Source: a virus. From it: a DNA stretch of 42,216 nucleotides. The stretch spans positions 1 through 42,216 of IMG/VR virus record IMGVR_UViG_3300025420_000010. The stretch is one strand, 5' to 3'. Under the pieces are notes generated by a model. That model ran no database searches. It saw nothing but the letters and a program-made list of their open reading frames with translations, and was not told where the DNA came from. Made by a program: the position numbers and the translations under genes. This document shows, piece by piece, positions 1 through 42,216 of the stretch. The first letter of the stretch is position 1. Each line of letters begins with the position of its first letter.

Positions 1-120
1 GTTCTTGGCCTCGAGATCAACGACGAATACGTTGCGAACGCGAGAAGGGCGCTGCAGCATTTCCGTATTCACCAAAAAGCATCTTCAATTCAAAAGGAGC
101 AAAACAATGAGCAATCCTAA
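1..120 (+). CDS. C-terminal tail of a DNA methyltransferase-like protein (partial)
   Basis: Frame 1 is open from the window edge to a TAA at 118-120 and gives the last 39 residues of a protein. The piece GLEINDEYVANARRAL resembles the end of class I DNA methyltransferases of the N4-cytosine/N6-adenine type, where a G-x-E/D-I-x-x-x-Y-V-x-x-A-x-x-R-L block follows the last strands of the SAM-binding fold. The catalytic motif lies outside the window, so target and activity cannot be judged. The stop overlaps the next start by 14 bases, which suggests translational coupling. The assignment rests on one short block. Confidence 0.5.
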   Translation, partial: VLGLEINDEYVANARRALQHFRIHQKASSIQKEQNNEQS

Positions 121-550
121 AATCGCAGACAAACTCGATCTTGATCTTTTAGAAAACGCCTATCACCAAATTGGCGACGTTCCCCCTCCTCCACCATCTG
201 CAAGGCCAAAGATTGTGACGACACAACAAGCCCCCGCCAACCCGCAGCTCGAAATCATTGCAGAAGGCATGAAGCGCGCAGAGAAATTGTTCGCTTCAAA
301 GAACTCCGAGTATGGCGATAGCGGAGACATTCTAGGCAACTTCCGTCGTCTCGCAGAACAACAAGGTGTTCCGATGTCAACTGCATGGATGTTCCTTGCC
401 GGAAAGCACATCGACTCAATCCAGCAATACGTCATCGACACTCGCAACAATACATCAAGGCACAGATCCCAACCGTTTTCTGAGCGCATTGATGATCTCG
501 TTGTTTACAGCTTGCTGTTGCTTGTTATCGCTGCTGAAGAAGGCGCGTAA
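107..550 (+). CDS. DUF1599/Nmad1-like protein (nucleotide-modification-associated domain)
   Basis: 147 residues. The ATG at 107 is chosen because AAAAGGAGC lies 7 bases upstream; a longer reading from position 5 would lack a ribosome-binding site and overlap the methyltransferase frame. After a proline-rich linker (residues 25-45) comes a helical domain with K65-NSEYG (66-70), LGNFRRLA (76-83), GKHIDSIQQY (99-108) and a terminal ERIDDLVVYSLLLL helix. This order (YG, NF, KH, E-x-x-x-D-L) is typical of the DUF1599 family, a MazG-like all-helical domain often found beside phage base-modification genes. The neighbouring methyltransferase tail fits a modification role. Enzymatic activity is not established from the sequence. 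Confidence 0.6.
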   Translation: MSNPKIADKLDLDLLENAYHQIGDVPPPPPSARPKIVTTQQAPANPQLEIIAEGMKRAEKLFASKNSEYGDSGDILGNFRRLAEQQGVPMSTAWMFLAGKHIDSIQQYVIDTRNNTSRHRSQPFSERIDDLVVYSLLLLVIAAEEGA

Positions 551-1611
551 TGTCTTACTCCCCCACACTTCCATTCGCACATTCTTCTGGACCCAAGGAT
601 GCAAAGATTGCAATTGTGGGGGAGGCATGGGGTGAGCAAGAAGCACTCATCGGAAAACCATTTCAAGGTTATTCCGGGCAGGAACTTACCCGCATGTTGC
701 AAGAGGCAGGTCTTTCCAGACGTGACTGCTTTCTAACAAATGTTTTGGCCTTGCGCCCACCAAACAACGACCTCGCAGCACTTTGTTGCAATAAAACTTC
801 TTGCGGGGAGGGTTATGCCCTCCCCCATCTGGGAAAAATCGGGCAATATCTAAAACCAGAATACCTTCCTGAGTTGGATCGGTTACGCGATGAACTTACC
901 TCCGTGGCTCCAAACCTTATTATCGCTCTTGGTGGCACTGCTTGTTGGGCTTTGCTTTCTACTAATGGGATTGGCGCTTTACGAGGAACAGTTGCAACGT
1001 CAACTCTCGTTCCGCATAAGGTCCTCCCAACTTACCATCCCTCTGGGGTTTTACGGAATTGGGCATGGCGACCTATCGCCATCGCAGATTTAATCAAGGC
1101 CAAGCGCGAAGCGGATTACCCAGAAATCAAACGCCCCTCCCGCAGAATTCTTGTCAACCCCACAATCGCTGAATGCCATGATTGGATCGACCGCAACGTG
1201 CGCTCCGAATGTGCCTGTGACATCGAGACAAAGTTCGGAATGATCGAGATGGTTGGCTTTAGCGCCAGCCCGACCGACGCCATGGTTGTTCCATTCTGGG
1301 ACAAGTCAAAAGGCGGAAACTACTGGGCTTCGTCACGCATTGAGTCCGACGCAAGAGGTGTGGTCAAGCGCCTTTTAGAAAATCCGTCCATAACAAAAAT
1401 CTTCCAAAACGGCCTATTTGACCTTCAGTATCTTATGAAAGAAGGATATAGACCGAGAGGTTGCCGTGAAGATACTATGTTATATCATCACGCTCTTTAT
1501 CCCGAAATGCAAAAGGGCCTTGGCTTTTTAGGCTCAATTTATACACAAGAAGTTAGCTGGAAGCATATGCGCGGAAAGAAAATGACGGAGTTCAAAAAAG
1601 ATGACAACTAA
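550..1611 (+). CDS. Uracil-DNA glycosylase fused to DnaQ-like 3'-5' exonuclease: N-terminal half of a split family A DNA polymerase
   Basis: 353 residues; the ATG overlaps the previous TAA (TAATG). Residues about 15-185 form a family 4/5-type UDG domain: GEAWGEQEALIGKPFQGYSG (24-43), TNV (63-65), RPPNN (69-73) and the second active-site block YHPS (162-165). From about 200 a DEDD exonuclease begins: Exo I CDIET with D224 and E226, Exo II NGLFD with D291, then EDTMLYHHAL (307-316), which matches the region after Exo II in DNA polymerase I. The protein stops after KKDDN just before Exo III, which is found instead at the start of the protein at 2414. UDG-exonuclease-polymerase fusions are known in phages; SPO1 polymerase also has an N-terminal UDG-like domain. 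I infer one ancestral gene cut in two, whose halves must associate to give a complete exonuclease site. Confidence 0.85.
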   Translation: MSYSPTLPFAHSSGPKDAKIAIVGEAWGEQEALIGKPFQGYSGQELTRMLQEAGLSRRDCFLTNVLALRPPNNDLAALCCNKTSCGEGYALPHLGKIGQYLKPEYLPELDRLRDELTSVAPNLIIALGGTACWALLSTNGIGALRGTVATSTLVPHKVLPTYHPSGVLRNWAWRPIAIADLIKAKREADYPEIKRPSRRILVNPTIAECHDWIDRNVRSECACDIETKFGMIEMVGFSASPTDAMVVPFWDKSKGGNYWASSRIESDARGVVKRLLENPSITKIFQNGLFDLQYLMKEGYRPRGCREDTMLYHHALYPEMQKGLGFLGSIYTQEVSWKHMRGKKMTEFKKDDN

Positions 1612-2134
1612 ATGCTTCATCGAAAATTGTGAAAAAGTTTCTTATGTAAAAGGTCTTTGCACAACTCATTATAAACGTCAGTGGAGACACGGAAACCCTA
1701 CAACTACATTGCTAAAAATGGAGCGAACTAAATGCGTTGTTGAGTCTTGTTCAAGACTTGATCACTCGCAAGGTTACTGCAAATTACACCATTTACGCTT
1801 AACTCGCTACGGTCGTTTGAGTAATGTGAAAGCAAAAAGTGGAAAAGGTTCCCTTAATGCAAATGGTTATCGTGTTCTGACGGTAAATGGAAAAAGAGTT
1901 TATGAACATGTTTATTTAGCAGAAAAGGCTTTAGGCAAACCTTTGCCAAGAAAAGCAGTTGTTCATCACATGAATGAAAAACCTGCTGATAATTTTACAC
2001 CATTTAATTTAGTTATCTGCCCCAATCAGGCATACCATTTACTGTTACACAAACGTGCGAGGGATTTAACAAAATGCAAAGCCGAAAGCATTCCCTTTTC
2101 GAAGCCATCATCAACACGGCATCTGGTTTCGTAA
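1601..2134 (+). CDS. HNH homing endonuclease with duplicated zinc-binding N terminus
   Basis: 177 residues; the ATG lies inside the last codons of the UDG-exonuclease gene, with GGAG upstream. Two similar Cys/His units open the protein (C5, C10, C20, H23 and C45, C50, C60, H63), probably DNA-binding zinc knuckles. The HNH domain follows: NGYRVL (88-93), YEHVYLAEKALG (101-112), then VVHHMNEKPADN with H122-H123 and N131, and FNLVIC and AYHLLLH (H146) to 150. This is the layout of phage HNH_3-type homing endonucleases. Its position between Exo II and Exo III of the polymerase is typical of a selfish element at a conserved site. The last 20 residues overlap the next gene by 61 bases and may not belong to the folded domain. 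Composition looks more A+T-rich than the flanking polymerase parts. Confidence 0.85.
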   Translation: MTTKCFIENCEKVSYVKGLCTTHYKRQWRHGNPTTTLLKMERTKCVVESCSRLDHSQGYCKLHHLRLTRYGRLSNVKAKSGKGSLNANGYRVLTVNGKRVYEHVYLAEKALGKPLPRKAVVHHMNEKPADNFTPFNLVICPNQAYHLLLHKRARDLTKCKAESIPFSKPSSTRHLVS

Positions 2135-2295
2135 TTTCCCTTGTAGTTACAGAGTTCTTATTTCCCGTTTTCGACCTCCACCCATCCTTCGCAGCAAACT
2201 TTTACATCACCACAATCTTCACGATCATTAGCATAATTCGAAGTTACATCTGCCGAAGGATATTTAATCACCTCCATACAAAAGGAGTTCTGTGA
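2074..2295 (+). CDS. Small membrane protein (DUF7220-like)
   Basis: 73 residues with two hydrophobic segments (about 13-33 and 41-60) and Arg residues at the ends (QSRKHS at the start, RSY and RRIF near the end). The QSR-S-x-x-EA start followed by two membrane segments resembles a family of small phage membrane proteins I recall as DUF7220; function unknown. GAGGGA precedes the ATG, which lies inside the 3' end of the HNH gene. It sits within the DNA that separates the two polymerase halves. Its own ribosome-binding site and coupling to the next gene (TGATG) argue that it is expressed. Confidence 0.6.
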   Translation: MQSRKHSLFEAIINTASGFVISLVVTEFLFPVFDLHPSFAANFYITTIFTIISIIRSYICRRIFNHLHTKGVL

Positions 2296-2411
2296 TGTTT
2301 GTTATTGCGACGATGGCCGCTGGGTCATTCATTTATTACATCCTTACAGGTTATGAAGGCGCGTTCATGGGCTGGCTTGCTCTCCTCTGCATCATTTTAA
2401 TGTTTGTATAA
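2295..2411 (+). CDS. Very small membrane protein, 38 residues
   Basis: The ATG overlaps the previous TGA (TGATG), with AAAGGAG 9 bases upstream. The product is almost entirely hydrophobic: MFVIATMAAGSFIYYIL, a short GYEGAF turn, then GWLALLCIILMFV. It could span the membrane once or twice. Its stop is only 2 bases before the polymerase ATG, so termination-reinitiation here may supply ribosomes to the polymerase, which has no clear Shine-Dalgarno sequence of its own. Function unknown. Confidence 0.55.
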   Translation: MFVIATMAAGSFIYYILTGYEGAFMGWLALLCIILMFV

Positions 2412-2413
2412 TC

Positions 2414-3895
2414 ATGCCCATCATCGAAACCTCCATGCTGCAGGAAGGCGTGACCCTTCCAGAAAACGAACAAATCTATAACGGCCTCGACTGTTGTATT
2501 ACCCACGAAGTGCTTGAGGCCATACGTGGCCTTGGCGATGCTCCAAAAATCTACAACTTCGCAAGGGCCCTCCAGGCCCCTGTTCTCGACATGATGCAGA
2601 GAGGATTTAAGATCGATGGATATGAAAGATCCAAAGGCATCGAAACACTCGAGCGCGAGATTGAGCGCCTTACATGCCTTTTGGACCGTCTTGCAGATGC
2701 TGTTTGGGACAAGCCCCTTAAAGCAAACTCACCAAAGATGCTCCAAGAATTCTTCTTCATCCATATGCGAATTCCAGAAATCTGGACCTCAAAAAAGGGT
2801 GAACGAAAACTATCAATGGACCGAGAGGCACTCGAAAAGCTCGACAACTATTATCATGCAAGGCCAATTGTTGCGACTATTCTGGCCATAAGAGACGCCG
2901 TTAAACAACTTTCAGTTCTTCGCACCGAGGTCGATCCAGATGGTAGAATGCGCACTTCATACAATGTTGCGGGCACAGAGACGGGGCGCTTTAGCAGTTC
3001 AACAAACGCTTTTGGCACTGGCACAAACCTACAAAACATCACCGCGTCTCTCCGCACAATGTTCATCGCAGATCCCGGCTGGAAGATTTGCGGGATCGAT
3101 CTGGAACAAGCTGAAAGCCGTGAAGTTGGATGGCTTTCTGGCGTCATTTGCAATGACTGGTCTTACCTTGACGCCTGTTATAGTGGTGATCTCCATACCC
3201 TTGTTGCACAGACAGCTTGGCCTTCCCTCGGATGGGGCTCTGATCCGAAACGCAATCGCCAAATCGCTGACACACCGTTCTACCGAAACCTCACCTACCG
3301 GGATATGGCAAAGAAACTCGGCCATGGAAGCAATTACCGAGGCCTTCCCCCGACCATGGCTCGACACGCAAAAATCCCCACCGCCACAGCCGAACAATTC
3401 CAACGAGCCTATTTCGAGCGATTTGCGGGAATACCAAAGTGGCACCGATGGGTTGCTCAACAACTCCAAACAACCCACAGCATCACCACGCCGCTCGGAC
3501 GCCAGCGAACCTTCTTCGGTCGTGCGAACGACGACACGACGCTCCGGGAAGCGATTGCGTTCTCACCGCAGAGCGCGACGGCGGATAGGTTGAATTTGGT
3601 ATTGTGGAGAGTCTGGTATCACATGCCAGAAGTGCAGCTCATCGCCCAAGTCCATGACGCCTTATACTTCCAATACCGTGAAAGTGCTGATGAAGTTGAG
3701 ATCATTCAAAAGGCCCTGTCACTTTTCGACATAGCCTTCGAACACTCCGGGCATAAGTTGGTCGTCCCCGGAGAAGCCAAGGTCGGATGGAATTGGGGAA
3801 ATTTCGATCCCAAAATCAATCCTGACGGCTTGGCAAAATTCAAAAACAAAAAGGACGAGCGCAAGCGAACGCCTATCCTTTCACAAAGACTTTGA
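2414..3895 (+). CDS. polA: Family A DNA polymerase, C-terminal half (Exo III plus polymerase domain)
   Basis: 493 residues. It opens with the missing Exo III motif YNGLD (Y22, D26) and continues as a complete polymerase: TETGRFSSS (188-196), NLQNI (205-209), motif A GIDLEQAESRE (227-237; catalytic D229), motif B RDMAKKLGHGSNYRG (296-310; R296, K300, Y308) and motif C QVHDAL (412-417; D415). The two catalytic aspartates are present. Two positions differ from E. coli Pol I: H304 where Pol I has F762, and A416 where it has E883. There is no Shine-Dalgarno sequence at the ATG, and translation is probably coupled to the tiny upstream gene. It should replicate phage DNA together with the UDG-exonuclease fragment at 550-1611. 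Confidence 0.9.
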   Translation: MPIIETSMLQEGVTLPENEQIYNGLDCCITHEVLEAIRGLGDAPKIYNFARALQAPVLDMMQRGFKIDGYERSKGIETLEREIERLTCLLDRLADAVWDKPLKANSPKMLQEFFFIHMRIPEIWTSKKGERKLSMDREALEKLDNYYHARPIVATILAIRDAVKQLSVLRTEVDPDGRMRTSYNVAGTETGRFSSSTNAFGTGTNLQNITASLRTMFIADPGWKICGIDLEQAESREVGWLSGVICNDWSYLDACYSGDLHTLVAQTAWPSLGWGSDPKRNRQIADTPFYRNLTYRDMAKKLGHGSNYRGLPPTMARHAKIPTATAEQFQRAYFERFAGIPKWHRWVAQQLQTTHSITTPLGRQRTFFGRANDDTTLREAIAFSPQSATADRLNLVLWRVWYHMPEVQLIAQVHDALYFQYRESADEVEIIQKALSLFDIAFEHSGHKLVVPGEAKVGWNWGNFDPKINPDGLAKFKNKKDERKRTPILSQRL

Positions 3896-3916
3896 TTTTC
3901 AGAACTGGGGCCGGTC

Positions 3917-5104
3917 GTGGATTTTGTAGATCAATTTGTAAAGTTTACTGAAGAACGGCCAAGCCCGGAAATTTTCCGTAAGTGGGCCGCAATCACAACG
4001 CTATCAGGTGCGCTCGAAAAGCGCGTCTGGACGATGACCAAAGCAGGTCCACAGTTCGCAAATCTTTACGTGATGCTTGTGGCCCCTCCGGGTGTGGGCA
4101 AATCACAAGCAATCAATCCTGCAGAGCAGTTGTTGAAGTCTACAAAGAAATACAACATCGCACCAAACAGCGTGACCGCTGCAAGCTTCATTGATGCACT
4201 TGTCAAGGCGCATAGGACTGTGCTTCTCCCTGACAACAAACTTCTACAATACCATCACATCTTCGTGTTCGCTGCAGAACTCGGAGTGTTCTTAAATACT
4301 CACGATCTAAACTTTCTTTCCATCATAAACGAATTGTTTGACCACAAAGACTCCTACCGGGAAGAACGCAGACATTCGCTCAAAGACCCTATCGACATTC
4401 CAAAGCCCATGACAACTCTTCTTGTGGGATCACAGCCGGGATTTCTTGCCACCCTTTTGCCCGACGCTGCATGGACGATGGGTTGGACCTCACGAATGCT
4501 CATGGTTTACAGTTCGACTGCCCCCGATGTTCCGCTCTTTGGCGAATACAAAAACCAAGACAAGATCATGTCGGGACTTGTGAAAAAGCTCGATGAAGTC
4601 GCAGATTATTATGGTGAAATGAAATGGGATCAATCCGCGATTGCGGAGATGGAACGCTGGCGTAAAGACAAATGGGCCCCGGTTCCTGACCATCCAAAAC
4701 TCGCAAACTATCTTCCACGTCGCGGGACGATCTTCATGGTCAAGCTCGCAATGGTCGCCGCAATGTCAAGAGGTGAGACGCTTGCCATTAGGTTGCAGGA
4801 TGTTGAGAGGGCAAGAGGTTGGTTGTTAGAAATTGAGGCTTTGATGCCTTGCATTTTCCGCGACATGATTATGCGCTCAGACGATCAAGTCATCGAAGAA
4901 GTGTTCCAGTATTCTTTCGAGATTTACTTAAAGCACAGGACGCCTTTGGCCTCGGCCCAGATCCTGCGCTTTCTTGCCCAACGCACACCAGCCGAAAAGG
5001 CCGAACGCATTTTGTCCTTAATGGAAAAGTCCGGCATTTTCGAGCGTGTGGCGGGCACGGAAACTTACATCCCTCGCGCCCGCAATATGCACGGCCTTGC
5101 TTAG
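3917..5104 (+). CDS. P-loop ATPase, DUF3987/replicative helicase-primase-like
   Basis: 395 residues from a GTG start (3917) with CTGGGG 6 bases upstream; no ATG start is as well placed. Walker A is APPGVGKS (56-63) and a probable Walker B is IFVFAAELG (115-123, E121). LLVGSQPG and WTSRMLMVYS follow in the positions of sensor and arginine-finger motifs. DUF3987-type proteins of phages have this layout and usually lie beside DNA polymerase, where they are thought to act as helicase or helicase-primase ATPases. No zinc-binding primase domain is visible. It is the last gene of the left plus-strand operon and converges on the tail-collar gene. Confidence 0.65.
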   Translation: MDFVDQFVKFTEERPSPEIFRKWAAITTLSGALEKRVWTMTKAGPQFANLYVMLVAPPGVGKSQAINPAEQLLKSTKKYNIAPNSVTAASFIDALVKAHRTVLLPDNKLLQYHHIFVFAAELGVFLNTHDLNFLSIINELFDHKDSYREERRHSLKDPIDIPKPMTTLLVGSQPGFLATLLPDAAWTMGWTSRMLMVYSSTAPDVPLFGEYKNQDKIMSGLVKKLDEVADYYGEMKWDQSAIAEMERWRKDKWAPVPDHPKLANYLPRRGTIFMVKLAMVAAMSRGETLAIRLQDVERARGWLLEIEALMPCIFRDMIMRSDDQVIEEVFQYSFEIYLKHRTPLASAQILRFLAQRTPAEKAERILSLMEKSGIFERVAGTETYIPRARNMHGLA

Positions 5105-5133
5105 ACCCACTCTATACTGAGTCTCGAATGGGC

Positions 5134-6267
5134 CTAATATTTAATGCAATACAAGACTGAATAGTTCTTCGGTCTTGTTTCTGTGCCGCCCGTTGTTGAG
5201 TCCGCAACTGTTGTGGTGATGTTGGCAGTGCCTGAGCCGGTTGTTGCGGAATATTGTGAAGGTGTTTGGCCACCTAAACCGCCCGCTGCCGGACCCGATG
5301 CTGATGATGTAGCGGTATAACCGTGCGTATGGCCGGAGTCGGTCGATGTTGCAGGATGGTTATGGTTTAAATACGTGTCAGCTTGATACCCAGTTGTGCC
5401 GATTGTTCCGCCGATGGCTGTAGGATATGTCCCGTTTGTGCCAGTGCCACGAACAAACATACCGCGAAGATCGGGGAGATTGAACGTCGTCGAGCCATCA
5501 CCATTTCCCCAAGCCGTTCCGATGTTCGAAAACAAAACTGCATAAGTAGATCGTGAAATAGGATCACCGTTTGCGGCAAGCCAACCGGCAGGGCAACTTC
5601 CCATTGCATAGGACGCAACCTGACCCGGAGGTGTTGAAACAGCTATGTTGTTGGTGACAAGCTGAAATTGACTTGTCGTGGAATAATACGTCACACCGAT
5701 GACGTTTCCAGAAACAACTTCACTTCCTGTCAAGATCGCTGTGCCGCCAGCCGTTGGCTTCACGACAGAAATTGGTGAGCCGCCATTAACAGAAAGCGTC
5801 AACGCCCCGGAGTTCGTTGCCCCTGCGACAAAGTAAAAGGTTTGGCCGTTGGTGCTGGCAAAGCCCGAAACCGTTACGGTCTGCGCATTCGCCGTGCCGC
5901 CACTTACCGAGCCCCAGCCTAACGTCGAGGTGCTTGCAGCATCGCCTGTTTCTTTTGTCCAGATCGTGTTGCCGTTAAGGTCTTTTAGAACTTGGCAGTA
6001 AGTTCCTGACCCAAAAATCGTCGCACGACCAGCGGAGTCCAAAACCACAGGATTTGTGTTTAAAACGGTCTGGCCAGAATTCGACCAAGTATTTTTCAAA
6101 ACCGTGCAGGCAGGATAGTTTGAATAAAATGTAACCGTGCCACCAGCATAAGGCTTACCGTTTCCATCAACGAATTGTTGTTGGCCGTTAGGCAAAAGCG
6201 TAGCAGAGTGCAGACTTGAACTTGAAAGTAAAAAGGCAAGAAGCCCTGCTGTTGTTCTTTTCATCAT
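5134..6267 (-). CDS. Tail-collar fiber protein with N-terminal signal-peptide-like segment
   Basis: 377 residues, last gene of the late operon. The N terminus MMKRTTAGLLAFLLSSSSL looks like a Sec signal peptide, with a less ideal cleavage site near HSA. Residues about 24-115 (LLPNGQQQFVDGNGKPYAGG, TVTFYSN, LDSAGRATIFGSG) match the N-terminal domain common in phage tail fibers. Residues about 215-290 form a Phage_Collar domain (GSCPAGWLAANGDPISR, then FNLPDLRGMFVRG), followed by a Gly/Ser/Thr-rich tip. Four cysteines are present. AGGGGA precedes the first ATG, which overlaps the previous stop. The protein probably recognises the host surface or connects fiber to tail. Confidence 0.85.
   Translation of the reverse strand: MMKRTTAGLLAFLLSSSSLHSATLLPNGQQQFVDGNGKPYAGGTVTFYSNYPACTVLKNTWSNSGQTVLNTNPVVLDSAGRATIFGSGTYCQVLKDLNGNTIWTKETGDAASTSTLGWGSVSGGTANAQTVTVSGFASTNGQTFYFVAGATNSGALTLSVNGGSPISVVKPTAGGTAILTGSEVVSGNVIGVTYYSTTSQFQLVTNNIAVSTPPGQVASYAMGSCPAGWLAANGDPISRSTYAVLFSNIGTAWGNGDGSTTFNLPDLRGMFVRGTGTNGTYPTAIGGTIGTTGYQADTYLNHNHPATSTDSGHTHGYTATSSASGPAAGGLGGQTPSQYSATTGSGTANITTTVADSTTGGTETRPKNYSVLYCIKY
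5151..5178 (+). terminator. Probable terminator of the left plus-strand operon
   Basis: ACAAGAC (5151-5157) and GTCTTGT (5172-5178) form a 7-bp stem with a 14-base loop, followed on the plus strand by TTTCTG. It lies 46 bases after the ATPase stop and inside the last codons of the convergent tail-collar gene. The stem is only moderately GC-rich, so efficiency is uncertain. Confidence 0.45.
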
Positions 6268-8666
6268 TCTTCCCCTGCCAATGGATTAAGTGAAACCGCG
6301 CCCCTCACAATATTCCGCGCAGCTCTACGCTTTTCTTTACCAAAAGTCCCGGCAAAAACTTGCTTACGAACTGCGGGACTTTTTAGAAGTTGTTTTGTCG
6401 CCAAATCTCGCGCCGCAAAAGTTGTGGCTGCGCCTGCAAGTGCAGTTGGAAGGGCGTATTGGATTAAAGGGCCACCGGCAGCAGCAATGTCAGAAAGGCC
6501 CGGAGCAAACACCGATGCGGCAGATCCACCAAATGTCAATGGACGCCAATTTTGTTTAAGGGTTTGCCAGATTTCTCCGGGGCTCATTCCGCCACCTCCA
6601 CGAGAAAATGGTGTGGCCGCGCCGGAAGGCTCAGTGCCGCGCAAGAATTCTCCTACAGGTGCAAGGTCTTTAAGACGTGAAGTCGAGCCTTTCTTTCCAA
6701 CAGCATTCGCAATAGCTCTTGGGTCAACAATCCCGCTGGTGGTGGTGTGTGGATCGACATTAATAATGTCGCGGTAGCGTGAACGTAAGCCCGCCCATTC
6801 TTTTGCAGCCCTTGGATCGTTTGCTGCAAGAAGATCAAACATCACATTTCGAAGTTCACCGCCATAAAACTTCTTGATGGAGTTTGATGCGGCGGAAAGT
6901 TGGCGATCAATAATGCCGCCTTTCTGAGTGTATTTCTGAAATACTTTTCCATTTAATTGTCCAGTTGCAAGATCAGTTCCAATGTCGTGAATGATCCCTT
7001 GAACAATTTTCCGAATGTTATCATCACGAAGTGTAAAGGAGTCTGTATAAACATTGTAAAGGTCTGTCGCAGCTTTTTGAGTTGCACGAAGCGGGGCCAC
7101 ACCTGCCGCAACTGCGCTCATTTTACTTCCAACATCCTGTGCAGCTTTTTCAACTTCCGCAGGGGTAAGGTCTTTTGATCCGATGATCTTCGAAACTTCT
7201 TCCGAGAACCTTTTGTTTTGCTGGTCAAGAAGTGATTGTGGCGCAGTTTGTCGAAAGAATTCTGCAGCCTCGCCCTTTGCAAATTGGCCGGGATAGACAG
7301 GAATATTGAATTCTTCAAGCGCCTGTTGTCCGACTTGACGTGGACCGGCTTCCCATTCCGGGGCTAACGCTCCACCAGCCCGTGGTGAAACCAACTTCGA
7401 AAGTGCAGGGCCAAGCGTTCCGCCTAAAAGCGCGCTTGTTCCGAATTGTTCCATCAACGGGGTTTCTGTATCACCGAGTGATCCACCCATCGCACGACTT
7501 GCAGCCTCAAGGCCTGTTTGCGTCACACCTTGAATTGCGCCCTGCGCACCGGCAGACCCAAGCCTTGTAGCCGCCCCGGCGAGTCCTGGCATTTGTTCAG
7601 CCACTTGCGGGATCGCTTGACCAGCCTCACCGCCTAAAAATCTCATTGCTTGTGGAACATAAGGTGCGACCGCAGGGGCAACCATCGGGGCAACCCGTTC
7701 AGCGACCTGACCTAAAACCTGCCCAGCTCTTGCCAATGGGATCGCGGTTGTGGCAACAGAGCCCAAACCTTCCGCGCCATAGCCAGAAAGTGGATTTTCT
7801 AAATTGTAAAGGCGACGTTGTTCTTGGAGTTCCGCAAGACGTTGTTGGTAACGCTCTTGGTTCATGGCATGTCTGCCACCAACAAACGGATTATAACCAG
7901 CCTCAAAAGCGGCTTGGATTTGTGGAGCAAAACCTAACGTCGCGCCGGTCGCAAGGGAATGACCAACTCCCCATTCTGGCGCAAGTTCACCACGGGGAAT
8001 ACGATCCTCTCCGCGAAGCCCTGCGAATTGGTTTAAGGTTGTAAGACGCCCTGCGAAGTTGTGACCAGCGGATGGGTTCTCTGGGGAATATCCTGCCGGA
8101 CGTTCAAAGTGCATCTGTGCGATAGCAAGGTCACGGGCGTTTTTAGCATTTTGCACAAGGTTGTATTCTGGCCTTGAGCGCAACTCCTGTAAGGCGAAAG
8201 CATTTTGTTGTTGCCAAGAAGGATATTCCGCGCCAGCAAACTTCCGCATAGCGTCGAGGCGCTCTAATCGATGGCCATACAGTCCGTAGCCTGTGTTCTG
8301 GTCGTGATGTGCGGCAGGATTTAACTCGCTTTCGGATGCAGCGGCAGATGTTAGTAAGTGTGCCTCATTAGGAGAGGCTCCAAGGCTCAAAAGGTGCTGA
8401 TATTGTTGTGCAGGGCTAAGATGACCTTGCGCTTTCGGACGCCCATATTCCCCTAAATACGAAATATTGACATTGCCTAATGGCTCACCTTTGGCCTTCG
8501 CCTGTTGGGCTTGGCGCTCTGTTGCCGTCGAGCCTTCATGCTTTTCAGCCCAATAAGCATCTAAGGCACTCATGGGGGCAGATGCAGAAGGAGCAGGGGC
8601 TGGTATTGAAGAAGTGTCCACCCCTTCCTCATGGTGTTTTTTCCAGTAGTCGTCGAGAGCTGACAT
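6264..8666 (-). CDS. Ejection/internal virion protein with tail-lysozyme-like domain
   Basis: 800 residues; the ATG overlaps the previous TAA. A short element MSALDxYW..HE occurs twice at the start (residues 1-15 and 32-45). Residues about 83-230 look like a phage tail-lysozyme-type peptidoglycan hydrolase: LLSLGASPNEAHLLTSAAAS, SESELNP (E112, E114) and GYGLYGHRLERL. The rest is rich in Ala, Gly and Gln with weakly hydrophobic stretches (about 410-440 and 700-770), as in proteins ejected with the DNA by podoviruses such as P22 gp16. Its place among ejection-type proteins after gp4 and gp10 supports this role: opening the cell wall for DNA entry. Confidence 0.65.
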   Translation of the reverse strand: MSALDDYWKKHHEEGVDTSSIPAPAPSASAPMSALDAYWAEKHEGSTATERQAQQAKAKGEPLGNVNISYLGEYGRPKAQGHLSPAQQYQHLLSLGASPNEAHLLTSAAASESELNPAAHHDQNTGYGLYGHRLERLDAMRKFAGAEYPSWQQQNAFALQELRSRPEYNLVQNAKNARDLAIAQMHFERPAGYSPENPSAGHNFAGRLTTLNQFAGLRGEDRIPRGELAPEWGVGHSLATGATLGFAPQIQAAFEAGYNPFVGGRHAMNQERYQQRLAELQEQRRLYNLENPLSGYGAEGLGSVATTAIPLARAGQVLGQVAERVAPMVAPAVAPYVPQAMRFLGGEAGQAIPQVAEQMPGLAGAATRLGSAGAQGAIQGVTQTGLEAASRAMGGSLGDTETPLMEQFGTSALLGGTLGPALSKLVSPRAGGALAPEWEAGPRQVGQQALEEFNIPVYPGQFAKGEAAEFFRQTAPQSLLDQQNKRFSEEVSKIIGSKDLTPAEVEKAAQDVGSKMSAVAAGVAPLRATQKAATDLYNVYTDSFTLRDDNIRKIVQGIIHDIGTDLATGQLNGKVFQKYTQKGGIIDRQLSAASNSIKKFYGGELRNVMFDLLAANDPRAAKEWAGLRSRYRDIINVDPHTTTSGIVDPRAIANAVGKKGSTSRLKDLAPVGEFLRGTEPSGAATPFSRGGGGMSPGEIWQTLKQNWRPLTFGGSAASVFAPGLSDIAAAGGPLIQYALPTALAGAATTFAARDLATKQLLKSPAVRKQVFAGTFGKEKRRAARNIVRGAVSLNPLAGEE

Positions 8667-10210
8667 TATTCTGGCTCCTCAAACTTTATCCTACCCGACT
8701 CTTTTAGATAATTATTCCAGTCTTCATTGAACTTATTCGCCACAAAACCTCTTTCACGATCAGTTCTGTATTTTTTATTCCAACGATTGAAATGTTCTTG
8801 GCGCTCAAGAGCAGATGTGTTGACCTTTTCTACATAGTCTAACATACGCTTAATACCGCCGGGAGAAGAAGCTAACCCCGGAAATATATCCATAAACTTC
8901 AAAGTCTCCAATTGCCCAATTTTATTGGAAGCACCTACTGCAGTTCGTAATCCAGCAATTGCCGAAACTGCCGCTAATTTTTCAAAGGCTTCTGCCGCGC
9001 CGACCCATTCTCTTGGATTATCTGATCCTGTGACGACTTTGCCAGCTTTTTCTAGCAACTTACTTGCATATTTCCGCATAGGAGAGTCTTCAGCTTCTCC
9101 TCCGATAGCATTTTGAGCATCTATCAATAGTTTAGTTGCCGACTTTCGCATTGGAGCAGTTGGTCCTGTTCCTGACTTCCCAAGAGCTTCAATGTCTTTC
9201 AACAAACTTCTTGTTTCTGAGATGGCTTGCTGACTTCCAGTTGCACTTTGTGCAGCCTCGCCAATCTCCTGTCCAAGTTTTGCATAATCCCCTTCACCCT
9301 TTTGGAAGGCAGATTCACGCTGCGCAGCAATAGGCGCTTCTTGAAGATATTTGTATTGGGTGGCAGGAGCCCCAGAGGGTTGAGGCCCCTGCCGAGCCAC
9401 GCCAGCAGCGGGAGGAGCCGACCCGCCCTGCGCAGCATTCATTGGTTCTCCCATAAGATCGGCAGCACCTTCTGGCAGCGCACCTTGAACCTTGTAGGCA
9501 GGAACCTTTATTTTCTGTCCGTATGTTGGAGAGTCAGGGTTGTCGTCAAAGGTTTCGATAGGAGCGGTAAGCTGCCCCAATGTCAGACCTGCAGCCTTAA
9601 TACCTTCAATCCCTCTTGGCGCTGACATCGCAAAAGTGCGAGCAAAGTCATCAAACTTTTGCCCGCCGTCAATCGCTTTTGTCATCTGGATCAATGCTTG
9701 TTGCGATTGCGGGCCTCGCTCTAAAGTTCCAGCTGCAATTTGTTGTGCCACAAAATCCGCCGCAGCTTGCTTATCAGCCTCCGGGCCTTTCAAACCCTTC
9801 CGCACTTTTTCTTGGTAAATAGAAGATATAATCCCAGCATTTGTATCTAACTTTTTCTCAGCATTCATTAACTGTTGGCCAAGAATTTGTTCATGCACAT
9901 GCTGGTTGTTAAGCATGAGCGTCATAACTTCGCCCATGATCGGGCGGATTTCTGGAACAGTAGAGGCATGAACTAGGAATTGTTCGTTGTTAAGTTCCCC
10001 AGTTTTTGGGTCCACATGATGCTGCATCAACTGGCCGAGCGCCTGCTTTGCAACAAATTGTTGTTGTTGAATAGCTGCCGCTTGTTCTGCACGGCGAGTT
10101 TCAGCATTCCGCAAAGCAATGCCTTGCATCTGCGACATCATTTCCAAAGGATTACTTTCTGTAAACCTTGGGCCTTCTGGAGCTTGTGGGTATGGAATTT
10201 CGCCAGCCAT
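8666..10210 (-). CDS. Putative DNA-ejection (internal virion) protein
   Basis: 514 residues, start preceded by GGAG. It is mostly helical and rich in Gln, Ala and Glu (early stretch MAGEIPYPQ, then an EQAAAIQQQQF helix), with a coiled-coil-like middle and no catalytic motif that I recognise. Size, composition and location between a small Gly/Ala-rich protein and a lysozyme-bearing large protein match the three-protein ejection sets of P22-type phages (gp7, gp20, gp16). The assignment is by context and composition only. Confidence 0.5.
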   Translation of the reverse strand: MAGEIPYPQAPEGPRFTESNPLEMMSQMQGIALRNAETRRAEQAAAIQQQQFVAKQALGQLMQHHVDPKTGELNNEQFLVHASTVPEIRPIMGEVMTLMLNNQHVHEQILGQQLMNAEKKLDTNAGIISSIYQEKVRKGLKGPEADKQAAADFVAQQIAAGTLERGPQSQQALIQMTKAIDGGQKFDDFARTFAMSAPRGIEGIKAAGLTLGQLTAPIETFDDNPDSPTYGQKIKVPAYKVQGALPEGAADLMGEPMNAAQGGSAPPAAGVARQGPQPSGAPATQYKYLQEAPIAAQRESAFQKGEGDYAKLGQEIGEAAQSATGSQQAISETRSLLKDIEALGKSGTGPTAPMRKSATKLLIDAQNAIGGEAEDSPMRKYASKLLEKAGKVVTGSDNPREWVGAAEAFEKLAAVSAIAGLRTAVGASNKIGQLETLKFMDIFPGLASSPGGIKRMLDYVEKVNTSALERQEHFNRWNKKYRTDRERGFVANKFNEDWNNYLKESGRIKFEEPE

Positions 10211-10220
10211 CTGAGGCTCC

Positions 10221-11120
10221 TTATTTTAATCCGCCGGTATAGTTTAAAGCGTTTGTAGAGGTTTGATAGCCCCTTGAAGGGAATGGACTTGTGTTGCCAG
10301 TAGCAAAATTCCACAAATCTGCTGGGCCGGAAGGACTGACATTCCCGCCGCCCATGACACCTTGTCCAGCCAACTGCGCCATTATTGGGAGAGATGCGGT
10401 AGAACTTAGGCCAGATGCAATCCCACCATAAAGCGCATTTGTTCCTTGGGCCTGTGCATTTGCTGCACCCATCACACCTTGACCAAGTGCCGTGCCTGCA
10501 CCCATCATCGCATTTCCAGTCAACTGGCCAGTTTGTAAAGCCGCTTGCCCCAACTGCCCTGCCGCCTGTGCGCCCAGCTGTGAAGGCTGGAATAGCATGT
10601 TATAGGCTTGAAGGTTTTGGTTCATATAGTTTTGGAGTTGTTGCTGGAATGTTTGTGACGCAAGCCCTGTTGCTGTCGTGCCGATTTGCTGCACAAGATT
10701 GCCGGATGTGCCAAGGCCTTTTGCTGCACCAGAATTTGCCATGCTTCCAAGGGCCTGTGTTTTCGCCCATTGATAGCCCGGAGTGCTTTCAAGCTGCGCT
10801 TGGGTAGGCTGGAAGGTGGACATTAACGTGTCACCTCCCCCGCCGATACCTGCAGTTTTTGCAGCATTCCCTGTCAAATAACTTTGCAGGGTGTTCATGG
10901 AAGTTTGGCCAGCTTGAACGTAAGGGTTCAAGGCCGCTTTTGCTTGATTAAAATACTGGGCGTAATTTTGTTGAGCTTGGCCTGCGGCAAGGGCCTGCCA
11001 AAGTGCGGCATTTTGCGCACCACCAGCTTGAATGTTGGACGCTTGCTGTCCCCCAAATCCTTTTAGGAGATTTCCCGCCAGCAATCCGCCGCCCATCATG
11101 GCTAAAGTTACGGGGTCCAT
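10221..11120 (-). CDS. Putative small DNA-transfer/ejection protein (P22 gp7 type)
   Basis: 299 residues with a good GGAG site (GGAGATTAATATG). Composition is extreme: Gln, Ala, Gly, Asn and Met dominate, with many GQ, AQ and NALYG-like units (LGQGVMGAANAQAQG). The N terminus MDPVTLAMMGGGLLAGNLLKG is hydrophobic and could insert in membranes. Such proteins, often called DNA transfer proteins, are encoded with the tail hub genes of P22-like phages and leave the virion during infection. No enzymatic motif is seen. Confidence 0.55.
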   Translation of the reverse strand: MDPVTLAMMGGGLLAGNLLKGFGGQQASNIQAGGAQNAALWQALAAGQAQQNYAQYFNQAKAALNPYVQAGQTSMNTLQSYLTGNAAKTAGIGGGGDTLMSTFQPTQAQLESTPGYQWAKTQALGSMANSGAAKGLGTSGNLVQQIGTTATGLASQTFQQQLQNYMNQNLQAYNMLFQPSQLGAQAAGQLGQAALQTGQLTGNAMMGAGTALGQGVMGAANAQAQGTNALYGGIASGLSSTASLPIMAQLAGQGVMGGGNVSPSGPADLWNFATGNTSPFPSRGYQTSTNALNYTGGLK

Positions 11121-11163
11121 ATTAATCTCCTAAATGTCAAATCCGGCCTACACATCATAATAC

Positions 11164-11454
11164 TTAACTCCCCGAAGGGATAGGGGTTTCGGGAGAAGTT
11201 GTTGGAGCAACAGGCTGAATAACTATCGGAATAGCAATGGGTTTTGGCTGAGCCGCAGCAATTTCTTCTGGGGTCTTCGGCACAATAGTCAAGGTCGTTA
11301 AATCAACCTTAAAACTTTTATAATCGAACTTACGCTCGACTTCGATAATCTTTTCACCCGCAGCCTTCCGCATCTCAAAAAACACTTCATGCTCATGGGT
11401 GAAGGAGTCGATGTTCCCTTGGTCATCGTAGTGAATAAACATTTTGTTGGTCAT
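11164..11454 (-). CDS. Unknown protein with proline-rich tail
   Basis: 96 residues. The start MTNKMFIHYDD is chosen because its ATG overlaps the TGA of the upstream gene (ATGA) and GGGAG lies 9 bases upstream. The first 60 residues are mixed alpha/beta (VFFEMRKAAGEKIIEVERKF); the last 35 are rich in Pro, Ile and Thr. Its position after a fiber-like gene suggests a small virion or fiber-assembly protein, but I do not recognise it. Confidence 0.5.
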   Translation of the reverse strand: MTNKMFIHYDDQGNIDSFTHEHEVFFEMRKAAGEKIIEVERKFDYKSFKVDLTTLTIVPKTPEEIAAAQPKPIAIPIVIQPVAPTTSPETPIPSGS

Positions 11455-12251
11455 CTTGAAAGCTCCCAAGCCAACACGCTAACCGGCCCGCCTACATTTG
11501 TAGAACAGGTTATGGCCAAAGCAGTGTCGGTATTTTGAACTGTATAATTGGTTTGAAGTGTTCGAGGATAAACCGCGACAGTCGTTACAGGGGCGTAGCT
11601 ATAAACTTGGGTATGGTTGGACGTATCACCATAAAACGCGCCGCCGTAGACGGGGTTAGGGCCCGGAGACAAACCCATCGATGTAAAGTAAATGCCCGGA
11701 ATTGTGCCGGAGTCGATGGGCGTTCCGTTGACAGAAATTGTGATGGTGCCGGAACTTGTTGCAGCCGTTCCATCATACGTCCCAAGAATACAGACAATCG
11801 AGTTCTCTACTGGCACAAGATTGATCGTCGCAGAAGAACCACTTGACGACTGCCCGCCAGCATACGAAACAGAATTTAATGCGATGTTTGGAGTCGTAAC
11901 CGCCCCGATACTGATGTGCTGAGTAACGATTGAGTTCGCATAAATTTTATCCGTAACAATCGCGCCAGCTGCAATCAAATTTGACGTGATGGCATTGGCC
12001 AAAATCTTTGAAGTTGTGATTGAATTGTCGGAAATTTTTGTCGCAGTAATAACATTATCTGGAAGTTTGTCAGTCGAAACCGATCCGTTGGCGAGTTTTA
12101 CTGAGATAATAGCACCATCAGCAATATCATAAGACGTGATGTTTCCGGGCTCAGCCAAAGCGGCCATTAACAATTGGAATTGCCGTGTCGGCTTTCCATT
12201 TTCATCAATTAGCTGTGTTGTAGAGTTAGGAACGCTTTTTAAAATTGGCAC
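11451..12251 (-). CDS. Tail fiber/needle-like protein with beta-helical repeats
   Basis: 266 residues from a GTG start at 12251, with GGAG upstream in the end of the gp10-like gene. Residues about 30-125 are a run of short repeats (S.KLANGSVSTDKLPDN, ITATKISDNSITTSKI), the pattern of beta-solenoid or trimeric fiber shafts. The C-terminal 130 residues are Thr/Ser/Gly/Tyr-rich beta sequence ending in SVLAWELSR, probably a globular tip. It follows the gp10-like tail factor, which is where P22 encodes its tail needle, so a needle or short-fiber role is plausible. Confidence 0.55.
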   Translation of the reverse strand: MPILKSVPNSTTQLIDENGKPTRQFQLLMAALAEPGNITSYDIADGAIISVKLANGSVSTDKLPDNVITATKISDNSITTSKILANAITSNLIAAGAIVTDKIYANSIVTQHISIGAVTTPNIALNSVSYAGGQSSSGSSATINLVPVENSIVCILGTYDGTAATSSGTITISVNGTPIDSGTIPGIYFTSMGLSPGPNPVYGGAFYGDTSNHTQVYSYAPVTTVAVYPRTLQTNYTVQNTDTALAITCSTNVGGPVSVLAWELSR

Positions 12252-12252
12252 G

Positions 12253-13668
12253 TTATGTCTCCATCTTCTCAACTTGTATCCACGCGCCGTTCAAGGCTGC
12301 AGGACAAGGAGCAGTCCAAGACAATTCAAACACACGATCTCTCGCAAATCCCAGTCTGCTCCAAGAGGGAACTGCACGATATTCGCCGGATTTACCTAAC
12401 GATTGTTGTAAGCCATTTCCAAAACTCACCCCGCGATCATTACTCCAGCAAAGGGTGATTTGGGGGTCTTCGGAAGGATCAAGGTCTGTGCCGACCTCGA
12501 TGTCAGCCATAAAGTTTGTATAGCTTACGCGATCTCCGTCAGACACAAGATGTGGGAAGGAGCGAAGACGTAAGATCGGATTTCCGTTGTCTGTGTAATT
12601 GTTGAGATCAAAAGTATAGAGATTACCGTTTTGCCAATCGCCAACAATTGTGCGGTTATAGGCATGAGCTACGCAGTTCGCACGATGTCTTACAAGGTTT
12701 CCGTTTTCATCTAAATACCCACGCTCATGCCAGAGTTGGGTTGACAGATCATAACACCACGTCGCGTTTGCTGACGGGAAGGTTAAGAAGTAGAAAATAT
12801 GTGAACCTTGCTGATAACAAAATCCGATAGCGTCAGAAATCTTATCATATTTTCCGATAGCATCTGCAATGGCGGGGGTAGAAACAATGTCAGCTTTGTA
12901 AGCTGTGCCTTGCATGATGAGAGCTTGGCCATTGTTGTCTTCCGAAAGCCAGAAGATATTCAACCCCCACTTCGCCAGCGAACGCAAAGCTGCGATCCCG
13001 TGCTGCAAAAACACACCGGGAATGGGCTGGAACGGAAACGGATATGATCCAACATTCGTCCAGACTTCCGTTGTGCGTCTTCCAAAACTCCACATTTCCT
13101 TATGCACAACGTCAATGATTTGGAGTCGGTCAGCGTCTCCAGACATCGTGGCAACGCCAAGGTCGGGGTAAGTTGTTTCGTTCGAGTTGCTCGATTGAAT
13201 GTTGGCGTTTTGAGTTGACGAGACTAAAAACGTGTCAATGTAGCGAATTTGATTTCCGCCAACAAAATTGGTCGGATTAAAAACATTAAACTCAAGCGAT
13301 GTAAGATTAACACTCCATCCCTGCGTCGAGCCATCTAAAATAATAAGCGAGAACTTATTATCATACATACTTACAAGACCAGATTGAGAAGTGATGCTGC
13401 CTAATTGTTGCAGCACAAAATTATCTGGCACGTAATAAACAATGTTCCCGATGACCGCAAAAAGCAGCCCGTTGGACGCTGTGTAAAGCTGACGCACCTC
13501 GGCCACAATTCCTTGCGCGAGAAGCGTCAGCCCCGGAGTGCAGTAGTGCGTGTAAGGAACTTCAGCATCCTTCGTGTTCTGTTCTGGATACAGATTGATG
13601 CACCTCTGCGCGTTCGCTATTACCGAGCGCGCTTCATAAGCACCTTGAACAAGTTGGATCTGAGCCAC
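12253..13668 (-). CDS. P22 gp10-like tail accessory factor (packaged DNA stabilization)
   Basis: 471 residues from a GTG codon (13668), similar to the length of P22 gp10. The N terminus (IQLVQGAYEARSVIANAQRC, INLYPE, TPGLTLLA) and the beta-rich body (GLLFAVIGNIVYYV, YIDTFLVSSTQNANIQ, TTEVWTNVG, FLQHGIAALRS, ATWCYDLSTQLWHERG) match the gp10/head-completion family, which forms the hexameric tail hub below gp4 and helps close the portal. It is preceded by the gp4-like gene and a small paralog-bearing gene, as expected for a P22-type tail module. Confidence 0.85.
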   Translation of the reverse strand: MAQIQLVQGAYEARSVIANAQRCINLYPEQNTKDAEVPYTHYCTPGLTLLAQGIVAEVRQLYTASNGLLFAVIGNIVYYVPDNFVLQQLGSITSQSGLVSMYDNKFSLIILDGSTQGWSVNLTSLEFNVFNPTNFVGGNQIRYIDTFLVSSTQNANIQSSNSNETTYPDLGVATMSGDADRLQIIDVVHKEMWSFGRRTTEVWTNVGSYPFPFQPIPGVFLQHGIAALRSLAKWGLNIFWLSEDNNGQALIMQGTAYKADIVSTPAIADAIGKYDKISDAIGFCYQQGSHIFYFLTFPSANATWCYDLSTQLWHERGYLDENGNLVRHRANCVAHAYNRTIVGDWQNGNLYTFDLNNYTDNGNPILRLRSFPHLVSDGDRVSYTNFMADIEVGTDLDPSEDPQITLCWSNDRGVSFGNGLQQSLGKSGEYRAVPSWSRLGFARDRVFELSWTAPCPAALNGAWIQVEKMET

Positions 13669-13681
13669 TTCACTACATCCC

Positions 13682-14083
13682 TTACGTAGCAGACATTACG
13701 TTAGCAATCCATACGTTGTTCGTCACAGCGATAAAAAGCACACGTTTAGCTGCAGCATAAGAAACACCTGTCGCACCAGCTGTGCCGTTGATCGTGTCAG
13801 AACCCTGCGCAAAAACCTGCACAGCGTCTGCGCTATCTGCATTCAGCAAGTAGACGATGGTGCCTGCAACTGCGCTTGGAAGCACAACGCTGTCAGCAGC
13901 CGTGCCCACAACCGTGACAACATTCACGCCGTTGACAAGAACTGGAGTAGAAGAAGAAAGGCCACCACCAGCAAGGGCTGTGATGCCGTAGTTTGTCTGC
14001 CACTGTGGAGTAGCCATAAGATTTTCAAGAGTATATCCGTCTTGAAGCGCGTAACCATTGGGAAGACGATCAGGTATAGCCAT
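13682..14083 (-). CDS. Small beta-rich virion protein (decoration-like), paralog of the first domain at 32083-32727
   Basis: 133 residues lying between the gp4- and gp10-like genes. It starts MAIPDRLPNGYALQDG and is otherwise beta-rich: GITALAGGG, SVVLPSAVAGTIVYLLN, VQVFAQGSDTING, VLFIAVTNNVWIA. The same order of elements occurs in residues about 10-125 of the 214-residue protein at 32083-32727 (GYRLIDG, GITATAGG, VVLPQALPGMIMIVAN, ITVFASHGS, ATFYISTAVGQWIAL), so the two are paralogs. It may be a capsid or tail decoration protein. I recognise no named family. Confidence 0.55.
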   Translation of the reverse strand: MAIPDRLPNGYALQDGYTLENLMATPQWQTNYGITALAGGGLSSSTPVLVNGVNVVTVVGTAADSVVLPSAVAGTIVYLLNADSADAVQVFAQGSDTINGTAGATGVSYAAAKRVLFIAVTNNVWIANVMSAT

Positions 14084-14088
14084 TTGAG

Positions 14089-15381
14089 TTACCTCGTTTG
14101 GTCGCTGTAAATGTTGTAGACACTCGGACGGACCAGATTATCCGGCATCACAAGGCTAGGTATTTGTGCATTCGCAGAACGGATCGTCTGGAGCGCATCT
14201 GCCGCCAGCCCTTCATATGTCGGATCTGGTGGAAGTCGGTATGCAGCGCGGGTGCGAACTACAAGATTGTAGTGGATAGCTGCAAGGTATTCGGGCGGAA
14301 ATATGAAAGGGCTTGTTAGATTGTTGAATTCAGTCAACACATCTTTGAGCAAGATATGGACTTCGTAAAGGTTTGCTTGTGGGATCGGCCAAGGATAAAT
14401 GCGCCCCAAAGGCCATGCGGAGTCATAGAATATGCATTGCGAGAATGACACTAATTGCTTGAGCGTAATTCTTGCATAATCCTCCATTGAGAAAAGGATC
14501 TGGAGCGGATAGTCCACCGCCTGTGTGCCGCTTCCGCCCGCCAGCATTCTGAAAAACGCGCTTTCGAGTTTGTCCGGGCGCGCTGCTACATTTATGTCAC
14601 CGCCGGGGCCGACCGTATAGCTTTGGGCCCCAGTTGACACCACACTCTTGTCCACAAGGTGCCATACCAACCAGCGTTTCATCCGCCACTGAGCAATCAT
14701 CATATTCAATCGCGTCAAGGCGTCATTAACATCTTCTGCCAGAAGCGACTGACCAACACCCAACACGCCAGCGTCTTTATAAGCAAGATTGATAATATCG
14801 AGCGCCGTAAATGTCGCCCCGCCGAAAGGTGTCGGATAAACAGGATCGACCGGCTGGACAGAGCAAGAGGCATTGCCGCCGGGGAGGGTAGCTGCAAGCG
14901 AGAAGCACGAAACCAACTGGGCCGAAGTCCAGCCAAATGTGGTCTGAGCCAAAAGCGCCAATTGATCTGTGATCGAAATACAAACCGCAGAATTAAACTG
15001 TATCCAAAGCGTGTCGTTTTTGTTTGCCGTTACAGCCTGCGACAGCAATTCCACATTGGCCTGTATGGCAATGGCCGCAAAGAACTGCTGCCTTGAAACC
15101 GCCGCCACAGTCGATGGCACAACCGTCGCGCCACAAGCTACATCTCCACCCGGAAGTGTCGCCGCGAGGGTGAAAAGCGAGTCAAGTTGGAGCTGCGTCC
15201 AGTTGAACGTGGTTCGCACCAACAGGGCAATATCATCTGTGGACGAAATGCACGTCGCGGAATTAAACTGGTTCCACGCGGTCGTATTTGGATTGGCCAA
15301 AACAGCCTGCGAAAATGTTTCCAAATTCGCCATATCCGCTATTGCGGAGAAGAATTGCTCGCGTGATACGGTTGCGGTCAT
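14089..15381 (-). CDS. P22 gp4-like tail accessory factor with two extra N-terminal QFF repeats
   Basis: 430 residues, against roughly 166 for P22 gp4 as I recall. Residues about 190-430 are the gp4-like part: ALDIINLAYKDAGVLGVGQS, ALTRLNMMIAQWRMKRWLVW, GRIYPWPIP, and PPEYLAAIHYNLVVRTRAAY. gp4 binds the portal ring after packaging and forms the first tail layer. In front are two copies of a Cys-containing repeat with an exact 90-residue period (QFF at 9-11 and 99-101; QFNSA at 38-42 and 128-132; LAATLPGG at 72-79 and 162-169). A third copy lies in the protein at 32083. The repeats may decorate the tail or add an enzymatic or binding function. I do not know them from P22. Confidence 0.8.
   Translation of the reverse strand: MTATVSREQFFSAIADMANLETFSQAVLANPNTTAWNQFNSATCISSTDDIALLVRTTFNWTQLQLDSLFTLAATLPGGDVACGATVVPSTVAAVSRQQFFAAIAIQANVELLSQAVTANKNDTLWIQFNSAVCISITDQLALLAQTTFGWTSAQLVSCFSLAATLPGGNASCSVQPVDPVYPTPFGGATFTALDIINLAYKDAGVLGVGQSLLAEDVNDALTRLNMMIAQWRMKRWLVWHLVDKSVVSTGAQSYTVGPGGDINVAARPDKLESAFFRMLAGGSGTQAVDYPLQILFSMEDYARITLKQLVSFSQCIFYDSAWPLGRIYPWPIPQANLYEVHILLKDVLTEFNNLTSPFIFPPEYLAAIHYNLVVRTRAAYRLPPDPTYEGLAADALQTIRSANAQIPSLVMPDNLVRPSVYNIYSDQTR
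14863..15099 (-). repeat. QFF repeat, second copy within the gp4-like gene
   Basis: Codes residues 95-173 of the gp4-like protein. The first copy lies at 15133-15369 (residues 5-83), exactly 270 bases away. Shared positions include QFF, ANxE, QAV.AN, W.QFNSA.CIS.TD, ALL..TTF.WT, and LAATLPGG. The DNA has diverged more than the protein, so the duplication is not recent. Confidence 0.8.
15133..15369 (-). repeat. QFF repeat, first copy within the gp4-like gene
   Basis: Codes residues 5-83 of the gp4-like protein and is in tandem with the copy at 14863-15099. A third, more distant copy is at 32086-32322. Each unit is about 79 residues, mainly helical, with two Cys positions in the gp4 copies (for example C44 and C83 in this one). 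Confidence 0.8.
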
Positions 15382-15403
15382 GGGTTAAGACCTGTGTTGA
15401 GTG

Positions 15404-16492
15404 TCAGCAATGTGTCACTATCCCGTTTGTTATTACCATCGTTGATGTATTTACTGTGCCTGCCGAACAAGATACACCGACAGCTGCTCCAACATTTATT
15501 CCACTATTAAATATAGCGGTCCCATTTACGGTTAATGGAGAACTTATAAAAGAAGCAGTTGCCCCAAAGTAAGCAATGTTACTTCCGTTTCCATTATTAT
15601 AATCTTGAATAACAACCGGAAAATTATTTTGCCCAGAACGTAAATTTATATTTCCATATTGCGAACCAAAAATAAGGGCTGTTCGATTAACCCCACCAGC
15701 ATCAATACCATTAAACGCTATTTCTTGACTATCTACGCCGTTACCAACTGCTCTAGTTCCAAAATACGCTCCACGATAAACTTGTCCGTCTCTTGAAAAT
15801 AAACAAGCGCCCCACTTTAATCCTGTCGTGGCGTTACACGTCCAAGCTACTGCTGACGAAGGTTGTATAGTGCCAGAAAGAAACGCGACTGATCCCGATA
15901 CAATAGTCGAAGCATTTCTTGAGTCAAAATCAAACTCATTTTGCTCAGTAACATTTGTAATCCCTGCATCACCATTCCAAGTATTTATACCAAATAAATT
16001 TGCCCCATTTCCGCTGGCTCTAGCCACAAAAAACCCGGAAACGCAGCCACCTCTAGGTGAAATTCCAGTCCAATCTTTTGCACAATCTGAATATCCAGAA
16101 ACTGCATTTGATTGAAGATTTGTAGCAGTTGTTGGCTCTATAACTGCCCCTACAAGAGCTTCAGTAGCATGATAACCGCCCCAAAATGATGAAAAGAATT
16201 GGCCTATATTTATATTTCCGACATTTGAAACAACATAATCATATTGCTGTGTGTTATCAAAAGCACCAGCATTTGTTACATTAATTATACTAGGAGTTAA
16301 TGTCCAAGCACCCGCAGAACTTACAGTTCCTAAATTATACCAGTTCCCTTGAATATTCGCCCCAAAATTGTAAGGCGAGCCAGATGGTAAGGTAAATCCC
16401 CAAGTCATCTGGTTATAGGTTTGAGCGCAGGCACCATTTACCCACAACAATGCAACCAGCAAAGTTAAAAAGTTTTTGATACCTGCGATCAT
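15404..16492 (-). CDS. Exported fiber-like protein
   Basis: 362 residues; AAGGA precedes the ATG. The N terminus has a textbook Sec signal peptide: charged start, hydrophobic core FLTLLVALLWV, and ACA before Q24. The mature part is beta-rich and full of Asn, Gly, Thr and Ser, with six cysteines (two close pairs, DCAKDWTGISPRGGC and CNATTGLKWGAC). The end (FNSGINVGAAVGVSCSAGTV, then a terminal THC) is of a type seen at fiber tips. Composition is more A+T-rich than its neighbours, suggesting exchange of a host-recognition gene. It sits between gp4 and a small coiled-coil gene. Confidence 0.65.
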   Translation of the reverse strand: MIAGIKNFLTLLVALLWVNGACAQTYNQMTWGFTLPSGSPYNFGANIQGNWYNLGTVSSAGAWTLTPSIINVTNAGAFDNTQQYDYVVSNVGNINIGQFFSSFWGGYHATEALVGAVIEPTTATNLQSNAVSGYSDCAKDWTGISPRGGCVSGFFVARASGNGANLFGINTWNGDAGITNVTEQNEFDFDSRNASTIVSGSVAFLSGTIQPSSAVAWTCNATTGLKWGACLFSRDGQVYRGAYFGTRAVGNGVDSQEIAFNGIDAGGVNRTALIFGSQYGNINLRSGQNNFPVVIQDYNNGNGSNIAYFGATASFISSPLTVNGTAIFNSGINVGAAVGVSCSAGTVNTSTMVITNGIVTHC

Positions 16493-16493
16493 G

Positions 16494-16838
16494 TTAAGCG
16501 TCCTTTTTCAAAGAAGACACAGGAGTATTTGATGAAGGTTTAGGCTTTGCAGACTCAACAAGTTCCTTCTGTGCCTTCAACTCTGCAAGCTGAGTTTTCG
16601 CAAGTTCTAATTCTACAGCCTTGCGTTCCAACTCAGCCTGTAATTCATCTTCACGGGTCTTAAAGGCCCCCGGACCGCCTTTGGTGATGAAGTCGATTTC
16701 TTCTTTCGCATCTCCGACCAAGATCGGATCAGTTTTACCCTCATCTTTATATCCGACAACCTTCGGATATTCTTGAAATTTATATTCTGGAAATTCCATA
16801 CTCTCATACACACCGAGATAAGGTTTAACTTTAGCCAT
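16494..16838 (-). CDS. Small coiled-coil protein of unknown function
   Basis: 114 residues with GGAG upstream of the ATG. The first half is mixed (KVKPYLGVYESMEFPEYKFQ); residues about 62-97 form a strongly heptad-like helix (EDELQAELERKAVELELAKT), and the tail is Ser/Pro/Lys-rich. It follows the coat gene after a strong hairpin. It could be a head-decoration or head-completion protein. No family recognised. Confidence 0.5.
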   Translation of the reverse strand: MAKVKPYLGVYESMEFPEYKFQEYPKVVGYKDEGKTDPILVGDAKEEIDFITKGGPGAFKTREDELQAELERKAVELELAKTQLAELKAQKELVESAKPKPSSNTPVSSLKKDA

Positions 16839-16861
16839 TTACTTGCTCCTTACGAGTGAAG

Positions 16862-16884
16862 GGAGAGGGCACTTTGCCCTCTCC
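16862..16884 (-). terminator. Strong hairpin after the coat gene, possible partial terminator
   Basis: GGAGAGGGCA (16862-16871) and TGCCCTCTCC (16875-16884) form a perfect 10-bp stem with a 3-base loop, 9 bases after the coat stop codon. On the minus strand it is followed by CTTCACTC, a poor U tract. It may reduce read-through or protect the coat mRNA 3' end. Confidence 0.55.
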
Positions 16885-16893
16885 TTTTAGTGA

Positions 16894-18108
16894 TTAGATG
16901 ATGTCTGCGACAACAACCGCCCACTCAGGACGAACCCAGACATAACCATACAACACATCAAGACGTGTGATGAACTGGTCCGACTTAATGTCAAAACCTG
17001 TCACCATACGCATCGAAACGCCGTCCATACGCTCTCTTGCCGTTTCCTGCATGTTCTTTGGCAATTCCAAATCCGCCGTCGCCATCGTGACTGCATCTGG
17101 AATGAATGCAAGGTTCTTGCGATAAACGCTGCTTGCCAACGTCAGGGTCACAATCGCTGCACCGTTAGCAGGAGAAGCCGTAACCGTCTGATACTGAACC
17201 GTTGAACCGCCAGATGGTGGAACAATCGCAGGATAGATGGAGATGCTTGTCGCGCCCGCAGCAGCTGCTGCCGTTACAACGAACTGCTGCAACGAACCAA
17301 CTGATACTTTGGTGATGCGGTTGACGGCGCTCACGCCAGCAAACGTGATGATGTCGCCTTGTGCAAGCGGGCCACCAAGAGCGTTTGTGGTGATGGTCGT
17401 GCCGGTCTGGTTTGCACCAGAAACCGTCATCGTGCCCGTGTATGCGCCGGTCGTGTGTTTGATAACCGTCTGGTCTTCGAACCAGTCGAAGCCAATCGCG
17501 TTATAAACTTCACCCTTGCGATACTGCTCAGAGATTTCCGTGGCTGGGTTCAACAGGCCAGAAAGGTTCTGGACCGTGCGAGCCATCGTGACAGGATCGA
17601 GGATGAACTTGCGGGAGTCCGTAGGCGCAGAGCGTAAGCTCAAGAGTGCTTTTGCATTCAAGAACGTCTCAAGCGTCGGACGGAGCAAGTTACCAGCAGC
17701 GTCAAAGTTACCAACAAGGTTGGAAACGCCGCCTTCAACACCTGACATCACGTCTGCAGCGACAGCGCCGACGAGGTTGTTTACAGCTGGCGCAAGGATG
17801 CGTTTGGAATAGTCGTCCAAAGACATCGTGCGTTCAACGCTGTTAAACGAAACGTCAACGCCTTTTTGGGTGGCGAGGGTCAGCGTGGTGCTGGTTTCCG
17901 CCGTATCTTGGATCTGCGCTACAGGGCCATTTCTAACCGTGTAATCGTTAGGCAGACGGATGCGGAGGCTCTGACCGATTTTCGCGCCGGTCACAGCAAA
18001 CTGGTCATCATACTGCGTATCGATGTGCTGCAGGAAGGAGTTGGTGTTTACCCAGAGGCGCACGGCCTCACGGGTAATCATGTTAATTGTTAAAATTGTA
18101 TTTGACAT
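16894..18108 (-). CDS. Major coat protein, P22 gp5 family
   Basis: 404 residues, close to the 430 of P22 gp5, with GAGGA before the ATG. The start (ILTINMITREAVRLWVNTN, FLQHIDTQYDDQFAV, KIGQSLRIRLP) and the body (VDVSFNSVERTMSLDDYSKR, ILDPVTMARTVQNLSG, YNAIGFDWFEDQTV) match the HK97-fold coat family of P22-like phages. Residues about 220-330 are a Thr/Gly/Val-rich inserted beta domain, comparable in place to the P22 I-domain. There is no cysteine, in contrast to the exported proteins. The scaffold gene lies just upstream, separated by a highly structured leader. Confidence 0.85.
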   Translation of the reverse strand: MSNTILTINMITREAVRLWVNTNSFLQHIDTQYDDQFAVTGAKIGQSLRIRLPNDYTVRNGPVAQIQDTAETSTTLTLATQKGVDVSFNSVERTMSLDDYSKRILAPAVNNLVGAVAADVMSGVEGGVSNLVGNFDAAGNLLRPTLETFLNAKALLSLRSAPTDSRKFILDPVTMARTVQNLSGLLNPATEISEQYRKGEVYNAIGFDWFEDQTVIKHTTGAYTGTMTVSGANQTGTTITTNALGGPLAQGDIITFAGVSAVNRITKVSVGSLQQFVVTAAAAAGATSISIYPAIVPPSGGSTVQYQTVTASPANGAAIVTLTLASSVYRKNLAFIPDAVTMATADLELPKNMQETARERMDGVSMRMVTGFDIKSDQFITRLDVLYGYVWVRPEWAVVVADII

Positions 18109-18128
18109 CTCTAAGTCCTCTGGGTTAC

Positions 18129-18266
18129 GCGCTCACGGCGCAGTGGTATTGTCAAAATACAAAGGGAGTCCTTTGTTCATCTGACGGAGCCTGCGACCGT
18201 CTCTTGACAGGCAACCCAGATCGCTTACCCTGCGATCAGCAAGGGGAGGACGTTTAAGGTGTCCTC
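18129..18266 (-). promoter_or_regulatory. Structured leader of the coat gene with five successive hairpins
   Basis: The 160-base gap between scaffold and coat holds no convincing gene. It can form five perfect short stems in a row: 18246-18251/18261-18266 (GAGGAC/GTCCTC), 18219-18224/18232-18237 (GATCGC/GCGATC), 18183-18187/18197-18201 (GACGG/CCGTC), 18159-18165/18170-18176 (ACAAAGG/CCTTTGT) and 18129-18132/18138-18141 (GCGC/GCGC). The fourth is followed on the transcribed strand by ATTTTG, so it could be a weak terminator. The leader may set the coat-to-scaffold ratio through RNA processing, stability or translation. Confidence 0.6.
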
Positions 18267-18268
18267 GC

Positions 18269-19024
18269 CTACCTTTTGCGACGAGCCATAGCTTGCTCAT
18301 TGCGAAGTCTTGCCCATTCTTCCATTGAAATGTTCGGGTCGTCAAGTGTTGCCAGGGCACTTCCAATCCCTTGAACCTTCGGAGAAATCGGGGGCGGAGC
18401 GGATGTCACTCTTTTCGGTGCGGTGACTGCTGATGCGAGTTTAGCAACTGCCACAGCCTGTCTGGCGGTTGGCAAGAGTGCAATTCGGGCAGCTTCGTCA
18501 GGATTTTTAGCCAGATGGTAGAGGACTTCGTGTGGGTTTCCAGTTTCAATCGCTGCTTCCGTGAGCGAAGTCGGAATTCCACCAAGGATCTGAGCCATGT
18601 TGTTAAGCTGCGGAGCCCAATCGCCATATTTAGCCAGCCCTTCATTCCAGATTTTATCAGTCGTGGATTTCCACTCGTTTTGTTTTGCCAGTTCTTGCGC
18701 CTGACGGTAAATTTCCATCTGGACTTGGCGGGGGTCAACACCACCAGCAGACTGTGGGGCATCATAATACTGCTGCTGCGGGGCTTCCATGGCTTGGAGG
18801 CGCTCTTCAAGTTCGCGCTTTTGGCGGGTCAACTGGCCAATGCGATCTAAAAGGCCCTGCGGCGGTTTGTTTTCAGTCTCGAGTGTGACAGGTGCCTCTG
18901 GCGGTGCTTCTTGCGGGGCCTCAACTGCAGCCTCTACAACTGGTGCAGCTACTGGCGCTTCGACAGGAGCAGCCCCCGCCTCGCCCTCGGCCTGACGGTT
19001 TATGGTGTTGTAAAATGTTTTCAT
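18269..19024 (-). CDS. Capsid scaffolding protein
   Basis: 251 residues, with AAAGGAG before the ATG. The N-terminal third is acidic and Ala/Pro/Glu-rich (GEAGAAPVEAPVAAP), followed by a coiled coil at about 57-80 (LLDRIGQLTRQKRELEERLQ) and a helical middle. The C terminus is basic (EWARLRNEQAMARRKR), as in P22 gp8, whose basic C-terminal helices bind the coat. Location directly before the coat gene supports the call. It is expected inside the procapsid and to leave before packaging. Confidence 0.75.
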   Translation of the reverse strand: MKTFYNTINRQAEGEAGAAPVEAPVAAPVVEAAVEAPQEAPPEAPVTLETENKPPQGLLDRIGQLTRQKRELEERLQAMEAPQQQYYDAPQSAGGVDPRQVQMEIYRQAQELAKQNEWKSTTDKIWNEGLAKYGDWAPQLNNMAQILGGIPTSLTEAAIETGNPHEVLYHLAKNPDEAARIALLPTARQAVAVAKLASAVTAPKRVTSAPPPISPKVQGIGSALATLDDPNISMEEWARLRNEQAMARRKR

Positions 19025-19025
19025 G

Positions 19026-19355
19026 TTAGGCTCCTTTACCTTTCTTCATTTGTAAGACGCCCTCACGCCCTCGACGTAACGTCGCATCCTTGACTAAAGC
19101 ATCATGGATCTCATCTTTTAACACATCATCCATATTTGTTGTAAGTAATTGTGCAAGTGTAGCTCTTGCTGCGTCCAGATAAAGCGGCCAGCAAGACGAA
19201 ACATAAGTTTTAAGATCGCGGTGTTCTGCATAAAATTCGTTGCTTCTTGAGGCCCAGCTTTCGTAGACCTCCTCTGCCATCTTCTTCGCGGTTTCCGCGA
19301 CCATCTTATGCGCATGTGCCCCTTTACCGGGGAGTTTAACTAACGGCTCTCTCAT
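19026..19355 (-). CDS. Unknown late protein, helical
   Basis: 109 residues with TTGGAG upstream. It is mostly helical (VAETAKKMAEEVYESWASRS, DAARATLAQLLTT) with a basic end (LRRGREGVLQMKKGKGA). It lies immediately before the scaffold gene and overlaps the upstream gene by 4 bases, so it belongs to the head module. No family recognised. Confidence 0.5.
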   Translation of the reverse strand: MREPLVKLPGKGAHAHKMVAETAKKMAEEVYESWASRSNEFYAEHRDLKTYVSSCWPLYLDAARATLAQLLTTNMDDVLKDEIHDALVKDATLRRGREGVLQMKKGKGA

Positions 19356-19981
19356 CTTGGCTCCAATGGTAACAACACATTCACATCACGCTCGCTATAC
19401 GGGGTAACATAGTAATTCCGTAAACGAGTTCCCTCTGGTGATTGTTCGTAATAAGCTCCTTGCGAAAACGGCTTCGTCCCGGCAAACATGCTACCCCAAC
19501 CTTGCATGTTCGGCATTGTTGTTTCTTGTGAAAATTGCTCGTAAGGAACAAACCGGCTTACGTCAGGAATGCGCTCATTCTGGAAGCCTGTCAATGGATT
19601 AGTCGAAAACCCTCCGATATAATCGGCTCTTTTTTGTAAATAATCTTCCCGCAAGGCATTCAATTCAGACGGGGAGAAATTATGTTGAGTGATCTGGTTT
19701 TCATTTCCAAAATACGAGCCAATTTGCGCCCGCATTGCTGACGGATAAAGGTTCGACGCACGTTCACGTAGAGTCTGCCGTTGATAACCCTCATTCACCT
19801 GCCGCTGTTCTTCTGGGGTAAACGTGTAAGGCATTCCCTCAAACGAAAAATATTCGACAGGCCGTCTTGGGGGCAGCGGAATGCCCCCTTGAGGTGGAGG
19901 ATTGTAGAACTCATCCGACAGATATTCCGCTATCGCGTTTCTATCGATTGGCTCGTAGTTGTATTTAATCTCCCCCGCCAT
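19352..19981 (-). CDS. Unknown head-module protein
   Basis: 209 residues. The start MAGEIKYNYEP at 19981 is preferred because it follows the upstream TGA by 10 bases and has GAGGGTGAG in front; a longer reading would overlap by about 60 bases. The sequence is polar, aromatic and Gln/Asn/Pro-rich (NPPPQGGIPLPPRRP, YTFTPEEQRQVNEGYQRQT), suggesting a partly extended structural protein. No motif recognised. Confidence 0.45.
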   Translation of the reverse strand: MAGEIKYNYEPIDRNAIAEYLSDEFYNPPPQGGIPLPPRRPVEYFSFEGMPYTFTPEEQRQVNEGYQRQTLRERASNLYPSAMRAQIGSYFGNENQITQHNFSPSELNALREDYLQKRADYIGGFSTNPLTGFQNERIPDVSRFVPYEQFSQETTMPNMQGWGSMFAGTKPFSQGAYYEQSPEGTRLRNYYVTPYSERDVNVLLPLEPR

Positions 19982-19991
19982 CTCACCCTCA

Positions 19992-21419
19992 TCATCTATT
20001 TTGTTCGTAGTATTGCTGGGTTTTGCGACCGCGTTCTGCTTCGTCCTGCCCAAACAATTTGTCGAACATTTGAGTGATTTTGTAGTTTAAGTTGCCTTCC
20101 CATTCATCTGCCGGAGCAACCTCTGCAGGACGTTTGGTTGGCATAGGCGCGGTCTTACCACCCTTACCACCTTTAGCCTTTTGTCCCGCTGCCCCGCCCA
20201 TTGGCTCAGCCATCTCTGATCCTACAGGACGTTGTTGCGGGCGACCGTAAACATCTATCGGCGGAAGTTGTTGCGCTCCTCTTGCCGTTGGTGTAGCCAT
20301 AGCACCGCCAACATCCCGAACAGCAGGAGCGCCACCATCGCGTCCGTAATAAGCTGCCATAAAGGGCAGACCCACACCTGCAGCACCTGCCGCAATTTTA
20401 CCAAAAGGAATTCCGCCGGAACGTAGCGCATTTGCAGCCTCCCCATAAGGGATCATCGCGGTTCCTTGTTGCGGGCCGGAAAGGACATTCCCGGTCACAT
20501 CACGAAACTCACCATACGCTCCATTTGGTGCTTGATATTCGCCACGCGCAAATGTCGGCAGGCCCCCACGAACGGCAGGAACACCGCCTTGCTGTGCCAT
20601 TGGCATTGAGCCTTGACGAAGTGCAACACCCTGCCCCATTTCTTCTGGGGTGTAATCGAGTTCTACCGCCCCCGGACCTGTTCGTCTGCCAGGAACGTAA
20701 GGGCCGTATTCACCCTTACCTTGGTTCCTGTAATAAGCAGCCATTGTATTTTCATCAAAGCGAGAACGAGGTCGATCAATGAAAGGGCCCGGACCTGCAG
20801 GACCTTCATAATCATAAGCCGCAGGTGCAGGACTTGGCATCCCACGACGCTGCGCCATCACAGCATTTGCCTCAAACGCATTTCTGCTTGTAGGCAAAGG
20901 ACCTTGTTCAATGGCCAAGAAATCCTCTGGTCTAAACGCTTGTGGTCTGCCCGGAGCCCTTGAGCCTGCCGCCCCGCGCCGATAGGCCTCCATCATATTC
21001 GCATCAAACGAGCCTCTTGGGGCCGCTGCGACTGGCTCGTAACTTAATGCAGGAGCGCCAGCGCCACCGATAGCGCGAGGACCACCAGCTGCTCCGGCTT
21101 CACGTCCTGCAATTTGTGTAAATGCTGAACGACCGGGACGCGCTGCATAGAACGACGCCACATCTGTCGGAAACGCTTCGGAGCCATAAAGTCTTCCTCT
21201 CGCAAATTCTTCGGGATATTGCTCACGCAGCATCTGTTCGTAACCGAGGGAACCTAATTCCTCTCGCGTAGCCTGCCCGAAAGGCGCACCGCCCATCGAG
21301 TTCTCAACCATCTCTCTACCAATACCACGGATAAGAGCCGCAAGCCATGACTGCCCCGGCACCACATTGCGTTCACCCGCAGCTACCGCTTCTTCCTGTT
21401 GTGTGCGCTTCGGTGCCAT
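19992..21419 (-). CDS. Large Ala/Gly/Pro-rich protein with three internal repeats
   Basis: 475 residues, GGAGAGG before the ATG. It is rich in Ala, Gly, Pro and Arg and probably extended. A short unit of the form F-D/E-x-N-x-x-x-A-x-x-R appears three times in the middle third: SFDANMMEAYRRG, AFEANAVMAQRRG and RFDENTMAAYYRN. A hydrophobic GKIAAGAAGVGLPFMAAYYG segment lies near residue 350. It is located between portal and scaffold genes, so an internal head or portal-associated protein is likely. Family unknown. Confidence 0.45.
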   Translation of the reverse strand: MAPKRTQQEEAVAAGERNVVPGQSWLAALIRGIGREMVENSMGGAPFGQATREELGSLGYEQMLREQYPEEFARGRLYGSEAFPTDVASFYAARPGRSAFTQIAGREAGAAGGPRAIGGAGAPALSYEPVAAAPRGSFDANMMEAYRRGAAGSRAPGRPQAFRPEDFLAIEQGPLPTSRNAFEANAVMAQRRGMPSPAPAAYDYEGPAGPGPFIDRPRSRFDENTMAAYYRNQGKGEYGPYVPGRRTGPGAVELDYTPEEMGQGVALRQGSMPMAQQGGVPAVRGGLPTFARGEYQAPNGAYGEFRDVTGNVLSGPQQGTAMIPYGEAANALRSGGIPFGKIAAGAAGVGLPFMAAYYGRDGGAPAVRDVGGAMATPTARGAQQLPPIDVYGRPQQRPVGSEMAEPMGGAAGQKAKGGKGGKTAPMPTKRPAEVAPADEWEGNLNYKITQMFDKLFGQDEAERGRKTQQYYEQNR

Positions 21420-23651
21420 TTAACCTCTCCGTGTAATCCGTGCTATCGTCCCCGGCATTTCCGGGTGCGGGCCGTAAACGTGACCATCTGGGCCTCTAAA
21501 AGCCCCTTCCGGCATTTCATGATCCTCAAGGGGAGCAGGCATTTGTTGATCGCGCTCTGAGGCATATTCCGCCCCCGGAGTTGACCCTTGCTCCTTGTGA
21601 CCTTCGTATGTATCGCTGATCGGAACGTCTTCGCTTTCCCGAACAACATCGTCTTGCAATTTTGCCAATTGTAGCGCAGAAAGCCCTTGCTTGCCAACCA
21701 CATCGATACGTTTTGTGATCGCGTCGTAGACATCGACTTCGCGCTTTTCGAGACGTGCTTGCGTCTTGCCTTTTTCCTTCGCCAACTCGTCCATCGTAGC
21801 CTTGAGCGCATCCTGCAATTGCTGCACTTGCATTCCAAGCATTTGCTCGTTTTGCGTCGGACCCTGACCAAGCGCCTGCGGCGGGACCATGCGCTTCAGT
21901 CTCTCGGCTGCTTCCTCTGCCATCGGGAAGTCGCCAGCTCTAAACATGATGTCACCGATGATATTGGTGAGCGCTGGGGACTGCGTGAGGATGAGGGTAA
22001 GTGCGTTAAACGCCTCCTCACGGCGTGTCGCATATCCCGGCCCGACATCTGCCTGCACTTCATACTGCCCGATAGCAGGGTTCAAAAGTCTTGTAATGAC
22101 CTCATTATTTTCATTCAACTCAAGCATGTGAGCCTGTTTGAGTTGTGGATCGAGCTTGACCTCTAAACTTTCACCATTCTCAGCCAAGATCATCACGATC
22201 CTGTTTGTGTCGTAAAGTTTCGGCACCAGATCCAGAATGATCTTGCCCACCTGCCGGATCGCAATCGCAAGGTTATCAATGAAATGGTAAGTAGCACGAT
22301 CACCTTGACGCTGACGTTCAGCAATCGCCTTTCCAGTTCGTTCATTCCCTTGTTGCCCCATCTGATTTTCGTATTGCCCGGAAACCATCTGCATTTCCAT
22401 TGCAGCGACTTCCATTCCCTTCAAGGCAACAGGCGAAGGAACGGGGGGCTCAACTCTTGCGGGAGGAGGCAAAGGTTTGCCATCATCACCAACAGATTTA
22501 TACGGCAAATAAGCGTGGTTCTGACGGTTTGCGGTCGCCCAGTATTCTTCAAAGCCCTCGACCGTTTCAACACCCACAATCCAAGGAGTCTTTGACTGCA
22601 AGGCACCATACTCAACTGCACTCGAAGCCCAGTAGTTATACATCCTCTGCGGATCTTTCATGGCCCGTGTGTGGCCTTTACGATCCATTCTTCCTTCAAT
22701 AATGATTTCTTCCCCAACCACTGGAATGATCGGGATGGTCTTTCCAATCCACTCTTTTTCCTCAGACTCAACAATATGAGTCCCGATGATAAAGTGGTAA
22801 TGGATAACTCGCTTTTGAACGCTGCGCTTTCTTGTCATTGGGTCAATAAAAACTGCGCTTTTTGGATCGACCTTGCGCAAATCTGACGCAAGAATTGTAG
22901 CCGGTTGTCCGTCCGGGCCGTCAAACATCAGCAATTCATCTTCAACATCTTCAGCTTCAAAATATTCCGCGACCCTCACATGGTCATCATCTCGCCAGCC
23001 ACGATCACCAACAAGACCTTCCGTCCCCATATACTTCACATACTGCGGATATTTCTTCTCAAAAACGTCTTTCGGCATGTCCTCGAAAATGAAAGCAAAT
23101 CTCATGTCTTCTTTTGCCGGAGCCCTTGCATCCGGGTCGATGTAGACCGTCATCGGATCTGGAATTGACGTGATGTAAATGTCTTGGTCGAAACTATCTT
23201 CAGACACATAGTCTGTAATCACACGCAAAAATCCAAGCCCCGCAGTGACTTGAAAAGTGGTCGCAACATCATAATGGGCCGGGGCGTTTGACTGATACTC
23301 AATATGCCGTGCAATTCCGTCCCAAATTCTTGCAGCCTCTGCGGTCGCACCATTTCCCGCAGCTCGATACTTAATCCCCGGCTTATTCATCTTGGCATCA
23401 TTAATAATGTTCAAGTTATGCTGACGGGTCTTATTAATCGTAAGCGCGGGGCGCTCGTCCCTTTGCCTGTCGTTCCACATCCTTGTCGGCCATTGGTATT
23501 TGTTGTCTGCGTCAGCATTAGCAAACTTCAAATCATCCAAAAACATGCGCCTTGCATAGCTCTCCCAATCCTCACAACGCCGAAAACGATCTTGCGCTCT
23601 TTTGAAGATTTTCTGAAACTTCTCGATGTTTTCGTTTGTAGGATTTGACAT
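21420..23651 (-). CDS. Portal protein, P22 gp1 type
   Basis: 743 residues, close to P22 gp1 (725). Typical stretches are SYARRMFLDDLKFANADADN, YQWPTRMWNDRQRDERPALT, INKTRQHNLNIINDAKMNKP, TAGLGFLRVITDYVSEDSFD, IPDPMTVYIDPDA and QNEMRPALT-like blocks of P22 portals, then GQYENQMGQQGNERTGKAIA in the crown/stem region. The C-terminal 130 residues are helical and charged (QLQDALKATMDELAKEKGKT), like the barrel and tail of P22 portal. It forms the dodecameric DNA gate bound by terminase and later by the gp4-like protein. It lies 3 bases after the terminase gene. Confidence 0.85.
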   Translation of the reverse strand: MSNPTNENIEKFQKIFKRAQDRFRRCEDWESYARRMFLDDLKFANADADNKYQWPTRMWNDRQRDERPALTINKTRQHNLNIINDAKMNKPGIKYRAAGNGATAEAARIWDGIARHIEYQSNAPAHYDVATTFQVTAGLGFLRVITDYVSEDSFDQDIYITSIPDPMTVYIDPDARAPAKEDMRFAFIFEDMPKDVFEKKYPQYVKYMGTEGLVGDRGWRDDDHVRVAEYFEAEDVEDELLMFDGPDGQPATILASDLRKVDPKSAVFIDPMTRKRSVQKRVIHYHFIIGTHIVESEEKEWIGKTIPIIPVVGEEIIIEGRMDRKGHTRAMKDPQRMYNYWASSAVEYGALQSKTPWIVGVETVEGFEEYWATANRQNHAYLPYKSVGDDGKPLPPPARVEPPVPSPVALKGMEVAAMEMQMVSGQYENQMGQQGNERTGKAIAERQRQGDRATYHFIDNLAIAIRQVGKIILDLVPKLYDTNRIVMILAENGESLEVKLDPQLKQAHMLELNENNEVITRLLNPAIGQYEVQADVGPGYATRREEAFNALTLILTQSPALTNIIGDIMFRAGDFPMAEEAAERLKRMVPPQALGQGPTQNEQMLGMQVQQLQDALKATMDELAKEKGKTQARLEKREVDVYDAITKRIDVVGKQGLSALQLAKLQDDVVRESEDVPISDTYEGHKEQGSTPGAEYASERDQQMPAPLEDHEMPEGAFRGPDGHVYGPHPEMPGTIARITRRG

Positions 23652-23654
23652 GTT

Positions 23655-25022
23655 TTATCCCAACCATCCAAGGCTTTCGCCAAATTGCTGCACTTTGCCC
23701 ATCAGACCGTGTTTCTTCAAGGCACTTGTAACATGCCGATGTTTCGTTGTCTCGCCCCCTTGCGAGGCAATCGCCATATACCGAAAAGCGTCAGCTGCGT
23801 GTGATGACCAGTCATGCACAGGTTCTGACGACAAAACCTCCGTCACAGGGTTTTCTTCATAGTGATAATGGCGAAGAGCATGAAGAAGTTCTTTTTCACA
23901 TCTTGCGGCATCAAACCAGCAAGTGGGGAATATGCTCCTTGCAGCGACAATGCCGTCGAATTTAGAAAGACGCGGGACAATTCTGACCCTAAATCCTGCG
24001 TCTCGCATTTGTTCTTCGATGGACTTTTTTGATCCGAGCGTTTTAGCTCTTGCATCGTGGGGCAACCAACACGTCCCGTATTCATAAAGTTCTCCTGTGC
24101 CCGACCGGCGTGTGCGCAGCACATGAATGTAATGGTCAAGGCCTTTCAGACGGTTTTGGTAATAATCCACGACCCGTCTTTGCATTCCTACATATTGTTC
24201 AAAAATGATAGCTGTATGGTCACTCCTACCCAAGTCCCAATACAAATTGACAGCAGAAGAAGCATGATGTGGAACATGCGTGATCCGGCCTTCTTCCGCA
24301 CAATCTCGAAGTTCTTCGGCATAAACCGCCCCTTCCAAAGTCTTTCTGCATTCCCCCTCCCAGACATGCAGATACGCATCGCGGTCCTTGGCCTTGAGAT
24401 CGAGCATTTCCTGTTTAAGGACCCCCGGAAACCACGGGTTATCTCTCCACGAAATCTTTTGAACTATCGCATTTTTAGGAGGAGACAAAATAAACCGCTG
24501 ATAAGTATCATCAGTTTCAAGTTCTGGATTGAACGAAGCCCAGATTTCAGAGCCCTCTTTACGGATCGTCGGAATGAGAACTTCCCACGAGTTTTTCGTG
24601 ACCTTGTTCGCCTCCTCAACCCAGCATATGTCCACACCTTCATATGACTTAATCTTGGTGACATTGTTGCGTATCCCTTCAAAAGAGATCTCGCTCCCTG
24701 TCGATGGACAAAAAATCCTCGCCTGCTCGATTTGGTAAAATCCTGACAAACCTAAAAGGTCAATCTGGTCACTCAACACTTTATGCACCGAGTCTCGTAT
24801 TGAATTCTGCAATTCACGGGCGCATAAAATTCGCAATTCCCGCTTTGCCGCCAAAATCACCAACGCCCGTGCAATTCCCCAGCTTTTTGCTCCACCTCGC
24901 CCGCCATAAAGCACCCGATACCTCACAGGCAGATCATTGACCTTTGGCCAGAACAAGCATTGGAGCTTTTCCGGCCATTCAACAACCTTTGCCTGTGGGG
25001 CATTTTGTGCGGTTAGGTCCAT
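23655..25022 (-). CDS. terL: Terminase large subunit
   Basis: 455 residues, PBSX/Terminase_3 type. Walker A is YGGRGGAKSW (39-48), Walker B VDICWVEEA (130-138), and the coupling motif SFNP is at 163-166. The RNase H-like nuclease begins with YWDLGRSDHTAI (261-272, D263) and ends with a HDWSSHAADAFRY block in which the aspartates are conserved. It is the packaging motor and cutter. Its small partner is encoded about 12 kb upstream in the operon, at 36924-37742, which is unusual. The start has only a weak ribosome-binding site. Confidence 0.93.
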   Translation of the reverse strand: MDLTAQNAPQAKVVEWPEKLQCLFWPKVNDLPVRYRVLYGGRGGAKSWGIARALVILAAKRELRILCARELQNSIRDSVHKVLSDQIDLLGLSGFYQIEQARIFCPSTGSEISFEGIRNNVTKIKSYEGVDICWVEEANKVTKNSWEVLIPTIRKEGSEIWASFNPELETDDTYQRFILSPPKNAIVQKISWRDNPWFPGVLKQEMLDLKAKDRDAYLHVWEGECRKTLEGAVYAEELRDCAEEGRITHVPHHASSAVNLYWDLGRSDHTAIIFEQYVGMQRRVVDYYQNRLKGLDHYIHVLRTRRSGTGELYEYGTCWLPHDARAKTLGSKKSIEEQMRDAGFRVRIVPRLSKFDGIVAARSIFPTCWFDAARCEKELLHALRHYHYEENPVTEVLSSEPVHDWSSHAADAFRYMAIASQGGETTKHRHVTSALKKHGLMGKVQQFGESLGWLG

Positions 25023-25049
25023 TCTATATTCAATCCAAAATGGGGCTAA

Positions 25050-25214
25050 CTATTTCTTTTTCTCATACTTTTTCATCGCCGCACGATCCATGGCCTGCTC
25101 TTTTTTCGAGCCTTCCTTGATCCCTTTTGCGGCGAGTTTTTTGTCCATCTTTTTGTCCATCGGGGATTTTTCCCACTCTTTCATGGACATCTTTTTTGGA
25201 GGAGCTTTTGCCAT
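25050..25214 (-). CDS. Small lysine-rich protein, 54 residues
   Basis: Starts MAKAPPKKMSMKEWEKS and ends MKKYEKKK; about a third of the residues are lysine. GGCAAG precedes the ATG, which overlaps the upstream TAA. Such small basic proteins are frequent next to phage terminase genes and may bind DNA, but no function is shown. Length and codon pattern support a real gene. Confidence 0.55.
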   Translation of the reverse strand: MAKAPPKKMSMKEWEKSPMDKKMDKKLAAKGIKEGSKKEQAMDRAAMKKYEKKK

Positions 25215-25468
25215 TACTTGCCACCCAGTTTCTTTGAGGTTTTCATGCCATACATTGTTGACTCTTTTTTGTTTGCAGCAAGTTCACGATCTTTCGTCGC
25301 AACTTCTTTTGCCTCTGAATGTTTCACTGTCTTCATCTCAGCCTTATTCATGGCTGAAGACTTCGTAAGTTTCTTCATGTCGTGATGCTCGCCCATACGA
25401 TGGCAACCTTCACCTTCATGCTGAGATTTGAAATAAGCAGCTCCACCTGCGCCTGACATGTTATCCAT
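25214..25468 (-). CDS. Small basic protein, 84 residues
   Basis: The ATG at 25468 overlaps the upstream TGA (TGATG) and has AAAAGGGGA in front. The product is polar, rich in Lys, His, Glu and Met (QHEGEGCHRMGEHHDMKKL, then SAMNKAEMKTVKHSEAKE). His and Cys residues at 18-30 could bind metal. Unknown function; part of the run of small genes between lysis and packaging. Confidence 0.5.
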   Translation of the reverse strand: MDNMSGAGGAAYFKSQHEGEGCHRMGEHHDMKKLTKSSAMNKAEMKTVKHSEAKEVATKDRELAANKKESTMYGMKTSKKLGGK

Positions 25469-25704
25469 CACAATCCCCTTTTAATAAACCTGTCCCATAT
25501 TTTAAGCCCGATCTGCATGGACAGATATGTGCAGCCGAGAATTGGAGCAAAAACCGCTGCCACGTCCGACACCGGCTGAATTGTTTGTAACCAGAGGGGT
25601 GAAGAAATCATACTTGCCGCCACTAACGCCCCTGCTTTTTCACTTGTTGTCGAGAAAAGGGTGTTTAGAATGTCATAAAACGGGCTGTCATGGTGGATAG
25701 ACAT
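25468..25704 (-). CDS. Holin-like small membrane protein
   Basis: 78 residues with GTAGGAG before the ATG. Two hydrophobic segments (about 23-43, ALVAASMISSPLWLQTI; and about 47-68, VAAVFAPILGCTYLSMQIGL) are followed by a basic end (KIWDRFIKRGL). This is the topology of class II holins, and it lies near the endolysin. A second candidate is encoded at 26450-26647, so which is the holin cannot be decided. Confidence 0.5.
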   Translation of the reverse strand: MSIHHDSPFYDILNTLFSTTSEKAGALVAASMISSPLWLQTIQPVSDVAAVFAPILGCTYLSMQIGLKIWDRFIKRGL

Positions 25705-25713
25705 CCTTCTCTC

Positions 25714-26139
25714 CTACGATGGTTTTGATGCTGGGGTTACGGCGATAATATTTGATGCAGTTGCAGCCAATTCCTGCACGGCAGCGCTTGCAGCTTTAAG
25801 CGACGAATATCCCGCGACCGCTTGATCTGGCGTAAGTGTTCCAGCTTTTGTGGACGCAGCAAAAGCATTTAGCCCTGCCATCGCGGCATTTAATGCAGCC
25901 ATTTTTGCCGCAATCGTAGGATCAGCAAGGCCAACAATCGCATCGACAAGTGGAGTAATCCGGGCAATACCTGCGGTCAGCACAGGGATTTCATTGACAA
26001 TCCAATTCGCCACCGCGATTACGTCTTTTTCCACAATCTGCGCTTCCGCCCAGACCTTCGTGCTAAATGTGACAACATCGGCCTCTGTTGCGACCGCTGC
26101 TTTCGAAAAGAAACTCGTTATTGATGAGAATAAGCTCAT
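25714..26139 (-). CDS. Unknown alanine-rich protein in the lysis region
   Basis: 141 residues. The ATG at 26139 overlaps the upstream TGA (ATGA), and GGAG lies 7 bases upstream. The N terminus MSLFSSITSFFSKAAVATEA is amphipathic; the rest is helical and Ala/Thr/Ile-rich (VANWIVNEIPVLTAGIARIT, AALNAAMAGLNAFAASTKAG). It could associate with membranes. No family recognised. Confidence 0.45.
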   Translation of the reverse strand: MSLFSSITSFFSKAAVATEADVVTFSTKVWAEAQIVEKDVIAVANWIVNEIPVLTAGIARITPLVDAIVGLADPTIAAKMAALNAAMAGLNAFAASTKAGTLTPDQAVAGYSSLKAASAAVQELAATASNIIAVTPASKPS

Positions 26140-26453
26140 TGCTCTGCTCCTTTTGGCACCCAAACCCAACCTTCAAATCCATCCCATTCGTAACTACCTG
26201 CAGCATATTCAACGGTAGGATGAACGCTTTTTGTAACCCTCTCCACACCTTTTTCGACACTTTGCTTTGCGCCCGCTTCCGCAGCGTCAATTGCCTTTCG
26301 GATCGCCGCTTTGAATTTTTGTCCGTCAGGGCCGTCAAGCATTTCCTTCGCGGCCTTGATCGCTTCGTAACTATCTTTTGTAACAGTTACAATCGTTTGC
26401 GCGTTTTGAAGGTAAGGTGCAAGCCCTAAAATTGATAAAACTGCGTTCATCAT
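26136..26453 (-). CDS. Unknown protein, helical with aromatic C terminus
   Basis: 105 residues; overlaps both neighbours by 4 bases, which suggests tight coupling. It has an N-terminal hydrophobic stretch (MMNAVLSILGLAPYLQNA), a basic/acidic helix (AAIRKAIDAAEAGAKQSVEK) and a Trp/Gly-rich end (YEWDGFEGWVWVPKG). Unknown role within the lysis-region gene run. Confidence 0.45.
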   Translation of the reverse strand: MMNAVLSILGLAPYLQNAQTIVTVTKDSYEAIKAAKEMLDGPDGQKFKAAIRKAIDAAEAGAKQSVEKGVERVTKSVHPTVEYAAGSYEWDGFEGWVWVPKGAEQ

Positions 26454-26647
26454 TTTGGTGCAACCTTTTTAGATTTTTCCTCCAAAATCACCGCAAGAAT
26501 ACCGCCAAGCCCCTGCAGCGTGGAGATAATGTTATCACCCATTGATCCGGGGATATAATTGTGAACCGCTGACGCGATTAAGCCTGTGCCCGCCCATGTG
26601 GACGGTTCTTTTAATCTTGCGATCAGCCATGTAATAACTACGTCCAT
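26450..26647 (-). CDS. Small membrane protein, second holin candidate
   Basis: 65 residues with GAAAGGG upstream. The start MDVVITWLIARLKEPSTWAG resembles small phage holin-like proteins that begin with a RLKEPSTWAG block. One or two hydrophobic segments follow (TGLIASAVHNYI; IISTLQGLGGILAVIL) and a lysine-rich end. It lies two genes after the endolysin, so a lysis role is likely. Confidence 0.55.
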   Translation of the reverse strand: MDVVITWLIARLKEPSTWAGTGLIASAVHNYIPGSMGDNIISTLQGLGGILAVILEEKSKKVAPK

Positions 26648-26660
26648 TTGGCACCCTTTC

Positions 26661-26849
26661 CTATCGATTATAGCATCTTGTGAGAGAAGGAGTTATCTTT
26701 TTACACACAACTCGAGGCTGCGGTTTGCCGTCATTCACAAACCCATCACCTTCGATTTGAGAGCATCCTGTCAAGAACCCTAATGCTGTGCAGAGAAGCA
26801 CCATCCAGCTTACCGTGCCGAATGCCACTATTCGCCAATCTTTGTCCAT
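26661..26849 (-). CDS. Rz1-like outer-membrane lipoprotein (o-spanin candidate)
   Basis: 62 residues; the ATG overlaps the endolysin TGA (TGATG). A hydrophobic signal (WMVLLCTALGF) is followed by the lipobox LTGC with C29, so the mature protein would start at a lipidated Cys. The short mature part has a QPR motif and two more cysteines. Small size, lipobox and direct neighbourhood with the endolysin fit an outer-membrane spanin. No embedding i-spanin gene with a coiled coil is visible, so the pair is incomplete or the protein does something else. Confidence 0.5.
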   Translation of the reverse strand: MDKDWRIVAFGTVSWMVLLCTALGFLTGCSQIEGDGFVNDGKPQPRVVCKKITPSLTRCYNR

Positions 26850-27376
26850 CACGACCCCCTATTCGCACGTTTAAGGGCGTATTGAAATGCGGTAGCATAC
26901 CCCGCGATTAAATTTGCCTTGTCCTGACCATTTATAATTCTTCTCGCCCCGACATAATCGCATTTCCCTGCGGAAATGTAATCTGCGAGCTTTTTGCCCG
27001 TGAAAAGGCCTTTTGTCATGCCTTCAAAACAAGCGCGAAGTGCTACTGGCCATGCGAGCAAATCTTCGGGCTTTTCGGCCCCAAAGAGCTTTGCATTCCG
27101 CTCCCACGTCACTTGGACCAAACCCATTCCGATCCAGGGCCAGTAAGGCTTTGACTTTAGGTAGCGTAAGCTCCCTTGCTCCTTGACCGGCACCATTTTA
27201 TGCCCAGTTTCCCAGTTCACCGTCGCAAAGATATAGGCCAACTGGTCGTCGGTCACGCCTTTATAATTGCTATCACGGTAGTCCAGAATTCGCGTGATGC
27301 CGTCTACTTGCGCAGCCGTAAGTTTCCCGCCGAACAGGGCATGTCTAATTCTGTTGAAAAAGTATGCCCTGTCCAT
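26849..27376 (-). CDS. Endolysin, glycoside hydrolase family 19/lysozyme-like
   Basis: 175 residues with TAGGAG before the ATG. The pattern LTAAQVDGITRILDYRD, then LAYIFATVNWETGHKMVPV (probable catalytic E56), PWIGMGLVQVTWERNAKLFG and the C-terminal ARRIINGQDK block match phage endolysins of the chitinase-like GH19/lysozyme superfamily (G-x-G-x-x-Q-x-T signature). No signal peptide is present, so it would need a holin. The lipoprotein and membrane-protein genes that follow complete the lysis module. Confidence 0.8.
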   Translation of the reverse strand: MDRAYFFNRIRHALFGGKLTAAQVDGITRILDYRDSNYKGVTDDQLAYIFATVNWETGHKMVPVKEQGSLRYLKSKPYWPWIGMGLVQVTWERNAKLFGAEKPEDLLAWPVALRACFEGMTKGLFTGKKLADYISAGKCDYVGARRIINGQDKANLIAGYATAFQYALKRANRGS

Positions 27377-27386
27377 TTACGCGCTC

Positions 27387-27620
27387 CTATTTTGCTTTGG
27401 CTTTAATCTGCGCCTGTATCTTCTGGGCTACAGCCTCAGTTGCAAGTTTATCATGCTCGGCCTGTAAAAGAGCCTGCAATTCACCAACTGTGATGGTGAT
27501 TGGGGTGTTTGGATCGACTTGCTGTTGTGCAGATGCAGCTGCTGGAGCAGCAGGTTTTACATCCTCTGCAAATGCTGGGAAAGACGCTAAAATCAGAGAT
27601 GCAATAATTACCTTTTTCAT
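27387..27620 (-). CDS. Small exported protein, unknown
   Basis: 77 residues with AAAAAGGAAG upstream. Residues 1-18 are a clear Sec signal peptide (MKKVIIASLILASFPAFA, cleavage before E19). The mature part is Ala/Pro/Gln-rich and then helical and acidic/basic (VGELQALLQAEHDKLATEAV). It has no cysteine. Located between the giant fiber and the endolysin. It could act in the periplasm during lysis or fiber maturation. Confidence 0.6.
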   Translation of the reverse strand: MKKVIIASLILASFPAFAEDVKPAAPAAASAQQQVDPNTPITITVGELQALLQAEHDKLATEAVAQKIQAQIKAKAK

Positions 27621-27682
27621 TTGGCTTCCTTTTTCGGGAGGTTAGAGTTTTACAAGAGAACTGCCCGATCAATTCCCTTGAA

Positions 27683-30600
27683 TTAGTTACCAAAGCAGGT
27701 GTATTGGAATTTAGCACTCGTCGCACTTGTATATGTGATCGTAAACGCTGATGCACTTTGGGCCGATATATACAAACCAGAATTTGCAGCATTTACAGGA
27801 CTTACTGTGCAATAAGCTGAAGTCGGATAAGCCGTTGCAAAAGTAATAGTGCAGGCGGTTGTCGCAGTTGATCCTGTAGTAATCTGACCAGAATTATTAC
27901 TGCTGCCTGTCGTTACGGATGGCGATGTGCCACAAGTGGTAATCGTTGGTGATGCTGCGGCAGTTTGAACGGAAGTAGCCGCATTTATAACGCCGCCGCC
28001 ATAAATCGCCCCTGACGCGCCTATACCTCCAGATACTGTAAGAGTTCCACTGGAAGTTGAAGTTGAGGCAATGTTTGCAGATAAATTTACGTTACCACTA
28101 CTATTAATAGCCATCCTATTCGTGCCAATAGTCGTAGTAGTATTGGCGGCTGTATTAAATTGAATAGATGTAGCTGCATATTGTTGTGAATACCCGCCAC
28201 CAAATGCTATAATGTTATTTGTAGCGTCTGATGACGCGCCAAAAATGGCTACAGGCGTTCCTGACAAACCAGAATAGTTTGCAACGCCCATCATTGCATA
28301 TTTTGTGGTGTTTGTTCCGGCATTATCTGACAAAATCAGATTTGGTATAGATTTTACAATCTGGACACCATATGACGGCGAATTGGTGCCAATTCCAACA
28401 TTTCCTGTCGATGTAGCGCCAATTCCAATTGTGCCAGATCCCTTCGCATCAAGGGTCAGATTTTCGTTCGTGCCGGACGAAATGGTCGAAAGGGCCACGC
28501 CACTGCCTGCAGCTGCAGATTTGATGTTGAGGCCTGTGGCAGAGGATGCAGTGGACGTATCTACGTTGAATGCTGGATTGGTTGTGCCGTTAGGGCCAAC
28601 TGAAAAAGAATTTGCAAGTGCTTTTGTTAGATAATTTGAAATTGCGGCGTCGGCACTAAAATTAACTTTAGCGGCCCCTGCCGATAAAAGTTGCATCGTT
28701 CCATTATCATTTGTAGCAGAAAGTCCATTGAATGTGACCGTGCTATATGTTCCGTTACTTAGAATGTAACCTTGATATTGTGTAGATGTAATTTGGTTAA
28801 ACGCATTGCTAACCGTAGTTGATCTTTGAAGATAAATATTTCCTGTAGAATTATTACCTATAGTAATATTTCCTGTGCCTTTAGAGTCTATAGTTAGAGT
28901 TTCATTTGTTCCGCTAGATATTACCGAAAGCGCGACACCATTGCCTGCCGCCGCTGACTTAATATTCAATCCAGTTGCTGAAGATGCAGTAGAGGCATCA
29001 ACATTAAGCGCCGGATTTGTGGTGCCGTTTGCTCCTACAGCTAAAGCATTAGCTGATGAAGATGTGATTGTATGCGCGGCGCTTGTTAATGTACTGCTAA
29101 GAGCCGTTGTGCCTGTAACTGCGAGCGCGTTTGTGCCGATTGTAGCTCCACCAAGAGCAAGCGACGTGCCTGTAGCTGCACCAAGCACTGGAGTCACAAG
29201 TGTGGGCGATGTCGAAAATACAAGATTTGTGGAAGTTGTTCCCGTAGTGCCGGAAGCTGTAAAGCCTGTAATGTTATTAAAGCATGTAATGCTTGCCGCC
29301 GTGCAGGCCGTGCCACCATTGGCAACAGGAAGCGATGTGACCCAAGACGATACACCACCAGTTGTTGAAGTCAGAACAGCACCGTTAGCTGCGGGCGTGG
29401 CAACAGGAAGTGTTAATGTCCATGCCGCCGTTGAAGAAGCTGAAGAAGCAAGAGTGGTTGGAAACGCACCTGCATTAGTATTAGCGAGTGTTAATGTGCC
29501 TGCCGTTGTGCTTTGAACTCCGAGCGTAGGAGTTGCAGTTGCTGTGACAGTATTTGCAGTTCCAGATGCTAAGATCGTTCCTGCCGTTGTGGTTGCAGGG
29601 AATGTTGCAGTTGTCCAAGATGGATTGGCCGCAGCACCTCCACTTTGAAGATGCTGACCTGCCGAGCCTGTAGCGCCCAATGTAGCTGGAGCAGCACCTG
29701 CACCGCCACCAACAACAAGTTGATATTGTGCCAGCAATGCTGAAGATGCCATCGCAGTTGTGCTGGAGAAATACGGAATACCGCCACTTGTAACTGTGCC
29801 GCTAACTGTGGCAGGGAACGGAATGCTTGAAGCTACAGCTGTGACCGTGCAGGTAGAGCCGAGTGTGCAGCTTTGCCCATTGACCGTTGTTGTCGGGCTT
29901 GTCCAAGTCATGGCGGAAGCGCCACCGGCCTGCGACGTTAGCAAATATCCCGCCGTGCCGACGGTTGTAGGCAAGTTGAAATTGTAGGCTGTGGTTGCAC
30001 CATTGTTCTGGACAGTGACCGTTGCTCCTGTTGCACCACCATTTGCAAGGCCCAATTGGCCTGTCGTTGTGGCGTTCACACCGAGCGTTGGTGTCGCTGT
30101 AAAGGCTGGTGTCGCACCTGCAAGGATCTGCCCTGCCGCACCTGTAATCGAGATCGCACCAGTTGTTGAACTAATTGAAAGTGGCGCTGATGCTGTAGAG
30201 ACAAGTGTTCCGCTAGTATTAGGAAGCGTTAGTGTTGGTGTGCCTGCTGCGGCTTGCGCTGTGATAGTTGCCGTGCCGCTTGTAGCGCCGGTCATATTCA
30301 ACACGCCGGTAGCTGTGCCAGCTACACCAAGCGTAAATGTGCCTTTTGTAGTGCTAAATTGCGCCGACTGCCCACCGCTTGTGTAGATGGAAAGCGGCAG
30401 ATAGGTGCCTGTGCCATTGATGCCGGAGACAAGTTGCACATCTGTGCTGGCATTTGTAGCGATTAAAATCTTGCTTGCGTTTGTGGGGTCAGAGTTGTTG
30501 GTTGCTTGCCAACTTGCCGCAGTCGATGTGCCGTTTGGAAGGGCGTAAATGCCGGTTGTAGCGTTTGTGGTGCTTGTCTGAAATGCTCTACGGCTATTGA

Positions 30601-32080
30601 CCGTCGCATTGTCGAAGTCAGCAAGAATACGTCCAGCCGTTCCCGTATAAGTTTCATTCCCGCTAATTGTTGGTGTCGTGATGGTCGGGCTGGTCGAGAA
30701 CACCAAATTGGTGCTGGTAGTGCCGGTCGCGCCTGTCGCGGTATAACCTGTGATGTTGTTAAAGCATGTGATGCTAGACGCAGAGCAGTTCGTGCCACCA
30801 TTTGCTACCGGCAAAATTGAGGTCCATGATGAGACGCCACCAGTTGTCGCGGTCAGGATCGCACCATTTGCTGCCGGAACCGCAAGAGGAAGCGTCAAAG
30901 TCCAAGATGCAGGGGTATTTGCGCCAGCTTGTAGGGTAGTTGTATAAGCTGAACTTGCATTTGCTAGAGATAGTGAGCCAGTTGTTGTTGAGGTTTTGCC
31001 CAATAAAAGATTGCCTGTCGAGGACAACAACATCAATTGCGCTGCGCCAATTCCACCATTATACCAAACAAATGAGTCTCCTGCGCCTCCACTAAAACGA
31101 ACAAATGGAGACACATAATCAACGGCCACCCCATTTGTAAAGGAGCCCGCATACGCGCCTGTTATAGACGCCCCGCCAGCAAATATAGCCGAATAAGGCG
31201 ATTGAACAGTTAAATTTCCAGCAAGAGCAACACCATTCCAAGCTCCAGAATTGGTAATCGATAAATATCCACTTGTCATTCTAATCAAAGTTAATTGTGC
31301 CGTTGCTGATCCATCAAACCATCCTAATTGTAAATTTTGACTTTCAATGTTTGTCCCAGAAGCGGATTTTGCCCCTAACGACAAGCCAGTATTTGTAGTC
31401 CCACTAAGACTAACAAAACCTCCGCCCCATTTAATTCCTGTTCCAAGTGAATTAACTATAAAAGCATTAGAAGTTGTAGGCTGGCTTAATGAATTGCCAC
31501 CAACACTTACACCAATAACTTGTGTAGCGGGAGACATGATATTAAAGTCCAGTTCCGCTCCAATGCAATAATTACCTGTTAAAGAAGCAATGGCTCTTGT
31601 AGGAGCATCTTGACAAAGAGTGTTTACACCCCAAACTGAAGAATTATTAGCAACAGATTGAACTGCAGCAAATAATCCAACGCCATTTCCTTGTCCTGCG
31701 CCATTTGTTCCCGACGCATTCTTAACATAAGCAGCTAATCCTGTATTGTTTATCGTTGTTGTTCCTGCAGTTATATCTGCAACACTTTGAATTGTATCGC
31801 TAAAGGTGACGCTGGGATAAATAGCTGAATAAATGCTGTTTGCAGCCGTAGATGTTTTTTGGGCGACAACATTATTTTGAAATAACTGTGTCCCTGACCA
31901 AACATTATTCTGTGCCAACAACGGCATAGCCGTCCAAGTCGTGCCAATTTTATATTGGAGCGGAGTGCCTGTCGGCAAAGTCTGAGTGCTATCCCAACCC
32001 CATTGCGGAGTCATGTTAGGCGCAGCAACTGCGGCCTGCAAAGCAATCAGACTAACACCTGCTACCAAGAATTTCTTCAT
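27683..32080 (-). CDS. Giant exported fiber-like protein, 1465 residues
   Basis: The start MKKFLVAGVSLIALQAAVAA at 32080 is chosen: GGGGAT precedes it, it begins 2 bases after the upstream stop, and it gives a good Sec signal peptide (cleavage after AVA). A longer reading to 32236 would overlap the upstream gene. The mature part is low in charge and dominated by Thr, Ser, Ala, Gly and Asn, with fiber-type units such as PVANGGT, TNLVFSTSP, GNVGIGT and SGGIGASGAIYGGGVINAAT. Two pairs of internal duplications are present. Twelve cysteines are counted in the mature part. The C terminus (TACTITFATAYPTSAYC, FQYTCFGN) is typical of fiber tips. No S74 chaperone is seen. Likely a long tail fiber or a secreted/surface adhesin. 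Confidence 0.75.
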   Translation of the reverse strand: MKKFLVAGVSLIALQAAVAAPNMTPQWGWDSTQTLPTGTPLQYKIGTTWTAMPLLAQNNVWSGTQLFQNNVVAQKTSTAANSIYSAIYPSVTFSDTIQSVADITAGTTTINNTGLAAYVKNASGTNGAGQGNGVGLFAAVQSVANNSSVWGVNTLCQDAPTRAIASLTGNYCIGAELDFNIMSPATQVIGVSVGGNSLSQPTTSNAFIVNSLGTGIKWGGGFVSLSGTTNTGLSLGAKSASGTNIESQNLQLGWFDGSATAQLTLIRMTSGYLSITNSGAWNGVALAGNLTVQSPYSAIFAGGASITGAYAGSFTNGVAVDYVSPFVRFSGGAGDSFVWYNGGIGAAQLMLLSSTGNLLLGKTSTTTGSLSLANASSAYTTTLQAGANTPASWTLTLPLAVPAANGAILTATTGGVSSWTSILPVANGGTNCSASSITCFNNITGYTATGATGTTSTNLVFSTSPTITTPTISGNETYTGTAGRILADFDNATVNSRRAFQTSTTNATTGIYALPNGTSTAASWQATNNSDPTNASKILIATNASTDVQLVSGINGTGTYLPLSIYTSGGQSAQFSTTKGTFTLGVAGTATGVLNMTGATSGTATITAQAAAGTPTLTLPNTSGTLVSTASAPLSISSTTGAISITGAAGQILAGATPAFTATPTLGVNATTTGQLGLANGGATGATVTVQNNGATTAYNFNLPTTVGTAGYLLTSQAGGASAMTWTSPTTTVNGQSCTLGSTCTVTAVASSIPFPATVSGTVTSGGIPYFSSTTAMASSALLAQYQLVVGGGAGAAPATLGATGSAGQHLQSGGAAANPSWTTATFPATTTAGTILASGTANTVTATATPTLGVQSTTAGTLTLANTNAGAFPTTLASSASSTAAWTLTLPVATPAANGAVLTSTTGGVSSWVTSLPVANGGTACTAASITCFNNITGFTASGTTGTTSTNLVFSTSPTLVTPVLGAATGTSLALGGATIGTNALAVTGTTALSSTLTSAAHTITSSSANALAVGANGTTNPALNVDASTASSATGLNIKSAAAGNGVALSVISSGTNETLTIDSKGTGNITIGNNSTGNIYLQRSTTVSNAFNQITSTQYQGYILSNGTYSTVTFNGLSATNDNGTMQLLSAGAAKVNFSADAAISNYLTKALANSFSVGPNGTTNPAFNVDTSTASSATGLNIKSAAAGSGVALSTISSGTNENLTLDAKGSGTIGIGATSTGNVGIGTNSPSYGVQIVKSIPNLILSDNAGTNTTKYAMMGVANYSGLSGTPVAIFGASSDATNNIIAFGGGYSQQYAATSIQFNTAANTTTTIGTNRMAINSSGNVNLSANIASTSTSSGTLTVSGGIGASGAIYGGGVINAATSVQTAAASPTITTCGTSPSVTTGSSNNSGQITTGSTATTACTITFATAYPTSAYCTVSPVNAANSGLYISAQSASAFTITYTSATSAKFQYTCFGN
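28435..28600 (-). repeat. Fiber internal repeat A, copy 1
   Basis: Codes SSATGLNIKSAAAGSGVALS and the following 20 residues. It matches 28872-29037 over 166 bases at constant offset (437), with many third-position changes, so the protein is kept more than the DNA. Confidence 0.75.
28872..29037 (-). repeat. Fiber internal repeat A, copy 2
   Basis: Codes SSATGLNIKSAAAGNGVALS and neighbours; partner of 28435-28600. Confidence 0.75.
29189..29423 (-). repeat. Fiber internal repeat B, copy 1
   Basis: 235 bases coding LPVANGGTACTAASITCFNN and flanks up to TNLVFSTSPT. It matches 30671-30905 without gaps. Confidence 0.75.
30671..30905 (-). repeat. Fiber internal repeat B, copy 2
   Basis: 235 bases coding LPVANGGTNCSASSITCFNN and flanks; partner of 29189-29423. 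Both copies keep a C-x6-C pair. Confidence 0.75.
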
Positions 32081-32082
32081 GT

Positions 32083-32727
32083 TTATCCCCACGGCGATAA
32101 GGTCGCAGCAATCGCCATCAATGTTGCCATCTGCCCAGATGTGTAACCATAAGTCGTCTGACAAAGTGCGTAAAGTGGACTTCCGACCACAACATACGAA
32201 CTTGTGTAAAATTGCACCGTCGCAGCATTTGCCCAATCCGGGTTAATCGCCTGCACCAACAAATTCGGATCAGCCGGAGTAGGCATCAACGGCAACGCAT
32301 CAAAAAACTGATTTTTCGTAACTTTAATTGTGGCCCCAGCAATATCAATCGGAAGTGCGATCCATTGTCCAACTGCTGTTGAAATGTAAAAAGTGGCAAC
32401 ACCGACAGTTTGAACAATACCGACGCTTCCAGCAATCGCCCCGATATAAGATCCATGCGAAGCAAACACTGTAATGTCATGGCCAGATTGATTAGCCACA
32501 ATCATAATCATGCCCGGAAGGGCTTGCGGCAGCACAACACCCGCGCCAGACGCCGCACTCGTCACATTCGTGATGGTATTTGAAATCTGGTAGGAATTAT
32601 TAACATTCCCACCTGCAGTTGCCGTTATACCTTCCGAATAAGCCCAAAGCGGATACGCCAGCCCGTCATTAAGCTGGTTGCCATCTATCAGCCGGTATCC
32701 ACCGGGAAATTCTTGGAAGGCAATCAT
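32083..32727 (-). CDS. Two-domain virion-like protein: decoration-like domain plus QFF repeat
   Basis: 214 residues, AAAGG upstream. Residues about 10-125 (GYRLIDGNQLNDG, GITATAGG, VVLPQALPGMIMIVANQ, ITVFASHGS, ATFYISTAVGQWIAL) are paralogous to the small protein at 13682-14083. Residues 136-214 (VTKNQFFDALPLM, then TTYGYTSGQM and IAATL) are a third QFF repeat, like the two in front of the gp4-like protein. So it combines pieces of two adjacent tail-module genes. No signal peptide, unlike its neighbours. Probably a fiber-base or tail-attachment adaptor, which is an inference from the shared domains. Confidence 0.6.
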   Translation of the reverse strand: MIAFQEFPGGYRLIDGNQLNDGLAYPLWAYSEGITATAGGNVNNSYQISNTITNVTSAASGAGVVLPQALPGMIMIVANQSGHDITVFASHGSYIGAIAGSVGIVQTVGVATFYISTAVGQWIALPIDIAGATIKVTKNQFFDALPLMPTPADPNLLVQAINPDWANAATVQFYTSSYVVVGSPLYALCQTTYGYTSGQMATLMAIAATLSPWG

Positions 32728-32739
32728 TCCGAATACCTT

Positions 32740-33147
32740 TTAATACTGCAATGTGGTCAAAACCGCAGTGCTGGTAGATGTCGCGCAATACAAGGCAGAA
32801 GTAGACTTCGTAAGATCAAGCGTAACGCCAGATGGCAGAGCAAAACCTGTTGTGCTGCTCACCCCTGACGGGCCAAGATAAATTGTCGAGCCTGACGTGT
32901 TCGACACAAATCGTCCCGCAGATGATGTCGTGACCGCTGCCAAAACCTGCACCGTTCCCGCAGTCGTGCAAGTCACCTGTGCTGCCGCAGGAGTTCCTCC
33001 TGCAAAAGCCTGACAGAAATACGGAGCGTTTGGATCACAAATCGCAACATCGCTTTGAATGCTGCCATTTGGCGCAGCTTCCACACCGGGAAGACCAAAA
33101 GAGAAAGCCCCGATCACAAGGGCGACAAGTGACAAGAGCTTTTTCAT
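32740..33147 (-). CDS. Exported small beta-rich protein
   Basis: 135 residues, AGGATTAA upstream. Signal peptide MKKLLSLVALVIGAFSFGLP with cleavage near VEA-A. The mature part has four cysteines (AICDPNAPYFC at about 36-46, QVTC, ALYC) and a beta-rich body with TIYLGPSGVSSTTGFALPSG, a pattern seen in small head- or tail-decoration proteins. Disulfide formation after export is plausible. It may bind the neighbouring fiber or the cell surface. Confidence 0.6.
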   Translation of the reverse strand: MKKLLSLVALVIGAFSFGLPGVEAAPNGSIQSDVAICDPNAPYFCQAFAGGTPAAAQVTCTTAGTVQVLAAVTTSSAGRFVSNTSGSTIYLGPSGVSSTTGFALPSGVTLDLTKSTSALYCATSTSTAVLTTLQY

Positions 33148-33170
33148 TTAATCCTCTCAAAAGGAAGGAG

Positions 33171-33191
33171 AAGGGGGCATAGCGCCCCCTT
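33171..33191 (-). terminator. GC-rich hairpin after the exported protein gene at 33197
   Basis: AAGGGGGC (33171-33178) and GCCCCCTT (33184-33191) form a perfect 8-bp stem with a 5-base loop, 5 bases after a stop codon. On the transcribed strand CTCCTTCCTTTTG follows. It is a candidate partial terminator or mRNA-stabilising element. Confidence 0.55.
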
Positions 33192-33196
33192 ACAAA

Positions 33197-33682
33197 TTAG
33201 TTATATGCCCAAGCGTAGGTTGTAGCGCCGCCCGTATTCGTGCAAAGAACTTCACGGGTAACTGCACCCGTCGCAGACACAGCCGAACCATACGTGCCGG
33301 TCGCATAAGCCGTGCCGTTGCTAACCGTAGCAACTGCGCCCTGCAAAGCAGCCGTGCAAGAAGGAAGCGTAGCAATCGTCGAAATCGAAGGCAACACATA
33401 CGTCGTAACGCTCGAGCCCGAAAGCACATAAGCACGAAGCTGCGAGGTCTGGATCAATTCCGTCTGTGGCTGAATGCTGCCAACCGTCAGACCAGAATAG
33501 CTCTGCGTCAGGTTGGTGTCAGCTGGGATCGTTTCATTACCCGTCAGCGGCAGGGTCGTAGCATTACCCGTGATCGGGCTCGAGGTAGCAAGCGGATAGC
33601 CAGGAAACTGGCCAGCAGCAAAAGCAGCAGTTGCGCCGAAAAGCGCAAGCAAACTGCCATAAAGAGCAACTTTCTTCATCAT
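33197..33682 (-). CDS. Exported beta-rich protein
   Basis: 161 residues; ATG (first of two) overlaps the upstream TGA, and AGAGG lies upstream. Signal peptide MMKKVALYGSLLALFGATAA with cleavage near AFA-A. The mature protein is Thr/Ser/Ala/Gly-rich (LPLTGNETIPADTNLTQSYS, TAYATGTYGSAVSATGAVTR) with two cysteines (LPSC, EVLC). Followed by a strong hairpin, which suggests high expression. Possible secreted virion or surface protein. Family not recognised. Confidence 0.6.
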   Translation of the reverse strand: MMKKVALYGSLLALFGATAAFAAGQFPGYPLATSSPITGNATTLPLTGNETIPADTNLTQSYSGLTVGSIQPQTELIQTSQLRAYVLSGSSVTTYVLPSISTIATLPSCTAALQGAVATVSNGTAYATGTYGSAVSATGAVTREVLCTNTGGATTYAWAYN

Positions 33683-33948
33683 TTGCCTCTTATGTGCGAG
33701 ATCGCATTGCGCAAACCGTCACCTTGCGCGGGAGTTCCAACATTCTGTGTGACGCCAGATTGGTAATTAGGATTTTCCGAAGGAATTCGGTCTTCGGACT
33801 CATAGACCGCATTGCCCTTCCGAGCAACCTTCGAAATCATCCCATCTTCACTCATTTCATATCCGAAAGAGTGGTGAATTGTGCCCGCTCTTGATCCGCG
33901 CACTGGCCGTGCTGCTAAAATCTTCGCGCTATCATTACCTTTTGCCAT
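33679..33948 (-). CDS. Small unknown protein
   Basis: 89 residues from MAKGNDSAKILAARPVRGSR. This start has AAAGGGGCGAGG in front; a start at 33999 has no ribosome-binding site. Polar, Gly/Ser/Arg-rich, with an IHHSFGYEMSEDG block. It precedes the exported protein gene and overlaps it by 4 bases. Unknown function. Confidence 0.5.
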   Translation of the reverse strand: MAKGNDSAKILAARPVRGSRAGTIHHSFGYEMSEDGMISKVARKGNAVYESEDRIPSENPNYQSGVTQNVGTPAQGDGLRNAISHIRGK

Positions 33949-34039
33949 GGGCCTCGCCCCTTTCGCATTCAGCGAACAATATTCAACATTTTCGACCATT
34001 TAGTCAACCCTGCGGGGCCAAAAACATCCAGAATTCCGC

Positions 34040-34510
34040 TTAAATCGGCCCTCTTTCAATCCAATGCAAGGTCGGGATCACATTCTGCGACTCAGCCCTC
34101 AAAATCGCCCCCTTCAAGGTGTCTTCCACAAGCTCCAACTGGTTCTCTTTACTCAAATGTCTTGCAGCCACAATGCCTAAAGGCTTTTTATCAGGCCACA
34201 CTTTGCGAGCAATCGGGAAATATAAGTCTTCAATCTGCGCTCTACCCGCCTGCACGTCCGTCAACTTACACTCAATGACCACAACCCGCTTATTTCCCAC
34301 AATCAGCAAGTCCATCTGGCAATGCCCGGGCCCGTTCATGTCGGTAAATTCAAACCACTGCCCATGTTCTGCCCTCGGGATCGCCGCTGCAAGGGCTTTT
34401 TCATACCTTAAACCTGCAGCCTTTGCCCCTTTCGGTCGGGACTTTGGCAAATTCGCGGGGCGCAAGCACATCGCTGCGTAATGGAGCCCCACGATATGGC
34501 GAAAGGTCAC
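34040..34510 (-). CDS. PD-(D/E)XK-like nuclease
   Basis: 156 residues from GTG (34510) with AAAGGGG upstream. The core fits a restriction-endonuclease-like fold: GLRYEKAL (E37), CQMDLLIV (D67), VVVIECKL (E80-C-K82) and AGRAQIEDL (Q92), in the usual order E, D, E-x-K, Q. HEGQW-like aromatic residues before D67 are typical. Such small nucleases in phages may resolve branched DNA, act in packaging, or cut host DNA. It lies in the late operon next to the metallophosphoesterase. Confidence 0.65.
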   Translation of the reverse strand: MTFRHIVGLHYAAMCLRPANLPKSRPKGAKAAGLRYEKALAAAIPRAEHGQWFEFTDMNGPGHCQMDLLIVGNKRVVVIECKLTDVQAGRAQIEDLYFPIARKVWPDKKPLGIVAARHLSKENQLELVEDTLKGAILRAESQNVIPTLHWIERGPI

Positions 34511-34524
34511 GGGCGAAGCCCCTT

Positions 34525-34749
34525 TCAGAGAGAAGTCTTGTCTTTTAACTTACTGACAGAGGCACTTTTCGGTTCCACAACTGGAATAGAACAGATCAAT
34601 CTGTCAATAGCCCGCATCAACGCAGCTTTTCCTTCCTCCGTCTGCAATTCCTCATAAGTAAGGATTAGTTGACGGACTACTTCACACCGCTGTGCGTAAG
34701 GATCTGCGTAGATGATTTCAGTGTCAGGGATCATTTCAACTTCACTCAT
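34525..34749 (-). CDS. Small acidic protein, unknown
   Basis: 74 residues overlapping the metallophosphoesterase stop by 4 bases, with GGGGGCGGA upstream. Starts MSEVEMIPDTEIIYADPYAQ and is helical in the middle (CEVVRQLILTYEELQTEEGK). Coupled to two predicted nuclease genes; it may be a partner, but nothing in the sequence shows this. Confidence 0.45.
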   Translation of the reverse strand: MSEVEMIPDTEIIYADPYAQRCEVVRQLILTYEELQTEEGKAALMRAIDRLICSIPVVEPKSASVSKLKDKTSL

Positions 34750-35840
34750 TTCCGCCCCCTTCGACCTACGGGTGAAACCTTCTGGTCATAGTCGGCTCGA
34801 ATAGCATTAAGCATCTTCACGCCGATTTCAACTGTCGGAGCGCACCACGCACGTCCACGGGAATTATCTGGTTCTCGCGGGTCCACAATCACCAAGGCTG
34901 CTGGGTGAATAGGCATCTTTTTAAGGCCCAAAGTTCGAGCATATGTGTCTGCCAACTTATAACCACTCACCCTCACCAGTTGGGCACAGATCCCGTCTGG
35001 ACTAATCGTCCCTTCATCTCCTCCAATATGCCTGTGTCCTGCGACAAGAATGTGATCTCTAAACCCAGTTATGAGTTCCCTTTTGGGCCCGTGCATGGAG
35101 TTCCAGATTGAGTGCCCGGGGAAATCATGTCTGGCATGGATGCGTGTCACCACTCCGCAAGGCTGCTTTAAGGCAAGCCTTACACCATGATCCTCGTAGA
35201 GCGAGCCGACCTGCTTCGTGAACCATGCCACGGGATCGCCCGATCCCGCCCAGAGGTCATGATTGCCAGCAATAATGAAAAGCCAATTGACGCTTTTCAC
35301 CATCCATTCCACAAGCGTCCAGCTTTCGCGGGCTGTGACCGATTGATCCGCGTAAAGTCGGGCAAGCCGTCCGACCCAGTTATTCGCAAGGTCCCCGATG
35401 TTACACGCCAGAATGTGGGGGTGTTGCTGGGCAAGTTCGATATGGGATTTCAAAAGGTGAAACGCGCAGCCGGGGTCATCAATGTGCGGGTCCCCAAATA
35501 TCAAAAGCCCGTAAGGCCCGTCAATATTCACCTTGATGTCGATGAGTTCCCGCGCCTCATCTGCGGCGATCACCCTTTGGCTTTCCACCAATCGATCTTG
35601 AATTAATTCGTCGATCTGTCTCGATCTGTGCGGGAGCGCCGGGGCGCTAAAGCGTCTTAAACTTTCCCGGTCTTTCATTTTATTCGTAACAAAAGCCACC
35701 CGTCTATGCGCTGTAACTTTATGAATTCCAAGTGCATCTGCGATTTTATAGAAGTCGTAAGTCCCATCTACCTTTTTAAACTTCCTCATCGCATCTAGTG
35801 TTTTTTGTTGCTCCGCTTCTGAAATTGCTTTTTGTGCCAC
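34746..35840 (-). CDS. Calcineurin-like metallophosphoesterase with N-terminal helix-turn-helix
   Basis: 364 residues from GTG at 35840, which has GGAGG 5 bases upstream. Residues about 28-50 (YDFYKIADALGIHKVTAHRR) look like a helix-turn-helix. The catalytic domain shows all metal-binding motifs: GDPHI (116-120), IGDL (148-151, D150), AGNHD (191-195), IHARHDF (234-240) and AGHRHI (267-272). This matches SbcD/Mre11-type or phage phosphoesterases that cut or dephosphorylate DNA. The HTH suggests sequence-specific DNA binding. No SbcC-like ATPase is encoded nearby. Confidence 0.8.
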   Translation of the reverse strand: MAQKAISEAEQQKTLDAMRKFKKVDGTYDFYKIADALGIHKVTAHRRVAFVTNKMKDRESLRRFSAPALPHRSRQIDELIQDRLVESQRVIAADEARELIDIKVNIDGPYGLLIFGDPHIDDPGCAFHLLKSHIELAQQHPHILACNIGDLANNWVGRLARLYADQSVTARESWTLVEWMVKSVNWLFIIAGNHDLWAGSGDPVAWFTKQVGSLYEDHGVRLALKQPCGVVTRIHARHDFPGHSIWNSMHGPKRELITGFRDHILVAGHRHIGGDEGTISPDGICAQLVRVSGYKLADTYARTLGLKKMPIHPAALVIVDPREPDNSRGRAWCAPTVEIGVKMLNAIRADYDQKVSPVGRRGRK

Positions 35841-35873
35841 AATAACCTCCAACCCTTCCGGGCGGTTTGAGCG

Positions 35874-36038
35874 TCACTTCTTTTTCTTCACCTTTTCCGG
35901 GAGCTTTTTGGTCTTACCCTTGTCTGCGGCCTCAAATTCTTTCCCGACAGACTGTGGGATTTTCAATCGCTTGGCAGCCTTCGGGTCATGTGCGACCATT
36001 GCCATAAGATTGTGCTGGGCTTTGCTTTTTGACGGCAT
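35874..36038 (-). CDS. Small conserved-type phage protein, 54 residues
   Basis: Starts MPSKSKAQHNLMAMVAHDPK, then RLKIPQSVGKEFEAADKGK, and ends in lysines. I recall near-identical small proteins in many phages of proteobacteria, of unknown function. AAAGGA lies upstream of the ATG, and a promoter-like sequence is at 36066-36095. Confidence 0.65.
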   Translation of the reverse strand: MPSKSKAQHNLMAMVAHDPKAAKRLKIPQSVGKEFEAADKGKTKKLPEKVKKKK

Positions 36039-36065
36039 TGTGACAGTCCTTTCTGCAAGGTCCTG

Positions 36066-36095
36066 TATTTACACACAAAACCCGTGTCAAGTCAA
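36066..36095 (-). promoter_or_regulatory. Candidate sigma70-type promoter inside the late operon
   Basis: On the minus strand TTGACT (36095-36090) is followed after 18 bases by TAAATA (36071-36066). An overlapping TTGACA at 36090-36085 gives a second possible -35. It lies in a 75-base AT-rich gap before the 54-residue protein gene. Confidence 0.45.
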
Positions 36096-36113
36096 TTTTA
36101 TATGTAACAACTC

Positions 36114-36473
36114 TTAAATTATCTTACACGGGACTTTCATATCTTCATCATGTTCGTAAACAGCGCAAAGTCTGTGATAGCCGTCAGCAATAATCAGCGC
36201 CTTGGTGCTACGCACCAGCAAAAGAGGCGATAGCTTTTTATCATGTCTGATTTTATCCAGCGTGTGTTCGACTTGGTCATTGCTGATGCCCAGCGGCGAA
36301 AGCTCCGACGCTCTCAGGATGTCTTTAGCCTTGAAGTGCGAAAGCGGCTCCGCCCGAAGGCGCTCGATCATCACCTTCGCCGCAGCAGGCGTGACAAGGA
36401 GCGACAAATACTCCGCCCCCGCCGGATAGTTATGTTCCTCCGGCTCATCAAACCAGTAAATCGCTCTTGTCAT
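36114..36473 (-). CDS. ParB/sulfiredoxin-fold-like protein
   Basis: 119 residues. The block LSPLLLVRSTKALIIADG followed by YHRLCAVYEHDE resembles the ParB N-terminal fold, where a hydrophobic strand leads into D-G-x-H-R. Phage ParB-like proteins act as nucleases, CTPases or regulators. Here only one such domain is present, without HTH. Nucleotide-binding motifs of true ParB are not evident, so activity is open. Confidence 0.55.
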   Translation of the reverse strand: MTRAIYWFDEPEEHNYPAGAEYLSLLVTPAAAKVMIERLRAEPLSHFKAKDILRASELSPLGISNDQVEHTLDKIRHDKKLSPLLLVRSTKALIIADGYHRLCAVYEHDEDMKVPCKII

Positions 36474-36664
36474 TTCTTTTTCTTCGCAGCTCTCATGTTA
36501 TCGACGAGGTTCGGGTAAGGCCGTCCAGCGGCTTTTGCCGCCGCCTTCGCTGACGCCTTTTTGGCTGGTGAAAGGGCCTTGGACTTCGGCAGGTCTTTCG
36601 GTCTAGGTTTTTCCCAGACGGGTTTGTCCTTGCCCCCACAATCAGAACATTTGCCTTTTGTCAT
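36470..36664 (-). CDS. Small basic protein with CxxC
   Basis: 64 residues; the ATG overlaps the upstream TGA (ATGA). KCSDCGGKDK (5-14) could be half of a zinc knuckle; the rest is Lys/Ala-rich (LSPAKKASAKAAAKAAGRPY) and ends YPNLVDNMRAAKKKK, a tail I recall from other small phage proteins. Possibly DNA-binding. Confidence 0.55.
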   Translation of the reverse strand: MTKGKCSDCGGKDKPVWEKPRPKDLPKSKALSPAKKASAKAAAKAAGRPYPNLVDNMRAAKKKK

Positions 36665-36924
36665 TTGCAATTCCACGCTCGGAGTGATTTGTTGATCCGC
36701 GAGTTCGGGTCCTTTTTCGCCTTTTCCCCTGTAAGTTTTTCCTTCATCCCAGACATCCGGGCGCAAAACGAGGCTTTCCGTCCCGCGTCCTTTTCGTTTT
36801 TGGGGTGCGGGGCAGGCGGTTTAAGGTTATGCCCTTCCGCTTTCGCGCTTGCGCGCCCCTTCGCGTTTAGCCCCCCTTTCGGGCTCTTCCCTTCCGCTCG
36901 CTGCCATGCCGGGGTCTTCGCCAT
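36661..36924 (-). CDS. DUF6321-like small phage protein
   Basis: 87 residues. ATG at 36924 overlaps the upstream TGA (TGATG), with AAAGGAAAG before it. The pattern PAWQRAEGKSPKGGLNAKGR, then FCARMSGMKEKLTG and a terminal LRAWNC, is a well-conserved phage family that I recall as DUF6321, often close to terminase and portal genes. Function unknown. Confidence 0.7.
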   Translation of the reverse strand: MAKTPAWQRAEGKSPKGGLNAKGRASAKAEGHNLKPPAPHPKNEKDAGRKASFCARMSGMKEKLTGEKAKKDPNSRINKSLRAWNCK

Positions 36925-37742
36925 CACTCTTTCCTTTCGCCGGGGGCGCTTGTATTTTTCAAAAGCATCTCAATTCGTCTTTTCTGCCGTGAGGCAATTT
37001 CTTCTTCCCGTTCCGCGATGTGCCTGTCTGTGGCGTCATAGCGGGCCTCTTGGATCTCCGCAGGTGACGGGTAATGCGTGGGCACGTATGGGGGATCGAT
37101 CTCGCCGTCAAGGCCCGGAACCTGTTGTGCATCTCCTCTAACGCCTTCGGCGGGGAGAACATTTACGACCTGCGCCTCAATAGGGTCTTGCTGGATCGCC
37201 GTAGGCGATACAAAGTTGATCTGGAGTGCAAGGCCCGCGCCGCCGGGGCCCGCGACTTGGAGGGCTTGTTGCGGGGTCGGCCCGCCCTTTGCCGTGGCGA
37301 TTGAGCGATCTGCCATTGTAGTGAACAGATCCATAAGTTCGCGTTTGGTGAACTTTTCCGGGTCAGCCTCAAAACGCTCGGTCAGTTCTTCAAGGACGCT
37401 GGTGCCCAGCGCTGCCATTCGCTGATGAACGTCGATGTAAACCTCGTTCAGTTCCTCTGCGTAGTAAGAGACAAGTTCTTGGAACGCTGGGTCGTTTTTG
37501 AGGTCAGAGATGCGGGGCGCAGTCAGGCCCGTCAGATTGGAGCATTCGATCAGCGATTTCCCTGACGCGACCGCCTTTGCGAGGAGATGGTGATTGTAGC
37601 GGAGCGTTTTGAGTTTCGGGGTTGAGCCGTCCTTCCTTGCCTCCCAGAGCGCCGCGATGTCTGTTTCCGCAAGGTGTCTGGTGACGTTGTAGAGAAGCGG
37701 GGCGGGGCGTCTGCCTCTGCCGGGGGGAACAATCACCTGCAT
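36924..37742 (-). CDS. Putative terminase small subunit (HTH DNA-binding protein)
   Basis: 272 residues. Residues about 45-95 (YNHHLLAKAVASGKSLIECS, NLTGLTAPRISDLKNDPAFQ, ELVSYY) are an HTH region of the type found in small terminases, followed by a helical oligomerisation region (VYIDVHQRMAALGTSVLEEL) and an extended acidic, Pro-rich then basic tail. It would recognise the packaging site and feed DNA to TerL, which is about 12 kb downstream in the same operon. It is the first substantial gene after the late promoter. The short upstream reading frame duplicates its first seven residues. Confidence 0.65.
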   Translation of the reverse strand: MQVIVPPGRGRRPAPLLYNVTRHLAETDIAALWEARKDGSTPKLKTLRYNHHLLAKAVASGKSLIECSNLTGLTAPRISDLKNDPAFQELVSYYAEELNEVYIDVHQRMAALGTSVLEELTERFEADPEKFTKRELMDLFTTMADRSIATAKGGPTPQQALQVAGPGGAGLALQINFVSPTAIQQDPIEAQVVNVLPAEGVRGDAQQVPGLDGEIDPPYVPTHYPSPAEIQEARYDATDRHIAEREEEIASRQKRRIEMLLKNTSAPGERKE

Positions 37743-37807
37743 CGGGGATCTCCCTTTTGAGGTGAATGGGTTGCGCCGTAGGCGCAGGGGGGAACGATGA
37801 CTTGCAT
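37733..37807 (-). CDS. 24-residue leader peptide repeating the start of the small terminase
   Basis: ATG at 37807 has GGAG at 6 bases' spacing. The peptide is MQVIVPPCAYGATHSPQKGD plus four residues, and its TGA lies just inside the start of the next gene (37733-37735, after the terminase ATG at 37742). Its first seven residues MQVIVPP are identical to those of the terminase protein, but the DNA differs at three third-codon positions. It may be a remnant of a duplication or a translated leader coupled to the terminase. Confidence 0.4.
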   Translation of the reverse strand: MQVIVPPCAYGATHSPQKGDPRCR

Positions 37808-37845
37808 GAAAGGCTCCAGAGTTGCGTTAGCACCATCTGGGATTG

Positions 37846-37873
37846 AGTATAACATGGGCCTGTTATTATGCAA
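37846..37873 (-). promoter_or_regulatory. Candidate late promoter for the minus-strand operon
   Basis: On the minus strand TTGCAT (37873-37868) and TATACT (37851-37846) are 16 bases apart and lie about 40 bases before the leader peptide. It could start the 32-kb late transcript. The -35 is imperfect, so an activator may be needed. A hairpin CGCCC-GTCA-GGGCG lies immediately upstream at 37876-37889. Confidence 0.45.
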
Positions 37874-38052
37874 AGCGCCCGTCAGGGCGGGCTCTAGGTG
37901 TTATGCAAGGAGTCCATTAGGTCCATCACCTTTTTCCTGACTCCTATCATTTTGGGTGGGGCTAAGCATTACAACAATCCCTTCAAAGGCCAGTCCCCCG
38001 GTGGTAAACGCTGGGATTGAAAACGCTGGTGGAGGGAACGCTGCAAGGAAAG
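37874..38052 (-). other. Gap without a convincing gene
   Basis: About 180 bases between the late promoter and the hairpin at 38053. It contains a short hairpin at 37876-37889 and a copy of the motif TTAGGTCCATC (37917-37927). A 64-codon frame is open on the minus strand but has no plausible start or ribosome-binding site. Confidence 0.4.
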
Positions 38053-38075
38053 GCGCTGGGTTGTTAGCCCAGCGC
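38053..38075 (-). terminator. Terminator-like hairpin after the 32-residue gene
   Basis: GCGCTGGG (38053-38060) and CCCAGCGC (38068-38075) pair perfectly with a 7-base loop, 7 bases after the TAA of the small minus-strand gene. CTTTCCTTG follows on the minus strand. It may separate the small gene from the late operon. Confidence 0.6.
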
Positions 38076-38082
38076 TCTCCTC

Positions 38083-38181
38083 TTACATGCTCCAATATAT
38101 GTAGGCTGCCCAGATCAATTGGTTCTCAGTTTTAACGCTGTTCCAGTTAAGTAGGGCATATTCTTCTTTGAAGGTCTTCAT
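38083..38181 (-). CDS. 32-residue small protein
   Basis: ATG at 38181 with GGAG at 6 bases' spacing (GGAGTCGAGCATG, the same GGAGTC form used by the plus-strand genes). The peptide MKTFKEEYALLNWNSVKTEN ends in a hydrophobic aromatic stretch (QLIWAAYIYWSM). It lies alone between the control region and a hairpin, so it is probably its own transcription unit. Function unknown. Confidence 0.5.
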   Translation of the reverse strand: MKTFKEEYALLNWNSVKTENQLIWAAYIYWSM

Positions 38182-38461
38182 GCTCGACTCCGTTTTTGTT
38201 TACCCCTATCTTGTCGCATGAGTCGGGGTGGCCTGTCAATAGGGGTTGGTGACAAATGTGGGTTTTATTTTCCCCTCATGATCATGGGTGTTCCAATATC
38301 CCCAGCCTTGCCAAAAACCCTAACATGTGCCTAACCTACAACCCACCAGCTATTCACTATAGGGTGGGCCTAATAGAGGTCTAGTTAGTCTATTTTTTTT
38401 ATAGACTAATACAACCAGAGGCCCCAAGGTTAAGCCCATCATGGCCATTTCAACAAGGCTG

Positions 38462-38478
38462 GGGTTATTGAATAACCC
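38462..38478. promoter_or_regulatory. Operator-like palindrome
   Basis: GGGTTATT-G-AATAACCC is a perfect 8-base inverted repeat around one base. Its size and symmetry suit a dimeric HTH repressor or activator. It lies about 45 bases upstream of the promoter at 38525. No repressor gene is visible in the window. Confidence 0.5.
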
Positions 38479-38524
38479 ATAAACATCACCCCAAAATAAA
38501 TGTGACTTTTATTGCCCTACCATA

Positions 38525-38553
38525 TTGACAGGCCTTTCCCTTATCTATAAATT
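38525..38553 (+). promoter_or_regulatory. Candidate promoter of the right plus-strand operon
   Basis: Perfect TTGACA (38525-38530), then 17 bases, then TAAATT (38548-38553); TATAAA at 38546-38551 is an alternative with 15-base spacing. It lies about 90 bases before the gene at 38642. Downstream, CGAC-GCGA-GTCG (38567-38578) forms a small stem with a GNRA loop in the leader. Confidence 0.6.
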
Positions 38554-38641
38554 AAACCCATCAAATCGACGCGAGTCGTTTTGTTAGGCCCATCTAGGCC
38601 TCGCTGTTTGACAATCTAATCAACAACATAGGAGTCGAAAA

Positions 38642-39196
38642 ATGACTAATCTTAACGCGCGCCTACAATTCCAATCTTTCGCCGTTAATGCCGATGAATT
38701 GCCTCAACAATCCATCGACGCGCTATTGCAATTAGGGTTTTCTACCAAAATCAAAAACGCAATAGCGGGCGTTAGGGCGGGTGTATTAGGAACGGGTGCA
38801 ACGCCTTGGTCGCAAGATGATATACACGACGCGGCAGTTGACGCGGGCCTTTCGACATGGGGCGCAAACGATGACACGGCGCAAGCAATTTGCGACCATT
38901 ATCAGCGTCAAATGTTCGAAAGCATCCTGACAGGCATTGCGCCGCAACGCGCAAGCGCCGCTCGTATCAGCCCCGACGAAAAATTGCGCCGCACTATCGC
39001 AATTGAAATGCTTGAAGACTGGGCGAAAGCCCAAAATCGCGCCCTGCCAAAGCGCAGCAAGCCCGATGAAAAGAAGGCTTTCGACGAATATCTGGCCAAA
39101 GCGCTTGCCAAGCCAAAATTCGCCGCCAGCGTCGAAAAAGAATTCACGCGCCGCAAGTCACTTAAGGCGCTTGATCTTGATGATCTTATAGACTGA
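38642..39196 (+). CDS. Unknown early-type protein, 184 residues
   Basis: GGAG 7 bases before the ATG. It starts MTNLNARLQFQSFAVNADEL and is helical and charged; the end (FDEYLAKALAKPKFAASVEK, RRKSLKALDLDDLID) is rich in Lys, Ala and acidic residues. It is the first gene after the strongest promoter of the region and is followed by a strong terminator, so it is probably made in quantity early in infection, perhaps as a host-takeover or DNA-binding protein. No motif recognised. Confidence 0.6.
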   Translation: MTNLNARLQFQSFAVNADELPQQSIDALLQLGFSTKIKNAIAGVRAGVLGTGATPWSQDDIHDAAVDAGLSTWGANDDTAQAICDHYQRQMFESILTGIAPQRASAARISPDEKLRRTIAIEMLEDWAKAQNRALPKRSKPDEKKAFDEYLAKALAKPKFAASVEKEFTRRKSLKALDLDDLID

Positions 39197-39200
39197 CAAC

Positions 39201-39231
39201 AAAAGGCCGGACGTAAAAAATCCGGCCTTTT
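39201..39231 (+). terminator. Strong intrinsic terminator, bidirectional
   Basis: AAAAGGCCGGA (39201-39211) and TCCGGCCTTTT (39221-39231) form an 11-bp stem with a 9-base loop and a U tract (CCTTTTCTTT) on the plus strand; the minus strand also ends in T. It starts 5 bases after the stop of the 184-residue gene. Confidence 0.88.
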
Positions 39232-39256
39232 CTTTCCCCACAAATGGAGTCATCAA

Positions 39257-39451
39257 ATGAATAATTCACAAAAACTGCAAGCCTTCATCCTGCATTCTCC
39301 ATCCAAACCAGTTCAATTTTGGGAGGTAGTAAGGCTGGCGCAAGAACTCGACAAAGAGGTTGTGATTATAGAAGATTTTTGCCCAGACATGCTGGAGTTC
39401 AATTTTACTGATCTTTCCACCACAAGCGTAAAATATCGCGAGCTACCCTGA
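39257..39451 (+). CDS. Small unknown protein, 64 residues
   Basis: ATG preceded by GGAGTCATCAA. Starts MNNSQKLQAFILHSPSKPVQ; alpha/beta character with an acidic stretch (ELDKEVVIIEDFCPDMLEF). It lies between a terminator and a hairpin, so it may have its own transcription signal or depend on read-through. Unknown function. Confidence 0.55.
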   Translation: MNNSQKLQAFILHSPSKPVQFWEVVRLAQELDKEVVIIEDFCPDMLEFNFTDLSTTSVKYRELP

Positions 39452-39460
39452 CAATTCAAC

Positions 39461-39486
39461 GCCCCCGCCAGAAATGGTTGGGGGCA
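39461..39486 (+). terminator. Hairpin between two small genes
   Basis: GCCCCC (39461-39466) pairs with GGGGGC near 39480-39485, and CCA/TGG extends the stem inward with a mismatch. No U tract follows, so it may be an mRNA-processing or pausing structure rather than a terminator. Confidence 0.4.
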
Positions 39487-39519
39487 ATCTCTACTGGCAA
39501 CCACAAAAGGAGTCCCCAA

Positions 39520-40116
39520 ATGGCAATAACTCAAGAGCGTATGATCGCGCTTATAACTGCTGCTCGGCAGTGCAAAGATTGCGCCCTAACCTACCAGCGC
39601 TTCATAACAACCGAGATCAAAAATCTCCCTGCAAACCCAGAACTCGCTGACGTAATGGTGACGCTCCGCGCAATCCAGACGCTCGCCCTCACAAACTCTA
39701 TCCCGATGGAGGCTGCGGAAATCCTTGCGAGAGAGGAGGAGCATTTCAGGCTCATGGCGACAAAAAACAAACGCTCCGCTGAATACGCAAGGCGCAAGCG
39801 CGGCAGCGGCACAAACGATGTCCCCGAACTATCTGGCCTCAAATCACCCACAGCACCAAAAACGCTCGACAGATTTAAATACGCTTCCTTACAGGAGATC
39901 GTTCGCCCTCATCCATCTCACCCAAACCAACCACCTGCCACCAACTGGAGCCCTGACGACGATCTCATCCAGCACAAAATCAAAATCAACGAGGCCCACA
40001 AAAAGGCCAACATGCCAGAGCCTTACACCGACGTTTACGACTCCAGCGTGCCATTGCGAGATGACGACTGCCGCGCATTAGGCATACCAGTTCTATCTGA
40101 CGACGAACTATTCTAG
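39520..40116 (+). CDS. Unknown protein, 198 residues
   Basis: ATG at 39520 with AAAAGGAG 7 bases upstream. The first 90 residues are helical with Cys (AARQCKDCALTYQRFITTEI; EAAEILAREEEHFRLMATKN); the second half is polar and Pro-rich (HPSHPNQPPATNWSPDDDL), probably disordered. CKDC could bind metal with other residues. Function unknown. A large inverted repeat follows. Confidence 0.6.
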   Translation: MAITQERMIALITAARQCKDCALTYQRFITTEIKNLPANPELADVMVTLRAIQTLALTNSIPMEAAEILAREEEHFRLMATKNKRSAEYARRKRGSGTNDVPELSGLKSPTAPKTLDRFKYASLQEIVRPHPSHPNQPPATNWSPDDDLIQHKIKINEAHKKANMPEPYTDVYDSSVPLRDDDCRALGIPVLSDDELF

Positions 40117-40124
40117 CGTGTAAA

Positions 40125-40172
40125 ATAATGGGCCCAGCGTAAGGTTAAACCCCTTGACGTTAGGCCCATTAT
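40125..40172 (+). promoter_or_regulatory. 48-base inverted-repeat element with embedded promoter
   Basis: ATAATGGGCC (40125-40134) and GGCCCATTAT (40163-40172) are perfect 10-base arms. Inside, CGTAAGG and CCTT-G-ACG can extend the stem. A promoter-like pair TTGACG (40154-40159), 17 bases, CATAAA (40177-40182) overlaps the right arm. It could be a terminator-operator-promoter junction between the gene ending at 40116 and those starting at 40236. Confidence 0.55.
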
Positions 40173-40235
40173 ATGCCATAAAAAGATAGCGCATAAAAAG
40201 CGCACAGCGACCCTTCAGCAGTTGGACTATCGCAG

Positions 40236-40553
40236 ATGGCAACAAACAACTCCTACAACAAGCATTTTAACAGAGTGCGCAAAAGCAAAGCGCAGAGCTT
40301 TGCTGAATATGAAGCACAACCTCCCCACGTTCGCGCATGGTTTCAGCAATTCCCCGCCAACGTCTGGCCAGGAAGTTATGAAAGCATCGAGCGCCTCATC
40401 CCCGACAGCGAGGCCCGTCATCTCGCCGGACTCGAAGCAGTCTGGGGCCCTGACCATCCAGCAGTCATCGACGCTCGCCACAAAATCCATGTCAAGCGTG
40501 GCAAAGTTCAGCGCGTGGCAGACCTCAACGACCTCGACGACTTCGACTTTTAA
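40236..40553 (+). CDS. Small unknown protein, 105 residues
   Basis: Starts MATNNSYNKHFNRVRKSKAQ and has a Trp-containing middle (RAWFQQFPANVWPGSYESIE) and an acidic end (LNDLDDFDF). The ribosome-binding site is weak. It is the first gene after the inverted-repeat promoter element. The acidic C terminus recalls DNA-mimic or SSB-type tails, but I do not recognise a family. Confidence 0.55.
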   Translation: MATNNSYNKHFNRVRKSKAQSFAEYEAQPPHVRAWFQQFPANVWPGSYESIERLIPDSEARHLAGLEAVWGPDHPAVIDARHKIHVKRGKVQRVADLNDLDDFDF

Positions 40554-40565
40554 CAGGAGCGTAGC

Positions 40566-40769
40566 ATGACCCTCAAAGCACAACTCGAAACCATCTGGAA
40601 CCGCCGGGGAGTCGAAAACCCCGGCAATATTAACATCTGGGCTCTTGAAGGCGAACGCCTTTCAGTCAAGCCTGGAGCAAAGCGCCGCCCCGCTTGGGAC
40701 AAAGCACTGCTCAAACGTGCCAAGCGCGACCTTCCCAACTGGTATGCAAACAAGTCCAAACCCTACTAG
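40566..40769 (+). CDS. Small basic protein, 67 residues
   Basis: ATG preceded by AACAGGAGCGTAGC. Basic and Trp-containing (TIWNRRGVENPGNINIWALE, KRRPAWDKALLKRAKRDLPN). Unknown function. Codon pattern and a good ribosome-binding site support a real gene. Confidence 0.55.
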   Translation: MTLKAQLETIWNRRGVENPGNINIWALEGERLSVKPGAKRRPAWDKALLKRAKRDLPNWYANKSKPY

Positions 40770-40798
40770 GCGCAAGCGCCTTTCCAACAGGAGATCCC

Positions 40799-41065
40799 AT
40801 GATCTACGCAGAGTTCTACAACTCCACCCCCTCCGGCCTTCAGCCCGCTTGCGGTGATCGCTCAGTCATCATCCTCGACGGTAGACATAACCCTGCAACA
40901 AACGGCCAAATCGCTGCAGCCGAATGTGCAAAGCGCGGCTACGCTGCGTGGCGGATCTTTCGCGGCGAGTCTTTCACACGGTCAAGCCCGATCTCACAAA
41001 TCTGGCCGATCACCAACTCAAAACCAGTGTCCAACCCCGTATGGCTTTCAGCCCACAGCATCTAA
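40799..41065 (+). CDS. Small unknown protein, 88 residues
   Basis: Start at 40799 follows CAACAGGAGATCCC. MIYAEFYNSTPSGLQPACGD is followed by VIILDGRHNPATNGQIAAAE and AKRGYAAWRIFRGESFTRSS. The sequence looks like a small alpha/beta fold. No family recognised. Followed after 10 bases by the next gene. Confidence 0.55.
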   Translation: MIYAEFYNSTPSGLQPACGDRSVIILDGRHNPATNGQIAAAECAKRGYAAWRIFRGESFTRSSPISQIWPITNSKPVSNPVWLSAHSI

Positions 41066-41075
41066 GGAGCCCCCA

Positions 41076-41294
41076 ATGTTCTGGTTCAAACACAAATCTC
41101 AAATCGCAGCACTTCAAGCGCGCATCGAAAATCTGCAGTTCCAACTCGACGCGCTCGAGAACTTTGTTCACTCCGACACATTCCACGAAATTGTGGAGTC
41201 AAAATTCGACGAGTCCAAGTTCGACGATCTCGCGCAAGAGGCTGTCGAGCGCGCCGTCGAAAACGCTGATCTCCGCATCTCAGTGAGGTTCTAA
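41076..41294 (+). CDS. Small coiled-coil protein, 72 residues
   Basis: ATG at 41076 follows AAGGAGCCCCCA. After MFWFKHKSQ comes a heptad-like helix (IAALQARIENLQFQLDALEN) and an acidic second half (FDESKFDDLAQEAVERAVEN). Probably oligomeric; function unknown. Confidence 0.55.
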   Translation: MFWFKHKSQIAALQARIENLQFQLDALENFVHSDTFHEIVESKFDESKFDDLAQEAVERAVENADLRISVRF

Positions 41295-41295
41295 A

Positions 41296-41580
41296 ATGGA
41301 CTCCTTCATCCAACACACAGCCGGAGGTGTGCTATTCTCCGGCCCCGACGCCATACGCCTCCAGCAAGCCATCACCCTCCGCTCTGCGATCAAACTCTAT
41401 CGCTCATGTGGAGTCATCCCAACTCGCGGGATGGGCATTACCAAAATGCTTGCCCTGACCACCAACATCACTGGCAAAAAATACAAACGCACCCAGACCG
41501 AGGACGCCATGCGCGACCTCCACATCTGGATTGAAACCATGAAATCAGCCCTGCCAATCTTCGAGGAGCATCTACAATGA
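41296..41580 (+). CDS. Small unknown protein, 94 residues
   Basis: ATG one base after the previous TAA, so probably translationally coupled. MDSFIQHTAGGVLFSGPDAI is followed by a helical part (LQQAITLRSAIKLYRSCGVI) and RTQTEDAMRDLHIWIETMKS. Unknown function. Confidence 0.55.
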   Translation: MDSFIQHTAGGVLFSGPDAIRLQQAITLRSAIKLYRSCGVIPTRGMGITKMLALTTNITGKKYKRTQTEDAMRDLHIWIETMKSALPIFEEHLQ

Positions 41581-41753
41581 GCAAAAAGCAATTCAACTCC
41601 ATCGCCAACGCCCTCCGCGCTGCGCGGCCCCACATGACTCCAGATGCCTACCTCAACCTTGTGGACGAGATGTCTTACATTTGCAGTCAAGCATCCAGCA
41701 CGTTCAAACCAGATCGTTTCAAAGACGCTTGCTTTGAGGAGTCAGAGGCATGA
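41577..41753 (+). CDS. Small unknown protein, 58 residues
   Basis: ATG overlaps the previous TGA (ATGA). Starts MSKKQFNSIANALRAARPHM; helical with two Cys near the end. Overlaps the next gene by 4 bases. Unknown function. Confidence 0.55.
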   Translation: MSKKQFNSIANALRAARPHMTPDAYLNLVDEMSYICSQASSTFKPDRFKDACFEESEA

Positions 41754-41926
41754 TCGAACTCGAGATCGACCCTCACGCCTTACAGGAGGTCTGCAGGCTC
41801 ATGGGCTTCTACATGGAAGACTGCCACCAACTCGACGCAGCTCTTCTCAAAGAAGCCCTGTCCGAATTCCAATCTGCGCTCGACGATTATGCCGAGCGCC
41901 AATACATCCTGCGCACAACATACTAG
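41750..41926 (+). CDS. Small acidic helical protein, 58 residues
   Basis: ATG overlaps the previous TGA (ATGA). MIELEIDPHALQEVCRLMGF continues as acidic helix (LLKEALSEFQSALDDYAERQ). Same length as its neighbour but not clearly similar in sequence. Unknown function. Confidence 0.55.
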   Translation: MIELEIDPHALQEVCRLMGFYMEDCHQLDAALLKEALSEFQSALDDYAERQYILRTTY

Positions 41927-41934
41927 GAGCCCCA

Positions 41935-42216
41935 ATGCAAACCTTCTTACCCTACGCTGACTTCACCCAGACCGCCCGTTGCCTCGACCGCCAACGCCTC
42001 GGCAAACAGCGCGTCGAGACTCTCCAAATCCTCAACGCCCTCACCAACCCCCGCTACGGCTGGCAGTCACATCCCGCCGTCAACATGTGGCGCGGCTGCA
42101 CACAACTCCTCTGCACCTACGGCATCGAGATGTGCCGTGAGTGGCTCAAGCGCGGCTACGAGGACAACACCGGCCCCAAAATCGCAGCCTTCTTCGACTC
42201 CTCCGACTCCAACCCC
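41935..42216 (+). CDS. MSMEG_6728/pyrimidine-dimer-glycosylase-like protein (partial)
   Basis: ATG at 41935 with AGGAGCCCCA upstream; the frame is open to the window edge (94 residues seen). The pattern MQTFLPYADFTQTARCLDRQ, RLGKQRVETLQIL, GWQSHPAVNMWRG and GIEMCREWLKRG matches the MSMEG_6728 family, related to T4 DenV-type pyrimidine-dimer glycosylases (Pyr_excise). The conserved L-D-x-x-R-L-G-K-Q-R-V-E block and H-P-A-x-x-M-W are intact. It may act in DNA repair or base removal, which fits the UDG domain at the left end. The C terminus is outside the window. Confidence 0.75.
   Translation, partial: MQTFLPYADFTQTARCLDRQRLGKQRVETLQILNALTNPRYGWQSHPAVNMWRGCTQLLCTYGIEMCREWLKRGYEDNTGPKIAAFFDSSDSNP

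Follow-up and report, generated by a model that had tools for sequence, protein, structure and literature searches.

Phage replication enzymes encoded in pieces have been described on several occasions. In the T4-type Aeromonas phages 25 and 44RR, a split family B polymerase is made as two parts, gp43A and gp43B, which co-purify and polymerise (PMC2988022). Similarly, the OM43 phages MEP401 and MEP402 and their relatives are reported to carry a split family A polymerase (PolA), encoded in most of the group by two ORFs that flank a small one (PMC10580990), and the essential enzyme encoded by nrdA-a and nrdA-b of Aeromonas phage Aeh1 works as two separate chains (PMC2988022, PMC3653736). Split phage enzymes are often taken to be mobile-element accidents confined to a single phage or a handful of them. 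We argue here for a different history, in which a single fission through an active site looks fixed over a deep phage clade and the mobile element came later.

The window analysed here is the whole 42,216-nt stretch of the virus record IMGVR_UViG_3300025420_000010, and all the genes discussed lie on its plus strand. The first gene (550..1611) encodes chain A, a protein of 353 aa that ends in KKDDN and combines a family-4-like UDG domain (PF03167, E 1.6e-23) with the beginning of a DEDDy 3'-5' exonuclease (DNA_pol_A_exo1, PF01612, E 3.3e-6), namely Exo I, with D224 (codon 1219-1221) and E226 (1225-1227), and Exo II, with D291 (1420-1422). Chain B (2414..3895, 493 aa), the ATG of which is separated by 802 bases from the chain A stop, starts with a conserved N-terminal head (residues 1-21, 2414..2476) that is predicted to form a short strand followed by a loop; then come the Exo III helix, with Y22 (2477-2479) and D26 (2489-2491), and the polymerase domain (DNA_pol_A, PF00476, E 6.2e-36). 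Chain A matches positions 475-788 of PHROG 17, and chain B matches positions 809-1232 of the same family. The gap contains an HNH gene (1601..2134, 177 aa), which overlaps the chain A end by 11 bases and matches several PHROG HNH families (best E 1.1e-14) as well as the Pfam family HNH_3 at E 8e-4, under the Pfam gathering score; a gene for a small DUF7220 protein (2074..2295; PF23858, E 2e-26); and a hydrophobic ORF of 38 or 39 aa (2292..2411, starting at 2292 or 2295), which yielded no match in a Pfam search and has relatives in close split loci. Directly 3' of chain B lies a DUF3987 primase/helicase-like gene (3917..5104; PF13148, E 8.9e-15; PHROG 14296, primase), whose synteny with the split polymerase is kept in relatives.

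The preliminary description of this DNA assigned Exo I and Exo II to the first protein and Exo III to the second, and every one of these residues reads as it was given there. It also put the HNH gene at the cut; this gene takes up only part of the gap, being followed there by the DUF7220 gene and the hydrophobic ORF. The join suggested there, KKDDN to EQIYNGLD, omits 18 residues at the start of chain B (MPIIETSMLQEGVTLPEN); these are conserved throughout the split clade and are part of the protein.

The class membership of the two chains can be judged from their motifs. Family 4 UDGs are recognised by the motifs GE.. and HP(S/A)..R and by 4Fe-4S cysteines, two of which precede the first motif. 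Chain A of the window contains GEAWGEQE and HPSGVLR in addition to the PF03167 domain, and its top matches among solved structures are UDGs, several of them named type-4; there is no cysteine ahead of GEAWGEQE in this chain. The assignment of chain B to the family A DNA polymerases is borne out by PF00476 and the motif A and C aspartates in the window, and by the Pol I large-fragment fold in models of two relatives. The five DEDDy residues, instead of lying on one polypeptide, are divided over two in 92 systems.

Indeed, a break between Exo II and Exo III recurs at the same place, beyond chance, in at least 92 distinct related systems, with pairwise identity down to 29%. The relatives were gathered mostly with split-member queries and capped at the best 80, and the proportion of split to intact systems is accordingly not an unbiased ratio: 240 sources were sorted by script into 190 split, 25 intact and 25 partial. 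The partial sources were set aside; for 17 of them a contig edge or a long gap could account for the result, and the other eight (L200-L205, L211, L212) represent distant PolA without a UDG match. Fifteen named sources were excluded from the main count, namely a copy of the window (L045), systems with a break in the polymerase domain, as in MEP401 and MEP402 (L003, L233, L234, L239), before Exo II (L231, L237) or after Exo III (L206), those with a stop within the polymerase part (L228, L232), those cut by contig ends (L236, L238), and distant intact ones (L209, L210, L213). Upon collapsing, 179 split and 21 intact sources gave 92 and 20 distinct ones, respectively. In a tree built from 108 polymerase rows, those that are split all fall on one side of a single branch (SH-aLRT 98), i.e. 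one change; the tree was obtained by a quick method, with four short rows omitted, and the intact-to-split polarity rests on two very long outgroup rows (L207, L208) and on PolA being single-chain elsewhere. The split thus appears to go back to one ancient fission, and no re-fusion of the halves is seen among the 92 sampled split systems.

When considering the cause of this fission, the HNH gene of the window, which the preliminary description took to be at the cut, is the obvious suspect: by analogy with the disruption of nrdA by mobE in Aeh1, a homing gene could have invaded an intact polymerase gene, and its location immediately after the chain A coding region would fit such an event. However, the sisters L006, L007 and L009, whose polymerase chains are 92-99% identical, are split although their HNH site is empty, L008 and L015 have another HNH gene in that position, HNH-type genes are limited to 8 of the 92 gaps, and the split has one deep origin on the polymerase tree. 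In six systems, moreover, the two genes are in different frames and either overlap or lie practically end to end, with gaps of -4 (L108, L122), -1 (L102, L198) or +2 bases (L109, L119). Since there are empty sites, differing HNH genes and six near-zero gaps, the split is older than, and independent of, the HNH gene, which seems to be a latecomer that entered an already divided locus, after the stop of chain A and ahead of the DUF7220 start. Invasion of an intact gene by an HNH element is therefore extremely improbable, and for the HNH gene of this window it is refuted by the empty-site sisters and the gap survey; an extinct element may have been the original cause. Another possibility is that the halves are joined after transcription or translation, by a group I intron, bypassing, a frameshift or a split intein. 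Such elements have been described, or are suspected, in the polymerase genes of other phages (PMC10580990, PMC6892783), and intein-like insertions are found inside chain B of some relatives. Against this stand the six systems mentioned, in which the overlapping or abutting genes leave no space for an intron or intein and no room for the RNA splice product that the preliminary description had set against its own reading; bypassing and frameshifting are further disfavoured by gaps that reach 4643 bases and, in some cases, hold whole genes, such as that of ribonucleotide reductase in L187. Rfam searches returned no match in positions 1-5000 of the window at E<=5, in 14 split loci at the gathering score, or in 8 loci, most of them with breaks elsewhere, and no intein blocks were seen by eye at the chain ends. 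Altogether, we regard rejoining as highly improbable. A ribosome-binding-like match of at least 4 bases precedes chain B in 59 of 92 systems, as compared to 622 of 1840 shuffles and 126 of 931 internal ATGs, the chain B starts in this count being picked by script and including one CTG and one ATA fallback; the enrichment supports a probable independent start of chain B for the clade and not for the window, where the site is weak (a 3-base match).

It could also be that the exonuclease is dead, chain B being an exonuclease-free polymerase and chain A being kept for its UDG domain alone. Some Pol I enzymes retain a dead exonuclease fold, which gives this explanation a precedent, but the pattern of conservation makes it very unlikely. 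Exo II D291 and Exo III Y22 are present in 92 of 92 split systems; D26 is found in 91, the exception, L061, ending at a contig edge there, and D224 and E226 of Exo I are found in 90 each, the remaining two systems having no residue at these positions. Among the systems that have a residue at these sites, then, the five exonuclease positions never change, whereas 94-95% of positions vary, only 20 of 333 (6.0%) in chain A and 22 of 489 (4.5%) in chain B being invariant. Weighing against a two-subunit enzyme, the polymerase motif C aspartate, D415, is not invariant (84 D, one N and seven gaps among 92), with D229 of motif A present in 88 and missing as a gap in four. The UDG motifs vary more than the exonuclease residues, H163 being H in 84 of 92, N in four and S in two, with two gaps, and they look degenerate in L042 and L043. 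Both halves are under purifying selection, with dN/dS of 0.09-0.13 for chain A and 0.05-0.16 for chain B in the pairs with finite dS, dS being saturated for both chains in two of the eight pairs and for chain A in a third. None of the split relatives has a half with a complete motif set, so that the self-sufficient fragments envisaged as an alternative in the preliminary description were not encountered.

The preliminary description also proposed to model the chains together, and this was done with AlphaFold for pseudo-fusions of two relatives. The models (mean pLDDT 90.3 and pTM 0.88 for the first, 82.2 and 0.78 for the second) have a disordered linker and chains mostly above 90 pLDDT, and each resembles one complete Pol I large fragment, matching a Bst fragment with Z 34.0 over 541 residues at 2.7 A and Z 31.0 over 543 residues at 3.1 A, respectively. 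In both, the match spans from the chain A exonuclease domain to near the chain B end, and a strand is found at the place equivalent to the chain B head. The exonuclease-polymerase fold is thus predicted to assemble from two chains, the modelled docking being partly given by homology because intact homologues made up 11 of 114 and 11 of 88 alignment rows and the chains were covalently joined by a read-through stretch.

Taken together, the clade-wide retention of the five residues, the purifying selection on both halves and the models make it very probable that the UDG/PolA of this clade is an obligate two-subunit enzyme with its DEDDy site assembled in trans, as the preliminary description had surmised. 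Under this scenario, an ancestral UDG-exonuclease-polymerase gene would have been broken once, between Exo II and Exo III, yielding chain A with the UDG, Exo I and Exo II, and chain B with the Exo III helix and the polymerase. The N-terminal strand and long helix of chain B would supply what the exonuclease fold of chain A lacks, and the catalytic carboxylates would thereby be brought together from two polypeptides. Because the halves keep every proofreading residue, the proofreading site is most likely rebuilt when the two proteins meet, and neither chain should proofread by itself; from this we infer that the two form a physical complex, that exonuclease activity is present and that one chain depends on its partner. 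The gap would later have turned into an ordinary cargo site, harbouring a DUF7220 gene in 27 of 92 systems and, in the window, also the small hydrophobic ORF and, most recently, the free-standing HNH gene. A bolder version, which is rather unlikely, is that the half-site is detachable: chain B by itself would polymerise without exonuclease activity, and proofreading and uracil sensing would be turned on once chain A docks. The A:B ratio could then serve the phages to adjust fidelity, strand displacement or lesion bypass, which, if true, would explain why the fission became fixed and is never seen undone in the sampled systems.

On the two-subunit reading, the clade offers a natural setting in which to study how an active site withstands being cut in two, whether proofreading might be a removable half-site and why the genes do not re-fuse. 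The split polymerase can be tested directly in a cultured representative of the clade, Caulobacter phage Kuura (OQ067476.1), in which chains A and B are Kuura_029 and Kuura_026. Its chain A is annotated as 'hypothetical protein', which illustrates how automatic annotation hides the split enzyme; the Kuura paper, in the part considered here, mentions a DNA polymerase and no split.

Among known enzymes, the nearest intact relatives on the tree are the UDG-exonuclease-PolA proteins of Microcystis phage Mel-JY34 and ctMlz233, which share the domain order and motifs. These are single chains with 16-20 residues from WK to the Exo III tyrosine, in place of which the split systems have a tail of 12-17 residues and a head of 17-60 residues (median 22 in the 92 systems). 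The Bst and Klenow large fragments, which the models match over the whole exonuclease-polymerase body, are likewise single-chain and lack the UDG domain. Of the split enzymes, Aeh1 NrdA is a ribonucleotide reductase, reported to be split by mobE, whereas the HNH gene of the window is not the cause of the break. In MEP401 and MEP402, the break falls within the polymerase domain, leaving the exonuclease domain on the first ORF, and the consulted part of the report makes no mention of a UDG; searches of open PMC papers listed no PolA whose break falls in the interval from Exo II to Exo III. The gp43A/gp43B pair is alike in being a phage replicative polymerase made from two genes, but it belongs to family B and is reported to have a homing gene or an untranslated spacer at the break in a few phages, whereas the system described here is a family A polymerase with a UDG and with one break that appears to be fixed over a deep clade.

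The window is a virus record of 42,216 bases. The genes at the break run from position 550 on the plus strand in the order chain A (550-1611; UDG domain, Exo I with D224 and E226, Exo II with D291), HNH gene (1601-2134), DUF7220 gene, a hydrophobic ORF of 38/39 residues, chain B (2414-3895; Exo III with Y22 and D26, then the family A polymerase domain) and a DUF3987 primase-like gene; the Exo motif positions of the preliminary description are exact to the residue in these ORFs. The small gene upstream of chain A (5-550) belongs to PHROG 6802 and is syntenic in close relatives, and matches among the window's other genes include terminase, portal, major head and endolysin phage families; PHROG comparison returned no match for the 1517-aa protein at 27683-32236 (minus strand).

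Relatives were gathered by a scan with chain B (40 relatives), scans with alignments of each chain (at least 80 loci each) and a scan of cellular genomes (8 loci). After partial, excluded and duplicate entries had been dropped, the counts stood at 20 distinct intact genes, most of them obtained via the Microcystis phage Mel-JY34 query, and 92 distinct systems in which each chain has its own gene and the break falls at one and the same position. This polymerase, encoded by two genes that divide its exonuclease site between them, is real, old and conserved.

The divided site is evidently under selection. D291 and Y22 are retained in 92 of 92 split systems, D26 in 91 (the contig of locus L061 stops just before it), and D224 and E226 in 90 each, the missing cells reflecting no residue present and never a substituted one. 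All five belong to the invariant positions, which number 20 of 333 well-filled positions in chain A and 22 of 489 in chain B; by a hand calculation that ignores the conservation of these residues in all working exonucleases, the chance of a blind draw of five invariant positions is about 4e-7. Among pairs with finite dS (saturated in some), dN/dS is 0.09-0.13 for chain A and 0.05-0.16 for chain B. The chain ends created by the split are shaped as well: where intact relatives have 16-20 residues from a WK pair to the Exo III tyrosine, chain A of the split systems continues for 12-17 residues beyond WK, with K(K/R)D(D/E) as its usual ending. Chain B places 17-60 residues (median 22) ahead of the tyrosine, and at the medians the two new ends combined exceed the former link by some 19 residues. 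In L042 (3930-4976) and L043 (4191-5255), the exonuclease residues are kept and the UDG motifs are degenerate (HP lost), which suggests that catalysis by the UDG domain is dispensable in some members.

The sequence comparisons trace the split to a single old event. In a quick-method tree built from the polymerase part of 108 rows, the 88 split rows occupy one side of one branch (SH-aLRT 98), a single change of state is enough for split versus intact, and none of the split-clade rows shows re-fusion. Within the split group, the lowest pairwise identity is 0.29 in both chains, and the identities of chain A and chain B are correlated (r = 0.84, 3828 pairs).

Could the two parts be joined by splicing, which the preliminary description named as a refuter, or was the gene cut by the HNH element? 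In six relatives, chain B is out of frame with chain A and begins -4 (L108, L122), -1 (L102, L198) or +2 (L109, L119) bases after the last base of chain A's stop codon, which leaves no space between the genes for an intron, an intein or a bypass element; comparison with Rfam found nothing in window positions 1-5000 or in 14 split loci. As for the HNH gene, three phages closely related to the window (L006, L007, L009) are split without it, the DUF7220 start abutting the chain A stop, L008 and L015 carry a different HNH gene at that exact point, and HNH-type matches occur in only 8 of 92 gaps; the HNH gene is accordingly ruled out as the cause of the split. Because the HNH gene is absent or different in close phages and the gap contents are varied (DUF7220 in 27 of 92 gaps, elsewhere DUF7768, DUF1937, MazG or ribonucleotide reductase), the gap acts as a site for cargo and for homing within a gene already divided. 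The ribonucleotide reductase gene lies between the polymerase halves at 2010-3767 of L187 (PF02867, E 1.5e-106). In the intact loci L004, L219 and L220, DUF7220 precedes the undivided gene by about 110-160 bases, which hints at the origin of the split arrangement.

Conservation and modelling strongly support assembly of the exonuclease site in trans from both chains, and the two-gene polymerase is most likely an obligate two-subunit enzyme. AlphaFold models were made as single chains from two relatives whose genes are in frame by chance (L118, and L025, with chains 81% and 86% identical to those of the window), read through with stops as glycine, leaving junk linkers of 61 and 186 residues, respectively. 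Mean pLDDT and pTM were 90.3 and 0.88 for L118 and 82.2 and 0.78 for L025; the linkers are disordered, pLDDT of both chains is mostly above 90, and the head of chain B folds as a short strand (E400-403 in one model, E540-542 in the other) followed by the long helix bearing Exo III. In VIA-align comparisons with a large fragment of Bst Pol I, residues 180-878 of the L118 model score Z 34.0 over 541 residues (2.7 Å) and residues 197-1011 of the L025 model Z 31.0 over 543 residues (3.1 Å); since the match spans the chain A exonuclease domain through chain B, the predicted chains jointly make up one complete large fragment. With 11 intact rows in each model's alignment and the chains covalently linked, the models speak for compatibility and are not independent proof.

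Other interruptions were seen among the relatives. Two intact-clade genes (L231 679-3380, L237 3995-6663; no Rfam match in either) are broken before Exo II, which leaves Exo II, Exo III and the polymerase to the second ORF; the break lies after Exo III in L206 and within the polymerase domain, near a GTNLQN-type sequence, in L003, L233, L234 and L239. Intein-like in-frame insertions in chain B occupy two sites, before SNY (L035 6001-8334, L057 2854-4401, L077 7416-9815) and before SGDLHT (L106 7827-10271, L114 6894-9152); by eye, they begin with Cys, and the complete ones end in GN before Ser.

Split polymerases as such have been described in phages before: a review (PMC2988022) reports that gp43A and gp43B from Aeromonas phages are active and co-purify, OM43 phages have a PolA split within the polymerase domain (PMC10580990), and a phage PolB carries a split intein (PMC6892783). 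Searches of open-access papers listed no PolA broken between Exo II and Exo III. The present system differs from the known cases in its polymerase family, in its domain make-up, in having its break fixed throughout a clade and, gp43 aside, in the position of that break.

Follow-up and report, generated by a model that had tools for sequence, protein, structure and literature searches.

Signal peptides on a tailspike and on fibre-like proteins of a P22-like freshwater phage suggest export and late attachment

The receptor-binding proteins of the phages described here may leave the cytoplasm by the Sec pathway, become oxidised in the periplasm and be mounted on particles at lysis, a reading towards which we lean. 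That widespread uncultivated tailed phages finish their virions in this way outside the cytoplasm, with Sec-exported, host-oxidised spikes and fibres attached at lysis, is a broader proposition that we regard as evenly poised. The case centres on one gene, A, of the window, which is the whole stretch of DNA analysed and spans a virus record of 42,216 bases. The sequence supports its signal peptide (SP), the head-binding domain (HBD) that follows, its genomic slot, its single copy and its paired cysteines.

The window derives from a freshwater P22-like podovirus that has few relatives in culture. Its portal has no match above 60% identity among database phages and matches 66 uncultivated loci, many at 81-100%. 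On the minus strand, the late genes run TerL, portal, scaffold, coat, gp4-like connector, Hc3 and three ejection-type genes, of which 10221-11120 matches phrog_598 (DNA ejection), and then A (Table 1), an order that gene-order comparison shows to be that of P22. A is located in the tailspike slot, after the ejection genes of this P22-like late operon, and when the order around A and the ejection genes was compared with P22, PBR31 and H6/1, the latter two were found to carry a tailspike with an HBD in the equivalent slot. On the plus strand, a DNA polymerase A-like gene (550-3895) is in two parts, 550-1611 and 2414-3895, and an HNH-like ORF recognised by eye (1601-2134) between the halves resembles an intron or homing-endonuclease insertion.

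Table 1. Features of the window discussed in the text (SP, predicted Sec signal peptide; arrow, predicted cleavage site)
Feature	Coordinates	Strand	Description	Mature Cys	Remark
A	5134..6267	-	Predicted tailspike/short tail fibre; SP, HBD, collar domain PF07484	4	
HBD of A	5923..6204	-	Tailspike head-binding domain, from the predicted signal-peptidase site		Profile and fold
Ejection genes	6264..11120	-	Three ejection-type genes, gp7/gp20/gp16-like order		Directly upstream of A; mark the tailspike slot
B	15404..16492	-	Putative exported fibre-like protein; SP ...GACA↓Q	6	Between coat and gp4-type connector
C	27387..27620	-	Putative small exported protein, 77 aa; SP ...AFA↓E	0	Immediately before the endolysin
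D	27683..32080	-	Putative repetitive fibre-like protein, 1465 aa; SP ...AVA↓APN	12	
E	32740..33147	-	Putative small exported protein; SP ...VEA↓APN	4	Cys kept in complete relatives
F	33197..33682	-	Putative small exported protein; SP ...AFA↓AGQ	2	Cys kept in 10 distinct homologues
G	32083..32727	-	Protein without SP; its N-terminal domain heads large SP-lacking fibres in relatives		Directly upstream of D

The product of A begins with MMKRTTAGLLAFLLSSSSLHS↓ATLLPNG, and by profile the 94-residue stretch that follows the SP matches the HBD of the cyanophage Pam1 (7eeq, E 3.9e-8) and the tail spike of Pan3 (9vyg, E 1.7e-7). An AlphaFold2 model of the HBD, built from 98 natural sequences, has a pLDDT of 81, and its best 21 PDB matches in Foldseek are all tailspike or tail-complex entries (Pan3, Pam1, P22, Sf6). 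The collar domain PF07484 (E 3.8e-21) comes after the HBD. The AlphaFold2 model of full-length A (pLDDT 46) gave fold matches of low TM-score in a viral library and was used for the designation 'collar fibre' only. Profile, slot and modelled fold together identify A as a tailspike. It shares the HBD and the slot after the ejection genes with the tailspikes of P22, Sf6, Pam1 and Pan3, but differs from them in its collar-domain C-terminal part, its cysteine pairs and a Sec SP joined to the HBD, which in described P22-type tailspikes stands at the very N-terminus (a usual rather than a formal criterion). The collar domain is shared with short collar fibres (PF07484, phrog_1858), among which the closest SP-lacking orthologues are L088-L122.

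Across 127 distinct HBDs, collected from viral contigs, two genome contigs and phage records, the N-terminus is bimodal: in 35 an SP is joined to the start of the domain, and the other 92 begin 1-10 residues before it. The SP-bearing junction reads A↓ATLLPNG (for example ANA↓ATLLPNG) and the SP-lacking start M-ATLLPNG. Since the SP abuts the domain, cleavage by signal peptidase would yield the N-terminus that SP-lacking forms have after removal of Met. One protein, L290, was counted as SP-lacking, as its SP would start at a GTG without a ribosome-binding site and an ATG stands at the domain edge. The SP is conserved in the clade of A, with cleavage sites such as LNA↓A, ANA↓A and LWG↓A in relatives, and in sister phages the orthologues begin with the HBD. 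In 31 of 32 records with an SP-bearing HBD gene, that gene is the only HBD gene, so that no cytoplasmic spare is seen, although the records are incomplete and a second, SP-lacking spike could be missed; two HBD genes are present in the exception, the record that contains L058. Every SP-bearing case found is in an uncultivated contig. All 12 database phages with an HBD that were examined lack the SP, and none of the five genomes with HBD matches, in a sample of 369 from the class of the Pandoraea record, was read as SP-bearing. A genome scan with query A1 gave no match, and one with query A3 gave two loci, both SP-lacking.

Cysteine content follows the SP. HBDs with an SP have two cysteines in 22 rows, four in two and none in 10, whereas those without have none in 76 rows and one in 15; among HBDs with any cysteine, the even-to-odd split is 24 to 0 in SP-bearing and 0 to 15 in SP-lacking forms (Fisher p=4e-11, kinship of rows ignored). 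In A, the mature cysteines are C33 and C70 of the HBD and those of SCPAGW and YCIKY in the collar and at the C-terminus. Twenty rows have both C33 and C70; no row has one without the other, and SP-lacking forms have neither. Further pairs, at alignment columns 38/53 and 76/107, turn up in varying combinations in L188, L196 and L201. All 20 collar-type proteins with an SP have SCPxGW and a C-terminal YCIxY without the free GWxxC cysteine, whereas all six without an SP show the reverse, one free GWxxC cysteine and neither SCP nor tail cysteine. For whole mature proteins containing cysteine, even and odd counts are 26 and 2 with an SP and 26 and 51 without (p=3e-8, rows related).

These rows are related and independent origins are few, so the Fisher p-values imply more independent events than there were. 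The HBD tree is poorly resolved, with seven changes of SP label on the best tree, two of them forced by well-supported branches, and four changes for the cysteine pair; an independent-pairs test, with too few pairs, falls short of significance. Paired cysteines with none unpaired, set against cytoplasmic homologues, are the mark of a disulfide-bonded periplasmic protein, and this is the pattern found. The initial annotation had proposed that six proteins are routed to the periplasm, where disulfides can form; conservation of the SPs and cysteine pairing in homologues make predicted export and disulfide bonding of the SP-bearing forms well supported on comparative grounds, and its interpretation as a whole is supported in part.

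The six genes which that annotation had picked out (A to F) do each encode a Sec-type SP, with n-, h- and c-regions and a (-3,-1) site, behind a start with a ribosome-binding site, and a recount returned its mature cysteine numbers of 4, 6, 0, 12, 4 and 2. The start of D is 32080, and that of A forms an ATGA overlap with the upstream gene. Five good AxA-type cleavage sites had been claimed: the site of A (SLHS↓A) is the weakest, and that of E is VEA↓A and not AxA. The scorer used, a hand-made combination of hydrophobicity and the (-3,-1) rule rather than SignalP, selects these six and no others from the 50 called genes. Applied to P22, PAE2 and P26218, it makes two or three calls in each among 41-52 genes, mostly membrane and lysis proteins, and it calls nine of 147 spurious ORFs of the window; one or two calls per genome could therefore be chance. 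Shuffling the N-termini, a control that retains the hydrophobic make-up of the six, gave a mean of 1.6 calls and a maximum of 6. The count of six, only moderately unusual by these controls, was set aside as the main argument, as was cysteine parity within the five window proteins alone, a weak argument (about 1/32) until homologues are included, which make it strong. At the level of sequence, it is conservation and not number that settles the reality of the SPs: complete homologues of B, C, E and F retain an SP while its sequence changes, and the only other complete homologue of D does likewise.

Under the mechanism that we propose, A, and very likely B, D, E and F, would be synthesised with a Sec SP and cross the inner membrane, signal peptidase would cut, in A at the HBD to leave the same N-terminus as the cytoplasmic versions, and disulfide bonds would form in the periplasm. 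Short-tailed heads would assemble in the cytoplasm without spikes; once the lysis proteins break the envelope, particles would meet the periplasmic spikes and the HBD would bind the tail hub. We infer export, disulfides and attachment at lysis, the last from the intact HBD, its single copy and its slot, together with the late addition of the P22 tailspike: in P22 the tailspikes attach last, and their addition to tailless particles is possible in vitro. The P22 tailspike also has reduced cysteines that are important for folding, which counts against a reading of A as an oxidised spike.

Secretion for a purpose outside the virion is the chief alternative, which we consider possible but unlikely. 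The SP-bearing proteins would then be exported and disulfide-bonded, and released as adhesins, depolymerases or receptor-masking factors; with the same low probability, their tasks would be to block superinfection, to free progeny from debris or to open neighbouring capsules. B, E and F do have no recognisable attachment domain, enzyme-like segments are discernible by eye in the SP-bearing relatives L331 and L306, and bacteria secrete a tailspike-like enzyme: Pantoea WceF has an exported tailspike-like fold in common with A, but is a bacterial enzyme with no phage part and carries a Tat rather than a Sec signal (PMC7949094). A, however, keeps a complete HBD, the sole one in nearly all SP-bearing records, and the virion would otherwise be spikeless; related phages, moreover, have SP-lacking orthologues of identical domain order. 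A role outside the virion is less likely for A than for B, D, E and F. Among the four roles offered by the initial annotation (secreted adhesins, surface decoys, superinfection-exclusion factors, or virion parts added during or after lysis), the last fits A best, given its HBD, slot and status as the sole HBD gene. B, D, E and F could be either fibre-like virion parts or secreted accessory proteins, and C is probably an ordinary lysis-cassette protein.

A second, improbable explanation is dual use, in which slow or inefficient targeting would leave part of A in the cytoplasm to be built into virions normally, the exported part serving a second role. It would suit the cleavage site of A, the weakest of the six, and the excess in which late phage proteins are produced. 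Against it, SP-bearing forms have lost the free cysteine and acquired cysteine pairs, which suggests that the functional form is oxidised, and many SP-bearing relatives have better cleavage sites. It is very improbable that the hydrophobic N-termini are not export signals at all but uncleaved membrane-active virion segments, or that the true starts lie downstream. Cleavage is predicted from sequence and a hydrophobic N-terminus could act during entry, but SPs of widely differing sequence have their predicted sites on or close to the domain start, and the cysteine pattern also argues for export. Alternative starts, which would have undermined the initial annotation, were sought in frame within 70 codons, and none has a ribosome-binding site except an adjacent second ATG, present in A and F only. 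Finally, an origin of the SP-bearing genes in bacterial DNA or mis-assembly of metagenomic contigs is scarcely credible, for although all cases come from uncultivated contigs, they turn up in numerous separate assemblies and, where flanks were read, stand next to portal, coat and ejection genes, and the sample of 369 genomes yielded none.

To our knowledge, the textbook rule is that assembly of tailed phages takes place entirely in the cytoplasm and that only lysis or lysogeny proteins are exported. Exported phage proteins include spanins, SAR endolysins, Lom and the coat proteins of filamentous phages; like the SP-bearing proteins of the window, they use host export, but those of tailed phages serve lysis or lysogeny, and filamentous phages assemble in the membrane. 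No report of SP-bearing tail fibres or tailspikes was found in the open-access literature, a scope that makes 'unreported' provisional with respect to subscription journals and preprints; in a study of phage diversity-generating targets, the phage proteins lack SPs (PMC6199706). Export of phage-like fibres is exemplified by the MAT fibres of Bdellovibrio, which have a signal peptide, a beta-rich domain and a phage-like trimeric fibre, although they are bacterial predation proteins and not virion parts (PMC10769870). If receptor-binding proteins are exported as proposed, virion completion would be tied to lysis, infection would depend on the export and disulfide machinery of the host (SecA, LepB, DsbA), spikes could swap between particles in mixed infections, and an SP would no longer count, for annotators, against a virion role. 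The cysteine pattern offers a means to find such phages in sequence data.

Beyond the HBD, two more C-terminal ends that contain cysteines are almost confined to SP-bearing proteins, whose cysteine counts are even. B ends in GVSCSAG...NGIVTHC, and a scan of viral contigs for this type of ending gave 28 distinct proteins, 25 with a complete start; an SP is present in 22 of the 25 by the scorer and in 24 by eye, mature cysteines are even in 21 of 22 (p=5e-6), and the genes lie among phage tail genes in most loci inspected. The four-cysteine C-terminal domain of D occurs in six further distinct proteins, all seven being SP-bearing with even cysteine numbers, and one, L345, has an HBD-like N-terminus after its SP; the D C-terminus scanned alone in viral contigs gave two matches. 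The L305 protein had no match in phage records. C has a weak match to phrog_17608. Also adjoining the endolysin, 26661-26852 (minus strand) encodes an o-spanin-like protein of 63 aa with the lipobox LTGC.

SP-lacking fibres of the G family in the same phage group have mixed cysteine parity. An N-terminal domain, GYxLxDGxxL...P.W, is common to 13682-14083, G, L018, L024, L025, L036 and L049, standing alone or heading large SP-lacking fibres, and is possibly a second virion anchor, split in the window from the SP-bearing fibre D. A module of about 85 residues, often cysteine-bearing (VSRQQFFAAIA...ATLPGG), occurs twice at the N-terminus of the gp4-like connector (14089-15381, minus strand), at the C-terminus of G, and alone in L036 (16541-16795). 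Glycosyltransferase-like genes, recognised by eye, lie within the variable fibre cassette in L018 (3245-4336) and L049 (2740-3840), and in other uncultivated phages (L301, L348, L349) three or four SP-bearing genes form a cassette, lying side by side or nearly so.
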